From contig NZ_JACOFN010000002.1 in assembly GCF_028764065.1 (NCBI RefSeq), forward strand, positions 62,001-126,000: a stretch of DNA of 64,000 nt, read 5' to 3'. The translations under genes were made by a program, and so were the position numbers. The notes under the pieces are model-generated. The model did not search any database, was not told the origin of the DNA, and was given only the letters and a program-made list of their open reading frames with translations. How positions within the stretch are numbered: position 1 is the stretch's first letter; the number at the start of each line of letters is the position of its first letter. This DNA comes from Fructobacillus sp. CRL 2054 (GTDB taxonomy: Bacteria > Bacillota > Bacilli > Lactobacillales > Lactobacillaceae). Below, piece after piece: positions 1 to 64,000 of the stretch.

Positions 1-1
1 A

Positions 2-502
2 TTGATTCACGGTGTTGCCGGTGCCGGTGGTGAAGTTGGCCACATCATCGTTGAACCTAACGGTTACTTGTGTACTTGTGGAAACCACGGTTGTTTGGAA
101 CAATATGCTTCAGCAACTGGTGTTGTTCACTTGGCACAGGACTTCGCAGAACAATACGTTGGTGAATCACGCTTGAAGAAGATGATTGACGACGGTGACG
201 AAGTTACTTCAAAGATTATCTTTGATTTGGCTAAGGAAGGTGACTACCTTGCCAACGAAGCTGTTGATAAGGTTGCCTACTACTTGGGTTACGCATCAGC
301 AACTATCTCAAACATCTTGAACCCATCAGCCATCGTTATCGGTGGTGGGGTTGCTGCTGCCGGTGAATTCTTGCGCGAACGTGTTGAGAAGAACTGGTCA
401 GTATTCGCCTTCCCAACTGTTCGTACTTCAACAGTTGTTAAGTTGGCTGAATTGGGTAACGACGCCGGTGTTATCGGTGCTGCCTCATTGGCACGTAAGT
501 AA
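2..502 (+). CDS. glcK: ROK-family glucokinase, 3' part
   Basis: C-terminal 166 residues of a ROK sugar kinase, which phosphorylates glucose to glucose-6-phosphate in the cytoplasm with ATP. The reading frame is open to the left edge, so the ATP-binding N-terminus is outside the window; the TTG at its first codon is not a real start. Visible are GAGGEVGH, followed by the ROK zinc motif CTCGNHGCLE (C-x-C-G-x2-G-C), and near the end the conserved IVIGGGV block. A strong terminator follows. Glucokinase is the commonest role for this Gram-positive ROK type, but fructokinase or another hexokinase cannot be excluded without the N-terminal part. Confidence 0.85.
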   Translation: MIHGVAGAGGEVGHIIVEPNGYLCTCGNHGCLEQYASATGVVHLAQDFAEQYVGESRLKKMIDDGDEVTSKIIFDLAKEGDYLANEAVDKVAYYLGYASATISNILNPSAIVIGGGVAAAGEFLRERVEKNWSVFAFPTVRTSTVVKLAELGNDAGVIGAASLARK

Positions 503-535
503 TAATAAGTTTAATGAGTCGTTTTTGACTCGATT

Positions 536-569
536 AAAAAAGAGTTATCCGTACGGATAGCTCTTTTTT
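536..569 (+). terminator. Rho-independent terminator after the glucokinase gene
   Basis: Stem AAAAAAGAG-T-TATCC (536-550), loop GTAC, complementary arm 555-569 ending in six T. The stem has a single T/G mismatch-wobble position. Confidence 0.85.
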
Positions 570-594
570 GTGCGCTTTAGTAGAAGCTAAAATA

Positions 595-603
595 TGGTAA
601 AAT
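595..603 (+). promoter_or_regulatory. Extended -10 promoter for relQ
   Basis: TG (595-596), one base, then TAAAAT (598-603), about 50 bases before the relQ start and just after a terminator. No convincing -35 is visible, as is usual for extended -10 promoters. Confidence 0.45.
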
Positions 604-654
604 GGAAAAGTATTGTGGCGATATTTTGCCATGTTGAGAAAAGGAGGCCCAACC

Positions 655-1227
655 GTGGAGTGGGAGAAGTTTTTTGAACCTTATGAACAGGCCGTAGCCG
701 AGCTGAAAGTAAAGCTTGGTTATTTGACGACCGGTCAGGTGAAAACAGGAACCCGTCCGGTTGAGTCGGTAACGGGACGTGTGAAGTCCCAGGCCTCCAT
801 TGAAGAAAAGATTGTCCGTCGTCATTTGCACGAAGATCGTTTGGCCTTGGATCTCCAAGACATCGCCGGGTTGCGAATCATGACCAAGTACATCGATGAT
901 ATTTATAAAGTCGTCGAGTTACTTCGGAAGCGCACCGACTTTACTATCTTGGAAGAACGTGACTATGTGATGAACGCCAAGCCTTCCGGTTACCGTTCTT
1001 ACCACATTGTGATTGAATACCCAGTTTCTTTGTATTCAGGGGAAACGAAGGTTCTAGCTGAAATTCAAATTCGAACAATGGCCATGCACTTCTGGGCAAC
1101 CATCGAACACGATTTGAACTATAAGCACGGTGAGATTAAGCCGGAAATGGCCAAGCAGTTGGCTGAAATTTCGGAAGAGACTTTTTCATTGGAACAAGAG
1201 TTGTCTGAGATTAAGGACATGGAGTAG
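655..1227 (+). CDS. relQ: Small alarmone synthetase (GTP pyrophosphokinase), RelQ type
   Basis: 190-residue single-domain synthetase that transfers pyrophosphate from ATP to GDP/GTP to make (p)ppGpp. Seen: the RelA/SpoT synthetase core with QDIAGLRIMTKY, the substrate-loop region KPSGYRSYH and the distal EIQIRTMAMHFWATIEH block with NYKH. There is no HD hydrolase, TGS or ACT domain, which fits a RelQ-type enzyme rather than bifunctional Rel. I start at GTG 655 because AAAAGGAGG lies 8 bases upstream; the in-frame ATG at 613 has no SD. Neighbours are nadK and a pseudouridine synthase in the same direction, a grouping common in Firmicutes. Confidence 0.9.
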   Translation: MEWEKFFEPYEQAVAELKVKLGYLTTGQVKTGTRPVESVTGRVKSQASIEEKIVRRHLHEDRLALDLQDIAGLRIMTKYIDDIYKVVELLRKRTDFTILEERDYVMNAKPSGYRSYHIVIEYPVSLYSGETKVLAEIQIRTMAMHFWATIEHDLNYKHGEIKPEMAKQLAEISEETFSLEQELSEIKDME

Positions 1228-1334
1228 GGTTCGACTCCCCCTCAGCGCATAAATTGAAGATGGGTTCGATTCCTGTCATCGGCATTGAAGATGCACCTGC
1301 CTAGAGTCGAACTAAGAAACAAGAAAGAAGCTTT
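1228..1334 (+). other. relQ-nadK intergenic region with two tRNA-3'-end-like segments
   Basis: This spacer holds two T-arm-like segments: GGGTTCGACTCCC (from 1227) and GGGTTCGATTCC (from 1262). The second is followed by CATCGGCA, which resembles an acceptor 3' strand plus discriminator. GTTCGACTC (1229-1237) is repeated in inverted orientation as GAGTCGAAC (1304-1312), which could close a long stem around 66 bases. ATTGAAGATG also occurs twice (1253-1262 and 1284-1293). No complete tRNA is present. The role is unknown: a tRNA remnant, an old attachment site or a structured leader of nadK are all possible. Confidence 0.5.
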
Positions 1335-2144
1335 ATGAAAGTCGCACTCTATCACAATGACCAAGAACGGTCATTACGAATTGTGAAAGAATTGAATAAA
1401 GAATTGAAGGAGCAGGGGATCACCCGCGACGATGACCATCCTGACCTAGTTATTACGGTTGGTGGAGACGGGACCCTTTTAGGCGCCTTTCACGAATATA
1501 TCGGTTATGACCCTGACCTACGCTTTGTGGGCTTGCACACAGGCCACCTTGGTTTCTACACGGACTGGCTGGGGAACGAAGTGAAGGAACTCGTGGCTTC
1601 CTTGAAGAATGATTCAGGACAGCGTGTTTCTTACCCACTCTTGAAGTTAACGACGACTCAGTCGGATGGGTCGACACAGGAGTATCTGGCATTAAACGAA
1701 GCCACGATTAAGCAGCCAATCGGGACATTGGTATCCGATATCTATTTGGGTAACCACCTCTTTGAAGGATTTCGAGGAGACGGGGTTGCCATTGCGACGC
1801 CAACTGGTTCGACAGCTTATAACAAGGCGAACGGTGGGGCAGTCTTGCACCCATCCTTGCAGGCCATTCAGATGTCTGAAATTGCCTCAATCAATAACCG
1901 GGTCTTTCGAACACTTGGTTCACCATTGATTGTGCCAAAGGGCCAGACTATTACGGTAAAGCCTAAGCACCAATCATTTTTGATTACTTGTGACCAATTA
2001 GAGATTTTGGCAGAAGACGTTGTTTCTGTTCGCTTTGAAGTGGCGGATGAAATGATTCACTTCGCTTCATACCGACACCTTGATTTCTGGTGCCGCGTGC
2101 AACAGGCCTTTATCGCCGATGAGGTGAAGGATTTAGAGAATTAA
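1335..2144 (+). CDS. nadK: NAD kinase
   Basis: 269-residue cytoplasmic NAD kinase making NADP from NAD with ATP or polyphosphate. Seen: the GGDGTLL motif at residues 43-49, the NE of LALNEATIK, and the glycine-rich GDGVAIATPTGSTAYNKANGG segment that binds NAD. Length matches short Gram-positive NadK proteins. The start ATG has only a weak A-rich SD (AAGAAAGAAG) and follows a structured spacer. It probably shares a transcript with relQ upstream and the pseudouridine synthase downstream. Confidence 0.95.
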   Translation: MKVALYHNDQERSLRIVKELNKELKEQGITRDDDHPDLVITVGGDGTLLGAFHEYIGYDPDLRFVGLHTGHLGFYTDWLGNEVKELVASLKNDSGQRVSYPLLKLTTTQSDGSTQEYLALNEATIKQPIGTLVSDIYLGNHLFEGFRGDGVAIATPTGSTAYNKANGGAVLHPSLQAIQMSEIASINNRVFRTLGSPLIVPKGQTITVKPKHQSFLITCDQLEILAEDVVSVRFEVADEMIHFASYRHLDFWCRVQQAFIADEVKDLEN

Positions 2145-2176
2145 TCCTGCTAAATCGTTTTATTATTTGAACTATT

Positions 2177-2222
2177 GAAAGGAAGAGCCGGGAAGCATTT
2201 TATTTCGGCCCATATCACTATG
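2177..2222 (+). promoter_or_regulatory. SD-hairpin-start arrangement of the RluD-family gene
   Basis: GAAAGGAAG (2177-2185) is a strong SD but lies 34 bases before the ATG at 2220. A hairpin sits between them: GCCGGGA (2187-2193) with TTTCGGC (2203-2209), two G-T pairs, 9-base loop. Ten bases follow it. Looping the stem out leaves about 11 bases between SD and start. Nothing SD-like is nearer the ATG. Confidence 0.5.
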
Positions 2223-3125
2223 AAATTTTCTTGGACATATGAAGGGGATGAGGACCGTAAGGTTCGCTCTTTCCTCCAGAGTCACGGCGTCTCACACCGT
2301 ATGTTTTCGCAAATGAAGCATAACGGTGGGGCAATTCTTGTCAACGACAAGCAGGTTTATACATCCGATTACCTAAAGAAGGGTGACGTGGCGACAATTA
2401 TTATGCCAGTGGAGCAGGGAAACGACTTGGTCGTGCCTGACTTTTCACCCATTAAGGTGATTTATGAAGATGACCACTTCTTGGCTGTTGATAAGCCTTA
2501 CGGTGTGACAACGGTACCCGGCCATGCCGACCGTTTGCACACTTTGGTTAACAAAGTCAAAGGCCACCTCATCGATGAAGAGGCCGAAGATTTGGTGCCA
2601 CACGTGGTAACCCGTTTAGACCGGGACACATCAGGCTTAGTTCTTCTGGCTAAGCACCGCTTTGCCCATGCCGTTTTGGACCAGCAGTTGCAAGACCACT
2701 CCGTTGAAAAGTTCTACACGGCCTACGTGTCTGGTATTCTGCCTGATGACCATGGCATTATTGAAGCACCCATTGGTCGTTTAGAAGGGGACTTCATCAA
2801 GCGAACGGTAACGGAGGATGGAAAGCCATCGAAGACGGAGTACTGGGTGGAACAGCGGTACGAAAAGGACCCTGATCACCCAATGACCCGTGTTAAGGTT
2901 CAGTTACATACTGGTCGAACACATCAAATCCGTGTTCATTTTAAGCACATTGGCTTCCCATTGGTTGGCGATGACCTATACGGCGGCCCCCTCTGGTATG
3001 GCTTGAAACGCCAGGCCTTGCACGCCTATCAAATGGCTTTTTACGACCCATTTGCGGAAGAAACCCGTCACCTTCAAACTGATTTGCCTGAAGATTTGCT
3101 AGCTTTAAAGGATATTGAGGGCTAA
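2220..3125 (+). CDS. RluD/RluA-family 23S rRNA pseudouridine synthase
   Basis: 301-residue RNA pseudouridine synthase with an N-terminal S4-like RNA-binding region (about residues 14-62) and the catalytic domain. The active-site motif is TRLDRDTSGL with Asp134 as catalytic aspartate; the late RTHQIRVHF motif is also present. I place the start at ATG 2220, where family members begin (MKFSWTY...); the TTG at 2175 is inside the SD. The family modifies uridines of 23S rRNA; which site this paralogue uses cannot be told from sequence alone. It lies directly after nadK, as in many lactic acid bacteria. Confidence 0.88.
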   Translation: MKFSWTYEGDEDRKVRSFLQSHGVSHRMFSQMKHNGGAILVNDKQVYTSDYLKKGDVATIIMPVEQGNDLVVPDFSPIKVIYEDDHFLAVDKPYGVTTVPGHADRLHTLVNKVKGHLIDEEAEDLVPHVVTRLDRDTSGLVLLAKHRFAHAVLDQQLQDHSVEKFYTAYVSGILPDDHGIIEAPIGRLEGDFIKRTVTEDGKPSKTEYWVEQRYEKDPDHPMTRVKVQLHTGRTHQIRVHFKHIGFPLVGDDLYGGPLWYGLKRQALHAYQMAFYDPFAEETRHLQTDLPEDLLALKDIEG

Positions 3126-3194
3126 AATAGTTAATTAAACGTACAAAATCATTTTAAGGGTGGTTACTTTCGCCCTGAAAGGAATAACGAAACA

Positions 3195-4562
3195 ATGGAA
3201 CTTGATCACGACCAGCAGTTAGAGCAAACGGTCCACGACTTGGTCAACTTTATTAATTCCGGTCAAGACGATGAATTTATGAATCGTTTTACGACCTTGC
3301 ACGACTTTGAAAAAGGGCAGGTATATGCAGAACTGCCTGAAAATATCCGTGAAGTCGCATGGCGCATCATGGACGACGAGACTTTGGCAACGATTTTCGA
3401 TAACTTGGAAATTGATCCAGAAGAAATTGTCAAACTGTTGGAAGAGATGCCCGCCCAAAAGGGTGCCGACATCTTGGTTGCGATGTTTGCCGATAACGAG
3501 GCCGACCTCTTGCAGGCCATGCCTGCCCGCGAAGTAGCGAAATACCTTTCACTTATGCCAGCTGATGAAGTGCGCGAAGTGAAAAAGTTGATTAACTACG
3601 AGGATGACACTGCCGGGGCTTTGATGGCCACGGAATACCTCGCTGTTAAGCAGTCTGAAAAAGTCAAAGACGTGCTTGTTCAGGTTAAGAAGCAGGCCGA
3701 AGAAGCCGAATCAATCATCTATGTTTACGTTGTGGATGACGAACAACATTTGATTGGGGTCGTTTCACTACGTGATTTGCTCACCCACCCTGACGACATG
3801 GCGATTGATTCCATTACCAACACCCGTGTTATTTCAGTGAAGGCTGACAGTGACCAGAAGGATGTTGCACAGGTTGTTGCCGATTATAACTTCTTCTCAA
3901 TTCCTGTTACGGACAATGATCATCATCTCCTCGGTATTATTACCGTCGATGATATCGTCGATGTTATCGATGAAGAGGCCGTTGGTGATTATTCTGGTTT
4001 GGCTGCCGTTGATGTTTCGGATACCGACGATTCAGCCTGGCATTCTGCTATCAAGCGAATCCCATGGTTGATGACGCTTTTGGTCTTGGGATTAGCCTCA
4101 ACAGCTCTTATCGGTATGTTTGAGCACACCATTCGCCAAGCGCCAATCTTGGCTGCTTTTATTACTATCATTGCTGGTACTGCTGGTAATGCCGGTACGC
4201 AGTCATTGGCTTTGGCCATCCGTCACTTCGGTAACGGATCTGACCAATCTGGTTGGAAGAACTTAGTTTCTGAGTTTATCTCAGCTGTTGTTTTGGCCGT
4301 TACTGCTGGTGTTATTCTGTTCGTTGTGACCATCCTTTGGCAGGATAACAACGGCTTGGCCGTGGCAGTCGGCTTGTCACTTGGGCTTTCAATTTTGGCA
4401 TCATCATTGCTAGCTCACTTAGTACCAGCCATCATGAACCGCTTCGACATCGATCCAGCGGTTGTGAATGGCCCATTAGTTGCCACAGTCTGTGATTGGG
4501 CATCCATCTTAATCTACTTCAGCATTGCAACAGCGATGTTGGGACAGTTTGTGGGGAAGTAA
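3195..4562 (+). CDS. mgtE: Magnesium transporter MgtE
   Basis: 455-residue MgtE channel. Seen in order: the helical acidic N domain (about 30-130, with repeated EEM/DEV segments), a linker NYEDDTAGALMATEYL typical of the family, two CBS domains (about 140-262) that sense cytoplasmic Mg2+, the plug helix, and five hydrophobic helices (about 285-455) forming the pore, including the conserved AGTAGNAGTQSLAL segment. The start ATG has AAAGGA 12 bases upstream. A strong terminator follows and marks the left edge of the accessory island. Confidence 0.95.
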   Translation: MELDHDQQLEQTVHDLVNFINSGQDDEFMNRFTTLHDFEKGQVYAELPENIREVAWRIMDDETLATIFDNLEIDPEEIVKLLEEMPAQKGADILVAMFADNEADLLQAMPAREVAKYLSLMPADEVREVKKLINYEDDTAGALMATEYLAVKQSEKVKDVLVQVKKQAEEAESIIYVYVVDDEQHLIGVVSLRDLLTHPDDMAIDSITNTRVISVKADSDQKDVAQVVADYNFFSIPVTDNDHHLLGIITVDDIVDVIDEEAVGDYSGLAAVDVSDTDDSAWHSAIKRIPWLMTLLVLGLASTALIGMFEHTIRQAPILAAFITIIAGTAGNAGTQSLALAIRHFGNGSDQSGWKNLVSEFISAVVLAVTAGVILFVVTILWQDNNGLAVAVGLSLGLSILASSLLAHLVPAIMNRFDIDPAVVNGPLVATVCDWASILIYFSIATAMLGQFVGK

Positions 4563-4585
4563 AGAGTTAATAATTATATATAGAT

Positions 4586-4619
4586 AAAAGGAATGCTAAC
4601 TGGATTAGCATTCCTTTTT
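4586..4619 (+). terminator. Rho-independent terminator after mgtE
   Basis: Perfect 14-bp stem AAAAGGAATGCTAA / TTAGCATTCCTTTT with a 5-base loop and a T run. Confidence 0.92.
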
Positions 4620-4622
4620 GTT

Positions 4623-4650
4623 TTGAATAAAATTTAAAAAATAGTATAAT
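4623..4650 (+). promoter_or_regulatory. Promoter of the PAP2 gene
   Basis: TTGAAT (4623-4628), 16 bases, TATAAT (4645-4650), immediately after the mgtE terminator and 34 bases before the PAP2 ATG. Confidence 0.6.
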
Positions 4651-4684
4651 ATTATGGTTACGATTAAAAAGAGGATAAAAGTTT

Positions 4685-5596
4685 ATGATTAATATTAAGA
4701 ATAATAATTTTTATTTCAAAATATTTATGTTTATAATACTGTCGTTAATAATAATAGGAACATTTTATGATCAACAAATTTCGGAAATGTTTATTGATTC
4801 AAAATCTGTTTGGGCACATCTGTTTGAACATTATGCGGTTCAGGGCGTAAATGTTGTGTACTTTGTGGTTTTTGAAATGATGACCTGGATTGCATGGCGT
4901 AAAATTACAGATAAAATATTGAAGTGGACTGTCGTTATCGGTATGTTGCTAATTGATTTGAATGAAATGTTTGCAATTATTTATGATTATATATACTACA
5001 CTGCTGCTGTTATACAAAAGCACAAATTGGGAACACCATGGGCAGACTCTTTTGATGCCGAGTTGTTATATGATCATTCACAGGAATTCTTATTTTGGTT
5101 TTTAGGTGTATTTTTTACTTTTATTTTTTCGATTTTATTTTTTAAATTTATATCAAAACAAACTGAGGAGGAACTAAAATATTCAATTAAAGCAGCATTT
5201 ATTGGATTATTAGTTATTGTTTTAGATCAAGTGACAATCGATGGTATGAAGAACTGGTGGGGGCGTTATCGGCCAATGGAAATTGATACTCAGCATTCAC
5301 AGTATACGGCATGGTATGTAATTAATGGAAATAATGGACATGCTTCATTTCCATCAGGGCATGCCCGTTGTAGTTGGTTATATTTATACTTACCATTAAT
5401 TTTGAAACGTAATCAGTTTGTATTACAACGTTTTTTTACAGCATTAGCAGTTATTTTCGGAATTGGCGGTGCCTTGGGACGAGTACGATTGGGAAACCAT
5501 TGGTTAACTGATGTTTCAGTATCTACATTGATTACTGTATTAATCATTTATTTAGCCAGTCGGGTATTACAGACTACATTTGTTGTTAAAAAATAA
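4685..5596 (+). CDS. PAP2-superfamily membrane phosphatase
   Basis: 303-residue polytopic membrane protein with the PAP2 signature. Motif 1 is K189-x6-R196-P197, motif 2 is PSGH (223-226), and motif 3 is R266-x5-H272-x3-D276, with Gly in place of the usual Ser before the Arg. His226 and His272 should be catalytic. Family members remove phosphate from lipid phosphates such as undecaprenyl pyrophosphate or phosphatidylglycerol phosphate on the outer membrane face. Lying at the edge of a polysaccharide island, recycling of the undecaprenyl carrier is a reasonable guess, but the substrate is not proven. Strongly AT-rich, unlike mgtE. AAAGAGG provides the SD. Confidence 0.85.
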   Translation: MINIKNNNFYFKIFMFIILSLIIIGTFYDQQISEMFIDSKSVWAHLFEHYAVQGVNVVYFVVFEMMTWIAWRKITDKILKWTVVIGMLLIDLNEMFAIIYDYIYYTAAVIQKHKLGTPWADSFDAELLYDHSQEFLFWFLGVFFTFIFSILFFKFISKQTEEELKYSIKAAFIGLLVIVLDQVTIDGMKNWWGRYRPMEIDTQHSQYTAWYVINGNNGHASFPSGHARCSWLYLYLPLILKRNQFVLQRFFTALAVIFGIGGALGRVRLGNHWLTDVSVSTLITVLIIYLASRVLQTTFVVKK

Positions 5597-5653
5597 TTTT
5601 AGAACTTAAATTCGAATTAATGCATTGTTTTTTCTAATTAAAAAATTAATTTT

Positions 5654-5695
5654 ACAATAAATGCGATATAAGTTGAGCATTTATTGTTTTTTTTT
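5654..5695 (+). terminator. Rho-independent terminator after the PAP2 gene
   Basis: Perfect 11-bp stem ACAATAAATGC / GCATTTATTGT, 12-base loop, then a run of T. It rules out any start codon inside it for the next gene. Confidence 0.9.
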
Positions 5696-5759
5696 AGTAG
5701 AATTGGTTTTGAATGGTGTAAAAAATTACACTGAATACTATTTTATTAAGGAGTGCCAA

Positions 5760-6170
5760 ATGAAAAAAATAATTATTTCACTATTAGCTCTTGTTGCTGC
5801 AGGATTAATTGCATGGGGAGCATTCACACTAGGTACTAAGCATGATTCTAGTGATGATTCAAGTTCATCAAAGACTTCTACAAGTATTTCAAAGAAAAAG
5901 TCTAGTGGTACTTCAACAGATGATTCAACATCTGTAACCGGTGGTTCATCAACTAGTTCTTCGCAGAAGCATTCTGCATTTGGTGGACAAGGTGGCGGTC
6001 AACCATCAACACCTTCAACAACTGATGTTAATACTGCTAAAGCACAGTTAAAGGCTGCTGGATTCCCAGTGGATGAATGGGCTCCTTCAGATATTGAGAA
6101 GATCATTTCGGATGCCCAACAACAGGGAATTTCTGTAGTTGATTATGCTAATCAGAACTATCATAAGTGA
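5760..6170 (+). CDS. Small membrane-anchored Ser/Thr-rich extracellular protein
   Basis: 136 residues, function not recognised. The N-terminus has two lysines and one hydrophobic segment (about 4-27, IIISLLALVAAGLIAWGAF) that acts as signal or anchor; there is no lipobox cysteine. Residues 32-100 are a Ser/Thr/Gly/Lys low-complexity linker. The last 45 residues look like a small helical domain (AKAQLKAAGFPVDEW...). Start chosen at ATG 5760 with TAAGGAG 8 bases upstream; the frame is open further up only because it crosses the preceding terminator. An imperfectly placed inverted repeat GTGTAA-AAAA-TTACAC (5716-5731) could be an operator. The GH25 gene follows by 26 bases and may be cotranscribed. 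Confidence 0.7.
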   Translation: MKKIIISLLALVAAGLIAWGAFTLGTKHDSSDDSSSSKTSTSISKKKSSGTSTDDSTSVTGGSSTSSSQKHSAFGGQGGGQPSTPSTTDVNTAKAQLKAAGFPVDEWAPSDIEKIISDAQQQGISVVDYANQNYHK

Positions 6171-6196
6171 TGATTGGTCAGTAAGGAAGTAATAGA

Positions 6197-7681
6197 ATGA
6201 AAGTTAAACAAATTATTTTAACCATTGCTGCAGTTTCGTCGTTCGGATTAGCGGCTAATGGATTAAACGTAGCCAGTGCAGATGGTGTTCCATCTGTTGT
6301 CGCAGGACAGTCTGGTTTACCAGCGATGGATGTTGTGGATGTCGCTTCATACCAAGGTAATCTTTCTGTTGATGATTTTAAGGCAATGAAGGCAGCTGGT
6401 ATCAAGGGTGTAATTGTTAAGTTGACGGAATCAACTAACTACACTAATCCTTTTGCACGTACTCAGGTTAATAATGCTCGTGCAGCAGGAATGAAAGTAT
6501 CTGCATATCATTTTGCTCGTTATCGTAGTGCTGATGCTGCTCGTAGTGAGGCAAATTATTTTGCTGATGCGGCCTACAACCTTGGTTTCTCAACCTCCGA
6601 TTTGATGGTTAACGATGTTGAAGATAAGAACATGGTTGGAAATGATGTATCAGGAAACTCAAGGGTCTTTAATGATCAATTGCATTCACGTGGCTTTTCT
6701 GACACTGGTTTATATACCTATACAAACTATAATATGGATCGTTCATTCATGCCAAATAATCGTATTTGGATGGCTTCATACCCATATGAACCTTCATCAA
6801 GTCATTTGTGGAATACGCAATACGGTATGTGGCAGTGGACTTCTAATGCCCATGTAAATGGCGTTTCTGGTACTTTTGATATGTCTATTGATTATACAAA
6901 TATGGCGTCAATTGACTCTGGCTATCGATACGTACCATCAGCTGGTGGATGGCGTTGGGTTGTGAATGGACAGATGTATACAGGATTCCAATATTATATG
7001 GGAACATATTATTGGTTTAATAATGGTGTCCGTTCAGATAACTCTTGGCATGAAGCTTGGGGAAACTGGTATTACACTGGTTCCGATGGCCGAGCATATC
7101 AAGGTCATCAAAAGGTAGATGGTCAAGATCTCTACTTTGGTGATGATGGAACATATAATTTACGCTCTACAGGTTATATTTATGATCGTTCATCAGAAAA
7201 TGGTGGATATCGATGGTATGAAAATGGACACCTGTTTACTGGATTCCGCTATTATATGGGAACATATTATTGGTTTATTGATGGTGTTCGTCAAAATGCT
7301 GGTTGGCGTAGTGCTTGGGGTATGAAGTATTATACTGATGAAAATGGACGCGCTGTTCAGGGTGCACAAAAAATAGATGGTACTTATTATTATTTCGGTG
7401 AAGATAATACGTATTACGAACGTGGTGGGTATTTAGCTGACGGATCATCCTATAATGGTGGTTATCGTTGGTATGAAGATGGTAAGTTATTTACTGGATT
7501 CCGTTATTACATGGGAACATATTATTGGTTTGTCGATGGTGTTCGTCAGAATGCCGGTTGGCGACACGCATGGGGCTTCACTTACTATACTGATGCTAAC
7601 GGTCGCGCTGTGCAGGGTATCCAAACTATTGATGGAAAAACATATAACTTCGGTACTGACGGCACGTATTACTTACGTTAA
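6197..7681 (+). CDS. Secreted GH25 muramidase with three aromatic repeats
   Basis: 494 residues. A Sec signal peptide (1-28, ending ASA) is followed by a GH25 lysozyme domain (about 44-238) that cleaves the MurNAc-GlcNAc bond in peptidoglycan. Seen: DVASYQ with Asp48, VKLTEST, SAYHFARY, NDVED with the catalytic pair Asp140/Glu142, GLYTYTNY and a final WQWTS block. Residues 242-494 are three repeats of 84-85 residues (consensus NGGYRWYENG-x-LFTGFRYYMGTYYWF), the same module found in three other proteins of this island. There is no LPXTG motif, so retention at the surface should depend on the repeats. SD is AAGGAAG. A terminator follows. Confidence 0.9.
   Translation: MKVKQIILTIAAVSSFGLAANGLNVASADGVPSVVAGQSGLPAMDVVDVASYQGNLSVDDFKAMKAAGIKGVIVKLTESTNYTNPFARTQVNNARAAGMKVSAYHFARYRSADAARSEANYFADAAYNLGFSTSDLMVNDVEDKNMVGNDVSGNSRVFNDQLHSRGFSDTGLYTYTNYNMDRSFMPNNRIWMASYPYEPSSSHLWNTQYGMWQWTSNAHVNGVSGTFDMSIDYTNMASIDSGYRYVPSAGGWRWVVNGQMYTGFQYYMGTYYWFNNGVRSDNSWHEAWGNWYYTGSDGRAYQGHQKVDGQDLYFGDDGTYNLRSTGYIYDRSSENGGYRWYENGHLFTGFRYYMGTYYWFIDGVRQNAGWRSAWGMKYYTDENGRAVQGAQKIDGTYYYFGEDNTYYERGGYLADGSSYNGGYRWYEDGKLFTGFRYYMGTYYWFVDGVRQNAGWRHAWGFTYYTDANGRAVQGIQTIDGKTYNFGTDGTYYLR
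6920..7678 (+). repeat. Aromatic repeat array, 3 units (GH25 protein)
   Basis: Units 6920-7171 (84 codons), 7172-7426 (85) and 7427-7678 (84). Each holds the invariant YYMGTYYWF block, a GVRQN-x-GW block, YYTD-x-NGRAVQG and a closing FG-x-DGTYYLR. The first unit is the most diverged (GWRWVVNGQMYTG). Confidence 0.9.
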
Positions 7682-7690
7682 TTAAGCTTT

Positions 7691-7718
7691 AAGCCACTAC
7701 TGAGGTAGTGGCTTTTTC
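7691..7718 (+). terminator. Rho-independent terminator after the GH25 gene
   Basis: Perfect 10-bp stem AAGCCACTAC / GTAGTGGCTT, loop TGAG, then T run. Confidence 0.9.
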
Positions 7719-7748
7719 TTTATAAACATCTAATAGGAGAAGGAATAG

Positions 7749-9680
7749 ATGCGAATTAAAATGTATAAAAGTGGTAAAACATGGGTAACGACCGCGTTGT
7801 TAATAATGGGAATGACAGGTATGATTCAAGCTGGTCAATCTGTTTCAGCGAATGAAAATAATGTTCAAGATGCTGTTGTAAAGATTACCCATCCGGAAAA
7901 TGGATTTCAAACTGTTGATGGTAAACAATATTATTATGAAAATAACCAGCTTGTTACAAATACTCAGAAAAATATTGATGGAAAAATATACGATTTTGCT
8001 GCAGATGGAGTAGCTACTGTTAAAGATGGACTTGTTAAGATTTCCGATCAAGATGGTTATGCTTACTATAAGGAGGGGGTGCGCGTCACTAATCAATTTG
8101 TAACTGTTGATAACAATACGTATTATTTTGGTCAATACGGTGAATCATATTCTGGTTTACATACAATTGGTGCTGATGAATATTATTTTGGAGATGACCA
8201 TAGTTTTACGCTTCGTCGTTCAATTGATAACATTACGATTAATAATGTACCTTATAAAATTGATAGTGAGGGTCGACTAACTGCTATTCATGGTATTTTA
8301 TGGGGATTTGGTGATTCCACAACTGTAGGGTGGAATCCCTACAACGATGGTAGTCATTCTTATGATTACTATGCGGCGCAGGCATTACAGATGCTGTATA
8401 AAAATACTTCTGCTTATTCTGGTACACAGATTGGTCAAGATATGGTCTGGATGACGGATCAAGCTGTTTCTGATCCATCTTTTACTAAAGCAACAGATAT
8501 AGTTATTGCTATGGGTGTTAATGATTCAAACTATGGGAATCAAAATATTAATACCATTGCGCAGATTTTTCAGGATTCAATTCGACGTTTGCACGCAGCC
8601 AATCCCAATATTAAGATTCACATTTTGTTACCACAAGGTGATTTTTTGAATGGGCGTAATAATGACACCATTAATGCAGATGGCTTTTCAATGAATCAGT
8701 TGAAAAATGTTTTGACCATGATTGGCAATAGCATGGGAATCGATGTTATTGATGCAGGAGTTGTAACAAACGAAAATCATAATGAAACGATTCCGGATGG
8801 TGTTCATCCAACAAATGCTACTTATAAGGCAATTGCAGAAAAAGTTGCTTCTGCTATTTTGAACGATAATCAGCAGTATCAAGATAATGCTCAGCACTAC
8901 GATCTAGGAAATGTTTCGGGATATGTAAATACACTTACGGGTTGGCGTTGGCTTGAAAATGGTAAAGCCTATACAGGGTTCCGTTACTATATGGGCACAT
9001 ATTATTGGTTTGTGAATGGCGTCCGCCAAAATAGAGGCTGGCATGAAATTTGGGGACATTTATATTACACCGATGATAATGGTCGTGCGGTGCAGGGAAT
9101 TTATAACATTAATGGCCAAAATTTTGATTTTGGTAATGACGGAACTTATTATATGCGATCGACGGGCTACCTCTATGATGGGTCGTCACAAAATGGTGGT
9201 TATCGTTGGTATGAAAATGGCCAACTTTTCTCTGGATTCCGTTACTATATGGGAACCTATTATTGGTTTGTAGATGGTGTTCGTCAGAATGCTGGCTGGC
9301 GCCAGGCATGGGGGCTTACTTACTATACCGATGAAAATGGCCGTGCAGTTCAAGGAATACAAATTATTGATGGTCAAGTCTATAATTTTGGAACTGATGG
9401 AACATACTATAAGCGGCCAGTTAATGGTTATGTGTACGATGGATCAGCTTATAATGGTGGTTATCGTTGGTATGAAGATGGTCAACTTTTCACAGGTTTC
9501 CGTTATTACATGGGTACTTATTATTGGTTTGTTGATGGTGTTCGTCAAAATGAAGGATGGCGACATGCTTGGGGATACACATATTGGACTGATAAGAATG
9601 GACGAGCGGTACAAGGTGACCAAATAATTAATGGTCAGCATTATTTCTTTGGAACTGATGGAACTTACTATCTTCGATAG
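7749..9680 (+). CDS. Secreted SGNH/GDSL hydrolase with three aromatic repeats
   Basis: 643 residues. The N-terminus KMYKSGKTWVTT is a KxYKxGKxW-type signal peptide (about 1-34). Residues 45-180 are YG-type short repeats (TVDGKQYYYENNQ and similar). An SGNH hydrolase domain (about 181-372) follows: block I GFGDSTT with Ser190, block III GVND (256-259), block V DGVH with Asp350 and His353. Such enzymes remove acyl groups from sugars, polysaccharides or lipids. Residues 391-643 are three copies of the repeat shared by the GH25, GH68 and C39-like proteins. With a membrane acyltransferase 2.5 kb downstream, O-deacylation of the local polymer is a plausible role (inference). SD is AGGAGAAGG; own terminator. 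Confidence 0.88.
   Translation: MRIKMYKSGKTWVTTALLIMGMTGMIQAGQSVSANENNVQDAVVKITHPENGFQTVDGKQYYYENNQLVTNTQKNIDGKIYDFAADGVATVKDGLVKISDQDGYAYYKEGVRVTNQFVTVDNNTYYFGQYGESYSGLHTIGADEYYFGDDHSFTLRRSIDNITINNVPYKIDSEGRLTAIHGILWGFGDSTTVGWNPYNDGSHSYDYYAAQALQMLYKNTSAYSGTQIGQDMVWMTDQAVSDPSFTKATDIVIAMGVNDSNYGNQNINTIAQIFQDSIRRLHAANPNIKIHILLPQGDFLNGRNNDTINADGFSMNQLKNVLTMIGNSMGIDVIDAGVVTNENHNETIPDGVHPTNATYKAIAEKVASAILNDNQQYQDNAQHYDLGNVSGYVNTLTGWRWLENGKAYTGFRYYMGTYYWFVNGVRQNRGWHEIWGHLYYTDDNGRAVQGIYNINGQNFDFGNDGTYYMRSTGYLYDGSSQNGGYRWYENGQLFSGFRYYMGTYYWFVDGVRQNAGWRQAWGLTYYTDENGRAVQGIQIIDGQVYNFGTDGTYYKRPVNGYVYDGSAYNGGYRWYEDGQLFTGFRYYMGTYYWFVDGVRQNEGWRHAWGYTYWTDKNGRAVQGDQIINGQHYFFGTDGTYYLR
8919..9677 (+). repeat. 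Aromatic repeat array, 3 units (SGNH protein)
   Basis: Units 8919-9164 (82 codons), 9165-9425 (87) and 9426-9677 (84). Internal units end in YYKRP or YYMRST, the last in YYLR, the same rule as in the other arrays. Confidence 0.9.
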
Positions 9681-9704
9681 TATATATAGTTTTTAAAAGA
9701 AAAT

Positions 9705-9741
9705 AAAAAAATAAATGGTTTCTTGCCATTTATTTTTTTTT
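9705..9741 (+). terminator. Rho-independent terminator after the SGNH gene
   Basis: A-rich stem AAAAAATAAATGG / CCATTTATTTTTT with a 7-base loop and nine T. Confidence 0.85.
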
Positions 9742-9783
9742 CGATATTCTGTTAAAGTGTTTTAAATAAGGAGAAGTGTAAAA

Positions 9784-9816
9784 ATGTCTAGTAAGAAAGT
9801 ATATGATAAAAAATGA
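9784..9816 (+). other. Decapeptide frame overlapping the start of the GH68 gene
   Basis: An ATG at 9784 follows a strong SD (AAGGAG, about 9770) and encodes MSSKKVYDKK before TGA at 9814-9816. Its stop overlaps the GH68 ATG (9813) as ATGA. The last two codons are a run of six A. One extra A, or a -1 shift on the run, would fuse the decapeptide in frame to the GH68 signal peptide. It may be a leader giving coupled translation, a slippery or variable tract, or the true N-terminus with a one-base loss. Confidence 0.45.
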
Positions 9817-12050
9817 AAAGTAAGTTTATTATCTTTAAAGTGTTAAGTGCCATTATAAGTATTGCTGTGTTGGGTACTGTATACAGTAAACCTGCTGATG
9901 CTAGTTTGCATTATACAAGAGCAGATCTTCGTTCCATTATTGATTCGGTGGGGAATTCTGACTTTCGGGCTCCGCAGGTAGAGACAGATGCCTTAAGAAA
10001 GGATATTACTGGGGTGACCGGGAAGAATCCAAGTGGTCAAACTGTTCGATTAAATGTTGGGGATACTTGGCATATTCAAAATCCAGATGGTACAGTAGCA
10101 AATTATCATGGATATAGACTAGTAGCTGGAATTACATGGTTATCGGACCACAGTACACCATGGTATTATTCAAGAATAGGGCTATTTGCTCAAAAGATTG
10201 GTGATGATCAGGATATTTCTTCTTGGAAGTATTTAGGATATGTCTTTAATGATTTTGGAGAGGGAAAACTAGGTAATTCCGATGTGCCCCTAAATAAGAT
10301 TACTGCAGAGTGGTCTGGTTCATCGGTCTTATTAAATCCAAATGATGATTCATTAAGATTTATTTATACGAACTTTTCTTCAACGGGGCAGTATTTAACA
10401 ACAGCAAAAGTTTCCGTGGTACCGCAAAATGGTAATGATTGGAATTCTGGATTGAAAATCGATCATTCAAAAACAACAGATCATAAAACCGTATTTGGCG
10501 GAGATGGTTCGAAATATGCAAAAGCAGCAACTGGTGGCATTGATAAAACAGCCATGCGTGATCCACATATTATTTATGACAATGGTCAACCATATGTTGT
10601 ATTCCAAGGAAGTACAGGTAGTTCAGCAGATCAGGCCGGGGAAAATAATTTAACTAATCGTCAGTATTATGGTTTAAGTGATGCTGATTATCAACAATTT
10701 GTGAATAAGATAAGAAATCAAAAGGGGAGCGATTTATATACTAGGGTTTTAGAATCAAATAGTACAATTGGAATTATTAAATTAAATTCTGATTTTTCTG
10801 TAAACCAAGTTTTTGATCCTTTGGTTACCTTTAATGGAACCGGAATCGAAATGGAACGTGCAAATATATTTGAAAAAAATGGAAAATGGTATATTTTCGC
10901 AACTAGTCATGGCAGTCATTTAGCAACTCAAAATAAAAAAATTAATCACGGACAAATTCAATATATGTTTGGATTTGTTTCAGACAATGGAATTACTGGT
11001 AATTATAAGCCATTAAATGGTAATGGCTTAGTGCTTGCGAGTGATGATCAAACCGGAAATTGGGAATATTCATTTTTAGTAATACCTAACGATAATAAAA
11101 GCAATCGCTTTATGATTACTTCGTTTTTGAATAATCGAACTTTTGCTCCAAGTTATGAAATGGAAATTAATGGTAATAGTACTAAGATTCTTAATGATAA
11201 AGTTTTTAACCAAGGTGCACTAACACCAGACGGAAAAAGCTTTAAAACAATTCCGCAAAAAAGTCAAAATTTCTCCGGATATCTTGCTGATGGAAGTGCT
11301 GATAATGGTGGATTTCGTTGGTATGAAAATAACAAACTATTTACTGGTTTCCGTTATTATATGGGAACTTATTATTGGTTTGATGATGGTGTTCGGCAAG
11401 ATAATCAGTTCCATGAAGCATGGGGACATTTGTATTATACTGATGCGAATGGTCGTGCCGTGCAAGGTGACCAAGTAATTAATGGACAGCATTATAATTT
11501 TGGTAACGACGGAACATACTATATGCGATCTACTGGATATTTCTATGATGGCTCATCTGAAAATGGTGGGTATCGTTGGTATGAGAATGGTCAATTGTAT
11601 ACTGGATTCCGATATTATATGGGAACATACTATTGGTTTGTAAATGGTGTCCGTCAGAATGCCGGTTGGCGCCAAGCGTGGGGACTTACGTATTACACTG
11701 ATGCGAATGGCCGTGCCGTACAAGGTATTCAGATAATTGATGGTCAAATATATAATTTTGGAACTGATGGTACGTATTATAAGCGCCCTTTGCAAGGTTA
11801 CATTGCTGATGGTAGTGGGTACAATGGTGGTTACCGTTGGTATGAAAATGGTCAGCTTTTTTCTGGCTTCCGTTATTATATGGGAACCTATTATTGGTTT
11901 GTAAATGGTGTCCGTCAGAATGCCGGTTGGCGTCAAGCATGGGGACTTACGTATTATACTGATGCGAATGGTCGTGCCGTACAAGGAAATCAAGTGATTG
12001 ATGGACAACATTATTTCTTTGGAACTGATGGTACTTATTACCTTCGCTAA
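9813..12050 (+). CDS. Secreted GH68 fructansucrase-like protein with three aromatic repeats
   Basis: 745 residues. Signal peptide 1-30 (ends ADA), GH68 catalytic domain about 34-480, three repeats 489-745. GH68 enzymes move fructose from sucrose onto fructan or water. Seen: nucleophile region VGDTW (Asp84), EWSGSS (167-171), transition-state stabiliser RDPH (Asp250), acid/base region IEMER (Glu348), and WEYS and TFAPSYE near the end. Departures from levansucrases: VWDSWP is here VGDTWH, and FEANTG is VFQGSTG (Gln265). The three catalytic acids remain, so activity is possible with altered specificity. The ATG has no good SD of its own; translation probably depends on the upstream decapeptide frame. 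No LPXTG. Confidence 0.85.
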   Translation: MKSKFIIFKVLSAIISIAVLGTVYSKPADASLHYTRADLRSIIDSVGNSDFRAPQVETDALRKDITGVTGKNPSGQTVRLNVGDTWHIQNPDGTVANYHGYRLVAGITWLSDHSTPWYYSRIGLFAQKIGDDQDISSWKYLGYVFNDFGEGKLGNSDVPLNKITAEWSGSSVLLNPNDDSLRFIYTNFSSTGQYLTTAKVSVVPQNGNDWNSGLKIDHSKTTDHKTVFGGDGSKYAKAATGGIDKTAMRDPHIIYDNGQPYVVFQGSTGSSADQAGENNLTNRQYYGLSDADYQQFVNKIRNQKGSDLYTRVLESNSTIGIIKLNSDFSVNQVFDPLVTFNGTGIEMERANIFEKNGKWYIFATSHGSHLATQNKKINHGQIQYMFGFVSDNGITGNYKPLNGNGLVLASDDQTGNWEYSFLVIPNDNKSNRFMITSFLNNRTFAPSYEMEINGNSTKILNDKVFNQGALTPDGKSFKTIPQKSQNFSGYLADGSADNGGFRWYENNKLFTGFRYYMGTYYWFDDGVRQDNQFHEAWGHLYYTDANGRAVQGDQVINGQHYNFGNDGTYYMRSTGYFYDGSSENGGYRWYENGQLYTGFRYYMGTYYWFVNGVRQNAGWRQAWGLTYYTDANGRAVQGIQIIDGQIYNFGTDGTYYKRPLQGYIADGSGYNGGYRWYENGQLFSGFRYYMGTYYWFVNGVRQNAGWRQAWGLTYYTDANGRAVQGNQVIDGQHYFFGTDGTYYLR
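11277..12047 (+). repeat. Aromatic repeat array, 3 units (GH68 protein)
   Basis: Units 11277-11534 (86 codons), 11535-11795 (87) and 11796-12047 (84). Units 2 and 3 share a GVRQNAGWRQAWGLTYYTDANGRAVQG stretch that is nearly identical at DNA level, a good substrate for unit loss or gain by recombination. Confidence 0.9.
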
Positions 12051-12059
12051 AAGAGTTAG

Positions 12060-12090
12060 AGTCGTTGGATTATTTTCCTTCGGCTTTTCT
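12060..12090 (+). terminator. Probable weak terminator after the first GH68 gene
   Basis: AGTCGTTGGA pairs with TCCTTCGGCT, with one T-G pair and a two-base internal mismatch, followed by a T-rich stretch. Weaker than the other terminators in the island. Confidence 0.5.
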
Positions 12091-12159
12091 TTTTATTTAC
12101 TTATATATATAATGAATAGGTTAATAAAATATAATTATTTATTCGTTGAGAGGGATAAA

Positions 12160-13197
12160 ATGAAACGTCGTTATTATTATTTAGATGTATTGAATATCTT
12201 GGCAACATTTGCGGTAGTGATGTTACATTGTTCTGGATTTGCTTTTACTAATTCTTTTGGAGTTCGATGGGATTTTACCGTTATTATTCAAGTGCTTTTT
12301 ATTTTTGCAGTTCCTATTTTCTTGATGATTTCAGCAGCAAATATTTTAAATTATCGAGAACGTGAAACTACTGAAATTTTTTTTAAGAAAAGATTTAAGC
12401 GAATTGCCACTCCTTTTCTTGTTTGGTCTGTGGTTTGGTTTTTTTACTTTAATCATTATGATTGGCATTATTCAATTAAAAATTTAAACACATACAGTCG
12501 ATTATTTGATGGCTTATTGCATGGAACGATTCAGCCAATTTTTTGGTTCTTTTATTTAATTATTGGTTTCTATTTATCCGTTCCTGTTTTAAGTAAGATA
12601 TTCATTAAGGAAAATAAAACTACTATTCAATATTTAATATTATTAAATTTAATTGTAGTAGGAATATGTGGGTATTATTATCAAATTAAGCAACAGCCAG
12701 CTTTATCAATTGAAGGATATTTAAGTATTGGAAGCGCAGGTTCAATTGGAATTTTTTCAATAGGCTGGTATTTACATAACTTTTCTCTAGATTACAAAAA
12801 GAAATTTTTGTATTATTTTGGAGTTACTTCAGCAATTTTAATGATTATGTTGACTATTTACTTGTCACATAAGAGAGGTGAATACCAAAGAAATGTTTAT
12901 AGTATATGGGGAATTATGGGGTTAGCTTGGTCAGCTACGATTTTTGAATTTATTAAGGATAAGTTATTCGATTGGAATCCTAATCAACGTATAAAGACAA
13001 TTCTACGTAACTTGTCTGGCGCTTCTCTTGGTGTTTATGTTATCCATTATTTTTTCGTTGATCATGTTGACCGCTACCATCTAATTGCTAATAATTCATT
13101 ATTGCATTTATTTATTCTACCTATTATTATATGGGCTGTATCAATTAGTATTATTATGCTAATTAAAAAAGTTCCATACTTGAAGAGAACTGTATAA
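12160..13197 (+). CDS. Membrane acyltransferase (acyltransferase_3 family)
   Basis: 345-residue polytopic protein with about ten hydrophobic helices. The N-terminus YYYLDVLNILATFAVVMLHCSG has the family's first-helix pattern with a conserved His (VMLH) and the R-[YF]-x-R-I-x-x-P segment as RFKRIATPFLVW. The C-terminal SLGVYVIHYFF is also typical. These proteins move acyl groups (acetyl, succinyl) across the membrane onto sugars of polysaccharides or wall polymers. The start is ATG 12160 with GAGAGGG upstream; the longer frame overlaps the GH68 gene and has no SD. Single-gene unit with its own terminator, next to an SGNH esterase gene, so a paired add/remove function is a reasonable inference. 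Confidence 0.85.
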   Translation: MKRRYYYLDVLNILATFAVVMLHCSGFAFTNSFGVRWDFTVIIQVLFIFAVPIFLMISAANILNYRERETTEIFFKKRFKRIATPFLVWSVVWFFYFNHYDWHYSIKNLNTYSRLFDGLLHGTIQPIFWFFYLIIGFYLSVPVLSKIFIKENKTTIQYLILLNLIVVGICGYYYQIKQQPALSIEGYLSIGSAGSIGIFSIGWYLHNFSLDYKKKFLYYFGVTSAILMIMLTIYLSHKRGEYQRNVYSIWGIMGLAWSATIFEFIKDKLFDWNPNQRIKTILRNLSGASLGVYVIHYFFVDHVDRYHLIANNSLLHLFILPIIIWAVSISIIMLIKKVPYLKRTV

Positions 13198-13201
13198 AAA
13201 G

Positions 13202-13227
13202 AAACGCATGTTATGTGCGTTTTTTTT
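13202..13227 (+). terminator. Rho-independent terminator after the acyltransferase gene
   Basis: Stem AAACGCA / TGCGTTT with a 7-base loop, followed by T run. Confidence 0.8.
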
Positions 13228-13285
13228 AGTAAAGACTTAACTAAATATTAAGACTATATATTGTAAAATATTAAGGATAAGCAAA

Positions 13286-13318
13286 ATGAAATGGATTTCA
13301 ATTTATGCAAGTTGCTAA
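13286..13318 (+). other. Decapeptide frame overlapping the start of wzx
   Basis: The SD TAAGGA (13272-13277) is 8 bases before an ATG at 13286 that encodes MKWISIYASC and stops inside wzx. The wzx ATG (13305) is 27 bases from that SD. The space between also forms an AT-rich hairpin (AAA-TGAAA / TTTCA-TTT with one mismatch, 13283-13304) that ends right before the wzx ATG. Either leader translation or a looped-out spacer could explain initiation. Confidence 0.35.
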
Positions 13319-14747
13319 AAACTATTTATACAATGCAGCCTACCAGTTGCTAAATATTATTGTCCCAATTATTACTCTGCCATACTTGGCGCGAGTTCTT
13401 GGTAAAGATGGAGTAGGTATTGCCTCTTGGACCAACTCATTGGTAACTTATTTTCTGCTTATTGCTTCATTGGGTATCGTTACCTATGGATCACGTGAAA
13501 TTGCCTATATTCATGATGATGAAGAGTTGCGACAGAAAAAGTTCTGGGAAATTCAAATTATCCATTTTCTTGCAGGTGCCGTAGCAGTAGTGCTTTATAT
13601 TGCATTTATTTATGCTGGTGGGGCAATGAACTCTAGAATACATAATAATGAGCTATTCTTGTGGTACCAAATTTGGGTTATCTTTTCAGGTATTCTTGAT
13701 ATCTCATGGTATTTCATGGGATTACAAGATTTCAAAAAAACAGTTTTACGTAATATGATGATTAAACTGTTAATGACTGTTTTGATTTTTGTTTTAGTTA
13801 AGACACCCAATGATGTTGGTGCTTATATTCTTTTATTAGCGCTCTCTCAAGTTGTTGGTAACCTTTCCATGTGGTTTTATTTAATTGGAAAGTTTAAGTT
13901 TCCAAAGCTTTCTTCCTTGGAGTTCAATGTTCACTGGAAACCTGTTTTCTTAATGTTTCTACCAACGATTGCAACACAGATCTATTTACAATTAAATAAA
14001 ACGATGCTGCCATTCATGACAGGCTCAACTGCTTCTTCAGGTATCTATGACAATGCGGATAAAATTATCAAAGTTTGCCTTGCTCTCGTTACATCTGTTG
14101 GAATGGTGATGCTTCCACGCATGTCGGCGCATTTTGCAGCAGGTGAAAATGAACAAATGAAAAAGGCGATACATTCATCTATGGATTTTGTTTCTGCCAT
14201 TGCCATCCCTCTAGCAACAGGAATCGCAGCAGTTGGCCCAACAGCAATGCTTTGGTTCCTAGGTAGGTCATGGGGAGAAGTTGGGACCGCGTTAGTGTTG
14301 TTGACACCGATTATCGTTTTCATTGGTTGGTCAAATGTTATTGGTAATCAGTTCTTGATTCCTACTAAACGTTTAAATGATTATACGTGGTCAGTTACCT
14401 TTGGAGCGGTATTAAACATCTTCTTAAACTTCTTCTTTATTTATCTTTGGGGAGTGGAAGGTGCAGCCGTTGCAACTGCCTTATCAGAATTGGCTGTGAT
14501 TGGCTATCAGCTAGTTGTTACGCGTCACGATATGCCGATAATGAAGCATTTTGTTGGACTGTGGCGTTATATTGTAGCAGCGGCAATTATGTATGTAGCT
14601 GTCACCGTAGTTGTAGACATGCATGGCATTGGGATTCTCTCAACGTTAATTGAGTCGATTATTGGTGTTATTGTGTACTTACTTGTTTTGGTATTACTAC
14701 GTGCACCAATCCTAAAGCAGTTGAAGGGAACGCTGTTCTTCCGGTAA
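13305..14747 (+). CDS. Polysaccharide repeat-unit flippase (Wzx)
   Basis: 480-residue protein with about 12-14 hydrophobic helices. The N-terminus MQVAKNYLYNAAYQLLNIIVP and ITLPYLARVLGKDGVG are characteristic of RfbX/Wzx flippases of the MOP superfamily, which move undecaprenyl-linked oligosaccharide across the membrane. This is the first gene of the long polysaccharide operon. Family members begin exactly at this ATG, although its SD spacing is unusual. Partners in the operon are the priming transferase, Wzz-like protein and Wzy-like polymerase. Confidence 0.92.
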   Translation: MQVAKNYLYNAAYQLLNIIVPIITLPYLARVLGKDGVGIASWTNSLVTYFLLIASLGIVTYGSREIAYIHDDEELRQKKFWEIQIIHFLAGAVAVVLYIAFIYAGGAMNSRIHNNELFLWYQIWVIFSGILDISWYFMGLQDFKKTVLRNMMIKLLMTVLIFVLVKTPNDVGAYILLLALSQVVGNLSMWFYLIGKFKFPKLSSLEFNVHWKPVFLMFLPTIATQIYLQLNKTMLPFMTGSTASSGIYDNADKIIKVCLALVTSVGMVMLPRMSAHFAAGENEQMKKAIHSSMDFVSAIAIPLATGIAAVGPTAMLWFLGRSWGEVGTALVLLTPIIVFIGWSNVIGNQFLIPTKRLNDYTWSVTFGAVLNIFLNFFFIYLWGVEGAAVATALSELAVIGYQLVVTRHDMPIMKHFVGLWRYIVAAAIMYVAVTVVVDMHGIGILSTLIESIIGVIVYLLVLVLLRAPILKQLKGTLFFR

Positions 14748-14758
14748 ACTTTTTTTTC

Positions 14759-14767
14759 TGGTATAAT
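14759..14767 (+). promoter_or_regulatory. Internal extended -10 promoter before the priming transferase
   Basis: TG (14759-14760), one base, TATAAT (14762-14767), in the 62-base gap after wzx and preceded by a T run. It could drive the operon from the priming transferase onward. Confidence 0.5.
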
Positions 14768-14809
14768 TAGCGGTTGTGTACAAATAATTTATTAATGGAG
14801 AATGGGGCA

Positions 14810-15442
14810 ATGAAAGAAATCTTGTTCTATCGTCTTCCCAAACGTTTATTAGATATTATTGTGTCCTTAGTAGCATTGGTGGTCTTTTCACCATTGTTTC
14901 TAATTATTGGACTTTGGATTAAATTCTCGGCGGGAACATCACATGTTTTCTATAGCCAAGACCGTGTTGGTAAGGGTGGAAAGCATTTTAAAATTTATAA
15001 GTTTCAATCAATGGTTGATAATGCTGACGAGATCTTGAAGTCGGATAAGGAATTGTACCAACGATTTGTAGAAAATGGATATAAACTACCAACGAAGGAA
15101 GATCCACGTATTACAAAGATTGGGGCAGTTCTTCGTCATACTTCACTAGATGAATTACCACAGTTTTGGAATACATTGATTGGAAATATGACTATTATTG
15201 GGCCACGACCAGTTGTTGAAAAAGAACTAGTTGAGTATGGTAGCCAGGAAAGAATTGATAAGTTTTTATCAGTTAAACCCGGAGTCTTTGGCTTATGGCA
15301 AGCATCAGGGCGTTCAAACATTGGCTATCCTGAACGCGCTAACATTGAGTTAGAGTATGTGGATGAAGCTAACCTTGGTTTAGATTTTAAAATTATGTTT
15401 TTAACAGTCATCGCAATTTTAAAGGGCGATGGTGCATATTAG
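14810..15442 (+). CDS. Priming sugar-phosphate transferase (undecaprenyl-phosphate sugar phosphotransferase)
   Basis: 210 residues, the short catalytic form of the WbaP/CpsE family with one N-terminal membrane helix (about 14-36) and no extra N-terminal membrane domain. It starts repeat-unit assembly by moving sugar-1-phosphate from a UDP-sugar to undecaprenyl phosphate. Seen: YKFQSM, DPRITKIGAVLRHTSLDELPQFWN, IIGPRP and KPGVFGLWQASGRS. The sugar (galactose or glucose most often) cannot be read from sequence. Start is ATG 14810 with ATGGAG/GGGG SD; the longer frame upstream has no SD. Confidence 0.92.
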   Translation: MKEILFYRLPKRLLDIIVSLVALVVFSPLFLIIGLWIKFSAGTSHVFYSQDRVGKGGKHFKIYKFQSMVDNADEILKSDKELYQRFVENGYKLPTKEDPRITKIGAVLRHTSLDELPQFWNTLIGNMTIIGPRPVVEKELVEYGSQERIDKFLSVKPGVFGLWQASGRSNIGYPERANIELEYVDEANLGLDFKIMFLTVIAILKGDGAY

Positions 15443-15456
15443 GTTTGGAGAGTAAA

Positions 15457-16080
15457 ATGGATTTTTCGTTTACCGATTTAATGAAACGCTTTTGGAAGTA
15501 TAGTTGGACAATTGTTCTGACAATGCTAGTATTTGCAGCTGCAGGTTTTGCATATGCGAAGTCTGCTAAGACAATTACTAATTATTCAGCTTCCCGTTTG
15601 GTATTAGTTGCCAAGAACAACACTGATGTGAAGGATCCAAATTCACGTTTTTCTGCTGATAAGTCATTGTTGCCAACTTACCAGAAGTTAGCTCAAGATG
15701 ATGCTATCGTTTCTGAAGTACAGAAAGAATTGCCTTACACTCTCTCAAAGCAAGAAATTTCATCAGCTGTTGTTGTTGAAAACCCAGTTGATACCTTAAT
15801 GCTTTCTTTTAAAGCATCAGGAGCAACACCTTATAAAGCTAAGACATTAGCTAACATTTATGCTGATGTTTTCTCAAATATTGCTCCACAACTATATGCA
15901 GACATGGGTAAGCCTGATTTGCTTGCTAAGGCAACTGGTTCAGATGTGACTCGTTCAGGAATGAAGTCTGCAAAGAAGTTAACTGTATTTGGTGCAGTTG
16001 CTGGTTTGATTATCTCAATGTTTATTGTGTTGCTTACCGGTATTCGTCGTAATTATAAAGAAGCTAAGAAGCAAGGATAA
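15457..16080 (+). CDS. Wzz-like chain-length protein
   Basis: 207 residues with two membrane helices (about 14-36 and 178-198) around an extracytoplasmic domain, the form of Wzz/CapA-type polysaccharide co-polymerases that control chain length. FSFTDLMKRFWKYSWTIV is the typical start. The proline-rich motif near helix 2 is weak, and no BY-kinase or phosphotyrosine phosphatase gene follows, unlike many Gram-positive EPS operons. The start is ATG 15457 with TTGGAG 6 bases before. The gap to the priming transferase is 14 bases. Confidence 0.82.
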   Translation: MDFSFTDLMKRFWKYSWTIVLTMLVFAAAGFAYAKSAKTITNYSASRLVLVAKNNTDVKDPNSRFSADKSLLPTYQKLAQDDAIVSEVQKELPYTLSKQEISSAVVVENPVDTLMLSFKASGATPYKAKTLANIYADVFSNIAPQLYADMGKPDLLAKATGSDVTRSGMKSAKKLTVFGAVAGLIISMFIVLLTGIRRNYKEAKKQG

Positions 16081-16089
16081 TCTGTCGGC

Positions 16090-17481
16090 ATGGTGAATTT
16101 TCTCCTTCCAATTACATTCTTTTCGAAGAATTATAGTAACTCGGTAGCTGAAACAAGCTCAATGATTGCCTTTCCACTCTTCATTGCTATTATACTTGTC
16201 CAACTATTTCGATTTCCTGGCCGGTTAAAGTCAATTTTGCCTTCAAAAACGGCATTGGCCTTAACTGGCTTTTTCTGGGTTATGCAACTCGGTGCAATGG
16301 CATGGTCTTATAATCAAACCGGGGAAACAATTCTAACAACTGGAATTATTCATTCAGGAATTATTTTGTTTACCTGGACGTTGACCATCTATGTTGCCTG
16401 GGCAGTGATTCAAGTTACGGTGATTGATACAAATGACGAAAAAAACTTTGTTAAATCAGGACTGATTGCATTAGCAATTTATCTAGTGTTTGTTGTCTGC
16501 CCACAAATCCTTGTTACCTTAAATAAGGGAGATCTTAGCGGCTATGTTAACCGTTTAGCTGGTCTTTTTGAGCGTCATTGGCGTATGCACGGTCCTAGCT
16601 ATGATTTTTATCGTAACGGATCCTATGTAACTAGTGAGCACCGTGTCAATGGGTTTGAACCAGAAGCTGCCTTTTTAGCTAATTTGCTTGGTGTTGTTTA
16701 TCTTCCAATTTTAATGGGGTTAACAGCCACTGGACAGAAATTTTGGAATTGGACGAAAAATCGTTCATGGGACATCGCTTTAAATGTATTTTTTGCCCTA
16801 TCCCTTTTTGGAATTTTATTCCTGGCTAAAACAACAACTGGGATTCTTACAGCAGGCGTTGCCTTTATTCTTTGGATTATTTGGTCAAAGGGGCGAATGA
16901 GAACGGTACTTTTGAGTATTGCTGTTATTGGTCTTGTATTGATTACAGTTGCCTATATTAAGGTACCAACAGTTCATAATCTGTTAAATCAGTTCCTTTT
17001 TGCTAAGGGAGGAACTGATAATCGTCTAGGTGGAACAATCGGTCTCTTATTGACCTTTATTACCCATCCAATTTTTGGAGTTGGTTATGGATTTACATCA
17101 TTTTTTACTTTAAAAAATGTGCCTGAGTATACAACCCATAACTTTGAGTTTGAACATGTCTATTCACAATTCGGTTATCCTAATTTATCTGATTTCTTAG
17201 GATGGTTTGCTTCTTTTGGGTTAGTTATTATGATTCCTGCAATATGGTTACTCTTTAGATTAATTGCTCGAACCTACCTGATACGATACCGCTTAAATTC
17301 AATGCATCTAACTGTCGAACAGCAGCAATGGACGAGGGGATTAGTTGCAGCATTTATTACAATGATTATTCTGGCAGCTTTTTCCTCAATCTTTGTTATC
17401 CAAGTATTCTTATGGCCATACTTATTAATGTTTTTCTTTTATCGAAAGCATATAATGCGGCTTGAAAAGGAGTATAAATAA
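16090..17481 (+). CDS. O-antigen/EPS polymerase-like membrane protein (Wzy)
   Basis: 463 residues with about 10-11 hydrophobic helices and one long external loop containing NRLAGLFERHWRMHGPSYDFYRNGSY and later a GVGYGFTSFF segment, as in O-antigen ligase/polymerase family proteins. It should join repeat units on the outer membrane face, between the Wzz-like gene and the glycosyltransferases. Sequence conservation in this family is low, so the call rests on topology, the loop and position. The TAA stop overlaps the next ATG by one base, which implies coupled translation. Confidence 0.82.
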   Translation: MVNFLLPITFFSKNYSNSVAETSSMIAFPLFIAIILVQLFRFPGRLKSILPSKTALALTGFFWVMQLGAMAWSYNQTGETILTTGIIHSGIILFTWTLTIYVAWAVIQVTVIDTNDEKNFVKSGLIALAIYLVFVVCPQILVTLNKGDLSGYVNRLAGLFERHWRMHGPSYDFYRNGSYVTSEHRVNGFEPEAAFLANLLGVVYLPILMGLTATGQKFWNWTKNRSWDIALNVFFALSLFGILFLAKTTTGILTAGVAFILWIIWSKGRMRTVLLSIAVIGLVLITVAYIKVPTVHNLLNQFLFAKGGTDNRLGGTIGLLLTFITHPIFGVGYGFTSFFTLKNVPEYTTHNFEFEHVYSQFGYPNLSDFLGWFASFGLVIMIPAIWLLFRLIARTYLIRYRLNSMHLTVEQQQWTRGLVAAFITMIILAAFSSIFVIQVFLWPYLLMFFFYRKHIMRLEKEYK

Positions 17482-18251
17482 TGAATATCTTTGTGGCAAC
17501 GCATAAGAAATATGACATTCCTTCAGATGGCTGCTATCAGCCCATCATGGTTGGATCTGCTTTACGTGACAACATTCCAGAAGAATACGAACGTGATGAT
17601 AGTGGGGAGAATATTTCCGTTAAAAACCCTAATTTTAATGAATTAACCGCAATCTATTGGGCTTGGAAGAATACAAACACTTCAGTTGTTGGCTTAGTTC
17701 ATTATCGTCGATATCTTGGAACGAAAAGGTCACACGATGTGAAAGATCGTTTAACCAAATCTCAGATTAAATATCTTCTCCGCGATCACGATGTGATTTT
17801 GCCTAAGGCTCGTAATTATTTCATTGAAAATCAGCGCAACCATTATTTACATGCTCATGCAAACGAACCATACTTTGCGATGGAGTCTGTGATTCGTGAT
17901 GATTTCCCAGATTTTTATCCAGCTTTTCAAAAGATGGAAAAGGCGACGAAGGCCCACTTATTTAACATGTTTATCATGAAGCGAGAAGCGTTCGATGATT
18001 ACGCTAGCTTCTTGTTTGGTGTTTTGGATAAAGTCGAAGGAAAGGTTGACTTATCCACACTAAGTGGACAAGATTTGCGCGTATATGGCTTTCTATCTGA
18101 ACGCTTAATGGATACTTGGTTGTATACTCGCGGTTATTCGTTTATCGAAGCACCTGTCGTATCGCTTGAGAAGACGAACTGGATTGACAAGGGAACACAG
18201 TTCTTAAAGCGTAAGTTTTTCCCTAATTCAAAGAAAAAGGTACATTTCTAA
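17481..18251 (+). CDS. DUF4422 capsular-polysaccharide protein, probable glycosyltransferase
   Basis: 256 soluble residues. N-terminal MNIFVATHKKYDIP, then NPNFNELTAIYWAWKN and VGLVHYRRYL are hallmarks of DUF4422, a family found in capsule and EPS loci and thought to contain glycosyltransferases. A GDD-type metal site is not obvious. Both ends overlap neighbours by one base (TAATG), so it is tightly coupled to the Wzy-like gene and glf. Its sugar specificity is unknown. Confidence 0.8.
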   Translation: MNIFVATHKKYDIPSDGCYQPIMVGSALRDNIPEEYERDDSGENISVKNPNFNELTAIYWAWKNTNTSVVGLVHYRRYLGTKRSHDVKDRLTKSQIKYLLRDHDVILPKARNYFIENQRNHYLHAHANEPYFAMESVIRDDFPDFYPAFQKMEKATKAHLFNMFIMKREAFDDYASFLFGVLDKVEGKVDLSTLSGQDLRVYGFLSERLMDTWLYTRGYSFIEAPVVSLEKTNWIDKGTQFLKRKFFPNSKKKVHF

Positions 18252-19441
18252 TGGCTAATAAGTTTAATACAAAGAACTACGATTACTTGATTGTTGGTGC
18301 CGGACCTTTCGGTATGACATTTGCATACGAAGCAGCTAAGCGCGGAAAGCGTTCATTGGTTGTTGAAAAGCGTGCTTTCATCGGTGGAAACACTCATACG
18401 CACGTTGAAAATGGAATTACAGTGCACGATTTTGGGGCACACATCTTCCACACGGATAACAAGCAAGTTTGGGATTACGTGCGTCAGTTCGCTGAATTCA
18501 ACGGTTTCCAAAACCAAGTGATTGCTAACTATAACGGTAAGCTTTACAACTTGCCATTTAACATGAACACTTTCTACCAAATGTGGGGAACGAAGACTCC
18601 TGACGAAGCTAAGGCTAAGATTGAAGAACAAAAGACAGCCGCTTTGAAGGAATTGGGTGATCGTCAACCACGTAATTTGGAAGAACAGGCCATCTCACTG
18701 ATTGGTACTGATATTTACCAAGCATTGATTAAGGGTTACACGGAAAAGCAGTGGGGCCGTAAGGCAACCGAATTGCCAGCCTTTATTATCAAGCGTTTGC
18801 CAGTTCGTTTTATCTACGACAACAACTACTTTAACCACCGCTACCAAGGAATTCCTGTTGGTGGTTATACACAAATCTTTGAACACATGGTGGAACGTGC
18901 CGATGGTTTGATTGACGTCATGACTGATACGGACTTCTTTGACCACAAGGACGAATTCTTGGCTGAATTCCCTAAGGTACTTTACACGGGAATGATTGAC
19001 CAGTTCTTCGATTACAAGCACGGTGAATTGGAGTACCGTTCATTGCGCTTTGAATCTGAAACAATTGATTCTGATAACTACCAAGGAAACGCCGTTGTGA
19101 ACTATACGGATGCTGAAACGCCATTTACACGTCAAATGGAATGGCGTCACTTTGATGGTTTGGCTGACGAAGGTAAGACGATTATTACGCGTGAATACCC
19201 ACAAGATTGGGATCGCACGAAGGAAGCTTATTATCCAGTTAACAACGAGAAGAACACGGAATTGTACAAGAAGTACGTTCAAGAAGCTCGTGAAAATGCC
19301 CCTGAAGTGATGTTTGGTGGTCGTTTGGGTAAGTACCGTTACTTCGATATGGATCAGGTCTTTAACGACGCGTTAAATACTGTTCGTGCTGAATTTGGGA
19401 TTGATGATGATTTCAACTTCGCACATGATGAAGTGAAGTAA
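18251..19441 (+). CDS. glf: UDP-galactopyranose mutase
   Basis: 396-residue FAD enzyme that converts UDP-galactopyranose to UDP-galactofuranose. Seen: Rossmann motif IVGAGPFGMTFAYEAAKRG, then VVEKR and IGGNTHTHV, GAHIFHT, YTEKQWG, and the substrate-binding C-terminal region with PVGGYTQIF and YRYFDMDQV. It supplies Galf for this polymer. Its codons (AAG, GAA, AAC, CGT) are like those of highly expressed core genes, while neighbours are AT-rich. An imperfect hairpin follows (19452-19469). Confidence 0.96.
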   Translation: MANKFNTKNYDYLIVGAGPFGMTFAYEAAKRGKRSLVVEKRAFIGGNTHTHVENGITVHDFGAHIFHTDNKQVWDYVRQFAEFNGFQNQVIANYNGKLYNLPFNMNTFYQMWGTKTPDEAKAKIEEQKTAALKELGDRQPRNLEEQAISLIGTDIYQALIKGYTEKQWGRKATELPAFIIKRLPVRFIYDNNYFNHRYQGIPVGGYTQIFEHMVERADGLIDVMTDTDFFDHKDEFLAEFPKVLYTGMIDQFFDYKHGELEYRSLRFESETIDSDNYQGNAVVNYTDAETPFTRQMEWRHFDGLADEGKTIITREYPQDWDRTKEAYYPVNNEKNTELYKKYVQEARENAPEVMFGGRLGKYRYFDMDQVFNDALNTVRAEFGIDDDFNFAHDEVK

Positions 19442-19451
19442 GTTATAATAA

Positions 19452-19469
19452 AAAGGCTTGACGGCCTTT
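19452..19469 (+). terminator. Small hairpin after glf, possible attenuator
   Basis: AAAGGC / GCCTTT with a 6-base loop between glf and the next glycosyltransferase. The T tract is too short for a strong terminator. Confidence 0.3.
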
Positions 19470-19499
19470 GTACATATTAAATTAGGGAGAGAAATCATA

Positions 19500-20438
19500 A
19501 TGAATCAAGAAAAGGATAAAGTACTTTCTTTAGTTGTTCCGGTTCATAATGAAGAAGATACAATTCATCTTTTTTATCAAGCAATTGAAGAAATCAAACC
19601 AAAGATTAATGCTACCATTGATTTTCATTTTATTGATGATGGTTCAACAGACTCAACTTTATCAATTTTGCGTAATCTATCAAATCAAGATGAACATGTT
19701 CATTATATTTCTTTCTCGAGAAATTTTGGAAAAGAGGCGGGCCTTTATGCTGGGCTCGAACAATCCACAGGTGACTATGTTGCCGTAATGGACGTCGATC
19801 TTCAAGACCCTCCAGAACTTCTACCAGAAATGTTGAATGAGGTTGAATCTGGAGAATACGATGCTGTTGGTACGCGTCGTGCGGATCGAAAGGGCGAAGC
19901 AAAAATTCGTTCCTGGTTTTCTTCACAGTTTTATAAGTGGATGAATAAAGTTTCACAAACCCATTTGGTGGATGGTGCTCGTGATTATCGTGTCATGACC
20001 CGTCAAATGGTTAATGCTATTCTTTCAATGTCTGAGAATCAGCGTTTTTCAAAGGGAATTTTTACTTGGGTTGGATTTAAAACAAAGTACATTCCTTTTG
20101 AGAATCGTGAACGTGTGGCAGGAAATACCTCTTGGTCTTTTTGGTCCTTAGCAAAGTATGCAATTGAAGGGATTGTTTCCTTTTCAACGATGCCTCTAAC
20201 TATTGTTACCTTCCTGGGATTAATCAGTTTTGGTGCATCAGTTTTAGCTGGAATATTTATTGTAATTCGAGCACTAGTTTCAAACACCTCAGTTGCTGGA
20301 TGGCCTTCAATGGTGACAATCATGTTATTTATCGGTGGCATTCAAATGTTAAGCCTCGGAATTATTGGTCGTTATATCGCTGCAATTTTTATGGAAACAA
20401 AAAAACGACCAATTTATATCGCTAAAGAAGAAAAGTAG
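19500..20438 (+). CDS. GtrB-like polyprenyl-phosphate glycosyltransferase (GT2)
   Basis: 312 residues. GT2 domain (about 8-225) with SLVVPVHNEEDTI, DDGSTD, SFSRNFGKEAGLYAGLE and MDVDLQDPPELL, followed by two C-terminal membrane helices (about 232-258 and 268-292). This is the DPM1/GtrB layout: the enzyme charges undecaprenyl phosphate with glucose or another hexose on the cytoplasmic face, for flipping by a GtrA protein. A GtrA gene is present 9.3 kb downstream. The start is ATG 19500, with AGGGAGAG upstream. Confidence 0.88.
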   Translation: MNQEKDKVLSLVVPVHNEEDTIHLFYQAIEEIKPKINATIDFHFIDDGSTDSTLSILRNLSNQDEHVHYISFSRNFGKEAGLYAGLEQSTGDYVAVMDVDLQDPPELLPEMLNEVESGEYDAVGTRRADRKGEAKIRSWFSSQFYKWMNKVSQTHLVDGARDYRVMTRQMVNAILSMSENQRFSKGIFTWVGFKTKYIPFENRERVAGNTSWSFWSLAKYAIEGIVSFSTMPLTIVTFLGLISFGASVLAGIFIVIRALVSNTSVAGWPSMVTIMLFIGGIQMLSLGIIGRYIAAIFMETKKRPIYIAKEEK

Positions 20439-20467
20439 AATTTAATTGTTCGAGTAGGAGAAAAATT

Positions 20468-21361
20468 ATGACGAAAACAGTGTCAGCTGTTGTGGTTACA
20501 TATAACCGCTTAGCCTTATTAAAAGAAGTTATTCAAAGTTTACAAAATCAAATTGTTCCAGTTGATCATATTATTGTTGTTGATAATGCAAGTGAGCAAG
20601 ATACCAAGGATTACCTTGAGTCACTTGGTAGTCAGATTGAGTATCTTCGTTTGGAAGAAAACTTAGGTGGAGCTGGTGGATTTAACCGTGGTATTCGTTA
20701 TTTTATGGAAAACACCAATGATGACATGGTTTGGGTAATGGATGATGATACGGTAGTTCATCCTGATACTTTACAGAACTTATTGGCATTTGCTGAAGAA
20801 GAACCTAATTTTGGCTTTTTGGCATCTGATGTACGTTGGACTGACGGACACCGAGCAAAGATGAATCAACCTGCTCCTATGAATCGATTAAAAGTTATTC
20901 CAGAAGATCAAGTTGAACCTATTCAGCTACAAAACGCTACTTTCGTTTCATTGCTATTACGTCGCCAGATTGTTTCTCAAATTGGCCTTCCAATTACAGA
21001 TTTCTTTATCTGGGGAGATGATATTGAATACACGGAACGAGCAGGTCGTGTAGCACCTGGTTATTTTGTACCTTCAGCCAAGGTTACCCATAAGATGGCA
21101 TCTAACGTTGGATCAAGTTTACTTAATGACGGACCTAACCGAACGCCAAGATACTTTTATTCTTACCGAAATAAAGAATATTATATTCGAAAGCGTGGAT
21201 GGTATCGACGTAATCGCGCAAAGGCACGTATTTTAGCAGAATATTGGCAAATTAAGCTATCCAATACTGAGCGAAAAGAAGAAAAATTAGCAACTATGAA
21301 AAAGGGAATAAAAGCCGGTAAAAAGTTTAATCCTGTAATTGAATTTGCGAACAATAAATAA
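20468..21361 (+). CDS. GT2 glycosyltransferase, GlfT2/galactofuranosyl- or rhamnosyltransferase-like
   Basis: 297 soluble residues. Seen: AVVVTYNRLALLKEVIQSL, VVDNAS, NLGGAGGFNRG, the metal site MDDDT and the acceptor-site block WGDDIEYTER. The GGAGGF and WGDD motifs are those of the GlfT2-like group, which often transfers galactofuranose. With glf two genes upstream, transfer of Galf is the best guess, though rhamnosyltransferases share these motifs. The basic C-terminal tail may touch the membrane. Confidence 0.82.
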   Translation: MTKTVSAVVVTYNRLALLKEVIQSLQNQIVPVDHIIVVDNASEQDTKDYLESLGSQIEYLRLEENLGGAGGFNRGIRYFMENTNDDMVWVMDDDTVVHPDTLQNLLAFAEEEPNFGFLASDVRWTDGHRAKMNQPAPMNRLKVIPEDQVEPIQLQNATFVSLLLRRQIVSQIGLPITDFFIWGDDIEYTERAGRVAPGYFVPSAKVTHKMASNVGSSLLNDGPNRTPRYFYSYRNKEYYIRKRGWYRRNRAKARILAEYWQIKLSNTERKEEKLATMKKGIKAGKKFNPVIEFANNK

Positions 21362-21383
21362 TTGTGTCAAAAGGGAGAGAAAA

Positions 21384-22337
21384 ATGGATAAATTAGCGAT
21401 TTTAATTCCTGCGTATAATGAAGAGCAAACAATTGCTAAAGTTGTAAAGGATGTCAAAAATATTATTACAGATATTCCTGATTCTGTAGTTTATGTGTAT
21501 GATAATAATTCAAAGGATAAGACAGTTGAACTTGCTGAAGAAGCTGGTGCTGTAGTTCGCCATGAATATGCTCAAGGTAAGGGCGCTGTTATCCGACGTA
21601 TGTTTAGGGAAATTGATGCAGAAGTCTACATAATGATTGACGCGGATGATACTTATCCTGTAGAAGCAATTCCAGAAATGTATCATAAGGTTATTCATAA
21701 GGGTGTTGATATGGTTGTTGGTGATCGTCTATCTTCAACGTACTTTGAGGAAAATAAGCGTCCATTCCATAATATTGGGAATAGCTTGGTTCGTAAATTA
21801 ATTAATACACTATTTAAAACGAATATCCGTGATATTTTGACTGGTTACCGTGCTTTTTCATATCAATTTGTAAAGACATTTCCTGTTCTATCACGTGGAT
21901 TTGAAATTGAAACAGAAATGTCAATTCACGCGACCGAAAAAAGAATGTTGGTTGAAAATCAAGTTATCACTTATCGTGATCGACCAGAAGGATCTGAGTC
22001 AAAGCTCAACACATATGGTGATGGACTAAGAGTGATAAAAATGGTGATTAATCTTTATCGTGGATATCATCCTTTTACTTTTTATTCTGTTTTTTCACTT
22101 TTATTCTTTTTAACATCTATGATTCTCTTTATATGGCGGGTAATGATACCTTTCTCTGCAGATCATACTGTGCCTAATTTTCCTACGTTAATTGTATCGA
22201 TGATTCTTCTTGTATTATCATTTATTACTTTTTTCTCTGGGTCGATTTTAGCTGCAATTCAAACTAATGATAAACGAAATTTTGAATTAGCATTGGTACA
22301 CGCTGAAGAACAAAAGAAAGCAATAATTAATGAGTAA
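21384..22337 (+). CDS. Membrane GT2 glycosyltransferase, dolichyl/undecaprenyl-phosphate type
   Basis: 317 residues. GT2 domain with AILIPAYNEEQTI, YDNNSKDKT, GKGAVIRRMF and IDADDTYP, then TGYRAFS and SRGFEIETEM as in polyprenyl-phosphate glucosyl- or GlcNAc-transferases. Two hydrophobic helices lie at about 226-250 and 262-290. It could be a second lipid-sugar donor synthase beside the GtrB-like protein. Start at ATG 21384 with AAGGGAGAG; its end overlaps the next gene by 8 bases. Confidence 0.85.
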   Translation: MDKLAILIPAYNEEQTIAKVVKDVKNIITDIPDSVVYVYDNNSKDKTVELAEEAGAVVRHEYAQGKGAVIRRMFREIDAEVYIMIDADDTYPVEAIPEMYHKVIHKGVDMVVGDRLSSTYFEENKRPFHNIGNSLVRKLINTLFKTNIRDILTGYRAFSYQFVKTFPVLSRGFEIETEMSIHATEKRMLVENQVITYRDRPEGSESKLNTYGDGLRVIKMVINLYRGYHPFTFYSVFSLLFFLTSMILFIWRVMIPFSADHTVPNFPTLIVSMILLVLSFITFFSGSILAAIQTNDKRNFELALVHAEEQKKAIINE

Positions 22338-24111
22338 TAAAATGAAAGCTATTTTTAAGAAAATAACACCTTTTCAATTATTGGTAATCCTCATAACAAG
22401 TGTCACCTTATCTTTTTTTAACAGTTTTGCATTATCTGTTTTAAATAATGGTGGTTGGGGCACAATGAAAGGTTCCTTCACACTAAAAAATATTTTTGCT
22501 TTTTGTTTCTTAACAATATTTTTTTCGTTTTTGTCGATTGTTATTATTGAAATTTCGAAAAAAAAATATAGATTTACAAAAGTACCTAATATTTTTAACA
22601 AAGTCAATAATTTCTTCTCTAGTTATAAAAGAACAGCAATATTTTTAATTATTATATGGGGATTTTTTCTTTTACCATTTTTACCAGTAGTATCCGGATG
22701 GGATATTGTGGGATCTTTCCATGAAATGGTTGATACTCGTTCTGCTGATTTTACAAAAAATATTTTTAATATTTATCCTATTGCTAGTTATTTAACTGAT
22801 GGTTCAAGTACCATGTGGACTAATCAACATGGAGCATTTCTTACTGCTTTTTATGCTCTTACATTAAAATACAGCTGGCTTCTTTCAAAATCATTTTTAC
22901 CTGGTTATGTTTTCTTGGGGTTATTTCATTTCTTATTTGCAATATATGCTTATACAAAAGCAATTGTATATTGTGAAAGGAATGTTCAAAACTCGATTTT
23001 AAAAATCATCGGTTTAATTCTTATTATTTTCAATCCAATGATTTTTTTAAATACCATTTCTTTGTCTAAAAATCCTCTATTTGTTAGTTCATTTATTCTA
23101 TTTTTTGTATTAATGTTTGAATTTTATCGTAATAATGGTATTGTGAATAAAATTTGGAATATTAATATGTTTATTTCAGTTCTAATTGGTATTTTAGCTG
23201 TTAAATGGGCATTATATGTGTATCTAATTGTTGGACTTTTATATATTCTTATTTATAAAAAAATTGCTTTAAAGTCTGTAATAATTTCGATTATTTTTCC
23301 TATTGTATTATTTAAAGTTTCTTTGCTTATTCTAGTTCAGCAAGGAGTTGTTTTAAAAGATGACCCAATTGAATCTAAAGGTGTTCAGATACAGCAAGTT
23401 GCACGTTATGTTCATGATGATCCATCTATTCTTACTAAAGATGAGTATCAAAAATTAAATAGAATTTTTGATGTTGATAATATTGGTAATTTATATAGTC
23501 CTGCAATTTCCGATCCGGTAAAGTCTTCTGGTGGTGGTAATTTTAATGACGATAGTAAATTAGGTTATCGTTATAGGACTGTAAAAAAAGGTGACTGGAA
23601 AGAATTTAATAAAGTATGGTTAGATTTAGTTAAGCGTAATCCACAAATTGCAGTTGATGCGACTGTTGCTCAGGTTGGTTCATATTTATCACCATCACAA
23701 CAGCCATTAGCTGACTATGCTTTAACAATGCCTAATGATGTCATTGGACATGGGTATGGAAGTTTATCAATTTCTAAGTGGATATATCATTTTTATCACA
23801 ACAAGATTCGTACTAAAGCAATCTCCGTTGTATTTGATTTATTTACTAATAAGTATGTTGGCTACATACTGCATGGTAATTTTTGGATTTTTATTTTGAT
23901 TTTAATTTTACCGGTTTTTGTAACCTCTATAAAAAAATTAGTATTAGTAATGCCTATTTTGTTACAGATTGTTATTTCTATGCTTTCACCTTTAGCAAAT
24001 TCTGAGAGATATACCTTGGGTATTCTTGCTGTTATGCCGTTAGTCTTGATAATTACTTTTATGAATAGTGATAAAAATTCCATGGTGACAATAGGCCAGG
24101 AGAAAAAATGA
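22330..24111 (+). CDS. Large polytopic membrane protein, DUF6020-like, possible GT-C enzyme
   Basis: 593 residues with about 12-13 hydrophobic helices and two soluble loops. SGWDIVGSFHEMVD soon after the third helix, and TNQHGAFLTAFYAL, resemble the first-loop Asp region of GT-C-type glycosyltransferases and of DUF6020 proteins. A large external loop runs from about residue 335 to 495. It may use a lipid-linked sugar made by the preceding GT2 protein. Family assignment is by recall of motifs, so moderate. Very AT-rich. It overlaps both neighbours (8 and 4 bases). Confidence 0.6.
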   Translation: MSNKMKAIFKKITPFQLLVILITSVTLSFFNSFALSVLNNGGWGTMKGSFTLKNIFAFCFLTIFFSFLSIVIIEISKKKYRFTKVPNIFNKVNNFFSSYKRTAIFLIIIWGFFLLPFLPVVSGWDIVGSFHEMVDTRSADFTKNIFNIYPIASYLTDGSSTMWTNQHGAFLTAFYALTLKYSWLLSKSFLPGYVFLGLFHFLFAIYAYTKAIVYCERNVQNSILKIIGLILIIFNPMIFLNTISLSKNPLFVSSFILFFVLMFEFYRNNGIVNKIWNINMFISVLIGILAVKWALYVYLIVGLLYILIYKKIALKSVIISIIFPIVLFKVSLLILVQQGVVLKDDPIESKGVQIQQVARYVHDDPSILTKDEYQKLNRIFDVDNIGNLYSPAISDPVKSSGGGNFNDDSKLGYRYRTVKKGDWKEFNKVWLDLVKRNPQIAVDATVAQVGSYLSPSQQPLADYALTMPNDVIGHGYGSLSISKWIYHFYHNKIRTKAISVVFDLFTNKYVGYILHGNFWIFILILILPVFVTSIKKLVLVMPILLQIVISMLSPLANSERYTLGILAVMPLVLIITFMNSDKNSMVTIGQEKK

Positions 24112-25766
24112 ATTTAATAAAAAAAATTGAATATAGTGAAAAAGTCAGGTTAGCGCTTATCAATACTATAGTTATAGCTGCTTTTGCCACTCTCTCTTTA
24201 TTACCGGCTTTTATAGGCCATTTTTATAGTCTTTCATTCGATGGTATTTTCCATTTGGATCGTTTTGCAAGCGTTTCTTCTTCTTTTAAAGATGGTAGTT
24301 TACCAACGCTTTTCAATTTTAAATACGCTCCTTCGAATAGCCAACCTGGTGTAGCAATTAATGCTATGTATCCTTGGGTTTCTGGTTTGATATTTATTAT
24401 TCCATCCTTGTTGATTAAGAATCAACTATTGGCATTAGCAATTGGTTTTTTTATTCTAAATGTAATAACAATTGTTAATATTAAGGCGTTAATTTCATTT
24501 TGGACCAAAAAGCCATTGCTTATTTGGTTGGGCGTTATTGTTTATCAATTTAATAATCTTCATTTTATTGATTTATATTCACGCTCAGCTTTTGGAGAAG
24601 CTTTGGGATATGCATGGATGCCATTAGTGATTCTTGGTGTGCTGAAGATTCAAGAAAAGCAAGTATCAGGAACATGGATTCTAGGCCTGGCAGTTGGTAT
24701 GATTATCAATAGCCATGTATTATCTGTTATTTTTGCCGCAGCATTTATACTTATTTTTGAACTATACCAAATCTTTAATAAAAAATTTGGTATGACTCAA
24801 TTCAAATTATTATTTTTTGCTGGAATAATTAGTTTACTTATTGGAATTTATTCACTATATAATATTGCAATTATGTATCTACATGCAAGATTTTTAGAAC
24901 CTGGTCATTTTGTATGTAGTGTAGATCCTGTTCAATTTTTTGACGCTTTATTGCAAAATGATATGAATGAAAAACCATATTGGACATACGGTTTGCCATT
25001 ATTTACCATTCAAATTATTCTTACAGTAATCGCTTGGAATACAAATGAGGGGAAAAACTGGAGGAGTTGGCTTTTTGGAGCTAATGCTATTACCTTAATT
25101 ATTTTTTCATGGTTACCATGGTATAAATTCCAAAATACACCACTTTCTCTTCTACAATTCTTTGCTCGTTTGGAAGTGATGATTGTGTTACTTCTTACTA
25201 TTTCAATTATTCTTTATTTCTTGAAGGATAATAAGCTAACAGTAAAAAAAGTTCTTTACATTGAATTCTTCATAATAATATTTTCAATGTGCGGTACTTA
25301 CCAAATGCACAAGGCTTACAATCAGGTTCCCCAACATCATAATTTAACGTCTAAAAATTATTATGATACGTTAAATACTGCTCCAACTGCGATTGACTAT
25401 TTACCTGTTGATAAAACTAATAATATGTCAATTGGTGTTGGTGAATCAGTAAATATGTTTTCAACTGAAAGCTATAAAGAGTTGGAGAGAACATCTGATT
25501 CAGTAAAATATCAGATTTCTTCAGATAGAGAAAAGACAATTACGCTTCCTGCCGTAATGTATGACGGATTTAAGTATGATATTCTGTTAGATGGTAAACC
25601 TGTTAAGAGCCAAATGACGAATCTTGTAAAAATTAATGTTACCGCTGGTGAGCATTCATTAGTATTGAAGAGTGTTCACTCCCGGAACTATCCTTTATTT
25701 GTAGTTTCTATAGTAATGATGTTTACATCAACATTCTTTATATTTAAAAAGAAAACTAATAAATAA
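24108..25766 (+). CDS. Large polytopic membrane protein, YfhO/PTPS-related type, possible GT-C enzyme
   Basis: 552 residues with about 11 helices, a final external domain (about 425-530) and a last helix. The first loop SFDGIFHLDRFASVSSSFKDG matches the [DE]-xx-FH-x-R pattern of the '6-pyruvoyl-tetrahydropterin synthase related' membrane family and YfhO-like proteins. YfhO itself adds sugars to teichoic acid with a lipid-linked donor. The ATG overlaps the previous stop (ATGA), so it is coupled. Last gene of the polysaccharide operon; a long terminator follows. Confidence 0.62.
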   Translation: MNLIKKIEYSEKVRLALINTIVIAAFATLSLLPAFIGHFYSLSFDGIFHLDRFASVSSSFKDGSLPTLFNFKYAPSNSQPGVAINAMYPWVSGLIFIIPSLLIKNQLLALAIGFFILNVITIVNIKALISFWTKKPLLIWLGVIVYQFNNLHFIDLYSRSAFGEALGYAWMPLVILGVLKIQEKQVSGTWILGLAVGMIINSHVLSVIFAAAFILIFELYQIFNKKFGMTQFKLLFFAGIISLLIGIYSLYNIAIMYLHARFLEPGHFVCSVDPVQFFDALLQNDMNEKPYWTYGLPLFTIQIILTVIAWNTNEGKNWRSWLFGANAITLIIFSWLPWYKFQNTPLSLLQFFARLEVMIVLLLTISIILYFLKDNKLTVKKVLYIEFFIIIFSMCGTYQMHKAYNQVPQHHNLTSKNYYDTLNTAPTAIDYLPVDKTNNMSIGVGESVNMFSTESYKELERTSDSVKYQISSDREKTITLPAVMYDGFKYDILLDGKPVKSQMTNLVKINVTAGEHSLVLKSVHSRNYPLFVVSIVMMFTSTFFIFKKKTNK

Positions 25767-25773
25767 TTTTATA

Positions 25774-25827
25774 AAAATAAAAGGTTTGAGTGTTACTTAC
25801 ACTTAAACCTTTTATTTTATATTTTTT
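25774..25827 (+). terminator. Strong terminator at the end of the polysaccharide operon
   Basis: 20-bp stem (25774-25793 with 25799-25818) with one mismatch, 5-base loop, then an AT-rich tail with a run of seven T. Confidence 0.92.
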
Positions 25828-25860
25828 TATCTTTAACTTTTTTTTTATTTCAATTTTTTG

Positions 25861-25869
25861 TGGTATGAT
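25861..25869 (+). promoter_or_regulatory. Extended -10 promoter of the C39-like repeat gene
   Basis: TG (25861-25862), one base, TATGAT (25864-25869), 37 bases before the ATG. No clear -35. Confidence 0.5.
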
Positions 25870-25905
25870 TGCTAATATATTTCGTTTTTTTCATGGAGAG
25901 AGTAA

Positions 25906-27945
25906 ATGCATAAAAAATTATATAGGGCTGGTAAATTCTGGGTAGCGACGGTAGTTGCTGCTGCCGGAATGACATTTTCGTTCTGCACAGTTTCGGCGGA
26001 TAGTTCAAATATAGATAATTCATCTGCGACTTTAAGTCAATCTAACACTAACGTTAATATACAGTCATCAAGTATTCAAAATGGAAATACTTCCATAAAC
26101 AGTCAATCAACACCGTCTACCCAAAATGTTGGGAATCAAACTAATGTACAATCAAATGTAGCTGAATCTCCACGTGATGCAGCTTTGGCAAAATATGCGA
26201 ATGAACACGTTACTGGATATATTTTTTCACCTGACGTGTCAACTGCTAATGGTGGTTACAATTGGTTTGAAAACGGTCAGCTATTTTCTGGATTCCGCCA
26301 CTACATGGGAACATATTATTGGTTTGTAGATGGCGTTCGTCAGAACGAAGGTTGGCGTCAGGCGTGGGGAATGACCTACTATACTGATGATCAAGGTCGA
26401 GCTGTTCAGGGCCATCGTAATATTAATGGTCAAGATTTCTACTTTGGTGACGATGGTTCATACTTCCTACGTTCAACTGGCTACTTGTTTGATGGATCAA
26501 GCCAGAACGGTGGATACCGTTGGTATGAAAACGGTCAGTTATATACTGGTTTCCGATACTACATGGGAACGTATTACTGGTTTGTCAATGGTGTTCGTCA
26601 AAATGAAGGTTGGCGTCAAGCATGGGGATTAACTTATTATACTGATGCCAATGGTCGTGCCGTTCAAGGAACCCGTGTTATTGATGGTAAAGTTTATGAT
26701 TTTGGTACTAATGGAACCTACTATAGCCGTCCAGTAAACGGTTATGTTTGGGATGGTTCAAGCCAAAATGGTGGATACCGTTGGTATGATAATGGTAATC
26801 TTTATACTGGATTTAAGTATTACATGGAAACGTATTACTGGTTCGTAGATGGCGTTCGTCAAAATGAAGGTTGGCGCCAAGCATGGGGACTAACTTATTA
26901 TACGGATGACCAAGGACGTGCCGTTCAAGGAACACGAGTTATTGACGGTAAGGTATATGATTTTGGAAATGATGGAACCTACTATAGTCGTCCAGTAAAC
27001 GGTTATGTATGGGACGGATCAAGCCAAAATGGTGGATACCGTTGGTATGATAACGGAAATCTTTACACCGGATTTAAGTATTACATGGGAACATACTATT
27101 GGTTCGTGGATGGTGTTCGTCAGAATGCTGGTTGGCGTCAAGCATGGGGTCTGACATATTATACCGATAATAATGGTCGAGCCGTGCAAGGTTGATATTG
27201 GATTAATGGTGGACAATACTTCTTTGGAACAGATGGAAGTTATTTCTTGCGTACAAATAAGTATGTCGCTGATAATGACGGTGTATATTTTGCCGGGGGC
27301 GATGGCCGATTCTTAACTGGTACACAAGGTATCTATGGCCGTACGGTAAACTTCTTTGGCGATGGTCGTTTGAATACCGATGGCTTGAACATTGATTTTC
27401 CACACTGGTCTTTGAATCAAGTTTCATTAGGAGCACCTGAAGGTTGTGAAGGGGTATCTTTCCAAATGGCTTTGTCTGCCAAGGGAAAGCATGTTCCTAG
27501 TTTGCAAGAAATCTATAACCGTATTGGATATGGTGATGGTGTTTCGCCTTATGAAGGATTCGATGGTAACCCATTTGGGGGAGCCCGTTCTTATACGGAG
27601 ACTGTTCTTGCTGCACCTTTGGCTGCAAAGTTGAACAATGCCTTTGGCGTTCAGACACAAGATATTACGGGTGCTGGACCAAACCAAATTTTGGCACAAC
27701 TTCTTTCATGGAACCCAGTTATTTCATATATTCCTTGGGATTTCCAAGTTGGTGCTGGTCGTGATCACTTCCACGTACAGATGATTTATGGCTACCGTAA
27801 CGGTGGCTTCCTTGTTGCTGATCCTTTGCAATATGCACGAGGTGCTAACTATTGGATTTCAACTGGTGAATGGTGGTACCTAAACAGTAACGTACAGCCT
27901 GTTGGATTTGGGGCACCTGCTTCAATGAACGTTGCTGTGATTTAA
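25906..27945 (+). pseudogene. Secreted C39-like peptidase-domain protein with four aromatic repeats, interrupted by an in-frame TGA
   Basis: One continuous frame of 679 codons with a single TGA at 27193-27195. Signal peptide KLYRAGKFWVAT (KxYKxGKxW type), a Ser/Asn/Gln-rich segment (about 35-95), four repeats (104-449), a short YG-type linker, then a C-terminal domain (about 490-679) with GAPEGCEGVSFQMAL and DHFHVQMIYGYRNGGFLVADP. These are the Cys and His blocks of a peptidase_C39-like fold. The TGA falls in repeat 4, whose length including the stop is exactly 84 codons as in other terminal units, so this is a substitution and not an indel. Without readthrough the product ends after 429 residues and lacks the catalytic-type domain. 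SD GGAGAG. Confidence 0.85.
26215..27252 (+). repeat. Aromatic repeat array, 4 units (C39-like protein)
   Basis: Units 26215-26478 (88 codons), 26479-26739 (87), 26740-27000 (87) and 27001-27252 (84, containing the TGA). Units 3 and 4 are nearly identical. Unit 3 has YYMETYYWF, the only change seen in the otherwise invariant YYMGTYYWF block. Confidence 0.9.
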
Positions 27946-27955
27946 TTTAAGCTTT

Positions 27956-27997
27956 AAAAATCGACTGTTGATATCTTTATCTTCGTCGATTTTTTTA
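27956..27997 (+). terminator. Terminator after the C39-like gene
   Basis: AAAAATCGAC (27956-27965) pairs with GTCGATTTTT (27985-27994); 19-base loop; T run. Confidence 0.75.
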
Positions 27998-28065
27998 TGG
28001 ATATTAATGGTTATTCTTTTGTTCGTTTTGCGATATCTAGCAAGAGAGTAATACGGAGAGATAGT

Positions 28066-29640
28066 ATGGAAAGACGTAAAAAGTATAAGAAAAATAAGCG
28101 TAAACAACGATTGTATATGTTGTTAGGTTTAATTGTTGTTGCTGTGATTGGAATTACTAGTTCGTTCTTGATGAATGGACAAGAAAAACACAAAAAAGGG
28201 ACTAGTAACACAAGCACAACTAAAGTGGGTGAGGTATCATTTTATACTCGCTCAGATATGAATAAAATTCCGGATTTGTTATCGAATAAAAAATATTTAG
28301 CACCAACAATTGACCATGATTCTTTGAAAAAGGATATTCCAAATGCAAAAGTTGTTGACAGTGCGACAGGAAAGACTGTTCCCATGGATGTATGGGATTC
28401 TTGGCCAGTGACAACCCCAGAGGGAGAGATTGCTAATTTTCATGGTTATCGTCTTGTTGTTGGACTAACGGCTAAAAATGGTCGTTAGTCCGGGGCCCCA
28501 ACGAAGATGGGACTTTTCATGCAAAAGAACGACGCTAAGCAGGATGATTTGAGTACTTGGCAATTTGTTGGCTATGTTTTCAATTCCAAAACTGAAGGAA
28601 TCGCTGATAAGGATTATGATCAGTACTTGCAGCACACGGGTGGTGAATGGTCTGGTTCAACAGTGATGATGGATAGTAAGGATGATACACTACGTTTCTT
28701 CTATGCTAATTCATATAAAATGAACGGGGTATCTGCACAGGCGTTGACTACCGCTCAAATTACTTTGAATCCTAGCGATGGAAAGAAATGGTCAAGTGGT
28801 TTGACTATTGACCATAGTAAGACGACCGACCATAAAACGGTCTTTTCAGGAGACGGTAAGATTTATCAAACTCCAGCTCAAGGGGAAGGGAAAGGCGCTC
28901 ATTTCAGTGATGACTTAACCCTTCGTGATCCACACTTTGTTAAAGATGGTGATAAATACTATCTTGCCTTTGAGGGAAATACAGGACCAGATTATAACTA
29001 TCAAGGAAAAAATAATTTCTCAAACAAGGCATACTATGGTTCTTCTTCATACTTCAAGAAGGAATCTGATCGCTTGAAGGCAGATACCAATAGTTCTGAA
29101 TATGAAAAGACATATTTTGCTAATGGCGCTATTGGAAAATTAGAGTTGAACAAAGATTTCACGGTTAAAAAGGTTATGCAACCAATGGTAACTGGAAATG
29201 CGACAAATGATGAGTTAGAGCGTATTAATTTGTTTAAACATGACGGTCGCTGGTATCTCTTTACGTCTACTTGGGGATTCCATATGGCAACGGACGATGA
29301 GAAGATTACGAAGAACTCTTACCTTCTTGGATTTAGTTCAAAAGATGGTATTAATGATACGTATAAGCCTCTAAATGATAATGGATTAGTGATTGCTGGA
29401 CAAGGTGAGGGCGCTAATCCTACTAGCTTTACTTATTCATATCTGGTTGTTCCAAATGGTAACAAGAAGAACAATCAGTTTGTTGTGACATCATTTGAGC
29501 ACAACTCGACTTTTGCACCTAGTTACTTATTGAAAATTAAGGGCGATAAAACAACGATGGTGAATAACAAAGTTCTTGGGCAAGGCGTATTAACGGATAA
29601 TAAGAAATATTATTCTGCCCATGCACAGAAATTGAATTAA
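28066..29640 (+). pseudogene. Second GH68 fructansucrase (levansucrase-like), interrupted by an in-frame TAG
   Basis: A single frame of 524 codons broken only by TAG at 28486-28488. A basic N-terminus and one hydrophobic segment (about 17-36) suggest a signal anchor. The catalytic domain has canonical VWDSWP (Asp111) before the stop, and WSGS, LRDPH, FEGNTG, DELERINLF, FTYSY and FAPSYLLKIKG after it. The SRGS-type Arg segment of Bacillus SacB is STWGF here. No repeats and no LPXTG. The 5' fragment alone (140 residues) cannot be active, and the 3' part (from ATG 28507) has no signal or nucleophile. The stop lies in a variable loop, and the rest is intact, so the lesion looks recent. SD ACGGAGAG before ATG 28066. 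Confidence 0.88.
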
Positions 29641-29714
29641 GGATTAAATTGTTTGTTTCTTTAATATTTGTCCTGTATGCTATTGGTTATAGTATTATTT
29701 GATTGAGGAATATA

Positions 29715-30143
29715 ATGACTAAATTAATTGATTTATATAAGAAGTATGAAGAAACAATTCTTTACTTGTTCTTTGGTGGAGCGACTTTTGTAGTTTCTGT
29801 TGCCAGCTATGCTTTATTTTCAGCTATATGGCATTGGGATTATACCTGGGCATACATTGCTTCTTGGTTCTTAGCAGTGCTCTTTGCGTATTTAACAAAT
29901 CGTATTTGGGTATTTAAATCAGAAGTAAAGGATTTACCAGGCCTATTTCGTGAAATTTGGCAGTTTTACTTAGCACGAATTGTTACTGGAATTTTGGGCT
30001 GGTTGATCTTGGCCTTCGGTGTTCGAATTTTGCATCAGAATGACCTGATTTGGAACGGTATTCAAAACATTTTTGTTATTATTTCCAACTATGTTTTGAG
30101 TAAGCTTTATATCTTTAAGAAGATTGAAGAAATGGAAGAGTAA
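29715..30143 (+). CDS. GtrA-family membrane protein, probable lipid-linked sugar flippase
   Basis: 142 residues with four hydrophobic helices; YLFFGGATFVVSVASY, AYIASWFLAVLFAYLTNRIWVF and the final SKLYIFKK are typical GtrA features. GtrA proteins are thought to flip undecaprenyl-phosphate-linked sugars made by GtrB. A GtrB-like gene is in the operon at 19.5 kb, and GT-C-like candidates at 22.3-25.8 kb. I start at ATG 29715 with TGAGGAA at the right distance; the in-frame TTG at 29703 lies in the SD. Confidence 0.88.
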   Translation: MTKLIDLYKKYEETILYLFFGGATFVVSVASYALFSAIWHWDYTWAYIASWFLAVLFAYLTNRIWVFKSEVKDLPGLFREIWQFYLARIVTGILGWLILAFGVRILHQNDLIWNGIQNIFVIISNYVLSKLYIFKKIEEMEE

Positions 30144-30145
30144 AG

Positions 30146-30175
30146 AAGAGCAGTTGCCTGGGCAACTGCTCTTTT
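30146..30175 (+). terminator. Rho-independent terminator after gtrA
   Basis: Stem AAGAGCAGTTGCC / GGCAACTGCTCTT around a short TGG-containing loop, then T run. Confidence 0.92.
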
Positions 30176-30226
30176 TATTGCTTTAAAACTTTGTGAGTTA
30201 ATTATTGAAAAAATCTGCTCATCTCA

Positions 30227-30255
30227 TTGCAATCTTAAAGAAATGTATATAATAT
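30227..30255 (+). promoter_or_regulatory. Promoter of the Ser-rich anchored protein gene at 30.3 kb
   Basis: TTGCAA (30227-30232), then TAATAT (30250-30255) at 17 bases; a perfect TATAAT (30248-30253) overlaps at 15 bases. Confidence 0.55.
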
Positions 30256-30319
30256 AGGGGTTGAAAAGATATTCCGAAGGTTTAGGAGTGTCGATATCAT
30301 ATTTAGGAGATTGACCAGT

Positions 30320-30973
30320 GTGGTAAGACAGAAAAAATTCTTGGTAACAGTTTTCGTTACCATTATTTTGACTGCGGGCGCTGCGACTTTGGCGGTGAGG
30401 GATTTGGATTCTTCGACTGCTGATGGAGAAAAAACGGAGCGGAGCAGTTCAAAAAGTTCGACAAAGGATACGTCTTGGAAGAAGAACATCCAGTCGGAAG
30501 GAACTGTTGATGAAGAGGTGAATGAATCAGGTAGCTCATCATCAACTCAGGCAAGTAGTAAACGGAGTTCAGCTAGTAAGGGGGACTCTTCGGTTGTGCA
30601 GCAATCAAATACGCTGAACGAGGACGATTTTCGTTCGAGTGATGATTTAGCCTATCGAATGATTGCAATCTATGGGATGGTGCATGGCGATAGCTCGTGG
30701 AAGGGGCTGGCGTCAGCATCGGGGATTACGATGACTCGTCAACCAGGTTCAGCACCTGTATTTATTGCTACCGATACAAAGGGTGGTAAGTATAAGGCGT
30801 ATTACCGTTATGTGATGAGCTCAAATGATACTGAATCACAGAAACAGCCACTTTCCTTTAGTGAGAATGATGCTAAGGAATATCGAGCAACGGTGGATGA
30901 TGTGTTGAATTACGCGAATGCTAACGGCGGTCGTACGACGGTAGAAAAGTTGAATTTTAAGTTAGTTAATTAG
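30320..30973 (+). CDS. Membrane-anchored Ser-rich extracellular protein, unknown function
   Basis: 217 residues, not recognised. A basic start (VRQKKF) and one hydrophobic segment (about 7-25) are followed by a Ser/Lys/Glu-rich linker (about 28-95) and a C-terminal domain (about 105-217) starting DLAYRMIAIYGMVHGDSSWKG. No lipobox or LPXTG. Start at GTG 30320, 9 bases after AGGAGA; a TTG at 30311 is too close to the SD. The layout (anchor, Ser-rich linker, small C-terminal domain) resembles the 136-residue protein at 5.8 kb, but the end domains do not look alike. Single-gene unit between two terminators. Confidence 0.7.
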   Translation: MVRQKKFLVTVFVTIILTAGAATLAVRDLDSSTADGEKTERSSSKSSTKDTSWKKNIQSEGTVDEEVNESGSSSSTQASSKRSSASKGDSSVVQQSNTLNEDDFRSSDDLAYRMIAIYGMVHGDSSWKGLASASGITMTRQPGSAPVFIATDTKGGKYKAYYRYVMSSNDTESQKQPLSFSENDAKEYRATVDDVLNYANANGGRTTVEKLNFKLVN

Positions 30974-30976
30974 TAT

Positions 30977-31009
30977 AAAAAGGACCTGCTAAACAGTAGG
31001 TCCTTTTTT
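30977..31009 (+). terminator. Rho-independent terminator
   Basis: Stem AAAAAGGACCTGCT / AGTAGGTCCTTTTT with one G-T pair, loop AAAC, T run. Confidence 0.92.
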
Positions 31010-31030
31010 GTATAACATCGATTAAGACTG

Positions 31031-31059
31031 TTGTGATAGGAATCTTAACCTGTTATGAT
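31031..31059 (+). promoter_or_regulatory. Promoter of the toxin-antitoxin pair
   Basis: TTGTGA (31031-31036), 17 bases, TATGAT (31054-31059), with TG at 31051-31052 giving an extended -10. It ends 34 bases before the antitoxin ATG. Confidence 0.65.
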
Positions 31060-31092
31060 TACGGCAGAAAATACAATGTAAAGGAGAAAAAG

Positions 31093-31347
31093 ATGACCAC
31101 ACAAGTTCAAATTAATTTAGATAGTCGCGATAAGGTATCCTTTGATCGACTCTGCGAAAAATTGGGGATGACAGCGGAGGATGCCTTTCAGAATTTTGTG
31201 ATTAAGTCGCTAGATGTAGGAAATATTCCCTTTAAAATAGAAGAACCGAACGAGCGATTGAAAAGGGCCTTGGCAAGTCGAGACTTTGTAAGCTTTGAAA
31301 CGGCTGAGAAAGGTTTAGCATATCTGAACGGTGATGAAGATGAATGA
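31093..31347 (+). CDS. RelB/DinJ-family antitoxin
   Basis: 84 residues. TTQVQINLDSRDKVSFDRLCEKLGMTAEDAFQNFVIKSL is a ribbon-helix-helix DNA-binding region of the RelB/DinJ type, followed by the family's IPFKIEEP segment. The C-terminal acidic tail should wrap and block the toxin. Such antitoxins also repress their own promoter, alone and with toxin. Start ATG 31093 follows AAAGGAGA. Its last 8 bases overlap the toxin start. Confidence 0.85.
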   Translation: MTTQVQINLDSRDKVSFDRLCEKLGMTAEDAFQNFVIKSLDVGNIPFKIEEPNERLKRALASRDFVSFETAEKGLAYLNGDEDE

Positions 31348-31618
31348 TTACCGATTCAAGCCGAGATTTATTAATGGATTTAAAAAGCAATATCGAAAGT
31401 TACTGAAAGGGGGACGATATAAGAAAAAAGATTTTGAGCAAGTCTATGAAATACTTTTGCGTGGACTAGCCATTCCTATTCCATATGAAGACCATCAATT
31501 AACTAATCGTGAAGGTGACCGTGCACTGCATATTAAACCAGATTGGGTTCTGATTTACCGCTATAATGGGGATTATGTTGAATTCATCGAGACTGGTAGT
31601 CATACCAATCTATTTTAA
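31340..31618 (+). CDS. YafQ-type mRNA-interferase toxin
   Basis: 92 residues, RelE superfamily. Seen: a basic N-terminal half (KKQYRKLLKGGRYKKKDF), EDHQLTN, ALHIKPDWVLIYRY and the C-terminal ETGSHTNLF, matching YafQ's IEPDWLLIY and TGTHSDLF blocks with the catalytic histidines. YafQ cuts mRNA in the ribosome A site. Start ATG 31340 is chosen; GTG 31331 and ATG 31334 are in frame and possible. It overlaps the antitoxin, so translation is coupled. Confidence 0.85.
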   Translation: MNDYRFKPRFINGFKKQYRKLLKGGRYKKKDFEQVYEILLRGLAIPIPYEDHQLTNREGDRALHIKPDWVLIYRYNGDYVEFIETGSHTNLF

Positions 31619-31627
31619 GTAAAACAA

Positions 31628-31658
31628 AAACCCCCTCGACCAATAGGTGAGGGGGTTT
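31628..31658. terminator. Bidirectional terminator between the toxin gene and rpsT
   Basis: Perfect 10-bp stem AAACCCCCTC / GAGGGGGTTT with an 11-base loop. On the minus strand it is followed by TTTTTGTTTT, so it mainly ends the rpsO-rpsT transcript. Confidence 0.9.
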
Positions 31659-31673
31659 ATTCATTAATATGAA

Positions 31674-31925
31674 TTACTTAACGTACTTAGCCAAACGTGA
31701 CTTTTGACGTGAAGCCTTGTTCTTCTTGATCAAGCCCTTTGAGTGGGCACGGTCAATAGCAGAAGAAACTTGCTTGTACAATTCAGCAGTGTCTTCTGAA
31801 CCTGCGTTAGCAGCCTTAACGAAACGCTTTACAGCAGTACGGTAGGCAGAACGTTGAGGTTCGTTACGATCGTGTTGCTTCTTAGTCAAGCGTACACGTT
31901 GAATAGATGATTCAATGATCGGCAT
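31674..31925 (-). CDS. rpsT: 30S ribosomal protein S20
   Basis: 83 residues, basic and helical, binding 16S rRNA. MPIIESSIQRVRLTKKQHDRNEPQRSAYRTAVKRF and DRAHSKGLIKKNKASRQKSRLAKYVK are clear S20 features. SD AAGGAGA on the minus strand. It lies 46 bases after rpsO and probably shares its transcript. Confidence 0.97.
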   Translation of the reverse strand: MPIIESSIQRVRLTKKQHDRNEPQRSAYRTAVKRFVKAANAGSEDTAELYKQVSSAIDRAHSKGLIKKNKASRQKSRLAKYVK

Positions 31926-31971
31926 ATGTCTATCTCCTTAAATTTGATGCTGGTTTTTGAAAAGCAGTAGC

Positions 31972-32241
31972 TTAACGACGCAAACCTAAGCGCTTGATCA
32001 ATTCACGGTAACGAGGAACATCGGTACCACGGAGGTAACGAAGCAAGTTACGACGACGACCGATCTTCTTCAAAAGACCACGTTGTGAGTGAAAATCATG
32101 CTTGTGCATTTCCATGTGGGCGTTCAATTCGTTAATGTCAGCAGTCAAAACTGCAACTTGAACTTCCACTGAACCAGTATCGCCTTCATGGCGGGCATAT
32201 TCTTTCATGATTTCGTTCTTACGTTCTTGTGTAAGGGCCAT
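31972..32241 (-). CDS. rpsO: 30S ribosomal protein S15
   Basis: 89 residues, the standard S15 length: [56 protein letters not shown] start at the ATG giving MALTQ, which is 7-8 bases from AAAGGTGG; another ATG two codons earlier is too close to the SD. S15 binds 16S rRNA and often represses its own mRNA through leader structure. Confidence 0.97.
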
Positions 32242-32338
32242 AATCATTCCACCTTTCTATAATGTCGCCAAGTTCTGAGAAAAACGACGGTGAGACGTTA
32301 ATCTAAGAAATTGGTCAGTTGTTTTGACAACAGTCTTA

Positions 32339-32366
32339 ATTATACGGACTTTTGCTAGAAAATCAA
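32339..32366 (-). promoter_or_regulatory. Promoter of rpsO-rpsT
   Basis: On the minus strand TTGATT (32361-32366), 16 bases, TATAAT (32339-32344). It leaves an untranslated leader of about 90 bases before rpsO. Confidence 0.75.
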
Positions 32367-32387
32367 GGGGCAAGAAAAGCCGTTTAA

Positions 32388-32396
32388 TGGTAGAAT
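32388..32396 (+). promoter_or_regulatory. Extended -10 promoter of gatCAB
   Basis: TG (32388-32389), one base, TAGAAT (32391-32396). It lies about 20 bases from the divergent rpsO -35. Confidence 0.5.
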
Positions 32397-32414
32397 AGAA
32401 CAGTAATTAATCTA

Positions 32415-32467
32415 GAAAGGAAAGCCGTGGTATCGCCTTTGTGGCGTGCCATGCAGGTGAATACATG
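32415..32467 (+). promoter_or_regulatory. SD-hairpin-start arrangement of gatC
   Basis: GAAAGGAAAG (from 32415) is a good SD, but the gatC ATG is at 32465. Between them bases 32426-32437 pair with 32443-32453 (11 bp including G-T pairs, one bulged T, loop TTTGT). Eleven bases follow the stem. A second weaker SD (AGGTGA, 32455-32460) lies in that tail, so the distant SD may not be the only one used. The GTG at 32427 opens a 31-codon frame that overlaps gatC out of frame. Confidence 0.45.
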
Positions 32468-32773
32468 GCAACATCAATTTCAAAAGAAGAAGTCGCCCAC
32501 GTGGCCGATTTGGCCAAGTTGACTTTTACAGATGCTGAACTAGAAGCCTACACGAACCAATTGCAGGATATCGTGTCCCTTGTTGGTAAGATGGCCGAAG
32601 TTGACACAGAAGGCGTTGAACCAACGTTTTCTGTTACGAAGAATGTCAACCATCTTCGTGAAGACAAGGCCGATAACTGGCATGAAAAGAAGGCTTTGCT
32701 CAAGCAAGCGCCTGAAGAAGCAGCGGACCTTATCAAGGTTCCTGCCATCTTGTCGGGAGGGGAAGAAGCCTAA
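32465..32773 (+). CDS. gatC: Asp/Glu-tRNA amidotransferase subunit C
   Basis: 102 residues. [49 protein letters not shown] is the GatC signature. GatC stabilises the GatA-GatB complex that converts Glu-tRNA(Gln) and Asp-tRNA(Asn) to the amide forms. Its TAA overlaps the gatA ATG by one base. Start at ATG 32465, where homologues begin. Confidence 0.95.
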
Positions 32774-34239
32774 TGACATACAATTACTTCGAACACTCAC
32801 TGGAAGATATCCACGCAGCTTTGCAGTCTGGTGAATTAACTGCTACGCAGTTGACTAAGGATACTTTAGAAAACATCAAGCAAACGGACGGCGAATTGGA
32901 AGCCTTTGTTCGTTTGCACGAAGATGCCGCTTTGGAAGCAGCACGTGTTGCTGACGAAGAAGGAAACTTTGATAATATCTTGGCTGGTATTCCAATGGCC
33001 ATGAAGGACAACATCTCAACGGAAGGCCTTGAAACAACTGGGGCTTCTAAGATTTTGTCTGGTTTTGAACCCGTTTACGATGCCACGGCTACTAAGAAGT
33101 TGAAGGCAGCCGGTGCTGTTATCGTTGGTAAGGCCAACATGGATGAATTTGCCATGGGCGGTTCTACCGAAACTTCTGCTTACAAGAAGACGAAGAACGC
33201 CTGGGATTTGACTCGCGTACCTGGTGGCTCATCAGGTGGTTCTGCGGCAGCCGTTGCGGCTGGTCAAGTGCCATACGCTTTGGGTTCTGATACTGGTGGT
33301 TCAATTCGTCAGCCAGCCGCCTTTAACGGTTTGGCTGGTATGAAGCCAACTTATGGTCGAGTATCTCGTTTTGGACTCTTTGCCATGGCGTCATCATTGG
33401 ACCAAATCGGTCCTTTGACTCGCACGGTTAAGGATAACGCTTTGGTTTTGAACGCCATTTCTGGTTTCGACGAGCGTGACTCTACTTCTGCTGATGTGGC
33501 TGTTCCTGACTTTACTGAAAAGATGGGTCAGTCCATTGAAGGTATGAAGGTTGCCGTTCCGAAGGAATACTTCGAAGAAGGTATTTCTGACGAAGTCAAG
33601 TTGCAAGTCAACGCCGCCATTGCTGAATTGAAGGCAATGGGTGCTGAAGTATCTGAAGTATCTTTGCCACACACGCAGTACGGTGTTGCCGCTTACTACG
33701 TATTGATGTCATCTGAAGCTTCATCAAACTTGCAGCGTTATGACGGTATCCGTTACGGATTCCGTGCACCAGATGCCAAGACTTTGGAAGAAGTTTACAA
33801 GAAGACGCGTTCTGAAGGATTTGGTCCTGAAGTGAAGCGTCGTATCATGTTGGGAACTTACTCATTGTCAGCCGGTGCCTACGACGCCTTCTTCCGTAAG
33901 GCCGCTCAAATTCGTACCTTGATCATCGAAGACTTTAACAAAGTCTTTGAAGACTACGATTTGATTGTCGCACCTACGACACCAACTCAGGCCTACAAGA
34001 TTGGTTCTGAAATTGATGATCCAAAGGCCATGTACATGGGTGATGTTTTGACGATTCCTGTGAACTTGGCTGGATTGCCTGCCATGTCAGTGAACGCCGG
34101 CTTTAACGCTGGTTTGCCAATTGGCTTGCAGATCATTGGTAAGGCTTTCGACGAACAAACAATTTACCAGTTGGCTTACGCCTTTGAGCAAAAAAATCAC
34201 TTTGCTGAAAACGTGCCAGCAATTGGTAAGGATTTCTAA
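32773..34239 (+). CDS. gatA: Asp/Glu-tRNA amidotransferase subunit A
   Basis: 488-residue amidase-signature enzyme that releases ammonia from glutamine for GatB. The Ser-cisSer-Lys triad region is present: AMKDNIST with the catalytic Lys, [14 protein letters not shown] and [13 protein letters not shown] with the nucleophilic Ser. Length is standard. It is coupled to gatC by TAATG and is 12 bases before gatB. Confidence 0.97.
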
Positions 34240-34251
34240 GGGGGCCAGCTG

Positions 34252-35703
34252 ATGGGAAATGAAAATTTTGAAACAGTAATTGGACTCGAAGTCCACGTTG
34301 AGATGCAAACAAAGTCAAAGTTGCTCTCACCATCCCCCGTCCACTATGGGGATTCACCTAACGAAAACACCAACGTGATTGACTGGGCCTACCCAGGTGT
34401 TTTGCCAGTTGCCAACAAGGGTGCCATTGATTATGGGATGCGTGTTGCCATGGCCTTGCACGCCGACATTACGGAAGATATTCGTTGGGACCGTAAGAAC
34501 TACGTTTATCCTGATAACCCTAAGTCATACCAGACGACTCAATTGCATACGCCAATTGGTCGTAACGGCTACTTAGACGTGAAGATGCCTGATGGTAACG
34601 TTAAGCGCATTGGTATCGAAGAATTGCACGTCGAAGAAGATGCGGGTAAGAACACCCACGGAACCGACGGCTATTCATACGTCGATTTGAACCGTCAGGG
34701 AACACCACTGGTCGAAATCGTTTCAAAGGCTGAGTTGAACTCACCTGAAGAAGCCTACGCTTACTTGGAACAATTGCGCCGCGTGATTCTCTTTACCGGT
34801 GTATCGGAAGCCAAGATGCAAGAAGGGCAGATGCGTGCCGATGTTAACGTTTCATTGCGCCCACACGGATCATCAAAGTTTGGTACCCGTGTCGAAATGA
34901 AGAACGTGTCATCATTCCGCTACGTTGAAGCCGCTTTGGAATACGAAGAAAAGCGTCAGGCAAAGATTATCCGTTCTGGTGGTCAACTTCGTCAGGAAAC
35001 CCGTCGTTACGATGAACCAACCAAGTCAACGGTTTTGATGCGTGTGAAGGAAACGGCCGATGATTACCGTTACTTCCCAGAACCAGACTTGTCACCAATT
35101 CACATTGACCAAGCTTGGATTGACCGAGTAGCAGCTGAATTACCAAAGTCAGCGGCTGACCGTCAAAAGGATTACGTTGACGAACTTGGCTTGGAACCAT
35201 ACGATGCCGAAGTTTTGACACAGACTTTGGCCATGTCAAACTTCTTTGACAACACGGTTAAGGCAGGGGCTTCTTCAAAGGCTGCTGCTAAGCGTGCAGC
35301 CAACTACTTGATTGGTGATGTGAACGCCTACATGAACAAGAACCAGGTTGAGTTGCAGGAGACAAAGTTGACTCCTGAACACTTGGCCGGCATGGTGAAG
35401 TTGATTGAAGACGGTACTATCTCAACCAAGCAGGCCAAGAAGGTCTTTGAGGCCATCATGGAAGGTGAAGAACCTGAAGCCTACGCTAAGGCAAAGGGCT
35501 TGGTACAGATTTCTGACCCAGCCACTTTGTTGCCATGGATTACCGAAGTCTTGGACGCTAACTCACAGTCTATTGAAGACTTTAAGGGTGGAAAAGATCG
35601 TGCTACTGGCTTCTTGATTGGACAATTGATGAAGAAGTCAAAGGGACAGGCTAACCCAGGTGTCTTGAACAAGTTGCTCTTAGAAGAGTTGAATAAGCGA
35701 TAA
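34252..35703 (+). CDS. gatB: Asp/Glu-tRNA amidotransferase subunit B
   Basis: 483 residues. [22 protein letters not shown], then ADVNVSLRP and YFPEPDLSP are GatB motifs; the C-terminal helical YqeY-like tail domain binds tRNA. GatB activates the misacylated glutamate or aspartate with ATP and amidates it. SD is AAGGGGG, 9 bases before ATG. No clear terminator follows before dagK, so the transcript may run on. Confidence 0.97.
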
Positions 35704-35765
35704 AAAAGGTTGCTAACGAATGAAGCGATGAAATCGAGTCGTTTGTTGAAAAATACCTTTTAAAA

Positions 35766-35781
35766 CGGGGGTTGTCCCCCG
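35766..35781 (+). other. GC-rich hairpin between gatB and dagK
   Basis: Perfect 6-bp stem CGGGGG / CCCCCG with loop TTGT, preceded by TTTT and followed by GCGTAC. No T run on the plus strand, so it is not a standard terminator; possibly a processing or stability element. Confidence 0.5.
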
Positions 35782-35796
35782 CGTACATAGAAATTT

Positions 35797-35843
35797 AGGA
35801 GGAAGAGTCAACTCCGGTCGAATTGGCTCCGATTGTGAAGATG
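35797..35843 (+). promoter_or_regulatory. SD-hairpin-start arrangement of dagK
   Basis: AGGAGG (35797-35802), a consensus SD, is 38 bases before ATG 35841. A hairpin begins two bases later: GAGTCAA (35805-35811) with TTGGCTC (35823-35829), one T-G pair, plus two further pairs inside. Eleven bases separate it from the ATG. With the stem looped out the spacing is about 13. Confidence 0.55.
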
Positions 35844-36911
35844 AAACGTGCACGAATTATTTATAACCCTAGCTCAGGACGTGAGATGGTCAAGCGGGAC
35901 ATGCTTGATATTCTAAACGTATACGAAGAAGCAGGGTATGAGACCTCGACTTTTGCAACAACACCTGCTCCATTATCAGCACAAAACGAAGCAACCCGTG
36001 CAGCAAAAGACGGATTTGATTTGATTGTGGCTGCCGGAGGGGATGGCACCATTAACGAGGTTGTTAACGGGATTGCACCGCTTGAGAAACGCCCAATGAT
36101 GGCCATTATTCCTGCGGGAACGACCAACGATTACGCCCGTGCTTTGAAGATTTCACGTGATGATCCTTTGGAAGCGGCTAAGGCAATTTTGAACAAGCAA
36201 ACCATTAAGATGGATATCGGTGAGATTCAAGCTTACCAACCTGCCACTGATGGTGGGGAAGCTGTTAAGCAACCTGTTCATTACTTCATGAACATTGCGG
36301 CCCTTGGCACTTTGTCAGAGTTGACCTATGCGGTGCCATCTTCTTTGAAGTCACTTTATGGTTACTTGGCCTACTTGGTTAAAGGGGCCGAATTATTAAC
36401 TCATTTGAAGCCTTTTTCAGGGAAGGTAACCTATGATGACGGTGAGTATGAAGGAGACATCTCAATGGTCTTCTTGGCTCTAACGAACTCAGTTGCCGGA
36501 TTTGAAACGATTGTGCCCGATGCCAAGTTGGATGATGGGAAGTTTACTTTGCTCATCGTAAAAAAGTCGAACATGTGGCAAATCGCCCAGTTGGCGGCCC
36601 AAGTGTTGAAGGGTGGCGCCCACGTCAATAACCCTCAATTGATTTACAAGAAGACGTCAAAGGTCGATATTCAGCCGTTGAACGGTGACCCAATCAAGGT
36701 CAACTTAGATGGGGAATATGGTGGTGATGCACCAATGACTTTTGACAACTTGATGCAACACATCGAGTTTGTGGCCAATGTGGCGAGCGATGTGAAGGAC
36801 GAAACAACGACCAAGGTTCAAGAACAGTTCGTTGAGCAAGTTGAGAAGTTAGAAGAAACCGGGGGTCATGAAGACCTTGCGGATACGCCAGCTAAAGAGG
36901 CTGATAAGTAA
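35841..36911 (+). CDS. dagK: Diacylglycerol kinase (DagK/YegS family)
   Basis: 356 residues. MKRARIIYNPSSGRE, the nucleotide-binding GGDGTINEVVNG and PAGTTNDYARAL are the DAGK catalytic-domain motifs. The enzyme phosphorylates diacylglycerol released by lipoteichoic acid synthesis, returning it to phosphatidate. The last 45 residues are an acidic tail (VKDETTTKVQEQ...) longer than in Bacillus DgkB. Start at ATG 35841, where the family begins; the in-frame TTG at 35823 lies in the leader hairpin. Confidence 0.92.
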   Translation: MKRARIIYNPSSGREMVKRDMLDILNVYEEAGYETSTFATTPAPLSAQNEATRAAKDGFDLIVAAGGDGTINEVVNGIAPLEKRPMMAIIPAGTTNDYARALKISRDDPLEAAKAILNKQTIKMDIGEIQAYQPATDGGEAVKQPVHYFMNIAALGTLSELTYAVPSSLKSLYGYLAYLVKGAELLTHLKPFSGKVTYDDGEYEGDISMVFLALTNSVAGFETIVPDAKLDDGKFTLLIVKKSNMWQIAQLAAQVLKGGAHVNNPQLIYKKTSKVDIQPLNGDPIKVNLDGEYGGDAPMTFDNLMQHIEFVANVASDVKDETTTKVQEQFVEQVEKLEETGGHEDLADTPAKEADK

Positions 36912-36949
36912 GCAATCTGGCTGTACCGTTTGGTATGGCCGATTTTGCG
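36911..36949 (+). other. Imperfect hairpin between dagK and the RlmD-family gene
   Basis: GGCTGTACC pairs with GGTATGGCC (two G-T pairs, loop GTTT), extended outward past one mismatch by AATC / GATT. Only TTTT follows, so it may be a weak terminator or attenuator. Confidence 0.45.
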
Positions 36950-36976
36950 TTAAAGCAAGAATTATAGGGGATTAAA

Positions 36977-38368
36977 ATGGCTAAAGCCAATCGAGTAATT
37001 AAACAAAAGGCGCCGGTTGCTAAAAACGACCAGGTGGAAGCAAGCATCATTGATTTGACCTACCAGGGGATGGGTGTGGCAAAGGTGGAGGGTTATCCAC
37101 TCTTTGTAGCTAACGCGCTGCCTGGTGAAGAGGTGATTTTGACGGTTACCAAGGTCTTGAAGAACTACGGCTTTGCCCGTATTCAAAAGATGGTGAAGCC
37201 ATCACCAGACCGTGTTGAATTAAAGGACAAGTTAGCTTTGACGACTGGCATTGCCCCAATGGCTAACCTCTCTTATCCAGCACAGTTGGCTTGGAAGCAG
37301 CGTCAGGTACGCGAGCTCTTCAAAAAGGCCCAGTTAAAGGTTTCGGTAGCACAAACCATTGGGATGGAAGACCCAACGCACTACCGTAACAAGGCCCAGA
37401 TTCCAGCTCAGATGGTCAACGGCCGTTTGGAAACTGGTTTCTACCGCCGCGGTTCCCACAAGTTGATTCCAACGGATTCTTTCTACATTCAGGATGAAAA
37501 CGTGGACGAAGCCATTCGTGCTACTCGTGACGTTTTGCAGGAATTGGGTGTGACTGCCTATGATGAAGAGACTGGTAAGGGACTCGTTCGTCACGTGATG
37601 GCCCGTTACGGTAAGGCCACTGGTCAGTTGATGGTGGTTATTGTCACTGCCAAGGAACGTTTCCCACAAAAGGAAGCAGTCATGACTGCTTTGCGTGAGC
37701 GCTTGCCAAAGATGGTTTCCCTCGTTCAAAACGTGAACAAGGCCAAGACCAACGTCATCATGGGCCAGGAAAACCACTTGATTTGGGGTCACCCTGAAAT
37801 CGAAGACCAGTTGCTTGGTAAGGCCTACTTGATTGGTCCTAATTCCTTCTACCAGGTGAACCCTGTGACAACGGCTAAGTTGTATTCATTGGCCAAGGAC
37901 ATGGCCGATTTGAAGCCAACGGATACGGTTATCGATGCCTACTGTGGTATCGGAACAATCGCTTTGACGGTTGCTGACCATGTTAAAAAAGTCTTGGGTG
38001 TTGAAGTGGTTGAACCAGCCATCGAAGATGCCAAGAAAAATGCCAAGTTGAACGGCATTTGGAATGCGGACTTCGTTGTAGCCGATGCGCCTGAACAGAT
38101 GCATAAGTGGGCTAGCGAAGGAAAGACGGCGGACGTCGTCTTCGTTGATCCTCCCCGTAAGGGCCTTACCCATGACTTCATCGAAGCTGTTGGTGTCATG
38201 AAGCCCGACCGTTTGGTCTATGTTTCATGTAACCCAGCTACTTTGGCACGTGACGTCAAGGACCTGTTGGAACAGGGCTATGAAGTGGATGGCCGTGTAC
38301 AACCGGTTGATCAGTTCCCACAGACGATGCACGTGGAAGCGGTCGTGAAGTTGGTGCGGGCGAAGTAA
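36977..38368 (+). CDS. 23S rRNA (uracil-5)-methyltransferase, RlmD/RlmCD/TrmA family
   Basis: 463 residues. N-terminal TRAM domain (about 14-75, DLTYQGMGVAKVEGYPLFV), a central insertion domain and a SAM-dependent methyltransferase domain with DAYCGIGTIAL, VDPPRKG and YVSCNPATLARD, the last holding the catalytic Cys. The family methylates U747 and/or U1939 of 23S rRNA. Odd point: the four-Cys Fe-S motif found in many RlmD proteins is missing; the stretch where CGGCQ is expected reads GIAPMANLSY, and only two cysteines are visible in the whole protein. SD AGGGGA. Confidence 0.9.
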   Translation: MAKANRVIKQKAPVAKNDQVEASIIDLTYQGMGVAKVEGYPLFVANALPGEEVILTVTKVLKNYGFARIQKMVKPSPDRVELKDKLALTTGIAPMANLSYPAQLAWKQRQVRELFKKAQLKVSVAQTIGMEDPTHYRNKAQIPAQMVNGRLETGFYRRGSHKLIPTDSFYIQDENVDEAIRATRDVLQELGVTAYDEETGKGLVRHVMARYGKATGQLMVVIVTAKERFPQKEAVMTALRERLPKMVSLVQNVNKAKTNVIMGQENHLIWGHPEIEDQLLGKAYLIGPNSFYQVNPVTTAKLYSLAKDMADLKPTDTVIDAYCGIGTIALTVADHVKKVLGVEVVEPAIEDAKKNAKLNGIWNADFVVADAPEQMHKWASEGKTADVVFVDPPRKGLTHDFIEAVGVMKPDRLVYVSCNPATLARDVKDLLEQGYEVDGRVQPVDQFPQTMHVEAVVKLVRAK

Positions 38369-38378
38369 AGGTATCAGA

Positions 38379-39590
38379 ATGGAAAAGTCGATTCAAAATC
38401 AACTGAAGGTCAACGATGTTACCTTTTGGATGATGATGGATGGGAAGCGGATTGATTTTGAGGTTTATGACTGTTCTGGGTTTGAAAATCTACGTTGGAA
38501 AGTCGAAAATCATACTGTAAAACATGAGTACGTGATTCGCCCTAATATTTCGGATACGACGAAGTTTAAATCATTAGAGCTTCGAACGGACCGGGTTGTT
38601 GGTGATTTTGAATATGTGAAAGAAGCTGATTCTGAGTTTTGCGATGGTGGTGTCTTTAACGTTGGTCAGACAATGTTTGGACTAGCTATTTATGATTTAT
38701 TTCATTGGTCAGAGAGCTTTCCATATAATAAACCACCTAGGATTAGTAAATCAGCTAAGGTTAACGTAGAAAAGTTTCGAGCTGAATACTCGGACATTAC
38801 TCTTCACAATAATAATTGGTTGTACTTTCAAATTAGTACTGAGTCGAAAACAAATTATGATCAACAAGTTGCTTCACGTGGATTTGATGTGGCCCTCAAG
38901 CAATCTTTTGAAGTAATGCGTGATGTGCATGATGACATAAGAGAGCAAGCTAGTGTTCATCTAGATGATATGACTTTTTCAAATTCTGAAAAAAGTGGTA
39001 AGGACATTCATATAGGACCCATCAAGTTTTGGATGGAACGAGATGGTAAGAAAATAGATTCCGACTTAATTGATGTGACGAAAGAAACTCAGTGGTTGCT
39101 TAATCAAGACAAAATATATAGCTATCCACTAAATATTAAACGTGCATGGTTATTTAAACCGATTCTGCCTTATAAGTACGCATTTGATGAGTTAAAATTG
39201 TGTTCACATTATGACCATAAGGAAATACTTTTTGACACATGCGAGAGTGATGAATATTTTCAATCTGCTTACTTTGATGCCGGCCAATTCAAATTAGGAT
39301 TTGGTGTTCAGCAGATTGATGATACTATGATGACATTTTCAAAATATAGTAATACGTACCGGGAACATGTATACGTAGATAAAAACATGGAAGCTGGTTA
39401 TGATTCAATGAACCAGGATAACCGAGAAGACTTGTTGTTTTTATTTGTAGTAAAAGAGAAAGAACCATTCCCATATTGTGATCCAGAATATTTAACTAAG
39501 CCTCACGAAGATTTCGATTCATTATTCACAGCAATGGATATTATGTTTCCTTTTTCTCACCGCGAATTTTGGGACTACCCTAAGAGCTAA
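38379..39590 (+). CDS. Orphan protein with internal duplication, unknown function
   Basis: 403 soluble residues, not recognised. It contains two related halves: VTFWMMMDGKRIDFE (about 14-28) matches IKFWMERDGKKIDSD (about 218-232). Then FNVGQTMFGLAIYDL matches FDAGQFKLGFGVQQID, and WLYFQISTESK matches LLFLFVVKEKE. Each half is about 190-200 residues with aromatic and acidic content and no signal or membrane segment. It lies only 10 bases after the methyltransferase gene and 48 before mutS, has its own SD (AAAGGT) and is more AT-rich than both neighbours, so it looks like an insertion into core gene order. Confidence 0.75.
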   Translation: MEKSIQNQLKVNDVTFWMMMDGKRIDFEVYDCSGFENLRWKVENHTVKHEYVIRPNISDTTKFKSLELRTDRVVGDFEYVKEADSEFCDGGVFNVGQTMFGLAIYDLFHWSESFPYNKPPRISKSAKVNVEKFRAEYSDITLHNNNWLYFQISTESKTNYDQQVASRGFDVALKQSFEVMRDVHDDIREQASVHLDDMTFSNSEKSGKDIHIGPIKFWMERDGKKIDSDLIDVTKETQWLLNQDKIYSYPLNIKRAWLFKPILPYKYAFDELKLCSHYDHKEILFDTCESDEYFQSAYFDAGQFKLGFGVQQIDDTMMTFSKYSNTYREHVYVDKNMEAGYDSMNQDNREDLLFLFVVKEKEPFPYCDPEYLTKPHEDFDSLFTAMDIMFPFSHREFWDYPKS

Positions 39591-39638
39591 TTTTATTAGC
39601 TCGTACATATATTTTTGACCTATAAAGGAGGGACCGCT

Positions 39639-42383
39639 ATGGCCAAAGCAACCGACACACCAATGATGGTGCAGTACCATAAGATTAAAGATCTCTATCC
39701 TGATGCCTTCTTGTTCTACCGTCTTGGGGACTTCTATGAACTTTTTGAAGACGATGCCATTAAGGGAGCAAAGATTCTTGAGCTGACGCTGACAGCCCGG
39801 AACAAGAATTCTGAGAACCCAGTGCCAATGGCCGGGATTCCTTACCATGCGGCCTCTAACTATATTGATATTTTGGTCGATGCGGGTTATAAAGTCGCCA
39901 TCGTTGAACAGATGGAAGACCCTGCCACGGCCAAGGGGATGGTTAAGCGTGACGTTGTGCAGTTGATTACGCCAGGAACGAAGTTAGGTGGTCAACACGG
40001 CGATGGGAAGACCAACAACTTTTTGGCTGCCGTTGTGCATGATAACGCTGGGATTCATCCTGCGAAGAAGGGGGAGGTACCTCGTCCCTATGCGCTGGCC
40101 TACATTGATTTGTCGACCGGGGAGCTGAAAGCGACTTTTCTAGAGTCTGCTGAAGAAGTCATGGACGAATTGGGCGCCTTGGAAGTTAAGGAAGTCGTTT
40201 TGGCTAAGCAGGACGATCTGCAGGCTGGCGACGTTGCCCAGTTAGTTGGTGAAAAGGGCTTGGTCGTTTCCTTCCAGGGAGAAGCGGAAGCCTCTTCGAC
40301 CATTACTTATTTGACCAAGGGGTTGAAGGATAATTTGGGTCAGGCTGTGACGGGACTGCTCTTGCAGTACCTCTTTGATACGCAGAAGCGTTCCTTGGAC
40401 CACATCATGCCGGTTCAGGCCTATGAACGACAGGCCTATTTGGTCTTCAACCAGGTCACCCGTGTTAACTTGGACTTGGTGCAGAACGCCCGGACCAAGC
40501 AGAAGGCGGGTTCTCTTTTTGCTCTCTTGGATGAAACCAAGACGGCCATGGGAGGACGTTTGCTCAAGCAGTGGTTGATTAAGCCATTGAAGAACTTAAA
40601 GGATATCAAGGCTCGACAGGATGTTGTAGCTGCCTTTAAGGAGGACTTCTTCACCCGTGGAACCGTTCAGGACCAGTTGAAGTACGTCTATGATTTGGAA
40701 CGTTTGGCTGCTAAGGCCGCTCTGGGAACTTTGAATGCTAAGGATATGGTCCAGTTGAAGAAGTCCTTGCAGGCCGTACCTGCTTTGCAGGGGGCTTTGA
40801 CTGGAACCTCAGCCGACCCAATTCTACAAACACTGGGGAATGATTTGGACCCCGTTTCTGATTTAGCTGATTTGATTGAAGCAGCCTTGGTGGAAGATCC
40901 GCCCGTATCCGTTCGTGATGGCGAATTGATCAAGGAAGGTTATGACGACCTAGTTGATTCCTACAAGCAGGCTTTAACGGATAACCAGGATTGGTTGGCA
41001 AACTATCAGGAAGAGGAGCGCCAGGCCACTGGTATTCCAACTCTGAAGGTTAAATACAACAAGAACTTTGGCTACTTTATTGAAGTGACAAAGGCCAACT
41101 TGTCGAAGTTGGAAGAGGGTCGCTATACCCGTAAGCAGACTTTGACAAACGCTGAACGTTTCACGACGGCTGAGTTGAAGGAGCACGAGGACCTGATTTT
41201 CGCGGCTCAAACAAAGCGTTACGACCGTGAGTATGAGCTCTTCTTGGAGATTCGTCGTCAGGTCAAGGCTGAGATGCATCGTTTGCAGCATTTGGCTCAT
41301 GATTTGGCAACCATTGATGTTTTGGCTGCTTTGGCCGATGTGGCGGAAAACTTGCATTTTACACGCCCGACTTTTCATGGGGATGGCTCCCGTGCAGTGA
41401 ATATCACGCAAGGACGTCATCCAGTGGTGGAATCACTCTTGCCAGCTGGGGAATACGTGGCAAATGACGTGACTTTCCCACAGGACAAGTTCATCCAATT
41501 GGTGACTGGTCCGAACATGGCTGGAAAGTCAACCTACATGCGTCAGATTGCCATCATCGTGATTTTGGCGCAGTTGGGATCATTTGTGCCAGCTGATGCG
41601 GCTGAATTACCAATTTTTGACCAAATCTTTACCCGAATTGGGGCCAACGATGATTTGGTCGCCGGTCGTTCAACCTTCATGGTTGAGATGGCTGAAGCTA
41701 ATCTGGCCTTGCAAAACGCGACGGCCCAGTCCCTAATTCTCTTTGATGAGTTAGGACGTGGAACGGCGACCTACGATGGAATGGCGCTAGCACAGGCCAT
41801 CATTGAATTCTTGGCTAAGCACCTACACGCCACGACCGTCTTTGCTACGCACTATCACGAGTTGACGGCTTTGTCAGAGGCCTATTCAGCTATTGAAAAC
41901 GTGCACGTTGGCGCTAAGTTGACCGATGACGGTCGCTTGCACTTCTTGCACCAGGTACAGCCAGGGGCGGCGGACCGTTCTTACGGTATCCAAGTTGCCG
42001 CTTTGGCTGGCTTGCCAGGCTCACTCTTGCAAAATGCCGAGAGCATTTTAGCAACTTTGGAGCGCGAGGGTGCCGGACAGGTTGAGGTAGAAGAAACCGT
42101 TAAGCGGGCGGCGGAAGGTAAGCAGGATGGGGCTGTGGCAACGGCTGCACCTGCAGATGATTTTGCTGTTAGCGGAGCGAGCGACTTTGCCCAAGAAAAC
42201 CGTCTGGCAGAAGAAGTACCACTCTTTGAAATTGCCGAGGCAAAGCCAGAAGGTAAGACACTGAGCGATGAACAGGCCTCCGTTTTGAAGCGATTGCAAG
42301 AAACGAATTTAAACAAGTTGACGCCATTGGACGCCTTGAACCTGCTCTATCAATTGCAGGAGATGGGGGAGAACGATGGCTAA
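39639..42383 (+). CDS. mutS: DNA mismatch repair protein MutS
   Basis: 914 residues. The mismatch-binding N-terminus has FYRLGDFYELFEDDA, whose F-x-E is MVQYHKIKDLYPDAFLFYRLGDFYE in context; the ATPase domain has Walker A GPNMAGKSTYM, LILFDELGRGTATYDG (Walker B) and FATHYHEL. A longer than usual Ala/Glu-rich linker (about 810-870) precedes the final helix-turn-helix dimerisation region. Start ATG 39639 after AAAGGAGGG. It overlaps mutL by 8 bases. Confidence 0.97.
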   Translation: MAKATDTPMMVQYHKIKDLYPDAFLFYRLGDFYELFEDDAIKGAKILELTLTARNKNSENPVPMAGIPYHAASNYIDILVDAGYKVAIVEQMEDPATAKGMVKRDVVQLITPGTKLGGQHGDGKTNNFLAAVVHDNAGIHPAKKGEVPRPYALAYIDLSTGELKATFLESAEEVMDELGALEVKEVVLAKQDDLQAGDVAQLVGEKGLVVSFQGEAEASSTITYLTKGLKDNLGQAVTGLLLQYLFDTQKRSLDHIMPVQAYERQAYLVFNQVTRVNLDLVQNARTKQKAGSLFALLDETKTAMGGRLLKQWLIKPLKNLKDIKARQDVVAAFKEDFFTRGTVQDQLKYVYDLERLAAKAALGTLNAKDMVQLKKSLQAVPALQGALTGTSADPILQTLGNDLDPVSDLADLIEAALVEDPPVSVRDGELIKEGYDDLVDSYKQALTDNQDWLANYQEEERQATGIPTLKVKYNKNFGYFIEVTKANLSKLEEGRYTRKQTLTNAERFTTAELKEHEDLIFAAQTKRYDREYELFLEIRRQVKAEMHRLQHLAHDLATIDVLAALADVAENLHFTRPTFHGDGSRAVNITQGRHPVVESLLPAGEYVANDVTFPQDKFIQLVTGPNMAGKSTYMRQIAIIVILAQLGSFVPADAAELPIFDQIFTRIGANDDLVAGRSTFMVEMAEANLALQNATAQSLILFDELGRGTATYDGMALAQAIIEFLAKHLHATTVFATHYHELTALSEAYSAIENVHVGAKLTDDGRLHFLHQVQPGAADRSYGIQVAALAGLPGSLLQNAESILATLEREGAGQVEVEETVKRAAEGKQDGAVATAAPADDFAVSGASDFAQENRLAEEVPLFEIAEAKPEGKTLSDEQASVLKRLQETNLNKLTPLDALNLLYQLQEMGENDG

Positions 42384-44508
42384 GATTCACGAACTATCGG
42401 ATTTAATTGCCAATCAGATTGCGGCTGGTGAGGTGATTGAGCGACCAGCTTCGGTCGTCAAAGAACTGGTGGAAAACGCCATTGATGCCAGTGCGACCCA
42501 GGTCGACGTTGTCGTTGATAATGCCGGTCTGGACATGATTAAGGTCATTGATAACGGGGATGGAATTGAAGCGGACCAGGTCCCACTGGCCTTCGTTCGT
42601 CATGCCACCTCTAAGATTGAAAACCGTCATGATTTGTTCAAAGTCATGACCCTGGGCTTCCGAGGTGAAGCCCTGCCATCAATTGCATCTGTTGCCGATG
42701 TCACTTTACAGACACGGACTAAGGATGCCAGCCATGGCTTTACCTACCAGGTCAAGGGTGGCCAGGTTGTTCAGCAAACACCGGCTGCCGGACGTTTTGG
42801 AACGATTGTGTCCGTTCGCAATCTTTTCTACAACACACCTGCACGGCTGAAGTATTTGAAGAAACCACAGACGGAATTATCATTGATTGTCGATGTGGTC
42901 AACCACTTGGCTCTGGCTCATCCGGAAAAGGCCTTGACGCTAACTCATAACGGGAAGACTTTGGTGAAGACGGCCGGAAACGGTGATTCGCGCCAGGTCC
43001 TAGCCTCGATTTATGATCGAAAGACAGCCGAGAAAATGGTTGATTTCTCGGGCCAGTCCGAACATTTTAAGGTGTCCGGCTATTTGACGCTGCCGGAACA
43101 AACCCGAGCCTCGCGTTCTTACTTAGCCGTTCTGGTCAACCACCGTTTTGTTAAGAATTTTTCGGTGTCGAACGCCATTATTAAGGGCTATGGTTCCAAG
43201 TTGATGGTTGGCCGTTTTCCGATTGGGGCGGTTTCCATTGAATTAGACCCACTCTTGGTGGATGTGAACGTTCACCCTCAAAAGGCCGAGATTCGACTCT
43301 CGGAGCAGGGCGAACTGACGGACTTGCTGACACGGGTGATTGCCCAGCGTTTGGCTAAGGAGAACCTGATTCCCGACGCCCTGGAGAACTTGGGGCAAGA
43401 AACCGATGAATTGGTTCATCCGGGGATGGCCCCTGTCGAGAAAAAGGTAGAGAAGGCGGAAGCGGCCGTGACGACTGCTGGGACTTTCTTGAATCCGGCT
43501 GAACGGTCGGTTAAGTTGGCGACTTTGCCAGCCATTGTAGTTGATGAAAAACGCGTGATTCAGTTAACCGATAAGGCCTTCTTGAACGATGCGGCGGTCT
43601 TGGTCTTTACGAAACGTTATGAAGCTGAAGGGTTCTGCGAACCATTTGGACCTGCGCCTTCTAAGAAGAACGCGGTTGTTAGCGAAGAGGTGGACGAGTT
43701 CTTTGAGTCCGCTGACCGGGTAGCCGAACCGACGGCGACCTATGAGGCGGAAAACGTTGATTTGTTTCATCAGCCAGCGCATGAAGAACTGCTAGTTTCA
43801 GATGCACCAGCGCCTACTAAAAAAGTCAAAGTTGAAAACGTCGATTTGGACGTGGACGAACAGAACGCTACTGATAACCCACAGGGTTTCCCAAACTTGG
43901 ATTACATAGGGCAGATGCACGGGACCTTCCTCTTTGCCCAGGACAAGGACAAACTTTACTTGATTGATCAGCACGCCGCCCAGGAACGGTTGAACTATGA
44001 GTTCTATCGCAAACAGGTGGGGGAAGTGTCGGACAACCAGCAGGTGCTCTTGCAACCATTGACTTTGACCTATTCGACGGCCGATGTGTTGAAGATTATG
44101 GACCACAAAGAGATGCTGGCTGAGGTTGGTTTATCGGTCGAAGAGTTTGGTCCGAACACGGTTGCTTTGTACGAGCACCCAACCTGGATGAAGGCCGACC
44201 AGTTAGCCGAAACAGTCAAGGAAATGATTGATTGGACTTTGTCTGGTGAAAAGCTAACGGTGGCTGCATTCCGTGAGAAAGCGGCCATCATGATGTCATG
44301 TAAGCGGGCGATTAAGGCCAACTGGCACCTATCGGATGAGCAGGCGCGACAGTTGCTAAAGGATTTGGCTAAGGCTGAAAATCCCTATAACTGTCCGCAT
44401 GGCCGTCCAGTGTTAACGGCCTTTACGTTGACTGAAATGGAACGAATGTTTAAGCGTATTCAGGATTCACACGAGTCTTGGCAGAATTACGATACCCACC
44501 CTTTCTAA
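42376..44508 (+). CDS. mutL: DNA mismatch repair protein MutL
   Basis: 710 residues. GHKL ATPase domain (about 1-335) with ELVENAIDA, DNGDGIE and GFRGEALPSIASV; a long variable linker (about 340-495); C-terminal dimerisation domain with DQHAAQERL, the conserved endonuclease-site motif type of MutL (DQHAAQER...), and CHGRPVL-like CPHGRPVL near the end. These suggest the endonuclease-type MutL of Gram-positives. Start overlaps mutS. Confidence 0.96.
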   Translation: MAKIHELSDLIANQIAAGEVIERPASVVKELVENAIDASATQVDVVVDNAGLDMIKVIDNGDGIEADQVPLAFVRHATSKIENRHDLFKVMTLGFRGEALPSIASVADVTLQTRTKDASHGFTYQVKGGQVVQQTPAAGRFGTIVSVRNLFYNTPARLKYLKKPQTELSLIVDVVNHLALAHPEKALTLTHNGKTLVKTAGNGDSRQVLASIYDRKTAEKMVDFSGQSEHFKVSGYLTLPEQTRASRSYLAVLVNHRFVKNFSVSNAIIKGYGSKLMVGRFPIGAVSIELDPLLVDVNVHPQKAEIRLSEQGELTDLLTRVIAQRLAKENLIPDALENLGQETDELVHPGMAPVEKKVEKAEAAVTTAGTFLNPAERSVKLATLPAIVVDEKRVIQLTDKAFLNDAAVLVFTKRYEAEGFCEPFGPAPSKKNAVVSEEVDEFFESADRVAEPTATYEAENVDLFHQPAHEELLVSDAPAPTKKVKVENVDLDVDEQNATDNPQGFPNLDYIGQMHGTFLFAQDKDKLYLIDQHAAQERLNYEFYRKQVGEVSDNQQVLLQPLTLTYSTADVLKIMDHKEMLAEVGLSVEEFGPNTVALYEHPTWMKADQLAETVKEMIDWTLSGEKLTVAAFREKAAIMMSCKRAIKANWHLSDEQARQLLKDLAKAENPYNCPHGRPVLTAFTLTEMERMFKRIQDSHESWQNYDTHPF

Positions 44509-44537
44509 AAGAGCTGGGAAATAAGGAGAGAATCCAG

Positions 44538-45029
44538 ATGATGAACAACAACGACGTTGTGATTCGATTGCGTTATGCGTTGTCGTTGACCAACAAGCAA
44601 ATTGAAGCCATCTTTAACCTTGGTGGCGTGAAAGTCACTGACAGTGACTTGGACCGCATCTTGACTCGTCAGGATAAGGAAGCCCAGCACGATGCAACGC
44701 TTTCAAACCATGATTTAGAAGCCTTTTTGAACGGATTGATGATTGATAAGCGCGGTCATCGTAAGGATAAAGACGGTAATATTGTCCCAGCAACTTTTGA
44801 CATCAAAAACGCCAAGTTGGTGAACAACGTAACCATCAAGAAGATTAAGATTGCCATGGGCTATACTTCAGATGACATCCAAGAGTTGATGAAGTTAGCA
44901 GGGGACAGCATTTCAAATGGTGAACTTTCAGCTATTCTTCGTCGACCAGATCATCGTAACTACCGTGAAGCGGGTGATCGCTACGTTCGTAAGCTTTTGG
45001 CTGGGATGAGCAAGAAGTACCGCGGTTAA
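44538..45029 (+). CDS. DUF1456 protein (YehS-like)
   Basis: 163 residues made of two DUF1456 repeats: NDVVIRLRYALSLTNKQIEAIFNLGGVKVT and NVTIKKIKIAMGYTSDDIQELMKLAGDSIS, each followed by an LxRxD segment (ILTRQDKE, ILRRPDHR). Small helical soluble protein of unknown function, conserved in many Firmicutes and proteobacteria. Start ATG 44538 with AAGGAGAG; an ATG follows directly. It lies 29 bases after mutL, where many lactobacilli have ruvA. Confidence 0.9.
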   Translation: MMNNNDVVIRLRYALSLTNKQIEAIFNLGGVKVTDSDLDRILTRQDKEAQHDATLSNHDLEAFLNGLMIDKRGHRKDKDGNIVPATFDIKNAKLVNNVTIKKIKIAMGYTSDDIQELMKLAGDSISNGELSAILRRPDHRNYREAGDRYVRKLLAGMSKKYRG

Positions 45030-45058
45030 AGTGCTAGTTATGACAATTCTTTGATTTT

Positions 45059-45085
45059 GACGGCCAATTTTGGTCGTCTTTTTTC
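45059..45085 (+). terminator. Rho-independent terminator after the DUF1456 gene
   Basis: GACGGCCAA / TTGGTCGTC with one G-T pair, very short loop, six T. Confidence 0.8.
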
Positions 45086-45103
45086 ATATATAAATGGTAA
45101 ATT

Positions 45104-45112
45104 TGTTATGAT
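45104..45112 (+). promoter_or_regulatory. Extended -10 promoter of murB
   Basis: TG (45104-45105), one base, TATGAT (45107-45112), about 30 bases before the murB start. Confidence 0.5.
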
Positions 45113-45142
45113 AGAAGAGATAGAACACAAATGGAGAACATG

Positions 45143-46021
45143 ATGTCAAAGACTGAACCAAAGCTTTTAAAAGACACAGTGATTGCACCTTACGCCTATA
45201 CACAGGCTGGGGGTAAAGCTGATTATTTGGCGATTCCAAAGTCCCTGGACGAATTAAAAGATTTGCTAGCATGGGCTGAAGAACGAGAGCTACCGGTTCA
45301 CGTCTTTGGGCGTCTTTCCAACTTGGTTGTTCGTTCTGGTGGATTGCGTGGTTTGGTCATTATTATGACCGAACTAAAGTCAGTCCAACAAGAAGGTGAG
45401 TTACTAACCGCTGATGCCGGTTGTGACATTATCTGGTTATCTGCCATCGCACAGGATAAGGGATTAGCTGGCCTTGAATGGGCGGCTGGAATTCCTGGTT
45501 CCGTTGGTGGCGCTGTCTTCATGAACGCTGGTGCCTACGGGGGCCAGACCGACATGGTGGCAGAATCAGTAACCGCCTTAATGCCAGATTTGTCTTTGAA
45601 GACTTTTACACGGGAGCAATTAGCCTTTGCCTACCGTCATTCTGTTTTCCAAGATAACGGTGGAGTTATTGTCCAAGCGACATTTAAGTTGAAGAAAGGA
45701 AATCGACAAAAAATTCAAGCCAAAATGGACGCAAATAATTACGCCCGCGCATTGAAGCAGCCTCTTTCTTGGCCGTCAAACGGTTCTGTCTTTAAGCGGC
45801 CAGAAGGGTATTTTGCTGGAAAGTTAATCATGGATTCCGGATTGCAGGGAACTGCGGTCGGTGGTGTCATGGTATCAACTAAGCACGCCGGCTTCATGGT
45901 CAACGTTGACCATGGTACCGGAAACGATTACGAGGATCTGATTCACCTGGTTCAGCAAACCGTTTATAAGAACTACCAAGTCCGACTAGAACCTGAAGTT
46001 CGTATTATAGGAGACCGCTAA
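45143..46021 (+). CDS. murB: UDP-N-acetylenolpyruvoylglucosamine reductase
   Basis: 292-residue FAD enzyme completing UDP-MurNAc with NADPH. Seen: YTQAGGKADYLAIP, the FAD site GLEWAAGIPGSVGGAVFMNAGAYGG, YRHSVF, and GSVFKRPEGYFAGKLIMDSGL with the catalytic Ser; the final EPEVRIIG holds the catalytic Glu. The usual GxGSN segment reads GRLSN here. I prefer the ATG at 45143 (MSKTEP), 6 bases after TGGAG; ATG 45131 is an in-frame alternative with a weak SD. Confidence 0.95.
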   Translation: MSKTEPKLLKDTVIAPYAYTQAGGKADYLAIPKSLDELKDLLAWAEERELPVHVFGRLSNLVVRSGGLRGLVIIMTELKSVQQEGELLTADAGCDIIWLSAIAQDKGLAGLEWAAGIPGSVGGAVFMNAGAYGGQTDMVAESVTALMPDLSLKTFTREQLAFAYRHSVFQDNGGVIVQATFKLKKGNRQKIQAKMDANNYARALKQPLSWPSNGSVFKRPEGYFAGKLIMDSGLQGTAVGGVMVSTKHAGFMVNVDHGTGNDYEDLIHLVQQTVYKNYQVRLEPEVRIIGDR

Positions 46022-46024
46022 TCC

Positions 46025-48118
46025 ATGACCTTGATTGAATTAATGGTTGTCTTAGTGACTGGGGTGGCGCTTTCAAGCATCATCTCGCACTTTGTCCCGG
46101 CCATTCCCATCTCACTTTTCCAAATTGCCATTGGTGTCTTGCTAGCAACCATGGGTCACATCGACGTGGAAGTCGATTCCCACTGGTTCATGATGCTTTT
46201 CGTTGCACCAATCCTGTTTAACGATTCCTGGCGCTTCCCCAAGCGAGAGCTTTGGGAGTTACGAGCACCAATTTTGCTGAATGCCATCTTGCTGGTCTTA
46301 GTGACCACCATTCTTGGTGGTTACGCCATCCACTGGCTGATTCCGCAGCTACCTCTGTCAGTTGCTTTGGCTTTGGCCGCGGTGCTGTCGCCAACCGATC
46401 CGGTGGCCGTACAAGCGATTGCCAAGCGAGTGAAGTTGCCAGAAAACCTGTTACACGTTGTGACTGGTGAAAGTCTGGTTAACGATGCAACTGGTTTGGT
46501 TTCCTTTAACACCGCGGTGAAGGCCACGGTGGCTGGTACCTTTGTGCTAGGGGATGCCCTGTTAAACTTCGCCTGGATGACGGTCGTTGGAACTATCATT
46601 GGAATTGTCCTTGGGGCGGGAATCATTACGTTCCGTAACTGGGTGTCTCAGGCTGGTCTAGCGGATGTCGTCTTTTATACGATTTTGACGATTTTGATGC
46701 CCTTCATGATTTTCTGGGCGGCCGAAGGGGTACATGCCTCCGGCTTGATTGCCGTGGTAACTGGTGGTGTGGCCGCTAAGATTTTGTCCGACCGCAAGGC
46801 CAACTTGCTCTCGGCTGAAGCGACGATTGTTTCCGTGCATTCCTGGGAAGTGATTGTCTACGTTTTGAACGGATTGATTTTCGTTCTGTTGGGAATTACC
46901 TTACCAAACGCCTTGCACAGCATCTTAAAGAACACGGCCATTGCTAACTGGCAGGCCTTTCTATATGGTTTTGCCGTTTGGTTCATCGTCTTTGCTCTGC
47001 GTGTGCTTTGGGCCTACTTCATTCAGTTGGGACAACACTGGCACCACCGTCAGACGGCTGTTTCCTTCCGTTCTGCTATCGTATCTGGTTTAACTGGTGT
47101 TCGTGGGGCGGTCACAATGGCTGCTGTTTTGACGGTGCCAACCGTCACGGCGACAGGGGCTGCCTTTGTTGGACGCGACCTGGTGATTTTTATCGCTGCG
47201 GTTGTCGTTGTGCTATCCTTAGTGATGGCCTCGATTATGTTGCCCTTGGTCACAAAGGAAGCCAGCCAGCATGATTTCACGCAGCCGGAATCGGTGACGT
47301 CGGTTAACGATAGCGATGAGCGTCCGAAGGCGGATTTGTCGGAACGGCGGGCGCGACTTTGGATTACCCGTGTGGGGATTCAGCAGTTACGTGAGATGCA
47401 GACGGAAGATAATCGTCGGATTATCCACGAATTGATTTCCCGTCGTCAAAAGTCGGCCCGTGTCTTGCGCCATAGCCTGCATGATAATCAGGATCAGTCG
47501 GACTTTGCAGCCGAAAAGGAACTGGAATTGCAGGAACTGGCTTTGCAGGCACAGCGGGACCGATTGCAGCAGTTGTTGGTCGAAGAAACAATTTCGCCTG
47601 TCACTTACGGTGTTCAAGCCAAGCGCTTGGATCAGTTTGAAGCCGACCTTGGTTCGGACCGCGATTTGGTCTGGACAAAGCGTTTGAAATGGCTTTACCG
47701 CCGTTTGCTAGCTGATATCCGAATTTGGTGGTCAGATGAAGAATCTGACACCGTCTACGAGGAATCGGGTATTGCCAAGCGGGAGATGGCTAAGGCGGCC
47801 ATCAAGGCCCTGTCTGATTTTGTCAGCGGGCAGGTGGGGGATACAGTAACCCACCGAATCATTCGACAGACGGCCTATAACTTAATTGTTATCTACCGTT
47901 ATCAAATCGAAATGACCAAGCACGTGCCATCCTTTGACCAGCAGGAAGAGGATGACCGCAAGCGCTTGGAATTAGAATTAAAGGCTCTGTCAGCCGAACG
48001 CGACATGGTTCAACAGCTCTACGACCAAAAGCGGATTACAAGGCAGACAAGTATTAATTTAAGACAGTATATTAACTATGCGGAGACCCGAGCTTTGGTC
48101 GGCCGTAACGAGGAGTAA
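46025..48118 (+). CDS. CPA1-family Na+/H+ antiporter
   Basis: 697 residues. About 12 helices (1-410) with ALAAVLSPTDPVAVQAI and GESLVNDATGLVSF, the conserved Asp-containing helices of NhaP/NHE-type exchangers, plus GLTGVRGAVTMAAVL. The cytoplasmic C-terminal part (about 425-697) is helical and charged and may regulate transport. It lies 3 bases after murB and 3 bases before cdaA, so it shares their transcript. Na+ versus K+ preference cannot be read from sequence. Confidence 0.93.
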   Translation: MTLIELMVVLVTGVALSSIISHFVPAIPISLFQIAIGVLLATMGHIDVEVDSHWFMMLFVAPILFNDSWRFPKRELWELRAPILLNAILLVLVTTILGGYAIHWLIPQLPLSVALALAAVLSPTDPVAVQAIAKRVKLPENLLHVVTGESLVNDATGLVSFNTAVKATVAGTFVLGDALLNFAWMTVVGTIIGIVLGAGIITFRNWVSQAGLADVVFYTILTILMPFMIFWAAEGVHASGLIAVVTGGVAAKILSDRKANLLSAEATIVSVHSWEVIVYVLNGLIFVLLGITLPNALHSILKNTAIANWQAFLYGFAVWFIVFALRVLWAYFIQLGQHWHHRQTAVSFRSAIVSGLTGVRGAVTMAAVLTVPTVTATGAAFVGRDLVIFIAAVVVVLSLVMASIMLPLVTKEASQHDFTQPESVTSVNDSDERPKADLSERRARLWITRVGIQQLREMQTEDNRRIIHELISRRQKSARVLRHSLHDNQDQSDFAAEKELELQELALQAQRDRLQQLLVEETISPVTYGVQAKRLDQFEADLGSDRDLVWTKRLKWLYRRLLADIRIWWSDEESDTVYEESGIAKREMAKAAIKALSDFVSGQVGDTVTHRIIRQTAYNLIVIYRYQIEMTKHVPSFDQQEEDDRKRLELELKALSAERDMVQQLYDQKRITRQTSINLRQYINYAETRALVGRNEE

Positions 48119-48121
48119 AAA

Positions 48122-48946
48122 ATGGGAATTTGGGCGTACATGACCTCAAGCAACCTGGCCCACGTGGCAGATATTTTGATCATTTGGTTCTTGTTGTACA
48201 AGGTCATTACATTTGTTGAAGGAACGCGTGCCCTCCAGATTTTATTTGGAGTTGGTGCTATTGTTCTGGTCAAAGTCATTGCCTGGTCACTCGGCCTGGT
48301 AGTGCTTTCATGGTTGATGGATCAGATTATTACCTGGGCGCCAATTGCCTTGGTAGTTGTCTTCCAGCAGGAGATTCGAAGGGGACTGGAAAGTCTGGGC
48401 CGCCGGATTACGGTTCGTAAGCAGCACCTGGATAACGAACAGGCCCGTGAATTGATTCGCGGATTAGACATGGCTTTACAGTACATGTCCAAGCGCCGTA
48501 TTGGGGCCTTGATTACAATTAATGGGAAAGATTCCCTTGATGAATATATCAAGACGGGGATTCCATTGAATGCGACCGTGACCGGTCAGCTTTTGATTAA
48601 CATCTTTATTCCAAACACACCATTGCACGATGGTGCGGTGATTATTAACGATGATCAGATTGCCGTGGCCGCCGCTTACTTGCCACTATCTGAGTCAACT
48701 CGTATTCCCAAAGAATTGGGAACCCGTCACCGTGCCGCCGTTGGTATTTCGGAAGCAACGGATGCTGTTACGGTTGTTGTTTCAGAAGAAACTGGAGAGG
48801 TTTCAATCACGCAACGTGGTGACCTGCTTCGTAACATGGATCAGAAGTCTTACATGAACTTCTTTGAAAAGCAGTGGGTTGAACCGGTTGAAAAGCCACG
48901 CCGATTTGCTTGGCTCCAATTCTTAACGAAAGGGAGGAAGTCATGA
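48122..48946 (+). CDS. cdaA: Diadenylate cyclase CdaA
   Basis: 274 residues, making c-di-AMP from two ATP. Three N-terminal helices (about 10-80) and the DAC domain with LHDGAVIIN (DGA motif) and LGTRHRAAVGISE (RHR motif), both needed for catalysis. Followed by cdaR (ATGA overlap) and glmM, the classical Firmicutes arrangement linking c-di-AMP with wall synthesis and osmolyte control. A cation antiporter lies directly upstream. Confidence 0.96.
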   Translation: MGIWAYMTSSNLAHVADILIIWFLLYKVITFVEGTRALQILFGVGAIVLVKVIAWSLGLVVLSWLMDQIITWAPIALVVVFQQEIRRGLESLGRRITVRKQHLDNEQARELIRGLDMALQYMSKRRIGALITINGKDSLDEYIKTGIPLNATVTGQLLINIFIPNTPLHDGAVIINDDQIAVAAAYLPLSESTRIPKELGTRHRAAVGISEATDAVTVVVSEETGEVSITQRGDLLRNMDQKSYMNFFEKQWVEPVEKPRRFAWLQFLTKGRKS

Positions 48947-49953
48947 AAAAATTAGGTTCATCAAAAATCATTAACATTATTTTCTCCTTGCTAATGGCTA
49001 TTCTGTTAGCAGCCTATGTTCTTTCAGTTAAGAACTACTCGAATTCAACAAATTCGAATAGTTATTCGTCATTAATTCCAGAAAAAAAAGCAACCCTCAC
49101 GGTTCCTTTGACTTTCCAGTATGATTCAGATGACTATGTTATCGTTGGCGGTGCTTCAACGGTTTCAGTTAACGTTCAAGGTTCATCTGCCTTGGTTACT
49201 GCAGCAAAGAACCATAACGATATTGCTGCTTCCGCTGATTTGCGCGGTTTGGGCGCTGGACAGCATACGGTTAACGTGGCTTTGTCAGGCGTCAACTCAT
49301 CACTATCAGCGAATGCTTCACCTCAAACGGTGACGGTTACCCTGGCTGAAAAGTCTTCTGCTAAGAAAAATGTTAAGGTTCAGTACGATGATAGCAAAAT
49401 TGCTTCTGGTTACTCGGTAACGGATGAAAGCACAGACGTGAACTCTGTGACTGTTTCAGGACCAAAGACAAACGTCGATGCCGTTTCATACGTTGGGGCC
49501 GATGTTGACTTAGATAAGAACACGAAATCCAATGTATCGGAAGCTGCCAAATTGACGGCCTACGACAAGGATGGAAACGCTGTTCAAGTGACCTTATCTC
49601 AGACAAAGGCGAACGTCAAGTTGACGTTAACAAAGGCTCAGTCAAGCAAAAAGGTGCAATTAGCAGCTCAAGCTAGCTCTGGCTCACTGAGTGCTTATGA
49701 TATCTCCTTTGATCCGTCAACAGTGACAATCTACGGTTCAAGTGATACACTTAATAGCATCGATACACTGCCTGTGAGCTTAGATTTATCAAATATCACA
49801 AGTAAAACGACAAAAAGTATTACGCTAGATAAACCATCCGGTGTTGATCAACTGTCTGACCAAAAAGTCTCGGTAACCATTACACCGAAATCAACGAATA
49901 ATAGTTCGAGTGCCAGCTCAAGTAGCGCAAGCTCAAGTTCTAGCAGCAACTAA
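48943..49953 (+). CDS. cdaR: CdaA regulator CdaR (YbbR-domain protein)
   Basis: 336 residues. One N-terminal membrane helix (about 8-27), then about three YbbR repeats on the outside, each with a V-x-V-x-(L/V)-GP/SGP type strand (e.g. VNSVTVSGPKTNVDAVSYV, VTIYGSSDTLNSI), and a Ser-rich tail. CdaR binds CdaA and modulates its activity. The start ATG overlaps the cdaA TGA and follows AGGGAGG; the longer frame upstream lies in cdaA. Confidence 0.93.
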   Translation: MKKLGSSKIINIIFSLLMAILLAAYVLSVKNYSNSTNSNSYSSLIPEKKATLTVPLTFQYDSDDYVIVGGASTVSVNVQGSSALVTAAKNHNDIAASADLRGLGAGQHTVNVALSGVNSSLSANASPQTVTVTLAEKSSAKKNVKVQYDDSKIASGYSVTDESTDVNSVTVSGPKTNVDAVSYVGADVDLDKNTKSNVSEAAKLTAYDKDGNAVQVTLSQTKANVKLTLTKAQSSKKVQLAAQASSGSLSAYDISFDPSTVTIYGSSDTLNSIDTLPVSLDLSNITSKTTKSITLDKPSGVDQLSDQKVSVTITPKSTNNSSSASSSSASSSSSSN

Positions 49954-49997
49954 GACTTTTTAATGGCTGACAGTGAAACATATTTGGAGATAAAACA

Positions 49998-51368
49998 ATG
50001 ACAGAATCACAGTTAAAATATTTTGGAACAGACGGGGTCCGAGGGGTGGCCAATCAAGGTTTAACGCCTGAATTGGCCCTCTCACTTGGTCGAGCAGGGG
50101 GAGCTATTCTCACTCGTCATAACGATAATCCCGACAAGAAGCCAGTTGTTGTTGTTGGTCAAGACACACGTATTTCATCCGAGATGTTACAAGAAGCCTT
50201 GATTTCAGGACTCCTTTCAGTGGGTGTTGATGTCTTGAACTTGGGTGTGATTACAACTCCAGCCGTTGCCTACCTAGTTGAAGCCTTGGAGGCTGACGCT
50301 GGTATCCAAATTACTGCTTCACACAATCCTGCTAAGGACAACGGAATCAAGTTCTTTGGCCAAGATGGTTTTAAGCTTTCTGATGAATTAGAGGGCGAAA
50401 TCGAAGCTATTTTGGATGGAGAAGATGGTGACCAATTGCCACGTCCTTCAGCCGAAGGATTGGGTGTGGTTTCTCACTATCAAGAGGGTGCTCAGAAGTA
50501 CTTGGCCTTCTTGCAAAAGACGGTTCCTGCTGATTTGGCTGGTTTCCGGATTGCTTTGGATGGGGCTAACGGTGCCACATCTGATTTGTTGCCACGTTTG
50601 TTTGCTGATCTTGGCATTGACTTTGAAACGATGGGAACTGAACCCGACGGTTTGAACATCAACGACCATGTTGGGTCAACACATCCCGAAGCCCTTGTTC
50701 AAATGGTTCAAAATGGTGAATTTGACGCTGGTTTGGCCTTTGATGGCGACGGTGACCGTTTGATTGCCGTTGATGCCGAGGGAAACATTGTCGATGGTGA
50801 TAAAATCATGTATATCACTGCCAAGGCTTTGAATGACCAGGGCCGTTTGAAGCACCAGACTGTTGTGTCAACGGTGATGTCAAACATCGGCTTCTACAAG
50901 GCCTTGGAAGCAGCCGGTATTTCCTCTGTTAAAACACAAGTCGGTGATCGTTACGTTATGGAAAAGATGGTCGAAGACGATGACAACTTGGGTGGGGAAC
51001 AGTCCGGACACATTATTTTCCGTGACTGGGCCAAGACTGGTGACGGCCTTTTGACAGCCTTGCAACTCTTGCAGGTCATGAAGGATTCTGGCCAGACTTT
51101 GCAAGAATTGGCAGAACCAGTGACGATTTACCCACAGAAGTTGGTGAACGTGCCGGTTGCTGATAAGAAGGCAATCATGGATAACCCTGTTTTGAAGGAA
51201 AAAATTGCCGCTGTTGAAAAGCAAATGGCAGGGGACGGTCGTGTCCTTGTGCGCCCTTCAGGAACGGAAGCCTTGATTCGTGTTATGGCGGAAGCTAAGA
51301 CACCTGAACTAGTGGATGGTTATGTCGCCCAACTAGTTGAAACTGTAAAAGAAATTACAGCTGAATAA
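49998..51368 (+). CDS. glmM: Phosphoglucosamine mutase
   Basis: 456 residues, converting glucosamine-6-phosphate to glucosamine-1-phosphate for UDP-GlcNAc. Seen: [12 protein letters not shown], active-site [11 protein letters not shown] with the phosphorylated Ser, metal-binding DGDGDR, GGEQSGH and phosphate-binding RPSGTE. GlmM can inhibit CdaA in relatives. SD TTGGAGAT; strong terminator after it. Confidence 0.97.
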
Positions 51369-51375
51369 TGGATTT

Positions 51376-51411
51376 AAACCAAGAAAGCGAGTCTCGTTTT
51401 CTTGGTTTTTT
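51376..51411 (+). terminator. Rho-independent terminator after glmM
   Basis: About 15-bp stem AAACCAAGAAAGCGAG / CTCGTTTTCTTGGTTT with one G-T pair, then T run. Confidence 0.93.
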
Positions 51412-51445
51412 CGTGTCAGTCTGGCCAAGAAAATACCGGTAAATC

Positions 51446-51454
51446 TGGTATAAT
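51446..51454 (+). promoter_or_regulatory. Extended -10 promoter of rnc-smc-ftsY-ylxM-ffh
   Basis: TG (51446-51447), one base, TATAAT (51449-51454), 33 bases before the rnc start. Confidence 0.6.
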
Positions 51455-51486
51455 AGTAACTAATTGAAACATGAGAGGAAGACAAA

Positions 51487-52185
51487 GTGTCACCAGAAGA
51501 ATTCATAGACTATCTAAGTAAGAATTACCATGTCAACTTTGACAACGTGGACCTGTTAAAGGAAGCGTTGACACAACGAAACTACCTAAACGAGCATCCA
51601 AAGGAAAAGGGCCGGGACTACCAACGTCTCGAGTTCTTAGGGGATGCCATTATGCAGGCATCGGTAACAGAGTACCTTTTCAAGCGTTATCCTGACTGGG
51701 ACGAAGGTCAACTTACTGAAATGCGAATCACAATGGTTCAAACCAAGTCCTTCGCACACTTTTCTCAAGTTATCCACTTGAACGAAGCCATTCGTTTGGG
51801 TAAGGGGGAAGAGATGAACGGTGCTCGCCACCGTCCTTCACTATTAGAGGATATCTGGGAAGCCTTCATTGGTGCCTTATTCTTAGATCAAGGTCAAGAA
51901 GCCGTGGTAAAGCTATTAAATCAAACAGTCTTTGCTGCCATTGACGAGCATTTCTTCGACCAATTTATTGACTTCAAGTCCCGTTTGCAAGAAAAATTGC
52001 AGGCCAAGGGAACGGTTGATATTACCTACAACATTGAAGATGAAGAACGTAATGAGGACAACAGCCAAGTCTTTAAGGTATCCGTTGCTTTGAACGGCCG
52101 TATCTTAGCCTATGGCTTTGGTTCATCAATCAAGGATGCTGAAAAGGCAGCCGCACAACAAGCATTGGTTGATCTATCTGAATAA
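51487..52185 (+). CDS. rnc: Ribonuclease III
   Basis: 232 residues. Endonuclease domain with LEFLGDAIMQASVTEYL (signature) and EDIWEAFIGALFLDQG holding the second catalytic acid cluster, then a double-stranded RNA-binding domain (about 158-230: DFKSRLQEKLQAKG ... AEKAAAQQAL). Processes rRNA precursors and duplex RNA. Start GTG 51487 with AGAGGAAG. First gene of the conserved rnc-smc-ftsY order. Confidence 0.97.
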   Translation: MSPEEFIDYLSKNYHVNFDNVDLLKEALTQRNYLNEHPKEKGRDYQRLEFLGDAIMQASVTEYLFKRYPDWDEGQLTEMRITMVQTKSFAHFSQVIHLNEAIRLGKGEEMNGARHRPSLLEDIWEAFIGALFLDQGQEAVVKLLNQTVFAAIDEHFFDQFIDFKSRLQEKLQAKGTVDITYNIEDEERNEDNSQVFKVSVALNGRILAYGFGSSIKDAEKAAAQQALVDLSE

Positions 52186-52200
52186 ATTGAGTAGAGAAGT

Positions 52201-55200
52201 ATGAAACTAAAAACGCTGGAGATTATTGGCTTTAAATCTTTTGCCAATAAAACCGTCATTGACTTTCAGAAGGGGATGACGGGAATTGTCGGGCCAAATG
52301 GTTCTGGTAAATCAAATATTATTGAAGCAATCCGCTGGGTGATGGGCGAGCAGTCTGCAAAGGACTTGCGCGGTAACAAAATGGCGGACGTTATTTTTGC
52401 TGGAACAAAAGACCGTAAAGCCTTAAACCGTGCGGAAGTTTCGATTACTTTTGATAATTCAGATCACTACATTCAGTCCGATTTCTCTGAATTGCGAATT
52501 ACCCGACGACTCTATCGTTCAGGTGAATCTTCTTACCAAATGAATGGGGCTGACTGCCGTTTGAAGGATATTCATGAGCTCTTCATGGATACTGGATTGG
52601 GCCGCGATGGTTTCTCCATCATCTCCCAGGGGCAGGTTGAAAAGATTTTCTCTGCTAAGCCGGAAGAACGGCGCGGTATCATCGAAGAAGTTGCTGGTGT
52701 TTACAAGTACAAGCAGAACAAAACTCAGGCCGAAAAGGACCTAGCTGTGACTGACGATAACCTCGCCCGTGTGGCGGATATCGTTCATGAAGTGGAAGGT
52801 CGTTTGACACCGCTTGAAAAGCAGGCCGAGAGTGCCAAAGAATACTTGGAAAAGCGGGAACGCTACGAGCAGTTGGACCAGGTCCGCTTGACCCGTTCCA
52901 TCCTTTCTTTGCAAGGTAAAGTCGTTGCCCAGGGCAAGACTTTAGACGAAAAGAAGCAGGATGTCTCAGAAAAGCAGACTGCCTTAGCTGCTCACAAGGA
53001 GTTACTTGCTAGCACTCGTGCTGAATTAGCTTCCGTTCAAGAGGCAAAAGACCAGTTGTCACAGGACATTCTGACTAAAACGCAGCAGCGTGAGCAGATG
53101 ATTGGGAACCAGAAATTGGCTTCTCAGGAGGCTGACTCCTTACAGCGTGAGTCGGAAACCTTGGTGAAGCAGCAAGCGACTTTGACCACTCAGGGTGAAC
53201 AGGCCGCTTCGCAGTTAGCCGAAGTGGATGAGCAGGCAAGTTTGCTCTCAACAAAGGAAGCTGAATTAAAGAAAACGATTCAACAGATTGAAGCTAACCA
53301 CGGCCAACAACAGGTTGACCGAATCAAGGCTGATTTGGAAAGTAACCGGCAGGCTTACGTGGCGGTTATGCAGGATTTGGCAACCTACCACAACAAGGTG
53401 ACTTTTGAAGAGAAGGCCTTGGCGCAAAACCAGGAGCAAAAGGCTCGTAAGCAGGAGCTGTTGAAGGCTGCTGAAGAAGCATTGGCAGTTGCTCAAAAGA
53501 ACTTGGCGGACTATCAAAAGGAACACCCAGACCAGCAGGCAGGGGAGAACCCTTACCTTGCGCAGTTGGATGAGGCTAAAAATCAGTTGAACCAGGCTAA
53601 GCAGTCCTATCAGGCGGCCCAGCAGGACTGGCAGAAGGCCTCCTATGATTTGGATAAGGCGCAATCAGTTTACCAGGCAGAATCATCTCTGGATGAGTAC
53701 GCTGGTTTTTATCAGGGTGTTAAAAATTTGATGGCACCGGCCGTTAAGCGCAACTTCCCAGGTATTCGGGGAGTTGTGGCTGAATTGGTGGAGGTACCTC
53801 AGCAGTACACCAAGGCTGTGGAAACGGTCTTAGGTGGTGCCTTGCAGAATGTGGTTGTGGATTCAACTAAGACTGCTAAGAGCATTGTTCAATATTTGAC
53901 TAAGAACCGAAAGGGACGTGTCACCCTTCTTCCTGAAGATAGTATTCGTTCCCGTACGGCCCGCGATGTCTACCGTGCCGAACAGGAACAGGGCTTCATT
54001 GGCATTGCTTCTGATTTGGTCACCATGCCAAAGGGAATGGAAAACATCCTGACCAATTTATTGGGAACGACTTTGGTTGTTCAAGACTTGGATGCGGCGA
54101 CCCGTGTCGCTCGTGCTGTTCAGAACCGCTTGCGTGTGGTTTCTCTTGATGGTCAGTTGGTGAACGCTGGTGGATCGATTACCGGAGGTGCTAACCACCG
54201 TCAGGGTCCATCTGTTTTGTCACGACAGGTTGAGTTAAAGGCGAAGACGGATGCTTTGGCTGAACAAAAGGCCCGAGTTGAAAAGTTGGTTGCTTTACGT
54301 AATCAAGAACAGGCCCGTGTGAACCAGCTTTCTGATAAAGTGCAGGAGCTTTCGGCTTCCTACTACGACTTTGAAAACCAGGGTCAGCAGGTTGACTATC
54401 AGTTGACTGCTTTGAAGGATGCTTTGGCACAAGTAGAAACCAAGGTGCAAACTTTGACCCTTGATTTGGCCGATTTGAAGGCTGATGAAGAAGATAGTCA
54501 GGCGGAACTTTCGCAATCCAAGCAGGCACTGCTAGAAAAGGAAAGTGCCCAAGCCCAGGCTGAAGCGACGACCGCTGACCTAACTGAGAAGTTAAGCCAG
54601 GTGGAAGAAGAACAGGCCGGCTATCAGGAAGAAAAAGCCAACTTCCAGGCTGAAATGGCCAAGATTTCGGCTAAGCGTGAAGCGGCGCAAGCCGATAAGG
54701 AACGCTTGCAGGCCTTGTTGGCTGAATTGCAGAGTCAAACAAACGAGTTGATGACACGCCAGTCTGAAATTAAGGAACGTTTGGAACAGGCTGCAAATGG
54801 TCCGGCCTTGGCTGAACAGCTGGCTGGCTTAGAAGAAGCCCTTCAAGCCGCCGATGACCAGTCAAAGACTTTGGCAGACCGCTTCCAGAAGCTGACACAA
54901 AAAGTCAGTGAGTTGGAAGAACAACTATCTGTTCAACAAGAAACGGTGAACCAACTCTTGATGGATGAATCAAACGCTGCCCATAGTTTGCAAACCATGC
55001 AGGAAAAGTTGGGTAAGCAGGTTTCAACTTTGCAGCAGACCTATGGTTTGACTGTTCAAAGTCAAGATGATGTTAAAGAGTCTGAACTGGATGACGGTGA
55101 AATTGATAAGACTTTGGCGCAGATTAAGCGAGCCTTGGATTCCTTAGGCCCAGTTAACATTGCAGCCATCCAAGAGTACGAAGAAATTAAGGAACGTCAC

Positions 55201-55758
55201 ACTTTCTTGACTCAACAGGCCAGCGATTTGGAGCAGGCGAAGGCGACTTTGCAAGCCACCATTGATGAGATGGACCAAGAGGTGAAAGTGCGCTTTAAGG
55301 AAACCTTTGACCAAGTGGCCGAGCACTTTAAGGATGTCTTTACGAAGATGTTTGCCGGGGGCCAGGCTCAAATTGAGTTGACGGATCCCGAGCACTTGCT
55401 CACCACTGGAATTGATATTAAGGCTCAGCCCCCTGGCAAGAAGTTCCAGCAGATGTCCTTGCTATCTGGTGGGGAAAAGGCTTTGACAGCGATTTCACTA
55501 CTTTTTGCCATTTTGCAGGTTCGGCCAGTGCCGTTTGCTGTTTTGGATGAAGCGGAAGCGGCCTTGGATGAAGCCAATGTTGATCGTTTTGCTGCTTATC
55601 TAAAGAACTTTGGTGGTAGCACACAGTTTATTACCATTACGCATCGTAAGGGAACAATGGTTGCCGCAACTGTTTTGTATGGTGTCACTATGCAAGAGGC
55701 CGGTGTCTCGAAGATGGTCGCCGTTAACCTAGAACAAGCTGAAGAGAAACTCGCTTAA
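52201..55758 (+). CDS. smc: Chromosome segregation protein SMC
   Basis: 1185 residues. Head half with Walker A GPNGSGKSN (about 32-40), long coiled coil, hinge (about 505-660, with GFYQGVKNLM and GGAL-QNVVVDS), second coiled coil, and head half with LSGGEKALTAISLLFAI signature and VLDEAEAALDEANV Walker B. Condensin core ATPase. SD is weak (AGAG). Ends 12 bases before ftsY. Confidence 0.98.
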   Translation: MKLKTLEIIGFKSFANKTVIDFQKGMTGIVGPNGSGKSNIIEAIRWVMGEQSAKDLRGNKMADVIFAGTKDRKALNRAEVSITFDNSDHYIQSDFSELRITRRLYRSGESSYQMNGADCRLKDIHELFMDTGLGRDGFSIISQGQVEKIFSAKPEERRGIIEEVAGVYKYKQNKTQAEKDLAVTDDNLARVADIVHEVEGRLTPLEKQAESAKEYLEKRERYEQLDQVRLTRSILSLQGKVVAQGKTLDEKKQDVSEKQTALAAHKELLASTRAELASVQEAKDQLSQDILTKTQQREQMIGNQKLASQEADSLQRESETLVKQQATLTTQGEQAASQLAEVDEQASLLSTKEAELKKTIQQIEANHGQQQVDRIKADLESNRQAYVAVMQDLATYHNKVTFEEKALAQNQEQKARKQELLKAAEEALAVAQKNLADYQKEHPDQQAGENPYLAQLDEAKNQLNQAKQSYQAAQQDWQKASYDLDKAQSVYQAESSLDEYAGFYQGVKNLMAPAVKRNFPGIRGVVAELVEVPQQYTKAVETVLGGALQNVVVDSTKTAKSIVQYLTKNRKGRVTLLPEDSIRSRTARDVYRAEQEQGFIGIASDLVTMPKGMENILTNLLGTTLVVQDLDAATRVARAVQNRLRVVSLDGQLVNAGGSITGGANHRQGPSVLSRQVELKAKTDALAEQKARVEKLVALRNQEQARVNQLSDKVQELSASYYDFENQGQQVDYQLTALKDALAQVETKVQTLTLDLADLKADEEDSQAELSQSKQALLEKESAQAQAEATTADLTEKLSQVEEEQAGYQEEKANFQAEMAKISAKREAAQADKERLQALLAELQSQTNELMTRQSEIKERLEQAANGPALAEQLAGLEEALQAADDQSKTLADRFQKLTQKVSELEEQLSVQQETVNQLLMDESNAAHSLQTMQEKLGKQVSTLQQTYGLTVQSQDDVKESELDDGEIDKTLAQIKRALDSLGPVNIAAIQEYEEIKERHTFLTQQASDLEQAKATLQATIDEMDQEVKVRFKETFDQVAEHFKDVFTKMFAGGQAQIELTDPEHLLTTGIDIKAQPPGKKFQQMSLLSGGEKALTAISLLFAILQVRPVPFAVLDEAEAALDEANVDRFAAYLKNFGGSTQFITITHRKGTMVAATVLYGVTMQEAGVSKMVAVNLEQAEEKLA

Positions 55759-55770
55759 AGGAGGGAACAC

Positions 55771-57171
55771 ATGGGACTTTTTGATATCTTTAAAAAGAAG
55801 AAGCAGGAAGAACCGGTCGTTCAACCGGAAGAGGACAAAAAAGAAGAATCTGTTCAACATGAGTCTGAAGAATCTGAACAGGTTGAAGCTGTTGAAGAAG
55901 CCGAGGAGCAGACGGAAGATGATTCTGCCCCAGTTGTTTCAGACGAACAGGAAGATGAAGAAGATTCCGATGAGAAAACTGTCTTAGAAGCAGTGGATGC
56001 AACGGAAGAAAAGATTGAAAAATCAACGGCATTAGATGCAGAATCAGTTGAACAAGAAGCTCCTGTTGCTGCTGTAGAAGACTCATCTGAAAAAGCAGAT
56101 GAATCAGTTGCAGAGGACGAAGAAGATCGTGCGGCCGAATTGTCAGTAGCTGACTTGGAAGAAGTTTCTGATCAGGCTGATGAAGAATCTGACGATAACG
56201 TTGAGGAAGAGGAATCAAAGCTCGAAGAAGAGAACGAACAAGCCGTTTACGAAAAGGGCTTGACGCAATCTCGTAAGGGATTTGCGGACCGTTTCAACCG
56301 TTTCTTGGCTAACTTCCGTTCGGTTGATGAAGATTTCTTTGAAGATTTAGAAGACACCTTGATTGGGGCCGACTTGGGCTTTGATTTGGCCATTAGTATT
56401 TCAAACAAGGTTCGTGAAGAAGTCAAACTTGAAAACATCAAGGATAAGGGAGCCATTCGTGACTTAATTATCCGTTTGATGGTTGAATCCTACGAAGAAC
56501 AGGGGAAGGAAGAAGACCAGAGCATGCATTTTGCACCTGCTGGTCAGCCAACGGTCATTCTCTTTGTTGGTGTCAACGGTGTTGGTAAGACGACAACCGT
56601 TGGAAAGATGGCCCAGCGTTATAAGGACGAAGGAAAGTCGATTATGTTGGCAGCTGCCGATACCTTCCGTGCTGGAGCGGTTAAGCAGTTACAAGAATGG
56701 GGTAATCGTGCTGATGTGCCGGTTGTCTCAGGCCCTGAAAAGGCGGATCCATCATCTGTTGTCTATCAAGCCGTCGAACGTGCTAAGAACGAACAGGTCG
56801 ATGTGTTATTTGTTGATACGGCCGGTCGTTTGCAAAACAACGTGAACTTGATGCAAGAGTTGGCGAAGATGAACCGTGTGATTAAGAAAGTCCTACCAGA
56901 TGCACCGCAAGAAGTGCTTTTGGTGCTGGATGCCACGACTGGGCAAAATGCCTTACAGCAGGCTAAGTTATTCAAGGATTCATCTGAAGTTACTGGATTG
57001 GTTTTGACCAAGATGGACGGAACCGCCAAGGGTGGTATCGTCTTTGCCATCCGTGACCAACTCCACCTTCCTGTGAAGTGGATTGGCTTTGGGGAAAAGG
57101 CTTCTGATTTACGTGTCTTTTCCGCCGAAGACTTTGTTTACGGACTCTTTAAAGACTTGGTACAAGGCTAA
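55771..57171 (+). CDS. ftsY: Signal recognition particle receptor FtsY
   Basis: 466 residues. An acidic Glu/Asp-rich N-terminal region (about 10-165, low complexity, nearly half acidic) precedes the NG domain: GVNGVGKTTTVGKMA (G1), DTFRAGAVKQL, DTAGRLQNN (G3) and TKMDGTAKGG (G4). GTPase receptor docking ribosome-SRP at the membrane. The acid tract is unusually long for FtsY of Gram-positives. SD AAAGGAGGG. Confidence 0.97.
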   Translation: MGLFDIFKKKKQEEPVVQPEEDKKEESVQHESEESEQVEAVEEAEEQTEDDSAPVVSDEQEDEEDSDEKTVLEAVDATEEKIEKSTALDAESVEQEAPVAAVEDSSEKADESVAEDEEDRAAELSVADLEEVSDQADEESDDNVEEEESKLEEENEQAVYEKGLTQSRKGFADRFNRFLANFRSVDEDFFEDLEDTLIGADLGFDLAISISNKVREEVKLENIKDKGAIRDLIIRLMVESYEEQGKEEDQSMHFAPAGQPTVILFVGVNGVGKTTTVGKMAQRYKDEGKSIMLAAADTFRAGAVKQLQEWGNRADVPVVSGPEKADPSSVVYQAVERAKNEQVDVLFVDTAGRLQNNVNLMQELAKMNRVIKKVLPDAPQEVLLVLDATTGQNALQQAKLFKDSSEVTGLVLTKMDGTAKGGIVFAIRDQLHLPVKWIGFGEKASDLRVFSAEDFVYGLFKDLVQG

Positions 57172-57512
57172 TGGATATTGAGCAGAAGAACAAAGTGAAC
57201 GGCCTGCTTGCCTTTTACGGGGATCTACTGGCTAAGAAGCAGCGGGCTTACTTGCAGTACTACTGCGAGGACGACTTTTCAATCATCGAAATTGCCGAAG
57301 AGGAGCAGGTTTCTCGTCAGGCGGTTTCGGATAACTTGAAAAAGGGTTGTGAGGCCCTGGACCATTACGAAGAAGTGTTGTCACTCTACCAGGATTCACT
57401 GAAACGACAGGCATTGGAGGAGAATCTTCTAGCCTACGTTGGTGCACACTATGAGCAGGACCAGAAATTAAAAGAATTAATTAGCCAAATGGTTAATCAA
57501 GAAATCAATTAA
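57171..57512 (+). CDS. ylxM: YlxM-like SRP-associated DNA-binding protein (UPF0122)
   Basis: 113 residues. Helix-turn-helix resembling sigma-70 region 4: LQYYCEDDFSIIEIAEEEQVSRQAVSDNLKKGCEALDHYE. In streptococci YlxM interacts with the SRP. It overlaps the ftsY stop by one base (TAATG) and stands before ffh as usual. Confidence 0.93.
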   Translation: MDIEQKNKVNGLLAFYGDLLAKKQRAYLQYYCEDDFSIIEIAEEEQVSRQAVSDNLKKGCEALDHYEEVLSLYQDSLKRQALEENLLAYVGAHYEQDQKLKELISQMVNQEIN

Positions 57513-57552
57513 AGAAGGGGGCAACTGGGTTTGACCCAGTTAGCAGATTATG
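57511..57552 (+). promoter_or_regulatory. SD-hairpin-start arrangement of ffh
   Basis: AAGAAGGGGG (57512-57521) is the only SD-like sequence, 28 bases before ATG 57550. A perfect 7-bp hairpin AACTGGG / CCCAGTT (57523-57529 and 57535-57541, loop TTTGA) fills the gap, then 8 bases. Looping it out leaves 9 bases, an ideal spacing. This is the cleanest of the four cases in this window. Confidence 0.65.
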
Positions 57553-59019
57553 GCTTTTGAAAACTTAACAGACCGCCTATCGAAGGCGCTCAAAAACCTA
57601 ACCGGTAAGGGAAAGATTCATGAAGAAGACCTTCAAGCATCTTTGAAGGAAATCCGCTTGGCTTTGTTGGAAGCCGATGTTTCTTACCCAACCGTCAAGA
57701 AGTTTATCGCGGCAATCAAGGAAAAGGCGAAGGGCGCCGAAATTCTTGATGGCTTGAACGCACCTCAGCAAGTTGTCAAGATTGTGAACGACGAATTGAC
57801 AGCCTTGATGGGTGAAGAAGCCGTTCCGTTGAACAAGTCCGAAAAGATTCCAACCATTATCATGATGGCCGGACTTCAGGGTGCTGGTAAGACGACGACG
57901 GTTGCTAAGCTTGCCTACAAGTTGAAACGCGAAGAAAACGCTCGTCCAGTGTTGATTGCAGCCGATGTTTACCGTCCAGCTGCCATCGACCAGTTGGAAG
58001 TCTTGGGTAAGGATCTAGACATTCCTGTTTTCTCTGAGGGAACGGATGTTGACCCACGTAAAATCGTTGAAGATGGATTGGCAGAAGCCAAGGCCAAGAA
58101 CAACGACTACGTCTTCATCGATACGGCCGGTCGTTTGCAAATTGATGAAGCCTTGATGAACGAGTTGAAGGACATTGCAAAGATTGCCAAGCCAGATGAA
58201 ATCTTGCTGACGGTCGATGCGATGACTGGTCAGAACGCAACGGAAACGGCGGAAGGCTTTGCTAACGCCCTTGATTTGACCGGTGTTGTTTTGACAAAGT
58301 TGGACGGGGACACCCGTGGTGGTGCCGCCCTTTCAATTCGTGACGTAACGGGTAAGCCAATTAAGTTCGTTGGACAAGGTGAAAAGCCTACCGACCTTGA
58401 TGTCTTCTACCCTGATCGTATGGCCTCCCGTATCCTTGGAATGGGGGACATGCTGACTTTCATCGAAAAGGCACAACGCGAAGTCGATGAAAAGAAGCAG
58501 GCTGAGCAATTGGAGAAGATGCGTCAAAACACCTTCGATTTCAACGACTTCGTTGACCAATTGCGTCAGGTTCAAAACATGGGCCCAATGGAAGACTTGA
58601 TCAAGATGATTCCTGGTATGGCTGGAAACCCTGCTTTGAAGAACTTGAGCATTGACCCTAAGACTTTCACACACATGGAAGCCATTGTCTCATCAATGAC
58701 CAAGCAGGAACGAGAAAACCCTGATTTGTTGAACCCATCACGCCGTCGCCGTTTGGCAGCCGGTGCTGGTCGCCCAATTGTTGAAGTTAACAAGATGCTG
58801 AAGCAGTTTGACCAGATGAAGAAGATGATGAACCAGGCCACGAAGGGAAACTTCTCTGGCATGGAACAAATGATGGGTGGCGCCGGTATGGACATGTCAT
58901 CCATGATGGGTGGCGCTGGTATGCCTGGTGGTAACTTTGGACAAAAGGTTCAAAAATTTGCCATGAAGCAGGCTGCTCGTAAAATGAAAAAGATGAAGAA
59001 GAAGCGCGGTAAGAAGTAA
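57550..59019 (+). CDS. ffh: Signal recognition particle protein Ffh
   Basis: 489 residues. N domain, GTPase G domain with GLQGAGKTTTVAKLA, DVYRPAAIDQL, DTAGRLQID and TKLDGDTRGGAAL, and the Met-rich M domain (about 300-435) with RRRRLAAGAGRPIVEVN. The tail after about 440 is Met/Gly-rich and ends in a basic KKMKKKRGKK. Binds 4.5S/6S-type RNA and signal sequences. Start ATG 57550 gives MAFENLTDRL, as in homologues, although its SD is distant. Confidence 0.98.
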   Translation: MAFENLTDRLSKALKNLTGKGKIHEEDLQASLKEIRLALLEADVSYPTVKKFIAAIKEKAKGAEILDGLNAPQQVVKIVNDELTALMGEEAVPLNKSEKIPTIIMMAGLQGAGKTTTVAKLAYKLKREENARPVLIAADVYRPAAIDQLEVLGKDLDIPVFSEGTDVDPRKIVEDGLAEAKAKNNDYVFIDTAGRLQIDEALMNELKDIAKIAKPDEILLTVDAMTGQNATETAEGFANALDLTGVVLTKLDGDTRGGAALSIRDVTGKPIKFVGQGEKPTDLDVFYPDRMASRILGMGDMLTFIEKAQREVDEKKQAEQLEKMRQNTFDFNDFVDQLRQVQNMGPMEDLIKMIPGMAGNPALKNLSIDPKTFTHMEAIVSSMTKQERENPDLLNPSRRRRLAAGAGRPIVEVNKMLKQFDQMKKMMNQATKGNFSGMEQMMGGAGMDMSSMMGGAGMPGGNFGQKVQKFAMKQAARKMKKMKKKRGKK

Positions 59020-59065
59020 GAAACTTAAGAGTTTGTCTTATAACTAGTACTCTAGGAGAAGGTTC

Positions 59066-59875
59066 ATGACAGTTCAGTTAATTGCAACGGATTTAGATGC
59101 GACTTTTTTAAATGATGAAAAGGGCTTTGACCACGCCTTGTATAACGAGATGGTTCAAAAGGTGAAGGCTGCCGGAGGTATCTTCGTTGTCGCCACTGGG
59201 AACCACCCCGCCAAAGTGAGCCATTTTTTCGATGGGGTTGACCAATCCTATACGTTGATTGCTAACAACGGTGCTGAAGTAGTGGGTGCTAAGGGAAATG
59301 TTTTAGCAACCTATGCTATTGAAAGCTCAGCCTTCGCCCCCGTTGTTGAGGAAGTGACTGCTGAAGCTGACCGTGCCGAAATGGGGCTCGTTTTCACTGG
59401 GACTGACAAGGCTTTCATGTTGAAGTCACAGGCTGATTATGGCTTGGGCCGTGATAAGGCGGCATCTTACTTTAAGTCTTTGACTTTTATTGATGATTTA
59501 TCTGAAATTGATGAACCAATCCTCAAGATGACGGTTAATCTGCCTGACTATGAGTTACCATTTATTAAGCAAATTGAAGCAATGAACTTACCTGTCCACA
59601 TTACTACTTCAGGTTATGGAGCCATTGATTTAGTGGCACCAAATGTGAATAAGGGGGTTGCCTTAGCTGACCTAAGCAAACGTTTAGGAATTAAGGCTGA
59701 GAATATGGCTGCCTTTGGGGATGGCTTGAATGATTTAGAGATGTTGAACTACGTTGGTCATCCCTTTATCATGCCAAATGCCGATCCGCTATTACGCGGT
59801 CGTGGATTTGAAACAGAAGTTGCGGATAATAACCATGATGGTGTATTAAAGACAATCTTACAAAAATTATTCTAG
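59066..59875 (+). CDS. HAD-superfamily (Cof-type) phosphatase
   Basis: 269 residues. Motif I DLDATFL (usual DLDGTLL; Asp nucleophile kept, Gly replaced by Ala), C2-type cap (about 85-190), conserved Lys in NVNKGVALADL and motif IV AFGDGLNDLEML. Cof-type enzymes dephosphorylate sugar phosphates or flavin-related metabolites; the substrate here is unknown. SD AGGAGAAGG. Confidence 0.9.
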   Translation: MTVQLIATDLDATFLNDEKGFDHALYNEMVQKVKAAGGIFVVATGNHPAKVSHFFDGVDQSYTLIANNGAEVVGAKGNVLATYAIESSAFAPVVEEVTAEADRAEMGLVFTGTDKAFMLKSQADYGLGRDKAASYFKSLTFIDDLSEIDEPILKMTVNLPDYELPFIKQIEAMNLPVHITTSGYGAIDLVAPNVNKGVALADLSKRLGIKAENMAAFGDGLNDLEMLNYVGHPFIMPNADPLLRGRGFETEVADNNHDGVLKTILQKLF

Positions 59876-59935
59876 AGGACTTCTGGTTGACATGTTGTTT
59901 TAGTAAACTAGGGGTATCGACAGAGGGAGAGAGTC

Positions 59936-60703
59936 ATGAAGGAGAAAATTCGGAAGTACTTGCACCGCTTTTTCGGTTTGTTAACCATCGTCTTAGCCTG
60001 TTTGCTGGCCTGGCAGTGGGTTCAGAGTCAACCTGCAACTAGCCCGGTTAAGAAGACGACCAAGAAGGTATTAACACAAAAGCAAGGAAAGTATTCTACT
60101 AAAGAGCGGTCATCCTTAAAGGATGGGGTTGGTACGCAGGATCAGCAGAGTTTAGGGTTAACCAAACAGGGTTATGTAGCGATACCTAATCTCAGCATTC
60201 TATTACCAATTTACGACAACGCTTATTCTAAGGTTGCCTTGGATAAGGGTGCGAACACCGCTCAAAAGGATACGGCTGTTCCTGTTATGGGACAGGGAAA
60301 CTACACCCTGGCTGCTCATAATTGGAACAACGGCTATACCGGATTTTCTGCTCTGCAACAAAAGTTGAATCAAAATGCCCCTTACGAAAACGCTGATGGG
60401 ACGCTTGGTAATTCCGATTGGTTGAACGGCACGATGATTTATTTGGCCAATAGCAATGGTATTTACCGCTATCAAATCACCGGTCAGACAACGGTTGATC
60501 AAAACGATTCATCGGTTTTGAATCCTGATGATCGAATTGATAAGAAGGCTAAGGTAACGATTATCACCTGTCTTTTCCCTGATACAACGAAGCGTATTAT
60601 TACGAATGCCAAGTACGTTGGTTACCATAGTTGGACTCAAGCGAAGAGCGATGAACTTGGTTACTTTGACTTGTCGAAGCAAAAGACGAATATCTTACCC
60701 TAA
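59936..60703 (+). CDS. Sortase
   Basis: 255 residues. One N-terminal membrane helix (about 14-30) and a sortase domain with TLAAHNWNNG (catalytic His), ITCLFP (catalytic Cys in the TxTC-type motif) and TKRIIT (catalytic Arg). Class A-like. Sortases link LPXTG proteins to peptidoglycan. None of the secreted proteins in this window has an LPXTG end, so its substrates are elsewhere. SD GAGGGAGAG. Confidence 0.9.
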   Translation: MKEKIRKYLHRFFGLLTIVLACLLAWQWVQSQPATSPVKKTTKKVLTQKQGKYSTKERSSLKDGVGTQDQQSLGLTKQGYVAIPNLSILLPIYDNAYSKVALDKGANTAQKDTAVPVMGQGNYTLAAHNWNNGYTGFSALQQKLNQNAPYENADGTLGNSDWLNGTMIYLANSNGIYRYQITGQTTVDQNDSSVLNPDDRIDKKAKVTIITCLFPDTTKRIITNAKYVGYHSWTQAKSDELGYFDLSKQKTNILP

Positions 60704-60715
60704 GGGAGCACAGTG

Positions 60716-61330
60716 ATGTACGAATATTTTAAGGGTCGAATTACTCAGATTACACCTGGAGCAATCGTGCTTGAAACAAAGGATGGCATTGGGTATAAAA
60801 TCTATCCGGCTAATCCCTATCATTTTGAAGTGAACCAAGAGGCCCAGGTCTTTGTCGAACAAATCGTTCGTGAAACAGAATTGTCACTGTATGGTTTTGC
60901 GACGCTGACTGAAAAGCAGCTCTTTAACAAGCTATTGAACGTTTCTGGTATTGGCCCAAAGTCGGCCTTGGCCATTCTAGCCGGGGCCAAGCCCGCCGAT
61001 TTGGTTGCTGCCATTGAAAATAGCCAGGTTGCTTACTTGACTCAGTTCCCAGGTGTTGGAAAGAAAACGGCTCAGCAAATTGTTTTGGACTTATCCGGTA
61101 AAATGGATGACTTCTCAAGTTTGGTTGACCAAACGAGTACGACTTTTGCAGATGCAAAAAGCACTGACCCGGTACCTTCACGGTCGAACCTCGAGGACGC
61201 TTTGGCGGCCTTGGAGGCTTTGGGATATGCCAGTCGTGATTTGACCAAGGTGAAGAAGGCCTTAGTCGGTGAAGCTGGTAGCACTTCTGATTTAATTTCC
61301 AAAGGGTTGACACTTTTGGTACAAGGATAA
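60716..61330 (+). CDS. ruvA: Holliday junction helicase subunit RuvA
   Basis: 204 residues. MYEYFKGRITQITPGAIVLE OB-fold domain, two helix-hairpin-helix motifs (LLNVSGIGPKSALAIL and LTQFPGVGKKTAQQIV) and a C-terminal domain III (EDALAALEALGYASRDL) that binds RuvB. I start at ATG 60716, the usual first residue; GTG 60713 is in frame. ruvB does not follow, as it would in many relatives. Confidence 0.96.
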   Translation: MYEYFKGRITQITPGAIVLETKDGIGYKIYPANPYHFEVNQEAQVFVEQIVRETELSLYGFATLTEKQLFNKLLNVSGIGPKSALAILAGAKPADLVAAIENSQVAYLTQFPGVGKKTAQQIVLDLSGKMDDFSSLVDQTSTTFADAKSTDPVPSRSNLEDALAALEALGYASRDLTKVKKALVGEAGSTSDLISKGLTLLVQG

Positions 61331-61379
61331 TCGGACTATCGTTTTTTAAGAGCGAAATGAAAAAGAAAATGGAGTAGAT

Positions 61380-62012
61380 ATGGTGATAATTACAGCGGGG
61401 ATGATTGGTGTCGGAAAGACAACCTTAACAGAATTAGTTGCAAAGCACTTCGGCACACAGGCTTTCTTTGAACCAGTAGGGGATAACCCTGTTTTGCCAC
61501 TCTACTATAAGGATCCTAAGCAGTATGGTTTCTTGCTCCAGATTTTCTTCTTGAACCGTCGTTTTTCAATGATTAAGAAGGCTTTGGCAGATAACAACAA
61601 CGTCTTGGATCGTTCAATTTATGAAGACGAACTCTTTACGGAAGAGAACCATAAGGACGGGAACATTTCTGATATGGAAATGGATGTCTACCATGATTTG
61701 ATTACACGTATGATGGCGGAGTTGGACGAACTGCCAAAGAAGGCACCGGACCTTATGGTTTATGCGGATGCTGACTTTGATACCATTCTGCACCGCATTA
61801 AGAAGCGCGGTCGTGACTACGAGCAGTTCGAAGATAATGATGAGCTATACAACTATTATCACAAGATGTGGGAAGCTTATCAGGGTTGGTACGACTCATA
61901 CGATAAGTCACCAAAGATGCGTGTCGATTTGCAAAAGTACGATTTGGAAGATCCTAAGAACCAAGAAATCGTCTTGAAGCAGATTGAAGATGAATTGAAG
62001 AAGATTCGTTAA
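61380..62012 (+). CDS. Deoxynucleoside kinase
   Basis: 210 residues. P-loop GMIGVGKTTL (about 6-15), NNVLDRSIYEDELFTEENH with the ERS/DRS catalytic region and RIKKRGRDYEQ lid, as in the deoxyadenosine/deoxyguanosine kinases of lactic acid bacteria. Salvages deoxynucleosides to dNMPs. The precise base preference (dAdo, dGuo, dCyd) is not clear. SD GGAG at 5 bases. Confidence 0.88.
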   Translation: MVIITAGMIGVGKTTLTELVAKHFGTQAFFEPVGDNPVLPLYYKDPKQYGFLLQIFFLNRRFSMIKKALADNNNVLDRSIYEDELFTEENHKDGNISDMEMDVYHDLITRMMAELDELPKKAPDLMVYADADFDTILHRIKKRGRDYEQFEDNDELYNYYHKMWEAYQGWYDSYDKSPKMRVDLQKYDLEDPKNQEIVLKQIEDELKKIR

Positions 62013-62020
62013 TAATATCT

Positions 62021-62060
62021 ACAATAAAAAAGCCATCCGAATGGATGGCTTTTTTATTGT
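62021..62060. terminator. Bidirectional terminator between the kinase gene and mscL
   Basis: Perfect 18-bp inverted repeat (62021-62038 with 62043-62060), loop GAAT, with A and T runs at the ends so that it works on both strands. Confidence 0.95.
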
Positions 62061-62068
62061 GCTAATGT

Positions 62069-62461
62069 TTACTTTGATTCGGCTTGCTTTGCCAAGAGTT
62101 CCTTGATTTCGCGAAGGGTAACCAATTCGTCAGATGGCTTGGCGGCTTCCTTAGCCTTTGGCTTCAAAACCGTCTTGTTCAAGAACTTAACGATTAAGAA
62201 GACAACGAAGGCAGTAATCAAGAAGGTAATTGTATCGTTAATGAATGAACCGTAAGTAAAGACTAAGTTTGATGAAACACGTAACTTCAATTCGGTCAAT
62301 GAATGGTCAGAACCTGTAAAGAACCCGAGAAGGGGGTTGATGAGGTTATTGGTAAATGATTTTACCAATGTCGTGAATGCACCACCAATGATAACACCAA
62401 TGGCCATGTCAACGATATTTCCGCGGTTAATGAACTGTTTGAATTCTTGTAAGATTTTCAT
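62069..62461 (-). CDS. mscL: Large-conductance mechanosensitive channel
   Basis: 130 residues. N-terminal amphipathic segment KILQEFKQFINRGNIVDMAIGVIIGGAFTTLVKSF (first helix with the pore-lining Gly pattern), an external loop, second helix (about 78-98) and a cytoplasmic helical tail. Opens under membrane tension. It lies 19 bases after rqcH. Confidence 0.96.
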   Translation of the reverse strand: MKILQEFKQFINRGNIVDMAIGVIIGGAFTTLVKSFTNNLINPLLGFFTGSDHSLTELKLRVSSNLVFTYGSFINDTITFLITAFVVFLIVKFLNKTVLKPKAKEAAKPSDELVTLREIKELLAKQAESK

Positions 62462-62480
62462 GTCTTTTTTCCTTATTGAG

Positions 62481-64000
62481 TTATTTCTTGAGTTTTTGTA
62501 CTAAAGTTGCATCTGGCGTTACGTAGGTTGTTTGCTGACCTTCGAAGATAACAAAACCGGGTTTTGCACCATTTGGCTTACGAAGTTTACCGGCAGGTAA
62601 GTAATCAACGGGTACGTTGGCTGAATCGCGGGCCTTTGAGAAGTAGGCCGCTAGTTGCGCTGCTTCTTCTAAGGTTTCGGCCGATGGGTTGTCTGAGTCA
62701 ATTAGGACGTGTGAACCGGGTAGCTTTTGGACGTGTAGCCAAATTTTGTGACGATTTGTCTTTTTCAGAGAAAGTTGATCGTTTTGTAGATTGTTCTTTC
62801 CAACTTCGATGAGCGTACCATCGGTTGAGACGAACTGATCAGGTTTTCCCATGACGTGCTTTGGCTTACGAGTTTGTTTACCCTTTGTTTTGACTTTGAC
62901 TTTTTCACGTAAGTAGCCCTGCTCGATTAACTCGACCTTGATGTCAGCAACGTCCTTTGGTGAGGCAACGGCTAGTTGGGTTTGAATCTGGGAAAAGTAG
63001 TCGATTTCTGCTTGTGTTTCTTTTAGTTGACCCAATACGTGGTCCTTAGCCAGTCGTAACTTACGGTACTTGTGGAAGTAACGATTGGCGTTTTGCATAC
63101 CGTCGAAACGGGGATCCAAGGCAATGGTTAGCAGATTGTTATTATCGTAGTAGTTTTCAATCTGAACCGAATTCATACCCTTCTTTACTAGGTGAGGGTA
63201 GGTAATCAGCAAATCACCCTTAACCTTTAAGTCTTCCGCGTTTTCAGAGTCGACCAGCGTTTGGTTGAGTTTCTTTTCCTTACTCTGGTTCTTCTTCAGC
63301 TCGTTCTTAACTAAACGAACGAGGGAAGCTGCCTGCTGGTTAACACGGTCGGCTTCGGCTTGGCCAGCAAAGTAGGCATCGAGAAGGTCACCCAAAGTCT
63401 GATAAGATTCGGCGGTGGAACCAACTTCCCCCCAGTCAAAGGCTGCGTAGCTCAATTTGTTCTTTTCGGAACGGTAGAGCGTTGGCTTTGGGCTGCTAAA
63501 GTGGTTGAGCCAATCAGTGGCCGTAGCCATGGCGTCGGAAGCACCGGATAGATGTCCTGCTAAGTTTTTGGCAGAGATACCAGAAAATCCCTGGTATTCT
63601 TGCTGAATCGCTTTGCCCCAATCTGCCTTATCCGAATCGAGAATGATTTTGGCAAGTCCACCTAGGTCAGAAGTGAAAGGATTTTCCTTATTCTGTGCCG
63701 GTGGCAGGATGTAAGTGGCCCCTGGAATCAAGGAACGGACACGGTTTTGGTCCGAGGGAACGTGCTTGATTAGTTCAAGAATACGTTGATCTTTTTCACG
63801 AACTAAGAAAAGGTTTGAATGTCGTCCCATCATCTCTAGTGTTAGGAGAAGGGTTTGTTCATCTCCTAGTTCATCGTGAGTGTTCACGGCAAAGTGTAGG
63901 ATTCGGTCGTTTTCCACCTGGGTAACAGAATCTAAGCGGGCACCTTCCAAATTGCGACGCAAGAACATGGCAAAGTTAGTTGGCGTCTTTGGGTTTTGGT
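62481..64000 (-). CDS. rqcH: Rqc2/NFACT-family ribosome quality control protein, 5'-truncated
   Basis: The frame is open to the right edge, so the first about 60-70 residues are outside; the internal Met near 63968 is not the start. Seen: PTNFAMFLRRNLEGARL of the NFACT-N domain, helix-hairpin-helix region, a long coiled coil (about 200-320 of the visible part), and the NFACT-R domain with WLHVQKLPGSHVLI and PNGAKPGFVIFEGQQTTYV. Bacterial RqcH binds 50S subunits with stalled peptidyl-tRNA and adds alanine tails; older names call it a fibronectin-binding protein. Confidence 0.93.
   Translation of the reverse strand, partial: QNPKTPTNFAMFLRRNLEGARLDSVTQVENDRILHFAVNTHDELGDEQTLLLTLEMMGRHSNLFLVREKDQRILELIKHVPSDQNRVRSLIPGATYILPPAQNKENPFTSDLGGLAKIILDSDKADWGKAIQQEYQGFSGISAKNLAGHLSGASDAMATATDWLNHFSSPKPTLYRSEKNKLSYAAFDWGEVGSTAESYQTLGDLLDAYFAGQAEADRVNQQAASLVRLVKNELKKNQSKEKKLNQTLVDSENAEDLKVKGDLLITYPHLVKKGMNSVQIENYYDNNNLLTIALDPRFDGMQNANRYFHKYRKLRLAKDHVLGQLKETQAEIDYFSQIQTQLAVASPKDVADIKVELIEQGYLREKVKVKTKGKQTRKPKHVMGKPDQFVSTDGTLIEVGKNNLQNDQLSLKKTNRHKIWLHVQKLPGSHVLIDSDNPSAETLEEAAQLAAYFSKARDSANVPVDYLPAGKLRKPNGAKPGFVIFEGQQTTYVTPDATLVQKLKK

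Follow-up and report, generated by a model that had tools for sequence, protein, structure and literature searches.

The same repeat module sits on unrelated catalytic domains of secreted enzymes in the window, the 64,000-nucleotide stretch of Fructobacillus DNA analysed here, where its genes flank a Wzx/Wzy-type polysaccharide locus. Judged from gene content across the family, the type of polymer encoded at this locus predicts the presence of the repeat better than glf does. With moderate confidence, we favour the explanation that the repeat attaches proteins non-covalently to the surface polymer of the adjacent Wzx/Wzy locus in one of its types, the type being set by Wzy and by acylation through a membrane acyltransferase (AT3). 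Through arrays of units, the secreted enzymes would stay at the cell surface without covalent linkage; the ligand of the arrays would be the polymer made by the neighbouring locus, presumably located on the wall; the feature recognized may be an acyl group or a linkage made by Wzy; and the SGNH enzyme would remove or transfer that acyl group.

The repeat module and its carriers

The preliminary description had placed 13 repeat copies in four secreted-enzyme genes, at coordinates that we confirm (Table 1). The copies are 54-92% identical to one another, and all 13 score E-values of 5e-30 to 3e-50 against a repeat profile, which is not chance but is so partly by construction, the profile having been built from 10 of these copies. 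The unit length given earlier, about 85-88, agrees with a motif-to-motif spacing of 85-87 residues. The motif YYMGTYYWF, previously called invariant, is matched exactly in 11 of the 13 copies. A last unit of 84 codons had been assigned to every array; among the three arrays located at a protein's end, the stretch between aromatic motif and C-terminal Arg is indeed of equal length, but the C39 array is not C-terminal and the rule covers three arrays rather than four. No LPXTG-like motif was found in any of the four window proteins, as had been stated, and by that motif none of them is a sortase substrate. Arrays mostly hold two to four units, with eight in one divergent relative; the three-unit array of GH68 spans residues 487-745. 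Three Arg residues of the unit are nearly invariant, at positions 41, 61 and 85 of the repeat alignment.

Table 1. Features of the window locus, with profile scores and cut-offs.
Feature	Position	Strand	Evidence
PAP2 phosphatase	4685-5596	+	PAP2 62.3 bits, cut-off 27.2
Small secreted/lipoprotein-like ORF, upstream of GH25	5661-6170	+	No Pfam match
GH25 muramidase, signal peptide (by eye), 3 C-terminal repeats	6197-7681	+	Pfam Glyco_hydro_25 142.4 bits, cut-off 27
GH25 repeats	6908-7165, 7166-7423, 7421-7678	+	
SGNH/GDSL hydrolase, 3 C-terminal repeats	7749-9680	+	Pfam Lipase_GDSL_2 53.3 bits, cut-off 32.9
SGNH repeats	8901-9158, 9159-9416, 9420-9677	+	
GH68 fructansucrase, 3 C-terminal repeats	9813-12050	+	Pfam Glyco_hydro_68 210.4 bits, cut-off 27
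GH68 repeats	11271-11528, 11529-11786, 11790-12047	+	
AT3 membrane acyltransferase (Acyl_transf_3)	12160-13197	+	Pfam 109.8 bits, cut-off 31; mechanical ORF opens at 11998, most relatives align from about residue 43-59
Wzx flippase	13305-14747	+	Polysacc_synt 101.1 bits, cut-off 28.2
Priming glycosyltransferase	14774-15442	+	Bac_transf 198.4 bits, cut-off 27
Wzz chain-length protein	15445-16080	+	Wzz 37.9 bits, cut-off 25.5
Probable Wzy polymerase	16090-17481	+	Position and weak Wzy_C match, 26.1 bits, below cut-off 31.7
DUF4422 protein, probably a glycosyltransferase	17481-18251	+	DUF4422 260.6 bits
UDP-galactopyranose mutase (glf)	18251-19441	+	GLF 275.5 bits, cut-off 26.3
Three GT2 glycosyltransferases and two large membrane-protein-like ORFs	19458-25766	+	Membrane-protein-like ORFs at 22330-24111 and 24108-25766: called by eye, no NCBIfam match
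4-repeat protein with C-terminal Peptidase_C39_2	25906-27945	+	C39_2 43.6 bits, cut-off 24
C39-gene repeats	26215-26472, 26473-26730, 26734-26991, 26995-27252	+	
Second GH68 gene, without repeats	27997-29640	+	In-frame TAG at 28486-28488

The four catalytic domains in the window (GH25, GDSL, GH68 and C39_2) all exceed their Pfam cut-offs, as do the Wzx, priming transferase and Wzz matches of the polysaccharide locus, with Wzy_C falling below. The GH25 protein contains what we take to be its active-site motif residues, and the GDS, GVND and DGVH motifs of the SGNH protein are presumably those of its family. A KxYKxGKxW signal is recognized in the SGNH protein (33.7 bits, cut-off 23.6); the C39 protein stays under this cut-off at 19.8 bits. 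Owing to an in-frame TGA at 27193-27195, within the fourth repeat, the repeats and the C39 domain of the latter gene are separate ORFs as sequenced.

The repeat is also found beyond the locus. Three further copies in the same genome belong to an Amidase_5 protein, encoded by an unlinked gene on another contig that, from gene names assigned by eye, adjoins tsf/pyrH/frr. Among 19 representative carriers scanned, 14 have a recognized enzyme domain (GH25, Amidase_5, NlpC/P60, glucosaminidase, C39_2, GDSL, GH68 or GH70) and five have none. The earlier proposal of one remodelling set of four enzymes is therefore too restrictive, and the set is partly broken: an unlinked gene encodes a fifth carrier, the C39 gene is interrupted here, and NlpC/P60, glucosaminidase and GH70 join the carriers in relatives.

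High-confidence modelling (GH68 array: pLDDT 94.3, pTM 0.76) predicts that the 86-residue unit folds as a beta-hairpin solenoid of the kind seen in the choline-binding/YG superfamily. A single unit matches the choline-binding domain of LytA (1hcx_A) over 65 residues at 1.5 Å with a Z score of 10.4, and GtfD, Pce, CbpF and clostridial toxin repeat domains score close to LytA in the structure comparison; r.m.s.d. values to PDB matches are 1.5-3 Å for single units and 7-15 Å for the whole array. The repeat thus resembles the choline-binding modules (CW_binding_1/Choline_bind_3) of LytA, CbpF, Pce and LytC in its predicted solenoid, in its attachment to unrelated wall enzymes and in the lack of LPXTG. 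It differs from them in having about four predicted hairpins per unit and in tracking a Wzy polymer type, and the window proteins score 17-27 bits on Choline_bind_3 (PF19127), below the cut-off of 27 (GH25 22.4, SGNH 26.7 and GH68 17.1 bits; no match listed for the C39 protein). This cut-off was passed by four of the 19 scanned relatives (L005, L018, L012 and L039), and in three of these, ordinary YG repeats also seem to be present on inspection by eye. Choline-binding modules bind the choline of teichoic acid, and this superfamily precedent, together with the fold match, speaks for a general wall anchor. On that view the ligand would be a common constituent of these cells (peptidoglycan or teichoic or lipoteichoic acid), and the repeat would coincide with AT3 and Wzy through hitch-hiking, wall-enzyme and polymer genes sharing a recombination hot spot. 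We regard this as rather unlikely in view of the distribution and sister-genome data below.

The YG or A-repeat glucan-binding domains of GH70 enzymes (PMC11299179) belong to the same superfamily, and the window repeats match their profile in part. Binding of dextran or another alpha-glucan, as the related TIGR04035/YG annotation would suggest, is in our estimate improbable. It draws on partial matches to TIGR04035 (glucan_65_rpt, NCBIfam), on GH70 enzymes among the PDB profile matches, and on the presence of the repeat in three GH70 proteins of the named loci, in some cases beside YG or A-repeats. The TIGR04035 matches, however, reach only 44.7, 44.8, 37.1 and 31.8 bits against a cut-off of 147.7, their best stretches spanning positions 1-29 or 2-29 of 64. 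GH70 exceeds its cut-off in just 8 of the 23 repeat carriers described below and is not found in the other 15, the window genome included, which makes dextran unlikely as a necessary ligand; many carriers, moreover, are peptidoglycan hydrolases.

Distribution of the repeat and coincidence with AT3

In a sample of one genome per species, with some drafts 89-93% complete, the repeat (E <= 1e-15) occurs in 23 of 397 family genomes and 3 of 40 genera (Fructobacillus, Leuconostoc and Weissella); an order-wide search found it in 2 of 395 genomes, both from the same family. All 23 carriers, in all three genera, have it linked to a Wzx/Wzy-type locus with glf. The association claimed earlier is thus borne out, and the counts do not show the wide occurrence without such loci that had been named as evidence against it. 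In every carrier the nearest repeat gene lies 3.2-8.2 kb from glf, and a random glf position is equally near in 1.0-2.4% of draws (five genomes tested, with positions listed). Relatives of the window Wzx, Wzz, Wzy and DUF4422 proteins are likewise found near glf in 23/23 carriers. Wzx, Wzz and Wzy were found near glf in none of 28 Leuconostoc and Weissella non-carriers for which both flanks were fetched; eight of these have no match to AT3, Wzx, Wzz, Wzy, SGNH or the repeat near glf (in G305 the contig ends at glf). The repeat is therefore missing in these two genera wherever the Wzx/Wzz/Wzy block is missing near glf, which argues against a general wall anchor, as do the genomes G002, G007 and G009, in which no strong repeat was found anywhere (best E-values 6e-5, 1.3e-10 and 1.2e-9).

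The emphasis of the preliminary description on Galf does not hold. The glf gene is present in 253 of 397 genomes, including 230 of the 374 without the repeat, and a search of 30 Leuconostoc and Weissella non-carriers (the 28 and two more) found it in every one; glf or Galf as the determinant was rejected since glf is so common without the repeat. A genus-level Fructobacillus test at loose thresholds was uninformative, with repeat and glf both in 13/13.

The AT3 gene, between the repeat genes and Wzx, was missed in the preliminary description and became the most informative neighbour in the end. We call a repeat canonical at a best E-value of 1e-30 or lower, a cut placed after seeing a gap between 2e-35 and 1e-21, and 21 genomes qualify. 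AT3 lies near glf in 21/21 canonical-repeat neighbourhoods against 0/26 others and 0/8 further non-carriers, and is the sole gene family with the 21/21 versus 0/26 distribution when all families in the 47 neighbourhoods are scanned. AT3 matches of at least 258 bits occur in 22 of the 397 genomes, namely the 21 with the canonical repeat and G106. In G106 the canonical repeat is absent, and another aromatic repeat is common to GH25 and C39 (by eye also to two NlpC/P60-like proteins and SGNH), the neighbours of its AT3 orthologue. In G001 and G003, conversely, AT3 is lacking and a divergent repeat is present (61-71 bits per unit). The SGNH domain follows AT3 less completely (15/21 AT3+ neighbourhoods, 0/26 others, 0/8 further); there is no SGNH match in the four Leuconostoc carriers, G144 and G253, the stretches of G253 and others being cut by contig ends.

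In Fructobacillus and Leuconostoc the repeat genes have AT3 as a neighbour, and block transfer therefore accounts for part of the coincidence between AT3 and the repeat, a point in favour of the general wall anchor. Relatives of the small ORF adjoin GH25 in 13/13 Fructobacillus and in three of four Leuconostoc carriers, the fourth stretch ending at GH25. The Amidase_5 protein tracks AT3 weakly, with the canonical repeat in four of eight AT3+ Fructobacillus; its unlinked gene was not found in three AT3+ and five AT3- Fructobacillus genomes, and that of G005 has, by eye, an SH3-like tail. All 13 Fructobacillus also possess a second Amidase_5 paralogue, whose 13 sequences (one a 135-residue fragment) gave no repeat match.

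Replacement between sister Fructobacillus

The +/- state requires five changes on the Fructobacillus housekeeping tree, in which G005 fills just 22% of columns, and four on the Wzx, three on the priming transferase, two on the Wzz and one on the Wzy tree, these last four being quick trees with long-branch warnings. On the glf tree, also a quick one, the four independent pairs on well-supported branches all agree, which alone is not significant (p = 0.125); so small a number of pairs is compatible with a general wall anchor.

The clearest comparison is between the sisters G012 (+) and G001 (-), whose three housekeeping proteins are 95-97% identical. They have kept Wzx (95% identity), the priming transferase (98%) and glf (99%), whereas Wzz (81%), the GH25 catalytic part (64%) and Wzy (58%) have diverged and AT3 is missing in G001; same-state sisters have Wzy identities of 82% (G000/G004) and 95% (G001/G003). 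That Wzx and the priming transferase stay so similar, though flanked by a missing AT3 and a 58% Wzy, speaks against hitch-hiking. The other opposite-state sisters, G008 and G009, give a less clean contrast: Wzx (86%) and the priming transferase (87%) diverge as well against housekeeping proteins at 98-100%, as the general anchor would have it, and Wzz (63%) moves too. The more distant G008 and G006, of the same state, have GH25 at 65% and Wzy at 68%. GH25 with its repeat, AT3 and Wzy thus appear to have been replaced together, with Wzx and the priming transferase much better conserved despite their position between AT3 and Wzy, cleanly in one pair and less so in another. The idea that the repeat recognizes the polymer is strengthened by this joint change of repeat, AT3 and Wzy allele.

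A bolder version of the favoured polymer anchor, which we hold only tentatively, is that the repeat is a serotype-specific reader of the acyl group placed by AT3 on the Wzy polymer, or of the matching Wzy linkage. The enzymes would thereby be addressed to cells of the same type, the set would be re-tagged at each type switch, and this mark would also be the one that the SGNH enzyme edits.

Relation to known systems

OatA and its relatives are AT3/SGNH acylation systems, and the window locus likewise combines a membrane AT3 with a secreted SGNH enzyme; here, however, these are separate genes and the SGNH protein carries anchor repeats. In the literature searched, mostly titles and abstract openings, no paper linked the repeat to an acyltransferase and none contained the motif letters of the repeat.

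A further comparison is offered by the C-terminal domains of the Leuconostoc multidomain fructansucrases LevS, LevC, LevL and IslA. Leuconostoc GH68 proteins encoded near glf carry three repeats. The C-terminal domain of LevS has 254 residues (PMC9142893), about the length of three units. From this length and the Leuconostoc GH68 repeats, we infer that the C-terminal domains of LevS and IslA probably consist of this repeat. Published work on fructansucrases, in the text available, calls this region glucan-binding, choline-binding or GW-type and leaves its ligand open. A role in fructan binding, with the repeat assisting GH68 in retaining or elongating levan and drawing the other enzymes to the levan of the matrix, would fit the GH68 carriers in Fructobacillus and Leuconostoc and the altered stability and transfer activity of LevS with truncated terminal domains, as given in the same partial source (PMC9142893). 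Yet no GH68 match was found in any of the nine Weissella carriers (in the sequence retrieved around glf, at most 20 kb on either side), and we consider this role very improbable.

In the accessible text of the IslA study, the C-terminus binds cells, including citreum cells grown without sucrose, by a mechanism called unknown (PMC2270844). With the repeat as a polymer anchor, the attachment of Leuconostoc fructansucrases to cells that this text leaves open gains a candidate ligand, one Wzy polymer type, and the comparison points to two genes, wzy and AT3, as candidate determinants whose loss should abolish binding. If this is true, the wall-binding repeats of these food bacteria would be matched to polymer type; the repeat sequence would then reveal the type, and the repeat would offer a cell-surface display tag specific for one polymer.

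Repeat copies and predicted fold

The preliminary description holds in substance: the thirteen copies that it assigned to four secreted proteins were recovered as 86-residue units on the GH25 (three), SGNH (three), GH68 (three) and C39-domain (four) proteins; the aromatic motif it took to be invariant is exact in 11 of them and differs in two. The 1.33-Mb genome (27 contigs) holds 16 copies in total, the remaining three lying on an Amidase_5 protein whose gene adjoins genes read by eye as tsf, pyrH and frr. The window GH25, SGNH and GH68 proteins have catalytic motifs that appear intact. The neighbouring C39 and second GH68 genes each contain one in-frame stop; the C39 protein is uninterrupted in relatives from other Fructobacillus (e.g. 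at the fetched locus L006).

Positions of features in the window and in fetched loci
Feature	Sequence	Positions	Basis or context
Small open reading frame upstream of GH25	window	5661-6170	
In-frame TGA in C39 gene	window	27193-27195	sequence reading
In-frame TAG in second GH68 gene, repeat-free	window	28486-28488	sequence reading
Fifth repeat carrier, Amidase_5 domain and 3 repeats	L001 (window genome G000, contig C5)	2539-4047	housekeeping genes around; contig differs from glf-locus contig
1189-residue open reading frame	L005	4953-8522	

Searched against Pfam Choline_bind_3 and NCBIfam glucan_65_rpt, the window proteins gave matches that all fell under the cut-offs. A profile of the unit matched 38 distinct PDB sequences, each of which the database names as either a GH70 enzyme or a repeat domain of a clostridial toxin. 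The model of the GH68 array, built with 32 aligned arrays, is a β-hairpin solenoid (mean pLDDT 94.3) with LytA, Pce, CbpF, CbpJ, GtfD and clostridial toxin repeats as structural neighbours. Two papers describe the solenoid repeats found in GH70 enzymes and their relatives (PMC11299179, PMC12849098). Conservation over 222 distinct units is almost complete at the aromatic positions, at the Gly positions and at three Arg residues (0.99, 1.00 and 1.00). Taken together, the predicted solenoid and the sub-cut-off profile scores make the unit a member of a known superfamily by predicted fold, yet one outside the curated score limits of its named families.

Occurrence and linkage to the glf locus

The repeat is present in 23 of 397 genomes of the family, in three of 40 genera (Fructobacillus and two taken to be Leuconostoc and Weissella), and in two of 395 genomes of the order, both of which are members of the same family. 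Named records with the repeat (42 loci) come from Fructobacillus, Weissella, Leuconostoc litchii and one Leuconostocaceae of no given genus. Loci L001-L043 contain 70 carrier open reading frames, and among 19 representatives scanned for domains, 14 have an enzyme domain (GH25, GDSL, GH68, C39_2, Amidase_5, NlpC/P60, glucosaminidase or GH70) and five have none. The first ~600 residues of the 1189-residue frame in L005 match no Pfam family; beyond them lie repeats of the choline-binding type and three canonical units.

The flanks of glf, up to 20 kb per side and shorter at contig ends, were compared in the 23 carriers, in 25 non-carriers and then in eight more non-carriers; the stretches from genomes G027 and G305 end at glf. 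All 23 carriers possess glf, with the nearest repeat gene 3.2-8.2 kb away and relatives of the window Wzx, Wzz, Wzy and DUF4422 proteins nearby. None of the 28 Leuconostoc and Weissella non-carriers with both flanks has Wzx, Wzz or Wzy near glf, which is itself present in all of them. Three Fructobacillus genomes (G002, G007 and G009) have the locus and lack a good repeat match. Galf was not borne out as the discriminating feature; polymer type, as given by the Wzy allele and the acyltransferase AT3, discriminates. In nine of ten Leuconostoc non-carriers drawn for comparison with both flanks (L127-L136, L139-L146), a pair of frames of ~1175 and ~1240 residues upstream of glf replaces the Wzx/Wzy block.

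The acyltransferase and coupled replacement

Among 47 glf neighbourhoods, an AT3 ortholog occurs in all 21 of the canonical-repeat genomes (best E <= 1e-30) versus 0 of 26 others, and no other gene family fully separates the set, the counts at their best thresholds being 20/1 for Wzz, 21/3 for Wzy and 21/5 for Wzx. AT3 is also absent near glf from the eight further non-carriers. Genome-wide, matches of at least 258 bits among the 397 genomes are confined to these 21 and G106, a genome of another genus; the score drops to 147 bits for the next best, and at E <= 1e-25 some match is present in 49 genomes. In G106 (L167-L168, contig C67) the ortholog has five secreted KxYKxGKxW-like proteins as neighbours: a GH25, a C39 and three assigned by eye, one SGNH and two of NlpC/P60-like type. 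These five have in common a different aromatic repeat of ~43 residues, so that the arrangement is repeated there around a second kind of module. An SGNH domain is found near glf in 15 of the 21 AT3-positive neighbourhoods versus 0 of 26 others, without the repeat in four Weissella.

On the Fructobacillus housekeeping tree, in which several forks are open and G004 is the sister of the window genome, the AT3- and repeat-positive state changes five times. On the gene trees it changes once for Wzy (SH-aLRT 95), twice for Wzz, three times for the priming transferase and four times for Wzx. The sisters G012 (positive) and G001 (negative) are 95-99% identical in three housekeeping proteins, Wzx, the priming transferase and glf; identity is 81% for Wzz, 64% for the catalytic part of GH25 and 58% for Wzy, and AT3 is missing. 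Sisters of the same state have Wzy identities of 82% (G000/G004) and 95% (G001/G003). The pair G008/G009 points in the same direction but less cleanly (GH25 54%, Wzx 86%, priming transferase 87%, Wzz 63% and Wzy 55%, against glf at 100% and housekeeping proteins at 98-100%). A single contiguous transfer would not easily explain the G012/G001 pattern, because Wzx and the priming transferase sit between AT3 and Wzy. All four independent pairs agree (p = 0.125), so the statistics are not decisive by themselves.

GH25 tails and the candidate ligand

By eye, the GH25 proteins of G002 (L118-L119), G007 (L120-L121) and G009 (L122-L123) carry ordinary short YG-type repeats as their tail, and a GH25 near glf in the Leuconostoc genome G252 (L137-L138) carries an SH3-like tail; the catalytic domain is retained in all four despite the other tail. 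The putative binding module on the glf-adjacent GH25 gene is therefore exchanged. The small frame upstream of GH25, which is Ser/Thr-rich and secreted or lipoprotein-like, is kept in Fructobacillus and most Leuconostoc carriers, with identities of 34% in G008/G009 and 80% in G012/G001.

An α-glucan made by GH70 is unlikely as a necessary ligand, since GH70 exceeds the cut-off in eight of the 23 carriers and never in the window genome. For Leuc. mesenteroides, one report presents a levan-heteropolysaccharide cluster whose levansucrases are assigned choline-binding and glucan-binding domains (PMC12215647), and another describes the three fructansucrase genes of strain ATCC 8293 (PMC10177778). 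Inferring binding throughout, we consider the best-supported reading to be the one proposed in the preliminary description, namely that the repeat would bind the polymer made at the window locus.
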